A model generated the notes under the pieces. The model made no database searches, was not told the origin of the DNA, and saw only the letters and a list, made by a program, of their open reading frames with translations. 25,912 nt of DNA from a virus: positions 1 through 25,912 of IMG/VR virus record IMGVR_UViG_3300025536_000038. One strand, written 5' to 3'. Shown here piece after piece: positions 1 through 25,912 of the stretch. Numbering within the stretch: the stretch's first letter is position 1; the number at the start of each line of letters is the position of its first letter. The position numbers and the translations under genes are program-made.

Positions 1-321
1 CCCACAATACCCCACTATCCACCACTTGACCCCACTTTGTCCACTACAGAGCTAATTGTATAAAAAGTATCTATTGAAATACTTATTCCTTCGTGCGTTC
101 ATTACTCAAAGAAATTCCTGGCACCGTGCCAATTTTACTTAATAATGTAAATACGTATATCCATATCGTAATTATTTATACGAAAAAACTTTGGCGTCTT
201 GCCATTGCTCCCCTCCTATGTACCTCCCCAGAACGCTGAAGCTAAGCATTGCTTTAAAGTACTAAAAAAGAAAAGTACCCTGGGAAAAGTACCCAGGAGC
301 AATTGATCAATAAATTAATAT
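1..321. other. Non-coding left edge of window
   Basis: I see no gene with a credible start or promoter here. The first 50 bases repeat a C-rich CCCACTWT/CCAC motif several times. Around 119-132 lies a near-perfect inverted repeat, TGGCACCGTGCCA. A leftward terminator sits at 264-297. The stretch at 190-240 is C-rich on this strand and vaguely recalls the repeated element seen at 634, 4175, 12271 and 13150, but the match is too weak to call a copy. Confidence 0.5.
264..297 (-). terminator. Rho-independent terminator, leftward
   Basis: Read leftward, CCTGGG (297-292) and CCCAGG (284-279) form a 6-bp stem with a 7-nt loop. A U-rich tract follows at 277-264. It would end leftward transcription that begins at the promoter at 731-758, and it lies just upstream of the rightward gene at 322. 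Confidence 0.6.
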
Positions 322-480
322 ATGTCCTTAAAAGTCTTAGGTGCCATCATTGTTGTTTTGCTAAACGTCGTTGCGTTTTTAATTGCTAAAGGAGTGGGTA
401 TGTCTGGAAAAGTTGAAGAAATCGAGCAACTTGAAGACGATCTCAACGTTAGCGATAAAGTTAACGATAAAGACGCCTAA
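322..480 (+). CDS. Small single-pass membrane protein (52 aa)
   Basis: The 52-residue protein has one strongly hydrophobic segment at about residues 4-23 (LGAIIVVLLNVVAFLIA). An acidic, charged, probably helical tail follows, rich in Glu, Asp and Lys. The shape is that of a small membrane-anchored phage protein; the family is not recognised. The ATG is preceded by an A/T-rich stretch with no Shine-Dalgarno sequence, and no clear -35/-10 pair of the kind used by its neighbours is visible. A leftward promoter at 731-758 could make RNA antisense to it. Confidence 0.6.
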   Translation: MSLKVLGAIIVVLLNVVAFLIAKGVGMSGKVEEIEQLEDDLNVSDKVNDKDA

Positions 481-633
481 CTCATTGAATTTGTGATATT
501 TATAAATATTGTATAAACCCTTGCCAATTAGTTATAGAATTACCCTTGAATTTCAACAAGTTACGACGCACGCCTGGCAGAGATTACGGATTCCTATAAC
601 ATATCGCCATAAACGCCAATACAACCCCGGTTT

Positions 634-663
634 GCGTCGATCCTCCGGTCCCCTACCCTCGCC
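634..663 (-). repeat. Repeated element, copy A (promoter-headed, possible ncRNA)
   Basis: On the + strand this is GTCGATCCTCCGGTCCCC followed by TACCCTCGCC. It is nearly identical to the core at 12287-12316 and related to 13160-13190 and 4185-4215. This copy lacks the TTAACGTTAA palindrome found beside the other three. The leftward promoter at 731-758 would transcribe it as GGCGAGGGTAGGGGACC about 60-90 nt into the RNA. The function is unknown. Confidence 0.6.
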
Positions 664-730
664 GTTTTACCGGTTGTCTGGCTCTTAGTGTCGCCGCCAC
701 TTTTCTGAATCCGTTCCCGAATTGTGAAAG

Positions 731-758
731 AAATTACCATTGCCTAAAGAAATGTCAA
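731..758 (-). promoter_or_regulatory. Leftward promoter for repeat copy A
   Basis: TTGACA, 16-bp spacer, TAATTT, read leftward. It points away from the next rightward gene. The predicted RNA starts near 724 and includes the repeat core at 663-634. No start codon sits at the expected +1, unlike most promoters in this window, which suggests a non-coding transcript. Confidence 0.6.
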
Positions 759-939
759 GGGATTGTTTTAACTAATTCGATTGCCTATTACGTGCCTGGA
801 ATGCCAATAGGATTCGGGAATTTGGGGATCTTCGGTGTACCACAATATAACATCTTCTGAAAACCTGTCAAGTGAAAAGTATAAAAAGGTGTCATTAAAG
901 TACTATTTGACTTATTATACTTCAATGGTACAGTTCATC

Positions 940-1131
940 GTGGAAAAGAAAACAACACTGGTCCATCGGTATAAAAACCACCTGTCATGGCGTGGTAAGA
1001 AGTATGCCAATAACATCACTGGCCGCAGCCTGTTGACCAATGCCATTGTTGACGCGGGTTTTACTGATGTAAGGTTCAATGACCACATTAAACGTCGCCC
1101 AATCTATTTGATGCCTCGGGAACAGATGTAA
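940..1131 (+). CDS. Small basic unknown protein (63 aa)
   Basis: This is a 63-residue basic protein, rich in Lys/Arg, with no recognised family. The GTG at 940 is chosen because TTGACT (907-912), a 16-bp spacer and TACAGT (929-934) end 5 nt before it. That places the transcription start almost at the initiation codon, as in the neighbouring genes. An in-frame start at 835 would put this promoter inside the gene and is less likely. It could be a small DNA- or RNA-binding protein, but only its charge supports that. Confidence 0.7.
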   Translation: MEKKTTLVHRYKNHLSWRGKKYANNITGRSLLTNAIVDAGFTDVRFNDHIKRRPIYLMPREQM

Positions 1132-1175
1132 ATCAATTTCCTTGACTATACGGTTGAATTGTTCTATATTTATCG

Positions 1176-1403
1176 GTGAACGCTTTTAACCGTGAAGTTA
1201 TTGAAAAAGATACGACCGGCCCTTGTGCTTCTGGCCTTGTTGAGAGTTGCGACAAGTGTAACTCTCTTATTTTCAATTGGACTTGTATTGGGGACGTTGC
1301 TTTTCTTGACTCTGATGGTGTTTCGATTCTTTGCTTACGTTGTTGGAATGACAAGCGAACGGCGGCACTGATTCACTTGACAAATATAAAAAGTGAGATA
1401 TAA
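1176..1403 (+). CDS. Small Cys-rich, possible zinc-binding protein (75 aa)
   Basis: The 75-residue protein has Cys pairs CDKC at about residues 25-28 and CLRC at about 53-56, the spacing of a small zinc ribbon; the rest is unrecognised. The start is GTG at 1176, set by TTGACT (1142-1147), a 17-bp spacer and TATATT (1165-1170), leaving 5 nt to the codon. Its end contains the promoter of the next gene: TAATGA at 1401 holds its stop codon and overlaps that -10 box. Confidence 0.7.
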   Translation: MNAFNREVIEKDTTGPCASGLVESCDKCNSLIFNWTCIGDVAFLDSDGVSILCLRCWNDKRTAALIHLTNIKSEI

Positions 1404-1411
1404 TGACGACA

Positions 1412-1759
1412 ATGAAAATTACCAAGCCGGTTGTCATTCATGTTCCGATTGAAACTCTGTATCGAAACTTTGTTGCTTCGGTGTCAGATATCATCTGGGA
1501 TGACCACAACCTTATCCGAAACAATGACTTCATGGAAGACTTTCGGGTGTTGGCCAAAGAAGACGTGGAAGGGATTCGGAGTCTGTTTCAGCAAGGCCAT
1601 ACGATGATGTTGCTGGCTGGCAGTCACGTTCAGATTGTGGAGGACAACCACAGTGAACCGAATGAACCTCAACCTCGTTCTTCTGGTGTTGAAATCCGTT
1701 TGTATGACCGCAAGGGTGATAACGTCGGCGTCATTCTCAACAACGAAATCAACTACTAA
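1412..1759 (+). CDS. Unknown acidic protein (115 aa)
   Basis: 115 residues with no recognised family; it is acidic, with a predicted mixed alpha/beta character. The start is placed at ATG 1412 and not at ATG 1403. TTGACA (1377-1382), a 16-bp spacer and TATAAT (1399-1404) form a consensus promoter, and the 1403 codon overlaps the -10 box while 1412 lies 7 nt after it. The gene at 1765 follows after 5 nt, so the two are probably co-transcribed. Confidence 0.75.
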   Translation: MKITKPVVIHVPIETLYRNFVASVSDIIWDDHNLIRNNDFMEDFRVLAKEDVEGIRSLFQQGHTMMLLAGSHVQIVEDNHSEPNEPQPRSSGVEIRLYDRKGDNVGVILNNEINY

Positions 1760-1764
1760 CCTTT

Positions 1765-2082
1765 ATGCCCTGTACCTACACCGAAACTCCTGAAGAGATT
1801 GCACAATCAGCCAAACAGGCTGAACAACGTCGAAATCGTGAATTGAACAAGGTGACTCGCCTGTTGTGCTTTGTGTTAAGCACTCTTGGTGAAGAGAATA
1901 ACCGAACGGTTGAAGATGTTATCCGTGCTTGTGAGAAGAACAAGGAACTGAAAGCTTGGCGTGCTGACCACGAACGTCGGGACGCCATCCGAGAGAAGGC
2001 CGAGACAAGGGAAGTGGTTAAGAAGAAAGCTCTTGCCAAGTTGTCTGTAGAAGAGAGACGGGTTCTCGGATTGGAAAAGTAA
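1765..2082 (+). CDS. Conserved phage protein of the MPCTYTETPEE type (105 aa)
   Basis: The N-terminus (MPCTYTETPEEIA) and a following charged helical body with an LLCFVL segment resemble a small family I recall as common and uncharacterised in phage genomes; this is memory of a pattern, not a search result. The C-terminal half is a highly charged probable helix or coiled coil (about residues 60-100). It lies 5 nt after the preceding gene, has no promoter of its own, and is followed by the 48-aa gene at 2087. Confidence 0.75.
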   Translation: MPCTYTETPEEIAQSAKQAEQRRNRELNKVTRLLCFVLSTLGEENNRTVEDVIRACEKNKELKAWRADHERRDAIREKAETREVVKKKALAKLSVEERRVLGLEK

Positions 2083-2086
2083 TTAT

Positions 2087-2233
2087 ATGGAAACTATCAC
2101 ATATCAATTGACTTGTCGGGATGGGAATGGTAGGGTTTACATTACTGATGTGAATCAGGATGATTTGGCTCGTCATATCGAGGCCAAGTTCAAACACACC
2201 GACCACGAAATCATTGCCATCATAAAACTGTGA
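2087..2233 (+). CDS. Small unknown protein (48 aa)
   Basis: An ATG 4 nt after the preceding stop opens a 48-residue frame (METITYQLTCRDGNGRVYI...). Its TGA overlaps the GTG start of the next gene (GTGA at 2230-2233), the usual sign of translational coupling. No family is recognised. Confidence 0.65.
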   Translation: METITYQLTCRDGNGRVYITDVNQDDLARHIEAKFKHTDHEIIAIIKL

Positions 2234-2550
2234 AAATTGATATCCACACTCAGAATGCAGTAACCGTCTGTGAACACGAGTATTTCATCGTTGGTGAAGC
2301 TTCAAAGAATGAAGTGACCGGATTACTCGTCGGCACGCCTGTAAAGAAGGTCCAAGAACCTCAGGCGTCACCGTCGAAGTATTGGAAGGGTGATTACTGG
2401 TCCGTCATGGTTGAATGCCCTAATGGGGAAACTCGCACGGTTGGCTGTGATGCCTTGAAACCTTTGGTTGGTTGCACGGCTGAAAATGCCTTCCGTCTTC
2501 AGAGAGAAGCTTTCAATATTGTCTTGACTTCTGCTGGTATTTCTGTATAA
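2230..2550 (+). CDS. Unknown protein (106 aa)
   Basis: The 106-residue protein starts with GTG in a GTGA overlap with the preceding stop, so it is probably the last gene of the 1412-2550 operon. The sequence is mixed alpha/beta in character, with a WKGDYWSVMV stretch near the middle and three cysteines (VECP, GCDA, GCTA). No family is recognised. The promoter of the next gene (TTGACT at 2524-2529) lies inside its last codons. Confidence 0.7.
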   Translation: MKIDIHTQNAVTVCEHEYFIVGEASKNEVTGLLVGTPVKKVQEPQASPSKYWKGDYWSVMVECPNGETRTVGCDALKPLVGCTAENAFRLQREAFNIVLTSAGISV

Positions 2551-2557
2551 TATCGTC

Positions 2558-2719
2558 ATGATACCAAAAGTAAAGACTTGGATTGTGACGGTGAAATCCT
2601 CCAAGACCAAGATTGAAGTTCTCGCTCCCACAAAGTTTCTGGCTCGTCTGAACTTCCGTCATGACTATATGCAGTATTGGGGTGAAGATATCACCATCGG
2701 ATTGAAACGGAACGCTTGA
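2558..2719 (+). CDS. Small basic unknown protein (53 aa)
   Basis: A 53-residue basic frame (MIPKVKTWIVTVKSS...). TTGACT (2524-2529), 16 bp and TATAAT (2546-2551) end exactly 6 nt before the ATG, so the mRNA should begin at the start codon. The -35 of the following gene overlaps its stop codon (cttgaca at 2715-2721). No family is recognised. Confidence 0.7.
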   Translation: MIPKVKTWIVTVKSSKTKIEVLAPTKFLARLNFRHDYMQYWGEDITIGLKRNA

Positions 2720-2749
2720 CATTTCTATAAGAAAGGGTAAAGTCTCACC

Positions 2750-3145
2750 ATGAAAATGACTCCTGAATTGCTTGAAGAACTGAAGAAATGTCAAAACGCT
2801 TTTTACACCTACGTCAATACGCTTTGTAATCGTATTTGTGAACGAGAACGAGGAATGTGTTTTAGTGAACAAATGTCCGGTTGCTTGTATTGGGAAGTCA
2901 GTGGTAAGAATTTCACTGGATTTTACGCAACGCCGTTTTGGGAACAATTGGAACATATTCCGGTTGCTCTCTTTGATTCAGAAGGAGATTTTGTTGGTGA
3001 AGGTGACGAAATTCCCTTTTCTATTAACGACTTGACGATGAACGTGGAACAGGACGCGGAACGGTATGGCAAGGTAATTCGCAAACATTTCAAGAAGAAA
3101 TACAAAGTGGTCATTCCTGAACATGGAGATCTTTCCCATCTATGA
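2750..3145 (+). CDS. Unknown protein (131 aa)
   Basis: A 131-residue protein with a helical N-terminus, two or three Cys around residues 26-45 and a basic C-terminal region (KHFKKKYKVV). TTGACA (2716-2721), 16 bp and TAAAGT (2738-2743) are followed by the 6-nt sequence CTCACC and the ATG. CTCACC or a close variant recurs before several start codons here. The stop overlaps the next start (ATGA). No family is recognised. Confidence 0.75.
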   Translation: MKMTPELLEELKKCQNAFYTYVNTLCNRICERERGMCFSEQMSGCLYWEVSGKNFTGFYATPFWEQLEHIPVALFDSEGDFVGEGDEIPFSINDLTMNVEQDAERYGKVIRKHFKKKYKVVIPEHGDLSHL

Positions 3146-3300
3146 AGACGTTCATCAAAGAACTTTGGAAATCGGTCAAATGCACGTTGTTTCACTGTGG
3201 ACACCATTTCTCTTGGGACGGTGGTTCATGGAGGGGACCATTTGTGTTTCTCCGCGGTCGATGTGAATGCACGAAATGTTACAGAAAATGGAACGGTTGA
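3142..3300 (+). CDS. Small zinc-ribbon-like protein (52 aa)
   Basis: The 52-residue basic protein has Cys at about 14 and 19, a HCGHHF stretch, and a CECTKC cluster at 41-46. This resembles small phage zinc-finger proteins of the DUF1660 kind (C...H...W...CxxC), though the family call is only by pattern. It is coupled to the preceding gene by an ATGA overlap. The promoter of the next gene starts inside its stop codon. Confidence 0.65.
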   Translation: MKTFIKELWKSVKCTLFHCGHHFSWDGGSWRGPFVFLRGRCECTKCYRKWNG

Positions 3301-3336
3301 CTTGCCATTTCCTTTTAATATAGTAAACTCCCTTCA

Positions 3337-3714
3337 ATGAAAAATATCATTACCGATACGGTGGAAGAAATCAATCGTCTTGCTGGTGAAGCCCGTGATC
3401 ATCTTCGGGACAATGGTTGGCGAGAATACGACGAAAAACTCTGGGAATTGGTTGAAAACCTCCAGAAGATTGCTGGACCTGGCTTGAAGCCTGGCAAACA
3501 TTTGAAGTGGAACGTTGCTGATGGTTATGCCCATTACATTGTTCTGAAAGTCAACAAACGGTTTACGGAAGTTGCTTTCATCGATTACATGGATGGATAT
3601 CGGTTCGCAGGTGTTTTCCAAGAAGGCAACAAACTGATGGTTCCAACACCGGTTGCCCAGAAGATGGCCGAATGGCAAGACCGTATGGAAGTTTTGTTCA
3701 AGAAACCGGCTTGA
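3337..3714 (+). CDS. Unknown protein (125 aa)
   Basis: 125 residues, helical N-terminal half with a following beta-rich part; no family recognised. TTGACT (3297-3302), 16 bp and TATAGT (3319-3324) lie 12 nt before the ATG, one of the longer spacings in the set but still without room for a ribosome-binding site. Confidence 0.75.
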   Translation: MKNIITDTVEEINRLAGEARDHLRDNGWREYDEKLWELVENLQKIAGPGLKPGKHLKWNVADGYAHYIVLKVNKRFTEVAFIDYMDGYRFAGVFQEGNKLMVPTPVAQKMAEWQDRMEVLFKKPA

Positions 3715-3744
3715 CATTTCTACAAGAAAGGTTACACTCAAATC

Positions 3745-4110
3745 ATGAAATTAAATCAAGTTTTGCTTCGGGATGTTCGGAATGCTTATTCCGATTGTAA
3801 TGGAACCAAACATGAACGGAACCTTGGTTTTTTGGCCAAGGATTTTTGTTCGGTTAATGAAGCTGTCGCCATCATGGACAAGGCCACGGCCGGTGGATAT
3901 AATGATTTTCGACCATCATTGCTCAAACGGCTGCCACACAATTCCCAAGTCATCTTGGCAAGGGAAGGGTCAGTTTGTGTGTATGTCATGTCGCCTGTTA
4001 CTTTGGATGAATCGGCTACGATTGATTTACTCAAGGCAGATGAATGTGACCTGAAATCTATCGACTTCGACGGACAAAAGATTTCGGTGTATCGCATCTG
4101 GTGGGATTGA
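3745..4110 (+). CDS. Unknown protein (121 aa)
   Basis: 121 residues, no recognised family. Its promoter is a clean example of the local rule: TTGACA (3711-3716), 16 bp, TACACT (3733-3738), 6 nt, ATG. The -35 box overlaps the stop codon of the previous gene. A strong terminator follows at 4134-4163. Confidence 0.75.
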   Translation: MKLNQVLLRDVRNAYSDCNGTKHERNLGFLAKDFCSVNEAVAIMDKATAGGYNDFRPSLLKRLPHNSQVILAREGSVCVYVMSPVTLDESATIDLLKADECDLKSIDFDGQKISVYRIWWD

Positions 4111-4133
4111 TTTCGGAAGCCGTCAGTCAATGG

Positions 4134-4163
4134 ACACCAGTCGAAAGACTGGTGTTCTTTTTT
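4134..4163 (+). terminator. Rho-independent terminator
   Basis: ACACCAGTC (4134-4142), a GAAA tetraloop and GACTGGTGT (4147-4155) form a perfect 9-bp stem followed by a run of T. It ends the rightward block of small genes. Confidence 0.9.
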
Positions 4164-4174
4164 GTTTGGATTAC

Positions 4175-4225
4175 GTTAACGTTAAAGTTTTAAGCGTGCC
4201 CTTGGTCCCACATTCTTAGCGCCCT
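4175..4225 (-). repeat. Repeated element, copy B (palindrome plus GGTCCC core)
   Basis: On the + strand it opens with GTTAACGTTAAAGTTTT and continues with a diverged core containing CCTTGGTCCCAC. It sits after a terminator in a gene-free gap, with a leftward promoter (4261-4288) aimed at it, although both flanking genes run rightward. The TTAACGTTAA centre is a perfect palindrome, shared with copies at 12271 and 13150. Confidence 0.7.
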
Positions 4226-4260
4226 CAGCGTTCCCTCGGGACGGCTTCATCAACGTAAAT

Positions 4261-4288
4261 ACTATAACACACTTCTATAAAAAGTCAA
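4261..4288 (-). promoter_or_regulatory. Leftward promoter for repeat copy B
   Basis: Read leftward: TTGACT, 16-bp spacer, TATAGT. Predicted RNA start is near 4254, about 40 nt before the conserved core. No leftward gene lies downstream (the gene there, 3745-4110, is on the other strand and has its own terminator), so the product is either non-coding RNA or an antisense transcript. Confidence 0.65.
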
Positions 4289-4355
4289 GTCGAAAACGTT
4301 ACTTGTACGAAAGAATCTTGAAGAAAAGAAAAGTAGAAAATTCTGAAATTTCCAT

Positions 4356-4383
4356 TTGACTTATTATAGGTTTGTATTAAGTT
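4356..4383 (+). promoter_or_regulatory. Promoter with long leader for the basic protein gene
   Basis: TTGACT, 16-bp spacer, TAAGTT. The next start codon is at 4458, so the leader would be about 65-70 nt, unlike the leaderless genes around it. The leader is A-rich with no Shine-Dalgarno sequence and may carry translational control or enhancer function. Confidence 0.6.
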
Positions 4384-4457
4384 GTAGGTATCAAGATTGA
4401 GTCACGTTGATTCAATCAAACAACAAAAACTGAACGTTAGTAAAAACAACAAATAAT

Positions 4458-4892
4458 ATGAAGACCAACAACAAGACTGCTCGTAACAACACCAACAACA
4501 CCAAGCGTGGTCCTGGCGCTCCTCCGAAGGAAATCAAGTTTCCCCGTGGTGCTTTCACCATCGCTTCCGTGGTCGCCCTCAACTCGCATGTGTGTGAGCT
4601 GACGGTTCGTAACAAGATCGAGGCTGGTGTCGCCTCCAAGAGTCTGGTCCGTCTGTCCGAAGACCTGAAGACCAAGGCCGTCGGCCGCCCGTCGTTCCGT
4701 TACATGACGGCTGCCGCTGCCAAGGCCGTCAAGTCGAATCGCAAGTCGGCCAAGGCCCGCAAGGCCACCATCACTCCGGCCGTTCTCGCACCGGCTCCGA
4801 TTGCCGAGACTCCGGCCCCTGCCGTTGAAACCGCTCCTGAGATTACGGCCACGGTGACTGAGACTCCGGCCGCTGTCGAAGCTGTCGGCTAA
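4458..4892 (+). CDS. Basic Ala/Pro-rich probable DNA-binding protein (144 aa)
   Basis: The N-terminal 20 residues are Asn/Thr/Lys-rich, then comes an AT-hook-like KRGPGAPPK (about 16-24). A compact middle segment (about 27-80) follows, with a Lys/Ala-rich stretch (85-105) and a Pro/Ala/Thr/Glu tail (105-144) like a histone-H1 or linker tail. It is probably nucleoid-associated or otherwise nucleic-acid binding (inference). It is more G+C-rich than its neighbours, with many C-ending codons (AAC, ACC, AAG, GCC), which suggests high expression. A long A-rich leader and a strong terminator at 4922-4952 isolate it as a single-gene unit. Confidence 0.75.
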   Translation: MKTNNKTARNNTNNTKRGPGAPPKEIKFPRGAFTIASVVALNSHVCELTVRNKIEAGVASKSLVRLSEDLKTKAVGRPSFRYMTAAAAKAVKSNRKSAKARKATITPAVLAPAPIAETPAPAVETAPEITATVTETPAAVEAVG

Positions 4893-4921
4893 TCGGTAAA
4901 CAAATTCAGGCTTGGGAAGAA

Positions 4922-4952
4922 GGGAGGGTGTAAAAACCCTCCCTTTCTTTTT
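4922..4952 (+). terminator. Strong Rho-independent terminator
   Basis: GGGAGGGT (4922-4929), a 6-nt loop and ACCCTCCC (4936-4943) are followed by TTTCTTTTT. The -35 box of the next gene (TTGCCA 4951-4956) begins in the T-run. Confidence 0.95.
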
Positions 4953-4984
4953 GCCAAAACGATAATAAGTGATATATTCTTATC

Positions 4985-5233
4985 GTGAATGCTAGTTCCA
5001 TCAATCAAAAGTATCCAATCAAAAATCAAGTCTGGAGTTTCACCGAAACAACTGGACGATGGGCTGCCGAGGATTCGTGTCTTCGGGCCAATGGTTTCCT
5101 TGACCCTTGGAACCGGCCATTTCCACCAGGCAAGGGAAGAGAAGTGCGGGATGAAGACAATGACATTACAATGTGGGTGTACACAACTACGGTTGAGGGT
5201 GTTACTGTAGAGTGTATCGTCTTCAATGATTGA
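4985..5233 (+). CDS. Unknown protein (82 aa)
   Basis: 82 residues, no recognised family; contains TGRWAAEDSCLRANGFLD in the middle. The GTG start is fixed by TTGCCA (4951-4956), 16 bp, TATATT (4973-4978) and a 6-nt gap. A second frame of similar length in this interval (4989-5210) is a shadow without promoter support. Confidence 0.7.
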   Translation: MNASSINQKYPIKNQVWSFTETTGRWAAEDSCLRANGFLDPWNRPFPPGKGREVRDEDNDITMWVYTTTVEGVTVECIVFND

Positions 5234-5273
5234 CCCTTGACATTCCTTCAATTGATAGTATAATCTCCGTCAC

Positions 5274-6698
5274 ATGAATCTTACTGGACTTCTTGAACCT
5301 CAGAAGGCTCACGCAATGACTTTGATTGACAGCCTTTACCTTAATGGTGTGGCTGCTGACCTGTCGGAAACAGGTTGTGGAAAGACTCACGTCGCTTCTT
5401 GTATTGCAAGGGGAATGAATTGTCCAATCGTGGTTATCTGCCCCAAGATGGTAATGCCTGACTGGGAAGCAACGTTGGCCGTCTATGGATTGAAGCCGAC
5501 GATTATCATCAATTACGAAAAGCTTTGCCGTGGCAATACAAAGTTTCTGAAGTATAAGAACCCGAAGGCTGGTGATTCGCACGTTCGCTCCACAAAGAAA
5601 ACTCATAAGGTGGAACGTTTCCTTACTGCCACCATTAAACTCCCGCCTGGATGTCTTGTGATTCTTGATGAGTCGCACAAGTGTAAAGGTGCTTCGAGTC
5701 TCAATGCTGGATTGATGATTGCCTTGAAACGTCAAGGTTATCGTTGCCTTCTTTTGTCGGCTACACAAGCCACAAATCCTCTTGAGATGAAGGCGTTCGG
5801 TTACGTCGCCAATCTTCACAAACTTTCCGACTTCAATGAATTCTGTATTGATTACGGTGCTCAATGGGTTGGAAAGTGGGGTGCTCAGTATTTCGATTCT
5901 GAAGATAAGGAAGCACAAGCCAAGATGAAGCAGTGTCATCACAACTTGTTTGATGTTCAGAAAATTTCTTCCCGTCTTACTCGTGAATCGATGGGTAGTT
6001 TGTTTCCGGAAAATCAAATCATCGTTAAAGCTTATGACATGGGCAATGCCGATAAAATCCAAGCTCGTTATGATTGGATGGAAGATGAAATTGCCCGACT
6101 TCAGGAACGCACGGAGAATTATGCTCAACATATTCTCGCCATCATTATCAAAGCCCGTCGTGAGATTGAATTGCTCAAGGTGCCTACCATCTTGGAAATG
6201 ATGGAAGATTTGTATGATGAAGGAAAGTCTGTCGGCGTTTTTGTAAACTTCACTGATACGATTGAACTCATTCAACGTCGATTGGCTTCCAATAAAAAGT
6301 TCGTCGGCAAAATCGGATTGATTTACGGTGGCCAATCCGTCAATGACCGTATCCAAGACGTTGCCGACTTCAATGCCGATAAAAAGAGAATTATTATCGC
6401 CAACAATGCCGCAGGGGGACAATCGATTAATCTTCATGATATCACGGGCAAACATCCGCGTGCTACTATCATCAATCCGAATTACTCGGCGATTCAATTG
6501 CTTCAAGTGCTTGGTCGAATTCATCGTCAAGGTGGTTTGTCCAAGTGTTATCAACGTATTCTCTTTGCTGCTGGAACTCGGGAAGAACAAATCTGCCGTC
6601 GATTGAATGCCAAGATTACAAATTTGAGTTTGCTCAATGACGGTGACATGGTTGAAGGAATGAAATTTTTCCGATTCTTGATGGGTCGAAGCATATAA
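5274..6698 (+). CDS. SNF2/DEAD-like superfamily 2 helicase (474 aa)
   Basis: An ATP-dependent superfamily 2 helicase or translocase. The Walker A motif is SETGCGKTH (about 31-39), motif II is DESH (132-135), motif III is SAT (161-163) and motif VI is GRIHRQG (413-419), with the Q-like LLEPQKAH at the N-terminus. The DESH box and single core, without long insertions, match short phage SNF2-like helicases. Such proteins act in phage replication, recombination or transcription; the exact role cannot be read here. TTGACA (5237-5242), 16 bp, TATAAT (5259-5264), 9 nt and ATG set the start. A long frame on the opposite strand is a shadow. Confidence 0.93.
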   Translation: MNLTGLLEPQKAHAMTLIDSLYLNGVAADLSETGCGKTHVASCIARGMNCPIVVICPKMVMPDWEATLAVYGLKPTIIINYEKLCRGNTKFLKYKNPKAGDSHVRSTKKTHKVERFLTATIKLPPGCLVILDESHKCKGASSLNAGLMIALKRQGYRCLLLSATQATNPLEMKAFGYVANLHKLSDFNEFCIDYGAQWVGKWGAQYFDSEDKEAQAKMKQCHHNLFDVQKISSRLTRESMGSLFPENQIIVKAYDMGNADKIQARYDWMEDEIARLQERTENYAQHILAIIIKARREIELLKVPTILEMMEDLYDEGKSVGVFVNFTDTIELIQRRLASNKKFVGKIGLIYGGQSVNDRIQDVADFNADKKRIIIANNAAGGQSINLHDITGKHPRATIINPNYSAIQLLQVLGRIHRQGGLSKCYQRILFAAGTREEQICRRLNAKITNLSLLNDGDMVEGMKFFRFLMGRSI

Positions 6699-6760
6699 GA
6701 ATAGGGAAATAGTTAAAATAAATTGAGAAATGGTTTTTTGTAACCTATTTGTCCCCAGTA

Positions 6761-7618
6761 ATGGGGCCGGAAGAATTACATAATTTCATTAGCGACCGCC
6801 TAGCAACCAAGATGGGTTTTTCGCGTACAGACCTAATCTCCAATCTCGTCTGCGAACTTCAGCAGAACAACATTACAGAAATTCCCCAATTTAATTCTCT
6901 TATAGAGTTGATTCAGGAAACCAACGAAAGATACTCAACTCTTGAGAAACTAATCCATAAGCATATTCGACGCAATCAAATGGGCCGTGGCGAAGCCTGG
7001 TGTCTTCTCACAATGCCTATTTCAGTCAAAGCACCAAGAGTTTCTGCGTGTGACGTTCTTATAGAAAGTAAACGATACGAATTCAAAGAACAGAAAAAGG
7101 ATATACGTTTTTACAATACTCCCGTTACTATACACGCAATCACAGACCTTAGAAAAAATCTTTACATCATCGACCGGGGATTGAACAAGTATTATGACTG
7201 CCACGATTTGACTGCTGAATGGAATGCAATTGGAATCATGGATAAACCAAATGAGTTGAACGAAGGCAAACTTAGAATGTTGAGTAGCTTTTTAATAAAA
7301 CTCAGAAGTCAAGTAAATGATTTTCAACTTGACAAATGGATGGTTGACGCAATTAACCTTGAAACTTTTAGTTACGATTCATTTGCCGAGAAGATAAAAA
7401 ATGGTATAATGAACGCATTCGATGGAATCATTGTCATCAATGAAGATACATATTATTTACTTGATGTCAATAATAATGATGGATTTAGATTCACTCGAAT
7501 CACGATAGGCGAACCGAAATTCGTCTTGACAATTAAAAAAACTCTGTTATCTTCCACAAATGACACCGATAGCTCAACTGGTGATTGTGTTTCAAAACAC
7601 ACTGAAGAATTCGGGTAA
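6761..7618 (+). CDS. Possible PD-(D/E)XK nuclease-fold protein (285 aa)
   Basis: About 285 residues. A conserved-looking patch, GRGEAW (75-80), then D98 and YEFKEQK (106-112), gives the E...D...ExK pattern of the PD-(D/E)XK nuclease fold; the C-terminal half is unrecognised. The start is taken at ATG 6761. A TTG at 6749 is in frame, but the weak promoter TTGAGA-N17-TATTTG fits the ATG better (9-nt gap). It could act in DNA processing or as a homing-type or defence nuclease. The motif is suggestive only, and a fold search is needed. Its last 59 nt overlap the next gene, whose promoter is inside it. Confidence 0.75.
   Translation: MGPEELHNFISDRLATKMGFSRTDLISNLVCELQQNNITEIPQFNSLIELIQETNERYSTLEKLIHKHIRRNQMGRGEAWCLLTMPISVKAPRVSACDVLIESKRYEFKEQKKDIRFYNTPVTIHAITDLRKNLYIIDRGLNKYYDCHDLTAEWNAIGIMDKPNELNEGKLRMLSSFLIKLRSQVNDFQLDKWMVDAINLETFSYDSFAEKIKNGIMNAFDGIIVINEDTYYLLDVNNNDGFRFTRITIGEPKFVLTIKKTLLSSTNDTDSSTGDCVSKHTEEFG
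7526..7553 (+). promoter_or_regulatory. Promoter inside the preceding coding sequence
   Basis: TTGACA, 16-bp spacer, TATCTT, then CCACAA and ATG at 7560. It lies entirely within the coding sequence of the gene ending at 7618 and fixes the start of the overlapping gene. Confidence 0.75.
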
Positions 7619-7841
7619 TCAGTCCAGTCGGAACCTGTTTCAACTCCAAGATGTAATGGATGAAACGAAGTTGAGCGAATCCATTCATAACGCAATCAAA
7701 CTTCTTGCCAATGGTGGTCATGTACTTGTAAAGTTCAAAGATAAGATGTTTATGGCTGAAAAGGATAATGTTAATCCGGAAAGAGATTACGTTACTCGTG
7801 GTCTGACATATCATCCACATCAAGACAAGTTTACAATTTAG
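7560..7841 (+). CDS. Unknown protein overlapping the upstream gene (93 aa)
   Basis: 93 residues, no recognised family. The internal MDETKLSESIHNAIKLLANG part looks like a compact helical domain. The ATG at 7560 lies 6 nt after a consensus -10 and inside the upstream gene, overlapping it by 59 nt in a different frame. A shorter start at the MDETK methionine (7656) is possible. The stop is followed 3 nt later by tRNA-Arg, so mRNA and tRNAs may be one transcript. Confidence 0.7.
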   Translation: MTPIAQLVIVFQNTLKNSGNQSSRNLFQLQDVMDETKLSESIHNAIKLLANGGHVLVKFKDKMFMAEKDNVNPERDYVTRGLTYHPHQDKFTI

Positions 7842-7844
7842 ATT

Positions 7845-7921
7845 GCGCTCGTAGCTCAGTTGGATAGAGCAACGGTTTTCTAAACCGTCGGTCGCAGGTT
7901 CGAGTCCTGCCGGGCGTACCA
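7845..7921 (+). tRNA. tRNA-Arg (anticodon TCT)
   Basis: A full cloverleaf with encoded CCA: acceptor GCGCTCG/CGGGCGT, D-arm GCTCAGTTGGATAGAGC, anticodon arm ACGGT-TTTCTAA-ACCGT (TCT, reads AGA), T-arm GCAGG-TTCGAGT-CCTGC. It starts 3 nt after the preceding gene and 4 nt before tRNA-Lys. Confidence 0.95.
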
Positions 7922-7925
7922 ATTT

Positions 7926-8000
7926 GCGTCGGTAGCTCAATGGTAGAGCAGCGGACTTTTAATCCGTTGGTTCCGGGTTCGAGTCCCGGCCGGCGCACCA
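7926..8000 (+). tRNA. tRNA-Lys (anticodon TTT)
   Basis: Acceptor GCGTCGG/CCGGCGC, anticodon arm GCGGA-CTTTTAA-TCCGT, T-arm with TTCGAGT loop, encoded CCA at 7998-8000. Standard 75-nt bacterial-type tRNA. Confidence 0.95.
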
Positions 8001-8016
8001 CTCTTCTAACAAATCC

Positions 8017-8044
8017 TTGACAAATATAAAATGTGAGGTAACAT
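8017..8044 (+). promoter_or_regulatory. Promoter of the SAP-like gene
   Basis: TTGACA, 16-bp spacer (AATATAAAATGTGAGG), TAACAT, 5 nt, ATG 8050. The first half closely matches the promoter at 1377-1404 (TTGACAAATATAAAA). Confidence 0.7.
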
Positions 8045-8049
8045 CCAGT

Positions 8050-8283
8050 ATGATTTTGATTCACAGTGAGATGACGAAAGAGCAGATGCTCGACCTGTTG
8101 ATGTATCGTGACATTACCATCAACGGTTTGAAACAGATGTGCCGTTTCTGCCAAATTGATGATTCTGGTTTGAAGCCCGAACCTATTCGTAAACGGCTTC
8201 TTCAACATTTTGCTGGCGACGAGGTTGAACCTACTAAGAAAGTTCGTGGCGGTGTTCATCTCTTCGGTTCGATGGGTAGTTAA
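8050..8283 (+). CDS. SAP-domain-like small protein (77 aa)
   Basis: Residues about 20-48 (ITINGLKQMCRFCQID... IRKRLLQHF) match the SAP pattern: Leu-x-x-Leu-Cys, a short loop, a basic residue, then a Leu-rich second helix. SAP folds usually bind DNA. A longer frame begins at TTG 8017, which is the -35 box itself, so ATG 8050, 5 nt after the -10, is preferred. It sits between tRNA genes. Confidence 0.7.
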   Translation: MILIHSEMTKEQMLDLLMYRDITINGLKQMCRFCQIDDSGLKPEPIRKRLLQHFAGDEVEPTKKVRGGVHLFGSMGS

Positions 8284-8291
8284 GATTTTTT

Positions 8292-8441
8292 GCCTGTGTA
8301 GCTCAGCCAGGTGGTCACGTCGGAGTAAGAGGGTAGGGAGATAAACGCGTATAAGTCCCGAGAGTATGAAACGCAACGATGACCTTTTAGAGCATCCGGC
8401 TATTAACCGGAAGGGCGTTGGTTCAAATCCTTCCACAGGCT
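8292..8441 (+). tRNA. tRNA-Asn-like gene with a 72-nt hairpin in the D-loop
   Basis: Acceptor GCCTGTG (8292-8298) pairs perfectly with CACAGGC (8434-8440). D-stem GCTC (8301-8304) pairs with GAGC (8390-8393). Anticodon arm TCCGG-CTATTAA-CCGGA (8395-8411) has anticodon ATT (reads AAU, Asn). T-loop is TTCAAAT. Between the D-stem halves an extra stem, GGTCACGT (8313-8320) with ACGATGACC (8376-8384), carries a large hairpin. The T-stem GTTGG/CCTTC has two T-T mismatches and the 3' end reads TTCA, not NCCA, so it may be immature, processed or decaying. No known tRNA intron class fits a D-loop site. Confidence 0.7.
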
Positions 8442-8451
8442 TCATTTTGTT

Positions 8452-8625
8452 ATGAATGAGTATATCAAAGACAGAACTGGTAAAATCATCGGAAAGGATG
8501 ATGGTAAAGTCTTGCGTGACCGTACTGGCAAAATCGTTGCCAAGTATGATGAATACGATAATACAACTCGTGATAGAAATGGCAACATCGTTGGTAAAGG
8601 CGACCAGAGAAAAAGATTGCTTTAA
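8452..8625 (+). CDS. Small Gly/Asp/Lys repeat protein (57 aa)
   Basis: The 57-residue protein is made of three imperfect repeats of a RDRTGKIVGK-type unit (KDRTGKIIGKDDG, RDRTGKIVAKYDE, RDRNGNIVGKGDQ), each likely a short beta hairpin. Similar small repeat proteins are common in bacteria and phages, with no known function. The start lies 10 nt after the tRNA-like gene, and no separate promoter is seen. Confidence 0.7.
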   Translation: MNEYIKDRTGKIIGKDDGKVLRDRTGKIVAKYDEYDNTTRDRNGNIVGKGDQRKRLL

Positions 8626-8628
8626 CAC

Positions 8629-8656
8629 TTGACGTTTTTATAGAGTGTTGTATAGT
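8629..8656 (+). promoter_or_regulatory. Promoter of the non-coding block
   Basis: TTGACG, 16-bp spacer, TATAGT; predicted start near 8663. No credible gene follows for more than 550 nt, so it should drive a non-coding RNA. Confidence 0.7.
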
Positions 8657-9000
8657 TATTTACGGTAAGGAAAGACGTGGATAAGTCGAAAGCGAAGATG
8701 GAAGACGTTGGAACTTACTATAATAGAAAAAATACGAACCTGTTAGCGTGTCTGAGCAGATCAGTCGGTTTATAAATGAAACAAATTGGTTAACCGACTC
8801 CGACTAATAAGGGATTGCTGGAGTGGATGGCGGACCTGTGGCAGTAGCCTATGGTAATAACGTAGCCAGTTGAAACGATGAGAGCATGAACAGTGACACG
8901 GTACTTTTGAACCTGAGCGGTGGGCATCTTGGTCTAAAGAAGATGAAAGCCACAGTCACGAGACGGTAAATAATGTTTGATGTATCACCGCCGTTTCAAG
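8657..9000 (+). ncRNA. Candidate structured RNA upstream of initiator tRNA
   Basis: A gene-free stretch headed by the promoter at 8629-8656. Visible stems: AGTCGGTT (8763-8770) with AACCGACT (8792-8799); and CTATG-GTAATAA-CGTAG (8849-8865), which has the 5+7+5 geometry of a tRNA anticodon arm. No T-arm or acceptor stem completes a tRNA, and I do not see RNase P, tmRNA or group I intron signatures. Boundaries are approximate. Confidence 0.45.
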
Positions 9001-9028
9001 TTGACAACAGAGCAATCGGTGGTATAAT
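9001..9028 (+). promoter_or_regulatory. Promoter upstream of initiator tRNA
   Basis: TTGACA, 16-bp spacer, TATAAT (perfect consensus hexamers). Predicted start is near 9035, about 206 nt before the initiator tRNA. Confidence 0.75.
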
Positions 9029-9240
9029 AATGATAGTAGTGAAGCAAGTCCAATAAGGGAAAGTTGAAAAGGATAGATGGGAACCAAAGGATTCCCAGCT
9101 TGCTTCAAAACCAGCACAGTTGCAAGAGTGGTTTCCGGATGAACCACCGGCCCGAATAGGACGCAGGTTCCTCCTAAGAAGAGGAAAACAAAAACCGGCT
9201 CGAATTTCGTCGTAGAAGCTTTTAAGCTCCGACAACAGAT
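9029..9240 (+). ncRNA. Structured leader RNA before initiator tRNA
   Basis: The transcript begins with GAAGCAAG (9041-9048), pairing perfectly with CTTGCTTC (9099-9106). That stem encloses GGGAA (9079-9083) with TTCCC (9092-9096). Next come GTGGTT (9128-9133) with AACCAC (9142-9147), and TTCCTC with GAGGAA near 9170-9183. It may be a precursor leader cut from the tRNA, or an independent RNA. Short open frames on the opposite strand here lack promoters and are not called. Confidence 0.5.
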
Positions 9241-9315
9241 TGCAGGGTGGAGCAGTGGCAGCTCGTCTGGCTCATAACCCGAAGGTCACAGGTTCGATTC
9301 CTGTCCCTGCTACCA
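9241..9315 (+). tRNA. Initiator tRNA-fMet (anticodon CAT)
   Basis: 75 nt with encoded CCA, closely matching bacterial initiator tRNA. D-arm GAGC...GCTC has the initiator-type A11-U24. The anticodon loop is CTCATAA and the stem keeps GG/CC next to the loop. The acceptor pairs GCAGGG with CCCTGC while position 1-72 is T-T, unpaired, as needed for formylation and exclusion from elongation. Of the three initiator G-C pairs, 29-41 is T-C here; variants of these pairs are known in some natural initiators. An initiator tRNA is rare in phages. Confidence 0.9.
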
Positions 9316-9588
9316 TTTAATGCTTGAATACTGCGACAATAATACATGTTAAAAAGTCGCCAACCGAAAGGTAGTCTTCAGGCTCCAATTTCTTAGCGAT
9401 TAACAAGAATGTAGGTCCGGCGTAAAACGTCCGGTTTCTCGACGGAGAAAGGCTTCTGCAGAGGCCGTTGGAACGTAAACCAACAACGGAGATGGCACCC
9501 TCCTGCTAAGGATTCATTTGAAGGCAGTAGAGACTATGGATAAACGGATAAGAGAGTCGGCCAATGTTCGATTCCGCCTTTAATATAT
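9316..9588 (+). other. Gene-free structured stretch between tRNAs
   Basis: No protein gene is supported. Hairpins are visible: TTTCTC (9435-9440) with GAGAAA (9445-9450), and CCGTTG (9465-9470) with CAACGG (9484-9489). A T-arm-like GTTCGATTCC occurs near 9565 but has no matching acceptor or anticodon arm nearby, so I do not call a tRNA. It could be a diverged tRNA or a precursor spacer. Confidence 0.4.
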
Positions 9589-9616
9589 TTGACATTTGTC
9601 AGATATAGAGTATAGT
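9589..9616 (+). promoter_or_regulatory. Promoter whose +1 coincides with the Gly-like tRNA 5' end
   Basis: TTGACA, 16-bp spacer, TATAGT. The expected start is 9623-9624, and the tRNA-like cloverleaf begins at 9624, so no 5' leader would need removal. Confidence 0.75.
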
Positions 9617-9623
9617 TATGTGT

Positions 9624-9698
9624 GCGGGTTTGTTGTAAGGAGAAGCAAGGGCTCTATCCAGAGTCAGGTCCGGTGAGCGTTGCCCGGAACCCGCTCCA
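9624..9698 (+). tRNA. Atypical tRNA-Gly-like RNA with encoded CCA
   Basis: 75 nt, cloverleaf-compatible. Acceptor GCGGGTT (9624-9630) pairs with AACCCGC (9688-9694), then U73 and CCA. D-arm TTGT/GCAA has a GG-containing loop. Anticodon arm GGCTC/GAGTC has a 6-nt loop TATCCA, and a T-arm-like CCGG/CCGG has a 10-nt loop lacking TTC. G1-C72, C2-G71, U73 and a CC-containing anticodon loop are glycine identity features. The short anticodon loop and aberrant T-loop argue against normal decoding; it could be a non-translational tRNA-like RNA. Confidence 0.55.
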
Positions 9699-9708
9699 CA
9701 GTTTTTAT

Positions 9709-9783
9709 GGCCCGGTCGTCTAGTGGCTAGGACGCTGCCCTTTCAAGGCGGAGAAGAGGGGTCGGAACCCTCTCGGGCTACCA
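9709..9783 (+). tRNA. tRNA-Glu (anticodon TTC)
   Basis: Acceptor GGCCCGG/TCGGGCT (G-U at both ends), D-arm TCTAGTGGCTAGGA, anticodon arm CTGCC-CTTTCAA-GGCGG, T-stem GAGGG/CCCTC with an unusual loop GTCGGAA (G at the usual T54), encoded CCA at 9781-9783. Last gene of the rightward arm. Confidence 0.88.
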
Positions 9784-9795
9784 TTTCAAACAAGA

Positions 9796-9821
9796 AAGGT
9801 CACGAATTAGTGGCCTTTTTT
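9796..9821 (+). terminator. Terminator of the tRNA block
   Basis: AAGGTCAC (9796-9803), 6-nt loop, GTGGCCTT (9810-9817), then a T-run. It ends the rightward arm. Confidence 0.85.
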
Positions 9822-9878
9822 GATCCCCCTATGGGGAGGGTACCCCCACCCCCTATAAAAATTGTCGCCCCTACGCAA

Positions 9879-9908
9879 GAAAAGGGCCCCTCGTGGTAGA
9901 GGGGCCTT
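9879..9908 (-). terminator. Terminator of the leftward arm
   Basis: Read leftward, GGCCCCTC (9906-9899) pairs with GAGGGGCC (9892-9885) and a short U-run follows. It faces the rightward terminator at 9796-9821, marking convergence of the two transcription arms. Confidence 0.85.
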
Positions 9909-9928
9909 GAAGACGAGACACCAAATGA

Positions 9929-10642
9929 TTATTCCTCCGACTTGTGGAAGGATATCAGTTCGACCTTACCACGAATCTTTTTCTGTTGGAACGCCTTGAA
10001 TGTTCCTTTGTCATCCGTCACTTCGGCCAATTCATAACCACGAACGTAAACGTCATTGGCGAATGTGACCCGGATAATTCGTTCCACAGGAAGGCCGGTG
10101 GAGCTGGATGGATACGTAAAACGAACGACAGGAAAAACCGTAGAATGTCCCAGACACTCTTGAACCCTATCCAACGTATCGGTTGACACTTCAAAGTCAT
10201 GAACAATGTCCCGGTCCAGTACAGAACGTTTCACGAGATTGACCTTGACGGTCTTTGCGTCGGTATCGACGACGAATTTAATTGACCGATCATCATGCAA
10301 TTCCTCAATTGTCACGTCGGTTTTGGGTTTTACCGGATGTTCCACGAAATCAAGGACTTCCGAAAGATTGTTGCCGGTCAGTCGGATGCTCGTATAAGAG
10401 TAGTTGCCGACAGCTTTGACGTTGCTTTGAACAACGTTATCCCAAGAAAGGCTCTTGGTTTCGGTGTTCAAGTAAATCACACACTGTTTGGCCGGGAATT
10501 TGATAACAACCGGTTGAGTGTCGAAACGATTCCACTTGTAACCAAGCCCAAACAGGGCTAATTGAAGTGGATTGACATTCTTGCCGACTGATAAAACAGT
10601 TGGGTCAAAAATGATGGCGAGAGTTTTGTTTTTCACATTCAT
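9929..10642 (-). CDS. Unknown protein (237 aa)
   Basis: 237 residues, beta-rich in appearance, no recognised family and no clear motif. It is the last gene of the leftward arm. Its promoter (TTGCCT-N16-TATAGT, read leftward from about 10694) lies about 22 nt before the ATG, a longer leader than most genes here and A/T-rich without a Shine-Dalgarno sequence. A terminator follows at 9879-9908. Confidence 0.8.
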   Translation of the reverse strand: MNVKNKTLAIIFDPTVLSVGKNVNPLQLALFGLGYKWNRFDTQPVVIKFPAKQCVIYLNTETKSLSWDNVVQSNVKAVGNYSYTSIRLTGNNLSEVLDFVEHPVKPKTDVTIEELHDDRSIKFVVDTDAKTVKVNLVKRSVLDRDIVHDFEVSTDTLDRVQECLGHSTVFPVVRFTYPSSSTGLPVERIIRVTFANDVYVRGYELAEVTDDKGTFKAFQQKKIRGKVELISFHKSEE

Positions 10643-10717
10643 AAATAAATTTGTTTCAACTTACACTATACACCACCTGCCCCAGTAGGCAAGGGTTTTG
10701 TGGGAGTACCCCCAGCG

Positions 10718-10936
10718 CTACTCCACCGGTTCAGGAATAGGGCTGTCGGACCACTCACATTCATTTTCCGGAAAGAGGCTTAACGCCGTTCCGTATTCAT
10801 TGAATTCGACGGCACAAACTCGCCAGGCGTCAATCTCCGCATCGGGATGATGGGCTATGACAATCACCTTTGTTTTGCCCCAGCCACGGAACCAGTAACG
10901 GCCGGGTTTCGTTGGTTTCTTTCGTGTCCATTTCAT
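10718..10936 (-). CDS. DUF551-like small phage protein (72 aa)
   Basis: 72 residues with the N-terminal PTKPGRYWFRGW and the C-terminal EWSDSPIPEP that recall the DUF551 group of small phage and prophage proteins (PGWYW...W..PIPEP). No function is established. It begins 3 nt after the GP88 gene stop, so the two are probably one mRNA. An inverted repeat GGAGTA/TACTCC follows in the gap to 10643. Confidence 0.75.
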   Translation of the reverse strand: MKWTRKKPTKPGRYWFRGWGKTKVIVIAHHPDAEIDAWRVCAVEFNEYGTALSLFPENECEWSDSPIPEPVE

Positions 10937-10939
10937 AAA

Positions 10940-11794
10940 TCAAGCTGCCATCTGTTCAGCAGAAACACTCTTCCCCCCTACGGAGTTGGCTTTAGGGGTA
11001 CCCCTCCCCTTCTTTTTCGAGGCATTGATTCTGGCCCAGCCATTTGCCACAGCAGGCTTTTTGTGAACGTCATAAGAGCCACCGTAGCCGCCTTTCTTTT
11101 CCTTTCGGAGTTTACGGAGAGCAAGATTGGCATCCGTCCCTTTAGGTTGAGTCCCGTGCAACAAGAGAGCGAATGAAGGGCCTGCTGTGTATGCGTGGCT
11201 ATCGTCATGGTCAATCTCCAGACCCAGAGCCGCTGCCTGCTCCTCCGTATAAACAACCTTTGCGTAACGCAAATTGTGCGCTTCAATCATGTCGTCAAAC
11301 TTGCCACCGAAAGAGGCCGTCAGAATGAAGTTAGAAGGAATGTCCGCCAGTCGGGCCACCCAGAAGGGAAGGCTCTTTGTGTAGGCGTAGAGAAGGAAAT
11401 TCTTCTTTTCCTTGGCGACTTCCAGCCACGCGTCAAAGTAAGTCTGGCTGAAAAAGTCACCAGCAACGTGAATCCGAACGACAACTTGAAACGGAGTTGA
11501 CGGAAGCGATTGAATGATAAGAGCCTTCATTGCTTCCACCGTTTTGGCGTTACGGAGTAGTTCAAAGTTATTCCAGCGTGACTCCCGAACGTTACGGAAG
11601 AGGCATTCCTGACTCGCCGAGAAACAACGGAATTGACAACCGGCGCCATCCGTAATCTTTCCAGTTTCCTTGTCGGCCTTTGAAAGACAAGCGGATGCCC
11701 CCGGACAACTGTAACCAGACGGAAGGGAAAAGGTTTGAATGTTACCGTCAAGTTTGGCGTTACCCTTACCGAAAACCAGTAGGTTTTTATTCAT
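10940..11794 (-). CDS. GP88-family protein (284 aa)
   Basis: The N-terminal part, with LPSGYSCPGASAC (about 24-36) and further Cys at 53, 57 and 64, then RIHVAGDFFSQ (about 109-119), matches the phage gene product 88 family. The Cys cluster suggests a metal or Fe-S site; the biochemical function is unknown. The C-terminus is Lys/Gly-rich. The start is ATG 11794: read leftward, TTGCCA-N17-TATAGT ends 6 nt before it. An in-frame start at 11863 would lie upstream of the promoter and is rejected. Confidence 0.85.
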   Translation of the reverse strand: MNKNLLVFGKGNAKLDGNIQTFSLPSGYSCPGASACLSKADKETGKITDGAGCQFRCFSASQECLFRNVRESRWNNFELLRNAKTVEAMKALIIQSLPSTPFQVVVRIHVAGDFFSQTYFDAWLEVAKEKKNFLLYAYTKSLPFWVARLADIPSNFILTASFGGKFDDMIEAHNLRYAKVVYTEEQAAALGLEIDHDDSHAYTAGPSFALLLHGTQPKGTDANLALRKLRKEKKGGYGGSYDVHKKPAVANGWARINASKKKGRGTPKANSVGGKSVSAEQMAA

Positions 11795-11817
11795 AATGAG
11801 ACTATAACAGAGTTGAA

Positions 11818-11991
11818 TTAGTTTGGCAAATCTTGTTTTGTAATCCAAGAAGCCATTCGCCAATTGGTTTTGTCATAAGAAATTGCAATCAATTGATTGC
11901 CTTTCCAGAGAAAGTAAATGACAGCCCGGCCAAGAAAACCACTGCGGACTTCCTCAAGAGTCAACCCCGTATTTTTATCGGTTGTTATCAT
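11818..11991 (-). CDS. Small unknown protein (57 aa)
   Basis: 57 residues (MITTDKNTGLTLEEVRSG..., with a FLGRAVIYFLWKGNQLIAISYD core of beta character). It begins in an ATGA overlap with the stop of the acidic gene upstream. The promoter of the GP88 gene overlaps its last codons (TTGCCAAAC encodes Leu-Pro-Asn before the stop). Confidence 0.7.
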   Translation of the reverse strand: MITTDKNTGLTLEEVRSGFLGRAVIYFLWKGNQLIAISYDKTNWRMASWITKQDLPN

Positions 11992-12215
11992 TCGCCTCCG
12001 TATTCATCCGCCATCGGCGTATCGTGGAAATAATCTTCATCCGTGCCCATTCCAGCAGAAGCCAATGCGTCGGCATCCGCTTCAACGTCATCCCGGAAGT
12101 TATCTTCACGGGGTTCCTGTTCACCATCGAATTCGGAAACGTCATCACCCGACAAGCCATCCTCGGGCCACTCGGCAGGCATTTCGTCGATAACCATCGG
12201 AAAATCATCGTTCAT
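11988..12215 (-). CDS. Small highly acidic protein (75 aa)
   Basis: 75 residues, about a third Asp/Glu and almost no basic residues; probably disordered. Highly acidic small phage proteins often mimic DNA or block host enzymes, but nothing specific supports that here. Read leftward, TTGACA-N16-TATTGT-6 nt-ATG sets the start. Confidence 0.75.
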   Translation of the reverse strand: MNDDFPMVIDEMPAEWPEDGLSGDDVSEFDGEQEPREDNFRDDVEADADALASAGMGTDEDYFHDTPMADEYGGE

Positions 12216-12267
12216 GCCTACACAATAACAGAAAGAAATTGATTGTCAAATGATTCTTTAACTATTT

Positions 12268-12316
12268 ACTTTAACGTTAAAGTTTTTGTCGATCCCCTGG
12301 TCCCCTACCCTCGCCT
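12268..12316 (-). repeat. Repeated element, copy C
   Basis: On the + strand it opens with the 16-bp perfect palindrome ACTTTAACGTTAAAGT (12268-12283). GTCGATCCCCTGGTCCCC (12289-12306) and TACCCTCGCC follow. It is the best-preserved copy; the same order is seen at 13150 and 4175, with the core alone at 634. It lies between the terminator at 12365 and the promoter of the gene at 12215. Confidence 0.8.
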
Positions 12317-12332
12317 TGTCGGCTGTTAATAC

Positions 12333-12360
12333 AGTTTAACATTCAATTAAAAAAAGTCAA
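12333..12360 (-). promoter_or_regulatory. Leftward promoter for repeat copy C
   Basis: Read leftward: TTGACT, 16 bp, TAAACT; start near 12326, about 10 nt before the conserved core. It follows directly after the terminator of the 208-aa protein gene. Confidence 0.65.
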
Positions 12361-12364
12361 GGAC

Positions 12365-12394
12365 AAAAAAGGCCGGGGAATTTCTTCCCCGGCT
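12365..12394 (-). terminator. Rho-independent terminator
   Basis: Read leftward, GCCGGGGAA (12393-12385) pairs with TTCCCCGGC (12380-12372), then a U-run. It ends the 12459-13085 gene. Confidence 0.92.
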
Positions 12395-12458
12395 TGAATC
12401 GAAGAACAGAACACTGAAAGAAATCTGTGATTTATTTTAACTTGTCTTTGGTTGAGTG

Positions 12459-13085
12459 TCAAGCGACAACCGGCTTCTTGTCGTCAATGTTCGCCAGAAT
12501 GTTCTTAAACTGCGCCAGGCGATTCGAGATGCGGCTGACAAGGTTGTTCTTCATTTCGACCCGGCGAGCCTTCAGGACTCGAATGGAGTCGATTCCAAGG
12601 GTAATCACGGTGGGCTTGTATTCCGCCCGATTGTCTTCCTGAACGAAAGTCTTCATGACGGCGACCTGTTCAGGCGTCATCTTGACACCATTGAAGTAGT
12701 ACTCGTTGCGGCCGAGAGTCTTGTGAGGAAAATACTGGAGATAGTGTTTCTTGCTGTCTTTCTTGTGAACACACAAGGGAAGGGCCTTGCCGTCATCCGT
12801 TTGAGTGTGAGTGTACCACGTCTCGCCGGGCGTGTATTCAACCTTGTTGCCACCGTTCGCTTCGGCCAGGTTCCGTTCAACGGCTGCCACATAGTTGACG
12901 TTAATCAGACCATTGCGACGGCTGACTTTCATAACGCCGGAAGCGAAGGGATTGCCAGTCTTCCGCATCTTGACGGGAGTTTCCGTCAGCATGGAAACGA
13001 ATCGGCATTCAGTCCCGAGGGAACGAATGAAACCAACCATTTCGTTTTTGTCTTGAATTGTCACCGTAGTAGATTTTTTATTCAT
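12459..13085 (-). CDS. Conserved phage protein of unknown function (208 aa)
   Basis: The sequence has blocks (VKMRKTGNPFASG, KVSRRNGLINVNY, EYTPGETWYTH, LCVHKKDSKKHYLQYFPHK) that I recognise as a conserved but uncharacterised phage protein found in diverse phages. It is basic and likely a soluble, possibly nucleic-acid-binding protein. Read leftward, TTGACA-N16-TATATT-6 nt-ATG is a textbook local promoter. A terminator at 12365-12394 makes it a single-gene unit, and repeat copies C and D flank it. Confidence 0.85.
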   Translation of the reverse strand: MNKKSTTVTIQDKNEMVGFIRSLGTECRFVSMLTETPVKMRKTGNPFASGVMKVSRRNGLINVNYVAAVERNLAEANGGNKVEYTPGETWYTHTQTDDGKALPLCVHKKDSKKHYLQYFPHKTLGRNEYYFNGVKMTPEQVAVMKTFVQEDNRAEYKPTVITLGIDSIRVLKARRVEMKNNLVSRISNRLAQFKNILANIDDKKPVVA

Positions 13086-13149
13086 GGTAGGAATATATCA
13101 AAAGAATTTCAGTTGTCAAATCTTTTTTATATCGAAGTGAAGTATTCCG

Positions 13150-13195
13150 TTAACGTTAAAGTTTTTGTCGATCCCCTGGTCCCCCACTCTTGACG
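13150..13195 (-). repeat. Repeated element, copy D
   Basis: On the + strand: GTTAACGTTAAAGTTTTTGT, then CGATCCCCTGGTCCCC, ending in a diverged CACTCTTGACG. From TTAACGTTAAAGTTTTTGTC through CCTGGTCCCC it is identical to copy C. The leftward promoter at 13217-13244 reads into it. Confidence 0.8.
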
Positions 13196-13216
13196 TTTGA
13201 CCGTCTCAACACTACA

Positions 13217-13244
13217 AACTTATCAGAAAAAGAAAATAAGTCAA
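13217..13244 (-). promoter_or_regulatory. Leftward promoter for repeat copy D
   Basis: Read leftward: TTGACT, 16 bp, TAAGTT, start near 13210. The -35 overlaps the right part of the preceding terminator hairpin, so termination and new initiation are packed together. Confidence 0.65.
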
Positions 13245-13265
13245 GGGAATTCCTTTTCCCCTGAC
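13225..13265 (-). terminator. Rho-independent terminator overlapping a promoter
   Basis: Read leftward, GTCAGGGGAA (13265-13256) pairs with TTCCCTTGAC (13249-13240), and a U-rich TTATTTTCTTTTTC follows. It ends the gene at 13284-13649. Confidence 0.75.
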
Positions 13266-13283
13266 TGTTTTGTTTGGATATTG

Positions 13284-13649
13284 TTAGAAGGGAACGCCGT
13301 CGTCTTCCGCCGTCGCGGCAACCGATTGAACCGGTGTATGGGGAAGAACTTCGTAACGGTCATCGCCGGGATCTTCCGTAAGGGAATTCATCACAGGCCC
13401 AACAGCCGATTCGTAATCGTCACCAATTGACACAATCTTAACGGATTCACCAAGAATCCCATCCGTGACTCGGCAATAAACCGGAGAGCATCGGAGAACA
13501 ACCGTCTTGCCTTTGGCAACCAATTCATTGGCTTTGTTTCGTTCATTGGGGATTTCGGTAGTCATACGGGACCAAGCATGAGCCCGTTGAAATTCGTTAC
13601 GATAACCGTCGTTTTCCGCTTCGAGTTCGATTCGTTCGTTTTCGTTCAT
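13284..13649 (-). CDS. Unknown protein with SSB-like acidic C-tail (121 aa)
   Basis: 121 residues. The C-terminus, AEDDGVPF, resembles the acidic tail of single-strand DNA-binding proteins (DDDIPF) that docks replication partners. The body does not show an obvious OB fold to the eye, so this may be mimicry or chance. Read leftward, TTGACA-N16-TAAATT-CTCACC-ATG fixes the start. Confidence 0.75.
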   Translation of the reverse strand: MNENERIELEAENDGYRNEFQRAHAWSRMTTEIPNERNKANELVAKGKTVVLRCSPVYCRVTDGILGESVKIVSIGDDYESAVGPVMNSLTEDPGDDRYEVLPHTPVQSVAATAEDDGVPF

Positions 13650-13687
13650 GGTGAGAATTTATCACAATTCCCATCCGTGTCAAATGA

Positions 13688-14086
13688 TTATCTGCTAAGA
13701 ATGTCGTATTCCCTCTGCGTCTCGTAACGGTCATGAATCGGAATAGGACACCCATTGTTGAGTCGGCTGAAACGGCTGTCAGACGTGTAAATGAAGTTGC
13801 CACCCATCATCGGACCAATTCGTTTTTCCATGCTGTCGGGCAATCGAAGAGGAATGGCCCGAGTGCGGCCGTTTTCCGTTTCCAACTTGACAACTTGGTC
13901 AAGGTTTTCTTCGGTAATTTTGATGTAACCATCCGGAACGATCAGAAGAACATCATTCAACTTGCCACTGATACCATCGTTTGTGCAATTGACTGGCTTG
14001 CCGTCAACTCCGATGGATTTCAACACACTGACCCGAATGGCATGTTTTCCAAGAAGACCAGCCGAACCAAAGATGTAGTGTTTCAT
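13688..14086 (-). CDS. Unknown protein (132 aa)
   Basis: 132 residues, no recognised family; begins MKHYIFGSAGLLG and is mixed alpha/beta. Read leftward, TTGCCA-N17-TAAAAT lies 9 nt before the ATG. Confidence 0.75.
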   Translation of the reverse strand: MKHYIFGSAGLLGKHAIRVSVLKSIGVDGKPVNCTNDGISGKLNDVLLIVPDGYIKITEENLDQVVKLETENGRTRAIPLRLPDSMEKRIGPMMGGNFIYTSDSRFSRLNNGCPIPIHDRYETQREYDILSR

Positions 14087-14133
14087 AGTGAAGGAATTTT
14101 ATCACAAAATGCCTTCCGTGGCAAGTGACGATA

Positions 14134-14358
14134 TTACTTCTTGAGAAGGGAATGAATACGTGCCACTTGACGCTTGGATTCGCCACGGCGCCCCTTGAGG
14201 CTGTTCAGCTGTTCCGTAGGAGTCAAGGATTCCCAGGCTGCCTGGCGGTCATCTGCATCATGCCGCTTCTGATTGCGTTTCGCCCTCAGAACGGAACTGT
14301 TGTAACCATTCTGTTTGCGTTTGGAGAGATTTCCTGTCGATGTGGTTTCGTTTTTCAT
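14134..14358 (-). CDS. Small basic unknown protein (74 aa)
   Basis: 74 residues, rich in Lys/Arg/Gln, probably largely helical or disordered; no family recognised. Read leftward, TTGACA-N16-TAAAAT lies 8 nt before the ATG. A nucleic-acid-binding role is possible from charge alone. Confidence 0.7.
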   Translation of the reverse strand: MKNETTSTGNLSKRKQNGYNSSVLRAKRNQKRHDADDRQAAWESLTPTEQLNSLKGRRGESKRQVARIHSLLKK

Positions 14359-14390
14359 GGTGACTTATTTTACTTTGTTTTTGGTTATTG

Positions 14391-14930
14391 TCAAGCGGCT
14401 TGTTGAATGGATGACTTCAAAACGATGACTGTTTTGCATCGAACACAAATTCGTTTTTGTCCCCGTTGAATCTTGTTGTGAATGTTCGCTGTCAAGTTGA
14501 AAGTCTTATCCTTACAACGGCAAACATATTCGTAAGGCCGAGGGTGAACTTTGCTGACGCCATCCAAGCTGTAATCGTGACAACGACGACATTCGACGCC
14601 CATCGGAGAAAGGGCATACATGACACTCTTCCAAAATCTTCCGTGGCCACGGCCGAGTTGCTGACCGTAAACCTTGACGGAAACAAGATGGGCGATTTCG
14701 TGGGGAAGGGTTTGGTTGATAAGTTCTTCCAAGTGATTCGTGAGAAAATCAGGATTCAACTCAACCAAGTTGTCGATATAATGAGCCTTGCCAGCGACCC
14801 GGCCCATTTTGGTCCATCGCCACTTTGGAATATCCAAATTGGTTTTGGGATAACGACTTTGAAGAAGCAGAAGAGTTTCGAGAATCTTGTCCTCGATTCG
14901 TTTGATAAGTTCAGGTGATACTGTTGTCAT
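14391..14930 (-). CDS. SprT-like zinc metalloprotease (179 aa)
   Basis: The catalytic helix is HEIAH (77-81) with a third ligand probably His96 in GRGHGRFWK, as in SprT/Spartan-type proteases. A C-terminal zinc ribbon uses Cys 114/117, 137/139 and 162/165. Relatives cleave DNA-protein crosslinks or assist DNA repair; the phage version may clear proteins from phage DNA (inference). The start is ATG 14930, 10 nt after TATATT of TTGCCA-N16-TATATT. An upstream TTG at 14942 overlaps the -10 box and is rejected. Confidence 0.9.
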   Translation of the reverse strand: MTTVSPELIKRIEDKILETLLLLQSRYPKTNLDIPKWRWTKMGRVAGKAHYIDNLVELNPDFLTNHLEELINQTLPHEIAHLVSVKVYGQQLGRGHGRFWKSVMYALSPMGVECRRCHDYSLDGVSKVHPRPYEYVCRCKDKTFNLTANIHNKIQRGQKRICVRCKTVIVLKSSIQQAA

Positions 14931-14975
14931 ATCTGACGACAATATACAATTCCTAAAGTAATTGGCAAATGGAAT

Positions 14976-15077
14976 TTAGTCTCGGCTGGTAAGAAGACTC
15001 AAAGTTAGAACTGCAACAACAGCCCACCAAAAACTATCAGTAAGACACCACACAATAATGCCGATGATAATAGTCAT
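14976..15077 (-). CDS. Tiny membrane protein (33 aa)
   Basis: 33 residues, almost all hydrophobic (MTIIIGIIVWCLTDSFWWAV...), one membrane segment. The ATG overlaps the upstream stop (ATGA), so it ends an operon starting at 16131. Translational coupling is the main support. Confidence 0.6.
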   Translation of the reverse strand: MTIIIGIIVWCLTDSFWWAVVAVLTLSLLTSRD

Positions 15078-15343
15078 AGAGTAATCAAAACCTTTCCACT
15101 GCGAACAGCATCCAAGACAGTATTCAAATCGGATTGGAAAGCCGGTTCGGTTGTGAACGTGATTTCTTTTCCCGATTCATCGAACATGATTCGGTCAACG
15201 GCAGCCGAAAACCGTGCCATGTTATTGTTGAATCCATCAGCAAAGTAATGGTAAACGTTCATGCCTCGGGTTCCATCCTTACGAATTTCGTCGCCTCGGA
15301 TGTAACCGTTTTCGATTGTCAAGTGAATGTGAATTTTTGTCAT
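15074..15343 (-). CDS. Unknown protein (89 aa)
   Basis: 89 residues, no recognised family; beta-rich N-terminus. It is coupled at both ends by ATGA overlaps with the metallophosphoesterase (upstream) and the tiny membrane protein (downstream). No promoter of its own. Confidence 0.75.
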   Translation of the reverse strand: MTKIHIHLTIENGYIRGDEIRKDGTRGMNVYHYFADGFNNNMARFSAAVDRIMFDESGKEITFTTEPAFQSDLNTVLDAVRSGKVLITL

Positions 15344-15933
15344 AGTGGTAATGGTAAATCGTATGTCTGTAGTTCAGGAAGACAACGGAAAACACACTTG
15401 TTATCTTCTTTTACAAAATGTCTGTGATGATGTCCGAAAATCCAAATCTTCGGACGATGTATCTCTAACATGGCCTGAAGCCCTTGGCGAGTTCTGGAGG
15501 CTTCTGGAATTCCGAAGTAGTCTCTTGCTACCGATTGAGGGCAATCATGCGACAAAACAACTCGTGGCTTCGTTGACGCATACTGGTCGATGGTTTCATT
15601 GAATTGTTGAATGGTCAACTCTTCATCCCGCCACCAAGACAACCCTTCAATTCTCAAACCCTTGTCGATTGAATCGGCACCAGCAACAAAGAACATTCCT
15701 TCAAACATTCCAAAGTCACCAAGACATTGTGGATGTTTGTTGCTCAATGCTGGATTGTCATGATTACCACGGAAGAAACGGATATTCGATTCAATCAAAC
15801 TTCCGTCAATGTCAAACATTTCTCCAAATCCAAAACCAAAGTCGCCAATTTGAACGATGGTTTCGTTTTTGTGCTTACGGGCAATTGCATTCAAATCACG
15901 CAATCGGCCGTGAATGTCGCCGACGATGATCAT
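15340..15933 (-). CDS. Calcineurin-like metallophosphoesterase (197 aa)
   Basis: All five metallophosphoesterase blocks are present: GDIHG (5-9), GDFGFG (30-35), GNHD (56-59), SHD (128-130) and GHHHRH (167-172). The family hydrolyses phosphomono- or diesters with two metal ions; substrates range from proteins to nucleotides and RNA ends. In phages it may act on RNA termini, which would suit the nearby RNA ligase, but the substrate is not deducible. Its ATG abuts the TAA of the preceding gene, and its stop overlaps the next start. Confidence 0.92.
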   Translation of the reverse strand: MIIVGDIHGRLRDLNAIARKHKNETIVQIGDFGFGFGEMFDIDGSLIESNIRFFRGNHDNPALSNKHPQCLGDFGMFEGMFFVAGADSIDKGLRIEGLSWWRDEELTIQQFNETIDQYASTKPRVVLSHDCPQSVARDYFGIPEASRTRQGLQAMLEIHRPKIWIFGHHHRHFVKEDNKCVFRCLPELQTYDLPLPL

Positions 15934-16131
15934 TTAGTTTCGGCGGGTGACAGTGAAAAGACCGAGATTGACAACACTCGGTACGATTTCATAACTCGAA
16001 ATCGGAAATGAAACTTGAACGAGATGGTTGACGCCTTCGGTATTGTTTCGAGCTTGAACAGGTTGGCCATCGGAAACGGTTTGAATGTCCCGTGGAGAAA
16101 TGTAGAGATTAAGTGTGGGTGAAGAGTTCAT
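15934..16131 (-). CDS. Small unknown protein (65 aa)
   Basis: 65 residues, no recognised family; the first gene of a five-gene coupled operon that includes the metallophosphoesterase. The start is placed at ATG 16131: read leftward, TTGACA-N16-TACATT ends 10 nt before it. A longer in-frame extension to 16302 would run through this promoter and into the upstream gene. Confidence 0.7.
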   Translation of the reverse strand: MNSSPTLNLYISPRDIQTVSDGQPVQARNNTEGVNHLVQVSFPISSYEIVPSVVNLGLFTVTRRN

Positions 16132-16165
16132 ATTTTGATGGAATGTAACAGTTTTTTTCTTGTTG

Positions 16166-16501
16166 TCAATCGTCTTTACGATATTGAACCGTGCCACATT
16201 CCGTCCAAGTGAATTGAACGTGTTCCTTGTCAATGACAACCAACTTTCCAGGAACCCAAGTGGAGTTACGAAATTCTTTTTCAGCAACTTGACCAACGCC
16301 AATGCCGTGATTGTTCAAATTAGCTTTGAATGTGATTTCGCCGCCGGGAACATGTTCGTCGCCGGTAATCTTTGTGGCTACAAGCCAACCGTTTTCAATT
16401 GTAAACCGGATGGTTTGCTCGAAGTGACCACGATAATAACCAACCCATTCACCTTCTAAGGCTTTCAGTGGAATTTCAAATTTAGGGTCAATCGTTTTCA
16501 T
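16166..16501 (-). CDS. Unknown protein (111 aa)
   Basis: 111 residues, no recognised family; beta-rich, with two similar-looking GxW and TxxC patches. Read leftward, TTGACA-N16-TAAATT-5 nt-ATG fixes the start at 16501 and not at the longer in-frame 16633. The hairpin GGGCA/TGCCC just before the promoter may terminate the upstream gene. Confidence 0.75.
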   Translation of the reverse strand: MKTIDPKFEIPLKALEGEWVGYYRGHFEQTIRFTIENGWLVATKITGDEHVPGGEITFKANLNNHGIGVGQVAEKEFRNSTWVPGKLVVIDKEHVQFTWTECGTVQYRKDD

Positions 16502-16565
16502 GGTGGAATTTACTTCAAAAAAAGAGATTGTCAAGGGCATCCGTGCCCAAGACAAACGGTGAATT

Positions 16566-16805
16566 TTAGACGGATGCCCAACCACGGGGAGAACGAGCTT
16601 CGGCCTGACGTTTGAGCTGAAACGGATGTTCATTCCGGGTCACAAGTGGATTCTGAGTTGCCACGAGGTTCCAGAATGCCTGCTTGAAGCCGGCCCAGTC
16701 GTGGAGGGTATGGATGACGGTTTCACCGAAACGGGTGACGGTCAATCGACCATTGCGGACGACGGCATTACGATGGAGCCAGTTATTTGCTTGCTTACGG
16801 TTCAT
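16566..16805 (-). CDS. Small unknown protein (79 aa)
   Basis: 79 residues, basic and Trp-containing; no family. It starts 20 nt after the secreted-protein gene and lacks a clear promoter, so it is probably in the same mRNA. Confidence 0.65.
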   Translation of the reverse strand: MNRKQANNWLHRNAVVRNGRLTVTRFGETVIHTLHDWAGFKQAFWNLVATQNPLVTRNEHPFQLKRQAEARSPRGWASV

Positions 16806-16825
16806 TTTATTTTTTGGTTTGTTGT

Positions 16826-17470
16826 TTACTTTTGTTTTGCCACCAACAGGTTACGGAAATCGCCCATTACCGGTTGGTAAGTCGGATGTAAAGTCTCACG
16901 TCCAGCTATCTTTGTCAAATAGGGTTTTTTCTTTCCCTTCACATATAGTTCAGAGATAAGGGGTTTCATGGATTCACCATCTTCATTCTTGGTAATCTTC
17001 GACGAATTGTTGGTGCAAATGATTGCCGGAATGAAGGTTGCGTTGAATGCCTTTGCATTCTTCACATAAGTAATGTTTGTGACGTTTGGAAAATGTTTGA
17101 AGATGAAGGATGGAACAAAGTTACCTTCCACATTACACGCACCCAAATAAAAGTTATGGATATTCGTGGCATCATTGCCGAGGATTTTGGCAACGTCTCC
17201 GATTGAGTATCGAAGAAACTTTTTGGTTCGGGATTCGTGAGGAAAGATTGTATAACCAAAGCCACCAGCACCAGCCCCACCATGAGAATCAATGTAAAGG
17301 GCGTGTAAGTTAGTGAGGCCCATAGTCTTAATCGTCTGACCAACACTATCGTCGGTCCACATGTTTACGTAAAAGTCTGTGGGTCCGAGCTTTACGACGT
17401 TTTCTTTGAGAAAGTCACCAGCAAAGCAACTTCCGGCTACCATTGTCAGAGCTAGAATGTTCTTTATCAT
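16826..17470 (-). CDS. Secreted protein with His-Cys signature, possibly caspase-clan-like (214 aa)
   Basis: An N-terminal signal peptide (Lys, hydrophobic stretch, ending about SCFA at 14-17) predicts Sec export; a lipobox reading around Cys15 is weak. In the mature part, ALYIDSHGGAGAGG (57-70) and NFYLGACNVEG (106-116) place a His-Gly and an Ala-Cys after two hydrophobic strands, the layout of clan CD (caspase, CHAT, clostripain) cysteine peptidases. This is inferred from motif spacing only. Read leftward, TTGACA-N16-TAAAAT-6 nt-ATG sets the start. Confidence 0.75.
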   Translation of the reverse strand: MIKNILALTMVAGSCFAGDFLKENVVKLGPTDFYVNMWTDDSVGQTIKTMGLTNLHALYIDSHGGAGAGGFGYTIFPHESRTKKFLRYSIGDVAKILGNDATNIHNFYLGACNVEGNFVPSFIFKHFPNVTNITYVKNAKAFNATFIPAIICTNNSSKITKNEDGESMKPLISELYVKGKKKPYLTKIAGRETLHPTYQPVMGDFRNLLVAKQK

Positions 17471-17500
17471 GGCGTAATTTTATCAGAAATTATCGGAATG

Positions 17501-17827
17501 TCAAGCAGCCAGTTTGGCTGCAACGGCTTCAACCTTGGCCTGGTCGGAAAGTTTGGAAAGTTGATTCCAATACTTCGGCATCTTTTTGAAAACGATTGCC
17601 ATTTGTTTCTCGCTGAGGTTACGGCCCTTGCGAACTTGTTCGCTAAAGGAACTAAGAATCTCAGCGTCACAACCCGAAAAACCAACGTCATTGTGATCCT
17701 TGGTTGAGCCGGTGGCTTGTTCCGTGGCAGTCTGAAATTCGTAAATCTTCAACATGCCTTTGACGGCCCAATTAGCATCAACGGCGAGTTTGGTCTTGAA
17801 GAGGTTTTTGATTTCTTTCTTTGTCAT
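17501..17827 (-). CDS. Unknown protein with helicase-associated-like C-terminus (108 aa)
   Basis: 108 residues. The part VGFSGCDAEILSSF...LSEKQMAIVFKKMPKYWNQL resembles a short helical module seen in other phage proteins and at the end of some phage replication proteins (GFN..DA......LS..Q..L....L.KY..QL). No function is assigned. The start is ATG 17827, 5 nt after TAATAT of TTGACA-N16-TAATAT; the longer frame to 17860 overlaps the promoter. Confidence 0.75.
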   Translation of the reverse strand: MTKKEIKNLFKTKLAVDANWAVKGMLKIYEFQTATEQATGSTKDHNDVGFSGCDAEILSSFSEQVRKGRNLSEKQMAIVFKKMPKYWNQLSKLSDQAKVEAVAAKLAA

Positions 17828-17875
17828 GGAACATATTAACATGCCACAAGAATTTGTCAAGGAAATCGAGGAGAA

Positions 17876-18301
17876 TTATTTCAAGTATTTCCATTGTGTT
17901 CCCCGTTTTATTTCATTAGCTTGTGTGTGACTTATGCCGAACATCTTACCTAATTTTTTACCAGAAAGTTTAGAGTTTTTAATGAATAAAGCTTGTGATT
18001 CGGTTAATTTGTGTCTTCCGTTCTCTTCTCCTTTAGATTGCCGATTTTTATTATCCTTTATGTTTTCTAAACAAGTTCCTAACCACAAATGAGAAGGATT
18101 AACACAATGTCTAACGTCGCAGGTATGTAAAACTTGAAAACCTTTTGGAACGGATTTGTTATTTGACATTTCCCAAGAAACTATGTGTGCTCCTTTGGAT
18201 ATTCCATTTATTGAATAACTTCCATAACCTTCACCGGTTATGGATGAAATCCACAACCAACAATCGTTTGTTTTGTGAACTTTATCCCAAAACCTATCCA
18301 T
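17876..18301 (-). CDS. HNH endonuclease with C-terminal helix-turn-helix (141 aa)
   Basis: FWDKV...DCWLWI, then HIVSWEM, VLHTCDVRHCVNPSHLWLGT (about 58-76) gives the HNH/homing endonuclease core with His59, Cys61/66, Asn68 and His71. Residues 98-134 (HKLTESQALFIKNSK...) form a NUMOD-like helix-turn-helix. The gene is A+T-rich, has no promoter of the local type, and starts 4 nt after the preceding tiny gene. These traits fit a mobile free-standing homing endonuclease that settled in an operon. Confidence 0.9.
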   Translation of the reverse strand: MDRFWDKVHKTNDCWLWISSITGEGYGSYSINGISKGAHIVSWEMSNNKSVPKGFQVLHTCDVRHCVNPSHLWLGTCLENIKDNKNRQSKGEENGRHKLTESQALFIKNSKLSGKKLGKMFGISHTQANEIKRGTQWKYLK

Positions 18302-18304
18302 AAA

Positions 18305-18406
18305 TCAATGTTTTCTTTTGAAAATCTGACGGGCAACCAAAGACATGAAAACAAGAAACAGAAGTTGAAATATAGCACCACGAATCAAAATTTCGGTATT
18401 TTCCAT
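18305..18406 (-). CDS. Tiny membrane protein (33 aa)
   Basis: 33 residues with a hydrophobic middle (AIFQLLFLVFMSLVA) flanked by charged ends (basic C-terminal KRKH). Read leftward, TTGACA lies 21 nt before the ATG and a TAAATT immediately before it; the -10 is too close for a normal start, so expression may be through the operon. Confidence 0.5.
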   Translation of the reverse strand: MENTEILIRGAIFQLLFLVFMSLVARQIFKRKH

Positions 18407-18429
18407 AATTTACAAATTAAAAGAGATTG

Positions 18430-18501
18430 TCAATACCTTTTTGGAATTCTAGGATACATGACAAACAAAACAAAAATCAACGAAATAAGAAAAACATCCA
18501 T
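18430..18501 (-). CDS. Tiny membrane protein (23 aa)
   Basis: 23 residues, a single hydrophobic helix (VFLISLIFVLFVMYP) with a basic tail. It lies 12 nt after the preceding small gene. Very short; called because similar tiny membrane frames sit either side. Confidence 0.4.
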   Translation of the reverse strand: MDVFLISLIFVLFVMYPRIPKRY

Positions 18502-18513
18502 ACTAATCAATTG

Positions 18514-18597
18514 TCAATTCTTTTTCTTCCAGATATCGTGGCGAAGAATATACAATCCACACAAGAAGATTGAAAGTCCAAGTAGAATAGAAGTCAT
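18514..18597 (-). CDS. Tiny membrane protein (27 aa)
   Basis: 27 residues, hydrophobic N-terminal helix (ILLGLSIFLCGLYIL) followed by a basic, Lys-rich tail. Its ATG overlaps the upstream stop (ATGA). Confidence 0.5.
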   Translation of the reverse strand: MTSILLGLSIFLCGLYILRHDIWKKKN

Positions 18598-18959
18598 AAG
18601 TGACGGGGATTCATGTGAATTGCCAACCAAGGGTTTTCGTGGCCAGAAAGACGTTCGGCATCAATATCAGTCATACATGGAAGACCAATCGACAAACGGA
18701 TTTCGTTACATTGGAAGAGTCTTCCAGAAGCAATACCAGCCTTGAACACTTGCATCAAAATGTATTGTTGACTCAGGTCGGATTGAAAGGATTGAAGCCA
18801 AATCTTGACTTCGGGCCATTGTCTCAATTCCCAAAGCACCCAGCTATTGTCACGTTTGACAGCAACGAAACCGATGATATCCATCAAATCAACTTGAATT
18901 TGACAAACAGCAGGCTCTTGTCGAATCAAATCACCAGCATTAAGATAATGGTTCTCCAT
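18594..18959 (-). CDS. Unknown protein (121 aa)
   Basis: 121 residues, no recognised family. Overlaps the HNH gene upstream by 20 nt and the tiny membrane gene downstream by 4 nt, so it is part of one coupled operon from 19803. Confidence 0.75.
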   Translation of the reverse strand: MENHYLNAGDLIRQEPAVCQIQVDLMDIIGFVAVKRDNSWVLWELRQWPEVKIWLQSFQSDLSQQYILMQVFKAGIASGRLFQCNEIRLSIGLPCMTDIDAERLSGHENPWLAIHMNPRHL

Positions 18960-19377
18960 TACTGGAGATTACGCCCACAACTTTCGGTTGTCCATTATTT
19001 ATATCCAACGCAAACCCTTGTTCAGCGTAGAGTTTTTGTAACTGTTCCAAGGTTCTTACGGGTGACGGAAGACTCTTGTTTGGTTTGAATAGGACACCAC
19101 GAGAACGAGCCAAAATTTCTTCTTTGGAAAGTTGGTCCGTTTCTTCTTTTTGGCGACGTTGATTACACTCGAAACACGCTAGAACTTTTCTTTGTTCATT
19201 CGCGGCAGTGTGTAACCATCGCCGGGGGTCATAACGAGAAATCAAGTGGTCCACGGTTGCCATCTTCGGGTCAGGCATTTTTATGTGGGCCTCATTGGTG
19301 AGTATGGTTAAGCATCCACACCAATGACAGTGAGGGTTTTCGTTATACAGTCTAAGCTTCTGTTTTCGGTAACTCAT
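18940..19377 (-). CDS. HNH endonuclease, McrA-like zinc type (145 aa)
   Basis: CHWC (17-20), VDHLISR (42-48), then CFECN (68-72) form the HNH motif with a structural zinc held by four cysteines, as in McrA-like and phage HNH nucleases. The C-terminal 70 residues are unrecognised. It overlaps neighbours at both ends (20 and 26 nt) and has no promoter of its own. It may be a DNA-cutting enzyme or mobile gene. Confidence 0.88.
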   Translation of the reverse strand: MSYRKQKLRLYNENPHCHWCGCLTILTNEAHIKMPDPKMATVDHLISRYDPRRWLHTAANEQRKVLACFECNQRRQKEETDQLSKEEILARSRGVLFKPNKSLPSPVRTLEQLQKLYAEQGFALDINNGQPKVVGVISSNGEPLS

Positions 19378-19591
19378 CCTTGTCTTCGTTGTTTGAGGGT
19401 GGAATGATGATTTGACTGGTTTGTTGAATCACAACCGGAGTGATTAGAAATCTTACCACGATACAAAGGAACAGGCAAGAATACCAGGATTCAAAATTGT
19501 AAACAATGTTTGTGCCAAACAACGTGTTGACAGCGTAACAAAGTCCGAGGGGAACAATTCCGATTGAAAGTAAAACGAGAATGATGTTCAC
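19352..19591 (-). CDS. Two-helix membrane protein (79 aa)
   Basis: Two hydrophobic segments (about 3-22 and 37-60) and an acidic C-terminal tail (NNEDKDELPKTEA). Its start overlaps the previous stop (ATGA) and its end overlaps the HNH gene by 26 nt. No family recognised. Confidence 0.75.
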   Translation of the reverse strand: MNIILVLLSIGIVPLGLCYAVNTLFGTNIVYNFESWYSCLFLCIVVRFLITPVVIQQTSQIIIPPSNNEDKDELPKTEA

Positions 19592-19803
19592 AGCGTAGTA
19601 GAAAGCTGGCGAAGTTCCTTCTGGAGTTCAACAACATCGGTGATTGTCTCAAACACCTTGGCTTTGTCGCCACGAATGAGAATCACGGTTTTGTTGTTAA
19701 TGTAGCCGGTTCGGAGTAGGAAAGAAATGGCGGAGTCAATATCGACGAAAGTATTGAAGACTTCCGCTTTCTTGTTCAAGACGAGAACTTTAATTCGGTT
19801 CAT
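19588..19803 (-). CDS. Unknown protein (71 aa)
   Basis: 71 residues, probable alpha/beta fold; no family. Read leftward, TTGACT-N17-TAAAAT-6 nt-ATG makes it the first gene of the long coupled operon 19803-17876. Confidence 0.75.
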   Translation of the reverse strand: MNRIKVLVLNKKAEVFNTFVDIDSAISFLLRTGYINNKTVILIRGDKAKVFETITDVVELQKELRQLSTTL

Positions 19804-19830
19804 GATGGTATTTTACCGTAGGTTTATGGT

Positions 19831-20130
19831 TTAGTCAACCGGAGTTTCATCGAAAGCGGGAATCTCAGGTTCGGGATAATCACATTCAGCATCAGCTACA
19901 AGTTCAAATCCCTTTTCAATGACTTGTTCCTGTTCGGCTTCAGTCAATTCAACGTCTTCACCTGTTTCTTTGTTCTTGGAAGATTGAATTTCGATCTCGG
20001 CTGGAGTATCAGGTTCTTCAGGAGCTCCATACTTATCACGGTATCCGCGACTGGCTGACCAATACTTACAATCACAAACGATGGTGATTTCTTTACCGTC
20101 TTCTTGTTCCCGATAGATTTCAACGTTCAT
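19831..20130 (-). CDS. Small acidic conserved-type protein (99 aa)
   Basis: 99 residues, strongly acidic in the second half. The segment IVCDCKYWSASRGYRDKYGAPEEPDTPAEIEI recalls small phage proteins with a YGPPE...P.EIEI pattern; no function is known. The promoter is read leftward as TTGACA-N17-TATCTT-6 nt-ATG. Confidence 0.75.
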   Translation of the reverse strand: MNVEIYREQEDGKEITIVCDCKYWSASRGYRDKYGAPEEPDTPAEIEIQSSKNKETGEDVELTEAEQEQVIEKGFELVADAECDYPEPEIPAFDETPVD

Positions 20131-20166
20131 TTATGGAAGATATTATACTTCAGGAGAAATGTCAAA

Positions 20167-21261
20167 TTACTTCAGCACTTGATACAAAAGTTTCTTCAAG
20201 TCATCATCTTCAAGGGGCTTGTTGTCAAGTAACTTGAAACAGAAGGATGCCCGATTCGTTTCGCCGTAGGCAGCAATAATCTTTTGGGCTTGGTCCCGTC
20301 GAGTAGGAAGTCCCCGAACGTCATTCACAAAGCCAGTCATGTGAACCACAATCTTGTTGACTTCTTTGTAACCGTCACAGATTCGGCTCATGTCACCTTG
20401 GATTTGATTTGCCAATTCAAAATCAAACGTGTTGGCAACGTGAGTATAAAAATTCTGATAGTCAGGTCGGCCAAGGGTAAACCAAACGTCAATCACTTTG
20501 TCGAAAGATGCCAATTCAGACTTCATGTGATGAAGGGCCAAATACCATGCCGATTTGACTTTATGAAGGGCCTGGCCTTCTTTGGAGTAGATGACGACTC
20601 CCTCCCGACCTTTCCAATTGTCAACGTTGTCCATCAATTCGGCAACGTCATTGAATTGATAAACGGCCGGACGTTTGCAACCGAAACCCTTTGCCAAGGA
20701 ATCCAACCAGTCTTGTTGCCAAAGGTTGTAAGTGTCGTGAGAAACACCACCAACGAGAATGAAATCAGGCTCGTCACCGTAACTCAACACGATACGATTG
20801 ACCGGAGAAACCCATTCAAACAACAGAGAGAAAGGCCACGTTTCCATGCCACAAGACTGGAACTTGAAAATCTCCGGATATTTCTCTTTGATAACGGCGA
20901 GTTCATATCCGTTGTCAAGGTTATGGGCGTCAACCGTGCCACGAGTACGAAGAATGAATTCGCCCTTGTATTTCGAGACAATGAGAAGGGAACCATCAAG
21001 CTTTTCCATAATGGAACAGCCACGGAGGGAAGACGGAACCGAAAAGTGTTCGGGATTCTCACCCCAATTGGTGAACTTCGGAAGGCCGGCAGAAATCAAT
21101 TCACCCTCAGAATTCCAAACGGAAGAACGAAAATGCTTATTGGCTTGTGTCCACTTACAACCAATATGTTGAGGTTGAACAAGATACACAACTTCCCCAA
21201 AAAGAATATGTTCGTGAACCATGAATTGTTCGCGGTCAATTGAGGTTAAATCAATTTTCAT
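20167..21261 (-). CDS. T4 RnlA-like RNA ligase (364 aa)
   Basis: An ATP-dependent RNA ligase of the Rnl1 group: nucleotidyl motif I is EKLDGSL with Lys87, motif III is LFEWVSPVNRIV (148-159), motif IV is GREGVV (218-223) and motif V is HKVKSAWY (233-240). These match T4 RNA ligase 1, which seals breaks made by host anticodon nucleases in tRNA. The start is ATG 21261: read leftward, TTGACA-N17-TACAAT ends 6 nt before it, so the longer in-frame start at 21405 is rejected. No polynucleotide kinase is seen nearby. Confidence 0.95.
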   Translation of the reverse strand: MKIDLTSIDREQFMVHEHILFGEVVYLVQPQHIGCKWTQANKHFRSSVWNSEGELISAGLPKFTNWGENPEHFSVPSSLRGCSIMEKLDGSLLIVSKYKGEFILRTRGTVDAHNLDNGYELAVIKEKYPEIFKFQSCGMETWPFSLLFEWVSPVNRIVLSYGDEPDFILVGGVSHDTYNLWQQDWLDSLAKGFGCKRPAVYQFNDVAELMDNVDNWKGREGVVIYSKEGQALHKVKSAWYLALHHMKSELASFDKVIDVWFTLGRPDYQNFYTHVANTFDFELANQIQGDMSRICDGYKEVNKIVVHMTGFVNDVRGLPTRRDQAQKIIAAYGETNRASFCFKLLDNKPLEDDDLKKLLYQVLK

Positions 21262-21292
21262 TGAAGAATTGTAGTGTAAAACGGCCTTTGTG

Positions 21293-21556
21293 TCAAGACC
21301 ATTTATCACCAAACAAAGATTTGAACACTGCCGCGGGACCATCAGTTGAAAACTGTCCTGCCTTGTGACTGCCTTTGTAGTCCCAAATTCCACAAGGAAC
21401 ACCATCAGCGAGAAATCCCCAGCTATTCACCACTTTGGATGGGTCATCTTTAACATTCGGTTTGAATCCGAGGATGTTGTTAATTTCTTCAACACTGACA
21501 CCACGGAGAGTACCTGTTCTGCTGCCTCCGGGCTCGTCATTAGGTTCGATTTTCAT
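21293..21556 (-). CDS. Unknown protein (87 aa)
   Basis: 87 residues (MKIEPNDEPGGSRTGTLRGVSVEEINNILGFKPN...), with a conserved-looking WGFLADGVPCGIWDYKGS block. The phrase resembles small phage proteins of unknown role. It starts in an ATGA overlap with the preceding gene. Confidence 0.78.
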   Translation of the reverse strand: MKIEPNDEPGGSRTGTLRGVSVEEINNILGFKPNVKDDPSKVVNSWGFLADGVPCGIWDYKGSHKAGQFSTDGPAAVFKSLFGDKWS

Positions 21557-21882
21557 AGACGGAGTTTACCGTATTTATTGAGGTTGTCAAGGGCTTGCTC
21601 CATGTTTTCGATGGCCCACTTGGCATCGGCCAATCCAACCAAAACACTGCTTCGACCGAAAGAATCCGGTACCGAATATCCACCGAGTTCACGAAATCGT
21701 TTGATGGCCGAAATCTTTTCCTCAGCGAAATAACGCGGATACGCTTTCTTGGTTTCCATGAGGGCGATGGCCATCGGATGACTTTCGACGATGATTTGAA
21801 CCGTCAATTCCTGATGTTTGGGAACCTTGAGGGCAGTCCGAATCAGTTCCGTAGCCTCCGTCAGAGTCAATCGAATGTTCAT
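21553..21882 (-). CDS. Unknown protein (109 aa)
   Basis: 109 residues, helical, with no family. Read leftward, TTGACT-N16-TACAAT-6 nt-ATG fixes the start. Overlaps the next start by 4 nt. Confidence 0.78.
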   Translation of the reverse strand: MNIRLTLTEATELIRTALKVPKHQELTVQIIVESHPMAIALMETKKAYPRYFAEEKISAIKRFRELGGYSVPDSFGRSSVLVGLADAKWAIENMEQALDNLNKYGKLRL

Positions 21883-21902
21883 GGTGAAATTGTATCAGAA
21901 TT

Positions 21903-22166
21903 TCAAAGAGAGTCAAGCATTTCTTTGAGTTTATTTCTCAAGTCTTGACGATCCATTCTGCCGTCAAGTGAAGGCCGTTGAAGGTAGGATTCGAGCACCG
22001 TTAGAATCTTATACATTTCTTCCATCTTGTCAAGTCGTCTTGCAGAGGAATTAAACATCACAACGTCATCCCGAGTCATGATTCCACGAAAAACATCTTG
22101 GTGTTTTTCAAAATGATCATGGGCCTCTTTACGACATTGAGCGTAAATGTCTTCCAGTTGTCTCAT
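21903..22166 (-). CDS. Unknown helical protein (87 aa)
   Basis: 87 residues, highly charged, probably helical. The ATG lies only 5 nt after the CCA end of tRNA-Leu and has no promoter of its own, so the mRNA 5' end is likely made by tRNA 3' processing. Confidence 0.72.
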   Translation of the reverse strand: MRQLEDIYAQCRKEAHDHFEKHQDVFRGIMTRDDVVMFNSSARRLDKMEEMYKILTVLESYLQRPSLDGRMDRQDLRNKLKEMLDSL

Positions 22167-22171
22167 AAAAT

Positions 22172-22247
22172 TGGTAGCGGTGGAGGGACTCGAACCCCCA
22201 ACACAAGGATTTTAAGTCCTCTGCCTCTGCCATTGGGCTACACCGCC
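22172..22247 (-). tRNA. tRNA-Leu (anticodon TAA), short variable arm
   Basis: Read leftward: acceptor GGCGGTG/CACCGCT, D-arm GCCC...AGGC, anticodon arm GAGGA-CTTAAAA-TCCTT, variable GTGTT, T-arm GGGGG-TTCGAGT-CCCTC, encoded CCA. The anticodon reads UUA (Leu), but the variable loop is only 5 nt, whereas bacterial tRNA-Leu normally has a long variable arm. It lies between two small genes. Confidence 0.85.
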
Positions 22248-22259
22248 AGTGTGTCTGGC

Positions 22260-22430
22260 TTAACCGACAAACGATTCGTGATAACCTTGTGAGTCATCGA
22301 AGGGACCATATCCCTTCTTGTCGCCGTTGTCGTCATGGCGTGGTTTACCACCCTTGTTGAACTTACCCGGCTTGTTGTGTTTGATTTTGTGACGCCATTT
22401 GTCTGGCTTCTCTTTGTATGTCTTTCCCAT
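22260..22430 (-). CDS. Small Gly/Lys-rich basic protein (56 aa)
   Basis: 56 residues, very basic N-terminus (MGKTYKEKPDKWRHKIKHNK) with a Gly/Asp C-terminus; a pattern (KPDKW, then charged Gly/Asp) I have seen in uncharacterised phage proteins. It is 3 nt after the preceding gene and 12 nt before tRNA-Leu, so is probably co-transcribed. Confidence 0.68.
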   Translation of the reverse strand: MGKTYKEKPDKWRHKIKHNKPGKFNKGGKPRHDDNGDKKGYGPFDDSQGYHESFVG

Positions 22431-22433
22431 ATC

Positions 22434-22703
22434 TTATACCTTACTAACACAATCGGGACAAGTGTCAAATCCTTCGTGCGGATTCACTGGAATCTCTTTA
22501 CACACTACACAAAGGTATTGTTTTGTTTGGTTTGTCTCGATTGAAATTGAAATGTTTCCCGCTCCGCCTGCACTCATACCCGAAGAAAATGCTTCAGCGT
22601 AAGATTCATCGGGGAAATCCTTGGTGATGGACTTTTGAGTCATCCAATCCGGCCCACTTCTATATTTGAAAGTAAATTTCACTGCGTCAGAAAGTAGTGG
22701 CAA
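22434..22703 (-). CDS. Unknown protein with C-terminal zinc knuckle (89 aa)
   Basis: 89 residues; the C-terminus has CVVC and CPDC (about 65-68 and 82-85), a zinc-ribbon spacing. The rest is unrecognised. Overlaps the HD-hydrolase gene by 25 nt and has no promoter of its own. Confidence 0.75.
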   Translation of the reverse strand: MPLLSDAVKFTFKYRSGPDWMTQKSITKDFPDESYAEAFSSGMSAGGAGNISISIETNQTKQYLCVVCKEIPVNPHEGFDTCPDCVSKV

Positions 22704-23188
22704 AGCTTATATTTGTCAAGCAAATTGCCAGTCTTTAGGTCGCTCATGTTATGGTCAAGGTCGGAAAGCTTGACGATTGTGGCGAGTGGGTTGAGTCGTA
22801 TCTTACTAAGATACGTGATAATGTTGAAGTTTTCTTTGTTTTTTGTGAGAAGAATGACTGCTTCCAAGACTAGATTTGATTCATCCAATGGAAGAAGACT
22901 ATCAACAAACAAAGTCAATTCGATAAGTGTCACGTCTGTATCTTCAAGAACATCATGGAAAAGAGCAACCAAAGAAACAAGAAAGATAGGACGAGAACCG
23001 GCTGGATAGTAATCATTTGCCCGATTGATGGCAATATCTTTGACGGCAACTGGATGGGTAATGTAGGGAATTTGAGTTTTCTCTCCCTTGCCATTTTTAC
23101 GAAAACGATTCTCTGGCTTCAATGCCCTTGTGTCGTGGGCATGAGCCGCAAATTCGTAAACTTTTTGATAAATGGCCAGTTCGGTCAT
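22679..23188 (-). CDS. MESH1/SpoT-like (p)ppGpp hydrolase, HD domain (169 aa)
   Basis: A stand-alone HD hydrolase of the RelA/SpoT superfamily. Ligands are His45 (ITHP), His78-Asp79 (FHDV), Glu82-Asp83 (LEDT) and Asp143...Asn147 in VKLSDLDHNMSDL, matching small alarmone hydrolases. No synthetase domain is present. It could remove (p)ppGpp and blunt the stringent response during infection; that is inference from the family. Read leftward, TTGACA-N16-TAAATT-6 nt-ATG sets the start. Confidence 0.9.
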   Translation of the reverse strand: MTELAIYQKVYEFAAHAHDTRALKPENRFRKNGKGEKTQIPYITHPVAVKDIAINRANDYYPAGSRPIFLVSLVALFHDVLEDTDVTLIELTLFVDSLLPLDESNLVLEAVILLTKNKENFNIITYLSKIRLNPLATIVKLSDLDHNMSDLKTGNLLDKYKLCHYFLTQ

Positions 23189-23192
23189 ATCC

Positions 23193-23420
23193 TTAATTTA
23201 ACATTTCAGGGGTAAATGTCAAGGTATTAATGAGAATTGGAACGGCCGGGGCTTTGAATGCCGGCCTACCGTCTTTGAAGACCATTTCAATCTTGCCTTC
23301 TTCAACCATGTCAGCCAGAACACAGTGGAGGTCAGCAACTTCTTCAGGAGATTTGCCCGACGGATATTGTTCCTCGTCAATGGCAAGGTGTTCCAGAACT
23401 TCAATAGCGGTGTATTTCAT
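23193..23420 (-). CDS. Small unknown protein (75 aa)
   Basis: 75 residues, mixed helix and strand, vaguely like a winged helix (EVADLHCVLADMVEEGKIEMVFKDGRPAF). Coupled to the upstream gene by an ATGA overlap. Confidence 0.72.
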   Translation of the reverse strand: MKYTAIEVLEHLAIDEEQYPSGKSPEEVADLHCVLADMVEEGKIEMVFKDGRPAFKAPAVPILINTLTFTPEMLN

Positions 23421-23599
23421 GCTGCTTTGACAATGTTACAGTATTCGTATCCGTGATGAATGTTGATGTGAATGGATTGACCGTCTTGGAGGTTTTCGGC
23501 TTGGTCATCCGGAATGGCAAAGAATTTTCCGCCCGTCCGGAGAACTGCCCACCACCGATTGTTTTGTTCGTCGTATTTAGCTACGGCGTAGAGATTCAT
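23417..23599 (-). CDS. Small unknown protein (60 aa)
   Basis: 60 residues, beta-rich (MNLYAVAKYDEQNNRWWAVL...). Read leftward, TTGACA-N17-TATAAT with an 8-nt gap to the ATG. The promoter -35 lies in the last codons of the gene at 23623. Confidence 0.72.
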   Translation of the reverse strand: MNLYAVAKYDEQNNRWWAVLRTGGKFFAIPDDQAENLQDGQSIHINIHHGYEYCNIVKAA

Positions 23600-23622
23600 T
23601 GTGGGATATTATAGATTGAAGG

Positions 23623-23769
23623 TTAGTCTTTGTCAAGAAATTTCTTCCAGTTACCTTGAGGGCGACGATAACCACCGCCCTTGACCGGACGTTCAACCTT
23701 GACTGCCGGAGCAAAGGGTTTCCGAATGCTTTTCAGCGTTTCGAGTTGTGTCGGAAGTTTGTTCTTCAT
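23623..23769 (-). CDS. Small basic protein (48 aa)
   Basis: 48 residues, rich in Lys/Arg/Pro (KSIRKPFAPAVKVERPVKGGGYRRPQGNWKKF cut short here). Read leftward, TTGACA-N16-TATAAT lies 10 nt before the ATG. No family; likely nucleic-acid or ribosome binding by charge only. Confidence 0.65.
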   Translation of the reverse strand: MKNKLPTQLETLKSIRKPFAPAVKVERPVKGGGYRRPQGNWKKFLDKD

Positions 23770-23816
23770 ATTGGGAATAATTATATCAAATCCCAATAGA
23801 ATGTCAAGAAAATAAT

Positions 23817-23916
23817 GCCGGGAGCTTTTCCACTTGTTAGCGAGACAAATGGTGATAGTTCGCTACGGCCAGTATATCGGCCGCCAGGCTCAACGGCCTG
23901 CCTATCTGCTCCCGGC
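23817..23916 (-). ncRNA. Four-way-junction RNA with possible pseudoknot
   Basis: Read leftward, GCCGGGAGC and GCTCCCGGC form a perfect 9-bp closing stem (23916-23908 with 23825-23817). Inside are CAGGC/GCCTG, CGGCC/GGCCG, and CCATTTGT/ACAAGTGG (8 bp), whose 7-nt loop contains TCGCTA. TCGCTA can pair with an upstream TAGCGA (6 bp), giving a pseudoknot or, alternatively, a four-way junction. A weak T-rich tail follows. The region has no coding support. It resembles no RNA family I can name. Confidence 0.5.
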
Positions 23917-23971
23917 TTCTAAAATTAACACGATTTCACGGAGGAACTACTTCCAACGTTCCGGTAGTTTA
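23917..23971 (-). other. Spacer between two structured RNAs
   Basis: Read leftward it contains ACTAC/GTAGT and GGAAC/GTTCC repeats whose pairings partly exclude each other. No coding frame. It may be part of one RNA with the flanking elements. Confidence 0.35.
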
Positions 23972-24039
23972 TGTCTCAATGGGAGTTGCACCCATACTTC
24001 CAGGCAATGCCTGGCGTGCTTCTATTACACTACGAAACC
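23972..24039 (-). ncRNA. tRNA-like RNA, incomplete cloverleaf
   Basis: Read leftward: acceptor-like GGTTTCG with TGAGACA (6 of 7 pairs), D-arm GTGT/GCAC, a central stem CCAGG-CATTG-CCTGG, and a T-arm ATGGG-TGCAACT-CCCAT of exact 5+7+5 geometry. No CCA follows and the central loop is 5 nt (or 7 nt with a 4-bp stem), so it is not a normal tRNA. A TTGACA with poor -10 lies just upstream at 24077. Confidence 0.45.
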
Positions 24040-24097
24040 CACCACCGTCTATGTGACGACTTTCGTCGTTTTGTCAACAGTCTTTCGACCGAGATTC

Positions 24098-24126
24098 AAA
24101 TTACAACATCCATCCTTGGATGTCAA
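24098..24126 (-). promoter_or_regulatory. Promoter of the leftward structured-RNA block
   Basis: Read leftward: TTGACA, 17-bp spacer, TAATTT. Predicted start near 24091, with no start codon at the expected place, upstream of the tRNA-like and pseudoknot elements. Confidence 0.55.
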
Positions 24127-24133
24127 ATCTTTT

Positions 24134-24547
24134 TTATACAACTTTCTTCGGACGGCCACGACGTTTCGTGATAACACCGTTGGCTGCATCGGCTTCGGCT
24201 TGGTTTGCCTTTGCTGCATCCTCTTTCAACAACTCTTCCATCTTGTCTTCGGCAGCAGCCAGTGAATGAACAGACCACGCCGACCGGCCGAACATGTTAC
24301 TGCCGGGATACTGTTCATAAGACTGTTCAACCACGGCGCCGCCGGGTAACGGAGTGCCTTTCAGAATTGTCTTGAACCGAAAGACTTCCCAACATTGAAT
24401 CTTGGCAGGCGTCTTGACTTTTGAAAAGGAATAGATGGCACAATTTCCTTCACGTTTAACTTGGTGGAGAAGAACGGCATCGGCCTGGCCGAAACCATCA
24501 CCCGTCCACACTTTGTCGATTTCCAGTCGTTTAATATCGTCACTCAT
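24134..24547 (-). CDS. Unknown protein with C-terminal AT-hook (137 aa)
   Basis: 137 residues. The end, KRRGRPKKVV, is an AT-hook for minor-groove DNA binding, after a helical Glu/Ala-rich stretch (about 95-125). The N-terminal part is unrecognised. Read leftward, TTGACA-N17-TAACCT-6 nt-ATG fixes the start. Confidence 0.8.
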   Translation of the reverse strand: MSDDIKRLEIDKVWTGDGFGQADAVLLHQVKREGNCAIYSFSKVKTPAKIQCWEVFRFKTILKGTPLPGGAVVEQSYEQYPGSNMFGRSAWSVHSLAAAEDKMEELLKEDAAKANQAEADAANGVITKRRGRPKKVV

Positions 24548-24586
24548 GAGAGTAGGTTAGTCGTTTGGTTAGTGAATGTCAAGGAT

Positions 24587-24826
24587 TTAATCCAAGACGG
24601 TGAAACAATCACGTTGAACACCAAAGGCCACGGAACCGTCGCCGAATTCGAGAGTGACGAATTGTTCGCCCTTTTCTTCCAATGAAGTGCTTTCATCTTC
24701 AATGATTTCAGCATCAACAGGTTCACCGGCCTTGAATGTTTCCGTTTCCTCGCCGGTGATGGTGTCGGTTTTCTCGTCAAAAGAAGTAACGAGCGTCAGT
24801 TCGGTATCATTTTTGAAACTAATCAT
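24587..24826 (-). CDS. Small acidic protein (79 aa)
   Basis: 79 residues with many Glu/Asp/Thr; probably beta with acidic loops; no family. Read leftward, TTGACA-N16-TATATT-6 nt-ATG is a clean promoter. Confidence 0.75.
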   Translation of the reverse strand: MISFKNDTELTLVTSFDEKTDTITGEETETFKAGEPVDAEIIEDESTSLEEKGEQFVTLEFGDGSVAFGVQRDCFTVLD

Positions 24827-24856
24827 GATGAGAATATATCAAAACAATTTCGATTG

Positions 24857-25078
24857 TCAAGCGACTTTCACAAATTGTTCACAACCATTGTCAACATATC
24901 CGTAGTCGGGTGCATAGTCCTTGGATGCCAGTTCAAAGGCGTATTCAGGTGCCGCGTCAACGTCTCTAATATGGGCCAGGCCGCACTGTTCAACCTCTTC
25001 GTATGTCACCACTGGTTTGCCTTCAGCGAACAGCCTACGCAAATCGTCACTCACAAATCCGCCTGGGTCTAAATCCAT
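24857..25078 (-). CDS. Small unknown protein (73 aa)
   Basis: 73 residues, acidic, no family. It starts just after the terminator-like hairpin at 25094-25115. A TAAATT lies 8 nt before the ATG, but I find no -35, so expression may be by read-through or a weak promoter. Confidence 0.65.
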   Translation of the reverse strand: MDLDPGGFVSDDLRRLFAEGKPVVTYEEVEQCGLAHIRDVDAAPEYAFELASKDYAPDYGYVDNGCEQFVKVA

Positions 25079-25084
25079 ATTTTC

Positions 25085-25116
25085 AAAATTTAACCCCGGC
25101 GTTTGACCGCCGGGGG
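25085..25116 (-). terminator. Terminator-like hairpin
   Basis: Read leftward, CCCCGGCG (25115-25108), 6-nt loop, CGCCGGGG (25101-25094), followed by TTAAATTTT. It probably ends the membrane-protein operon. Confidence 0.75.
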
Positions 25117-25125
25117 TTTATGGGG

Positions 25126-25203
25126 TTATTGTTTAGGTTTAATGTCCGTTTTTAGCCACGGAACCGAGCAGTCGTTCGGTTCGCCGTTTTCTTTACGGGT
25201 CAC
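25126..25203 (-). CDS. Tiny possible protein (25 aa)
   Basis: GTG start at 25203, 25 residues (charged, with CSVPW). A TAAAAT lies 9 nt before it, but the -35 is poor. A low-confidence call, kept because the gap otherwise has no gene. Confidence 0.3.
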   Translation of the reverse strand: MTRKENGEPNDCSVPWLKTDIKPKQ

Positions 25204-25215
25204 CGAAAATTGATT

Positions 25216-25440
25216 TTAGTCCTTCTTCGAGGCAGAGGTCGAGGACTTGAAAAGAAAGCCGCACAGAATCAACATTCCCCATGCGTGCCAAATGGATTCC
25301 AGTTTGGTGATGCCCGATACGGTACCGACAAGACAGTGATTCCAAAGGAGATACACCGGCCACGAGAAAAGAAGGCCGATTGCTAAAACAATCACTACGA
25401 ATACCACGATGCCGCCGACGATTTTTAATAGAGTTTCCAT
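25216..25440 (-). CDS. Small membrane protein (74 aa)
   Basis: Two hydrophobic segments (about 6-32 and 53-63) with FSWPVYLLWN between; the pattern recalls common small phage membrane proteins of unknown role. Basic C-terminal tail. It lies 21 nt after the next membrane protein gene, probably one mRNA. Confidence 0.78.
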   Translation of the reverse strand: METLLKIVGGIVVFVVIVLAIGLLFSWPVYLLWNHCLVGTVSGITKLESIWHAWGMLILCGFLFKSSTSASKKD

Positions 25441-25461
25441 GATGTTTTTATTGACAGACGG

Positions 25462-25719
25462 TTATCGACGAGAAGACTTACCGAAAAAGACTCCACACAG
25501 AAGGGCACAGATTAAGAAACATGCCCAACCAGCGAGGGACGTAATCAGAACCCGAACCACCCCCAAAGCGATGCCCATTGATTCAACCGGAGTAGCTTTG
25601 CAAGCTTCCACGATCTGAACGATTCCGCTGACCAGGCAGAGCCAAAGAGACACGTAGAGAGAACCAAAAACGGCAGCAACCACCGTGAGACAACCGAGAA
25701 TAAACCATAGTGTTTTCAT
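25462..25719 (-). CDS. Small membrane protein (85 aa)
   Basis: Mostly hydrophobic, with two or three membrane segments and a basic end (KSSRR). The sequence WFILGCLTVVAAVFGSLYVSLW and IVQIVEA recalls widespread phage membrane proteins of unknown function; holin is one guess, unsupported by context. Read leftward, TTGCCA-N16-TATAAT lies 9 nt before the ATG. Confidence 0.78.
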   Translation of the reverse strand: MKTLWFILGCLTVVAAVFGSLYVSLWLCLVSGIVQIVEACKATPVESMGIALGVVRVLITSLAGWACFLICALLCGVFFGKSSRR

Positions 25720-25744
25720 AGTGTGGTTATTATATCAGACTTTC

Positions 25745-25912
25745 TTATTGTGGCAAGCGTGGAGTTGTGCCAGTTTCTTCGATGTGAAGTTCTGCCCGAC
25801 AAAGTTTCCGCATCATGGCTGAATGAGCTTGAACCAAAATTGCTTGCATCTGACGAACGTCAAGCTTCTCACGGTTGTAACAGAGAGTTTCGAGAAGGCT
25901 TGAATACTTGGC
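25745..25912 (-). CDS. Partial unknown protein, 3' end (55 aa visible)
   Basis: An open frame runs from the window edge to TAA at 25747-25745, with Leu/Glu-rich helical sequence (LLETLCYNREKLDVRQMQAI...). The -35 of the next gene lies over its last codons. The start is outside the window. Confidence 0.6.
   Translation of the reverse strand, partial: AKYSSLLETLCYNREKLDVRQMQAILVQAHSAMMRKLCRAELHIEETGTTPRLPQ

Follow-up and report, generated by a model that had tools for sequence, protein, structure and literature searches.

A short intergenic element, present at four sites in the DNA analysed here, is real, conserved and not found in the databases searched, and most likely represents a novel small-RNA family in phages. 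The window, i.e. the whole stretch that was analysed, is the 25,912-base IMG/VR virus record IMGVR_UViG_3300025536_000038 (positions 1 to 25,912), which contains five tRNAs and many tiny ORFs. For this element, an association with promoters, a hairpin at the RNA level, fixed spacing, multiplicity with conservation, and independence from the direction of neighbouring genes were demonstrated. We consider it reasonably probable that every site constitutes a small-RNA gene in its own right, and that together the sites form a multicopy family whose RNAs, ~55–110 nt long, act in trans by way of an invariant core. A family of small regulatory RNAs had been among the possibilities raised by the first-pass annotation, and it was supported by the conserved promoters, the covarying hairpin, the end of conservation at a 3′ box, the independent placement and the many copies in relatives. 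The RNA length of about 60–120 nt predicted in that annotation is consistent with the conserved span.

Definition of the element

The top direct-repeat family of the window (D1) corresponds to the four sites, with 63–100 % identity over 46 nt. The 18-nt core GTCGATCCN3GGTCCCC has exactly three matches in the window (636-653, 12288-12305 and 13167-13184) and none in controls. A single core had initially been ascribed to all four sites; three of them do share GTCGATCC…GGTCCCC, whereas the copy at 4185-4225 has neither GTCGATCC nor GGTCCCC and reads GTGGGACC on the transcript strand. In a profile scan of 246 kb of phage DNA, known copies scored 18.5–33 bits and anything else at most 9.8, so the copies exceed chance. 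Copy 2 (4216) is accepted as a true though diverged copy because it scores 18.5 bits, against no more than 9.8 for other sequences, and because it has an orthologue at position 228338 of the related contig G001.

The sequence TTAACGTTAA, annotated as a palindrome beside three of the four cores, occurs exactly at 4176, 12271 and 13150 only, and thus does lie beside three of the four copies. In relatives, however, the corresponding box is not a strict palindrome, since its left half is fixed and its right half drifts; judged from these sequences, the supposed palindrome is in fact a box conserved on one side. A better definition of the minus-strand unit is AGRGTAGGGGACC, a gap of 16 or 17 nt and CTTTAWCGWTA. 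Along the transcript, the order is sigma70-type promoter, hairpin, AGRGUAGGGGACC, 16–17 nt and CUUUAWCGWUA (Table 1). Inspection by eye found no common start or frame among 34 copies, and the loop lengths of the hairpin vary out of frame. A short ORF starting from AUG, present in some copies, was rejected because its frame was not kept.

Table 1. Parts of the four copies of the element in the window
Feature	Coordinates	Strand	Description
Copy 1 promoter	731..758	-	TTGACA-16-TAATTT; predicted RNA start near 724; similar promoter upstream of G001 copy 232265
Copy 1 hairpin	662..673	-	CCG-GTAAAA-CGG directly ahead of core
Copy 1 core	647..659	-	AGGGTAGGGGACC; 33.2 bits by profile; no 3′ box at usual distance
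Copy 1 displaced box	462..472	-	CTTTATCGTTA; ~190 nt downstream, within small rightward ORF 322-480
Copy 2 promoter	4261..4288	-	TTGACT-16-TATAGT; predicted start near 4254
Copy 2 hairpin	4218..4246	-	AGC...GCT plus inner stem; covaries with GGU/ACC, GGC/GCC and GAC/GUC of relatives
Copy 2 core, diverged	4204..4216	-	AGAATGTGGGACC; 18.5 bits, noise below 10
Copy 2 3′ box	4177..4187	-	CTTTAACGTTA; 16 nt past core
Copy 3 promoter	12333..12360	-	TTGACT-16-TAAACT; predicted start near 12326; counterpart conserved at G001 219445
Copy 3 hairpin	12313..12323	-	GCC-GACAA-GGC
Copy 3 core	12299..12311	-	AGGGTAGGGGACC
Copy 3 3′ box	12272..12282	-	CTTTAACGTTA
Copy 4 promoter	13217..13244	-	TTGACT-16-TAAGTT; predicted start near 13210
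Copy 4 hairpin	13192..13205	-	GACG-GTCAAA-CGTC
Copy 4 core	13178..13190	-	AGAGTGGGGGACC
Copy 4 3′ box	13151..13161	-	CTTTAACGTTA

Distribution among related phages

To identify relatives, 2.9 million viral contigs were scanned with sequence patterns, and the matches were inspected manually and kept if they had the promoter, the hairpin and the box. The element was carried by 14 further IMG/VR phage contigs, designated G001 (250,813 bp), G002 (365,299 bp) and G004–G015, with the near-identical G002 and G003 counted once. Together with the window, this amounted to ~44 copies across 15 contigs of up to 365 kb, and whole-record searches gave ~5 copies per well-covered genome. Copies were confined to 214–232 kb of G001 and 230–251 kb of G002, corresponding to one ~20-kb cluster per whole genome, and tRNA genes were located in or near these clusters. 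A 164-nt stretch containing copy 3 (12311) was 87 % identical between the window and G001, and segments with flanking genes were 77–82 % identical.

A sequence model, R1, was built from 30 copies and recovered copies absent from its training set, namely those of G007, G008, G005 and G015 and copy 1 of the window, the last with an E value of 1e-8. The core first annotated in the window is thus conserved in related phages, where further copies are present; neither conservation in relatives nor additional copies, the absence of which would have spoken against the element, were lacking.

Covariance models of Rfam 15 gave no match at the elements (E up to 1–2), and BLASTN of two element regions against 50,697 annotated phage records returned nothing comparable. 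Likewise, no R1 match was found in LR756508, Microcystis phage Mel-JY01 or Flavobacterium phage immuto, which were chosen as the named or metagenomic phages with the nearest protein matches. The 18-nt core was found in at least 118 stretches of bacterial genomes; the contexts that were read were mostly GC-rich and without promoter and box, and these occurrences were taken as chance.

Promoters and predicted RNA start

The promoter consensus was TTGAC(A/T)-16-TAnnnT, which is of the sigma70 type. For 27 of 34 copies, a strict promoter was present on the strand of the element no more than 110 nt upstream; the corresponding figures were 2 of 34 copies for the opposite strand and 7.4 % for randomly chosen intergenic points. 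As is characteristic of a phage small non-coding RNA gene, the element thus has its own promoter directly upstream. Leftward promoters had been annotated at all four sites of the window, and their hexamers do adjoin every copy; a 9-of-12 scan was passed by only two of the four. The hexamers of the copy 4 promoter, TTGACT and TAAGTT, are common to the G001 copy at 218173. Within sub-families, the predicted RNAs begin with the same 5′ letters (ACAG-, GTTGATGAGG- or ATARTAAAGATG-), equally far from the −10 box, as expected for a true start.

Hairpin, spacer and 3′ box

The hairpin has 3–5 pairs and ends 1–2 nt ahead of the core. Across the 34 copies, in a test free of layout-selection bias, the pairing probabilities at bases 2–4 before the core were 0.79, 0.94 and 0.94, compared with 0.28–0.38 for shuffled sequences. 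In an alignment of 13 copies, chosen by their shared layout and related in sequence so that independent events are fewer than cells, 65 of 65 cells pair. Compensatory changes, which the first-pass annotation had suggested looking for, were present in this alignment as double changes in four of the five pairs, with GGC/GCC, GAC/GUC, GGU/ACC and AGC/GCU stems interchanging among copies; none of 500 shuffles equalled this result. When the partner was slid out of register, pairing fell to 18–48 %. A further compensatory change separates the hairpin of copy 1 from that of its G001 orthologue (ACG-GTAAAA-CGT). That the hairpin acts and is selected at the RNA level is well supported by these comparisons.

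Among the boxed copies listed, the spacer between core and box always measures 16 or 17 nt, and sequence conservation ends after the box CUUUAWCGWUA, beyond which the copies diverge. In a few copies of G007, G013 and G014 the box centre is replaced by CUGAAAA, making an 8-pair AU hairpin. A possible second hairpin, GUAGG/CCUGC, was seen in many copies and rejected, with 66.7 % paired compared with 66.3 % in shuffled sequences; base-pairing between the box and the 5′ end of the RNA was rejected as well (mean run 3.87 compared with 3.62 shuffled). Intrinsic terminators were missing after 32 of the 34 copies, and the same test found them after 27 of 303 genes. Their scarcity is a weak argument against a short RNA, because genes are followed by one about as rarely.

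The motif CTTTAWCGWTA also occurs away from the core, with 17 unlinked occurrences in 320 kb against 1.7 expected, some of these being linked boxes read on the reverse strand. ‘Variant II’ units (L164:15780 and L172:3790) have a promoter, hairpin and box around a different middle, and an unlinked box also marks a neighbouring ‘RNA-B’ (L179:905 and L164:17661). In three boxless copies a displaced box lies 170–190 nt downstream (window 472, L147:2460 and L165:17951). Of these, the box of window copy 1 is conserved in G001 (L147:2460) and has an analogue in G004 (L165:17951); it would be part of the copy 1 unit, with a putative role there. The presence of the box in these three settings suggests that it may be a 3′ module shared by several short phage RNAs.

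Gene context and alternative explanations

Gene context was taken from a codon-based gene map made for this analysis. Copies occupy gaps between genes; going downstream, about half of them meet a gene of their own strand first and about half a gene of the opposite strand. Of the four window copies, 3 and 4 are among leftward genes, while copies 1 and 2 are antisense to rightward genes on both sides, which bears out the initial observation that leftward promoters occur even between rightward neighbours. The description of the element as always facing left holds for the window, and a single direction was also found in G001 and G004, but it does not extend to all relatives, as one of the five copies in G002 points the other way and both orientations are present in G007 and G008. 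Since about half of the copies face an opposite-strand downstream gene, the element is not the leader of a protein gene, and its placement fits independent genes. A 5′ leader, as proposed in the first-pass annotation, or a riboswitch belonging to the neighbouring protein gene would explain the same-strand gene start ~100 nt past the core start in about half of the copies. However, several such genes have a strong promoter of their own between box and start codon, the other half of the copies face opposing genes, no Rfam match was found, and the copies do not as a rule precede a same-strand gene or a particular gene class; this explanation is therefore disfavoured and highly improbable.

If the sites were RNA-primed replication starts (R-loops), with the G-rich RNA as primer and the AT-rich box as unwinding element, then the succession of these two parts, the promoter at every site and the predominance of a single orientation across the window, G001, G002 and G004 would all be accounted for. 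Five close copies in ~20 kb would not be expected of such sites, a covarying hairpin would not be needed, and copies in both orientations (G007, G008 and the inverted G002 copy) argue against it. Of the replication or packaging sites primed by RNA that were suggested at first annotation, RNA-primed replication gained no positive evidence, and the obligatory single direction fails in relatives; we regard R-loop sites as very improbable. It is also improbable, if somewhat less so, that these are regulatory sites at the DNA level, with a phage DNA-binding protein using the box as its operator and the core and hairpin as further DNA contacts. The near-palindromic TAWCGWTA, in which all four W combinations are present, could mean a DNA-binding site, as could the excess of unlinked boxes. 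Against this, the hairpin covaries and stands in a single phase ahead of the core, many of the unlinked boxes inspected were at promoter-headed RNA-like units or were palindrome partners of linked boxes, and some copies have a longer loop in place of the box centre.

Among known RNA elements, the lambda and P22 nut sites (boxA, boxB) share with the element a small hairpin, whose loop in some copies is the pentanucleotide GACAA or GACGA, and the box CUUUAAC resembles nut boxA CUCUUUAAC. They differ in that the order of elements is reversed, the loop is not conserved, the G-rich core is without a nut counterpart, and half of the copies face opposing genes. A likeness to the 3′ end of 16S rRNA (helix 45 and tail), GUAGGGGA(A)CC...CCUGCG..UUGAU..CCUUUA, was restricted to the G002/G004 sub-lineage, with a per-copy p of ~0.003–0.01 in most of its copies; outside it most copies were not above shuffles, the match was usually not the best one to rRNA, and 16S mimicry was rejected. 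The motifs of KOPS, CsrA sites and G-quadruplexes were not consistent across copies.

A nascent-RNA element acting in cis on RNA polymerase, in the manner of HK022 put, its nearest known precedent, was also considered; here the hairpin and core would bind polymerase and alter pausing or termination, perhaps at the box. The put RNA, which binds RNA polymerase, is ~70 nt long, consists almost wholly of two long stem-loops and targets a pause that lies 21 nt downstream from the second of them (PMC9378689). Like put, the element would be a short phage RNA made directly downstream of a promoter, with more than one copy per genome; put acts in cis on its own transcript through two long stem-loops (PMC9378689), whereas the present element has one short hairpin, unpaired conserved boxes and ~5 copies. 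The fixed 16–17-nt gap between core and box is of the kind expected if polymerase stopped at the box were the target, and a polymerase-directed role is accordingly still conceivable. However, a second stem, and with it the two-stem architecture, was not supported, and about half of the copies would send polymerase antisense through opposing genes, which leaves a put-like action in cis unlikely.

Proposed function and implications

The favoured reading, a family of independent small-RNA genes, resembles phage small regulatory RNAs in its independent promoter, short hairpin, unpaired conserved segment and intergenic location; to our knowledge, no phage small RNA family with ~5 paralogues per genome and a common 3′ box has been described. 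A host-type sigma70 promoter would start a transcript from a few to ~65 nt ahead of the short hairpin, which would be followed by the single-stranded invariant GUAGGGGACC segment and the spacer of 16 or 17 nt. Transcripts would end near the box, which would place it at or near the 3′ end of an RNA of ~55–110 nt. That a conserved RNA gene recurs with its core unchanged suggests that the copies have a common target. The RNA may thus act in trans by showing its core to one host or phage protein, or RNA, and the paralogues may differ in hairpin or timing. By complementarity, the match of the core to Escherichia coli rRNA was no better than that of shuffled sequences, and the phage DNA that was scanned contained no other strong match to the core on either strand. 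A more far-reaching possibility, tentative and on balance doubtful, is that hairpin, GUAGGGGACC core and fixed-spaced box work together as a single device for capturing or reprogramming one of the host's core machines (RNA polymerase, the ribosome or an RNA-binding protein) from ~5 loci around the tRNA region, constituting a new class of multicopy phage RNA.

Large uncultured phages carry many genes for host takeover, and few non-coding RNAs are known from them. The element would provide a clade of these phages with ~5 RNA paralogues per genome, clustered in a region of tRNAs and small genes, and the R1 model and coordinates allow direct tests of this RNA family by pull-down or from transcriptomes of infected cells.

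Variants and neighbours of the repeated element

A second short RNA-like unit (GTATGCGTTATGGC...) was observed adjoining class-1 copies of the putative small-RNA element at related-phage loci L179:905 and L164:17661, and 3' of window copy 1. It closes with the CTTTAWCGWTA box that the class-1 copies also carry. In the window and the related contigs G001 and G004, this unit seems to be fused to the copy upstream of it. Two further elements retain the promoter, hairpin and box with a different core (see table).

In the copies at L203:10566 (+) and L203:56 (−), UUACUUUA-CUGAAAA-UAAAGUAA takes the place of the box. This is an AU hairpin of 8 pairs, a hint that some copies may use the box at the RNA level.

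Variant elements in related phages and promoters in the window
Feature	Position	Strand	Sequence
Variant element with promoter, hairpin and box	L164:15780	−	GGAAGG(C/T)AG replaces GUAGGGGACC core
Variant element with promoter, hairpin and box	L172:3790	+	GGAAGG(C/T)AG replaces GUAGGGGACC core
Strong rightward promoter	window 9001-9028	+	TTGACA-16-TATAAT
Strong rightward promoter	window 9589-9616	+	TTGACA-16-TATAGT

Other genes and RNA features

In a related phage, L149:1834-5133 (−) encodes a 1,099-aa ribonucleotide reductase whose central part contains an insert resembling an HNH endonuclease, probably an intein.

Long non-coding stretches lie between the window tRNA genes (8630-9240 and 9316-9700); they carry the strong rightward promoters given in the table and may contain additional RNAs. 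A tRNA-like sequence at window 8294-8446 (+), GCCTGTGTAGCTCAG...CTATTAA...GGTTCAAATCCTTCCACAGGC, is interrupted in its D-arm region by ~80 nt, and no tRNA was called there by ARAGORN; it would be a tRNA that is split, contains an intron or has decayed. A tmRNA is found in related phages (L145:7242-7649, L164:8566-8981, L206:6390-6804 and L203:17225-17600). Besides the tmRNA, G001, G004 and G005 carry a tRNA with anticodon CTA that was assigned to Pyl and is possibly an amber suppressor.
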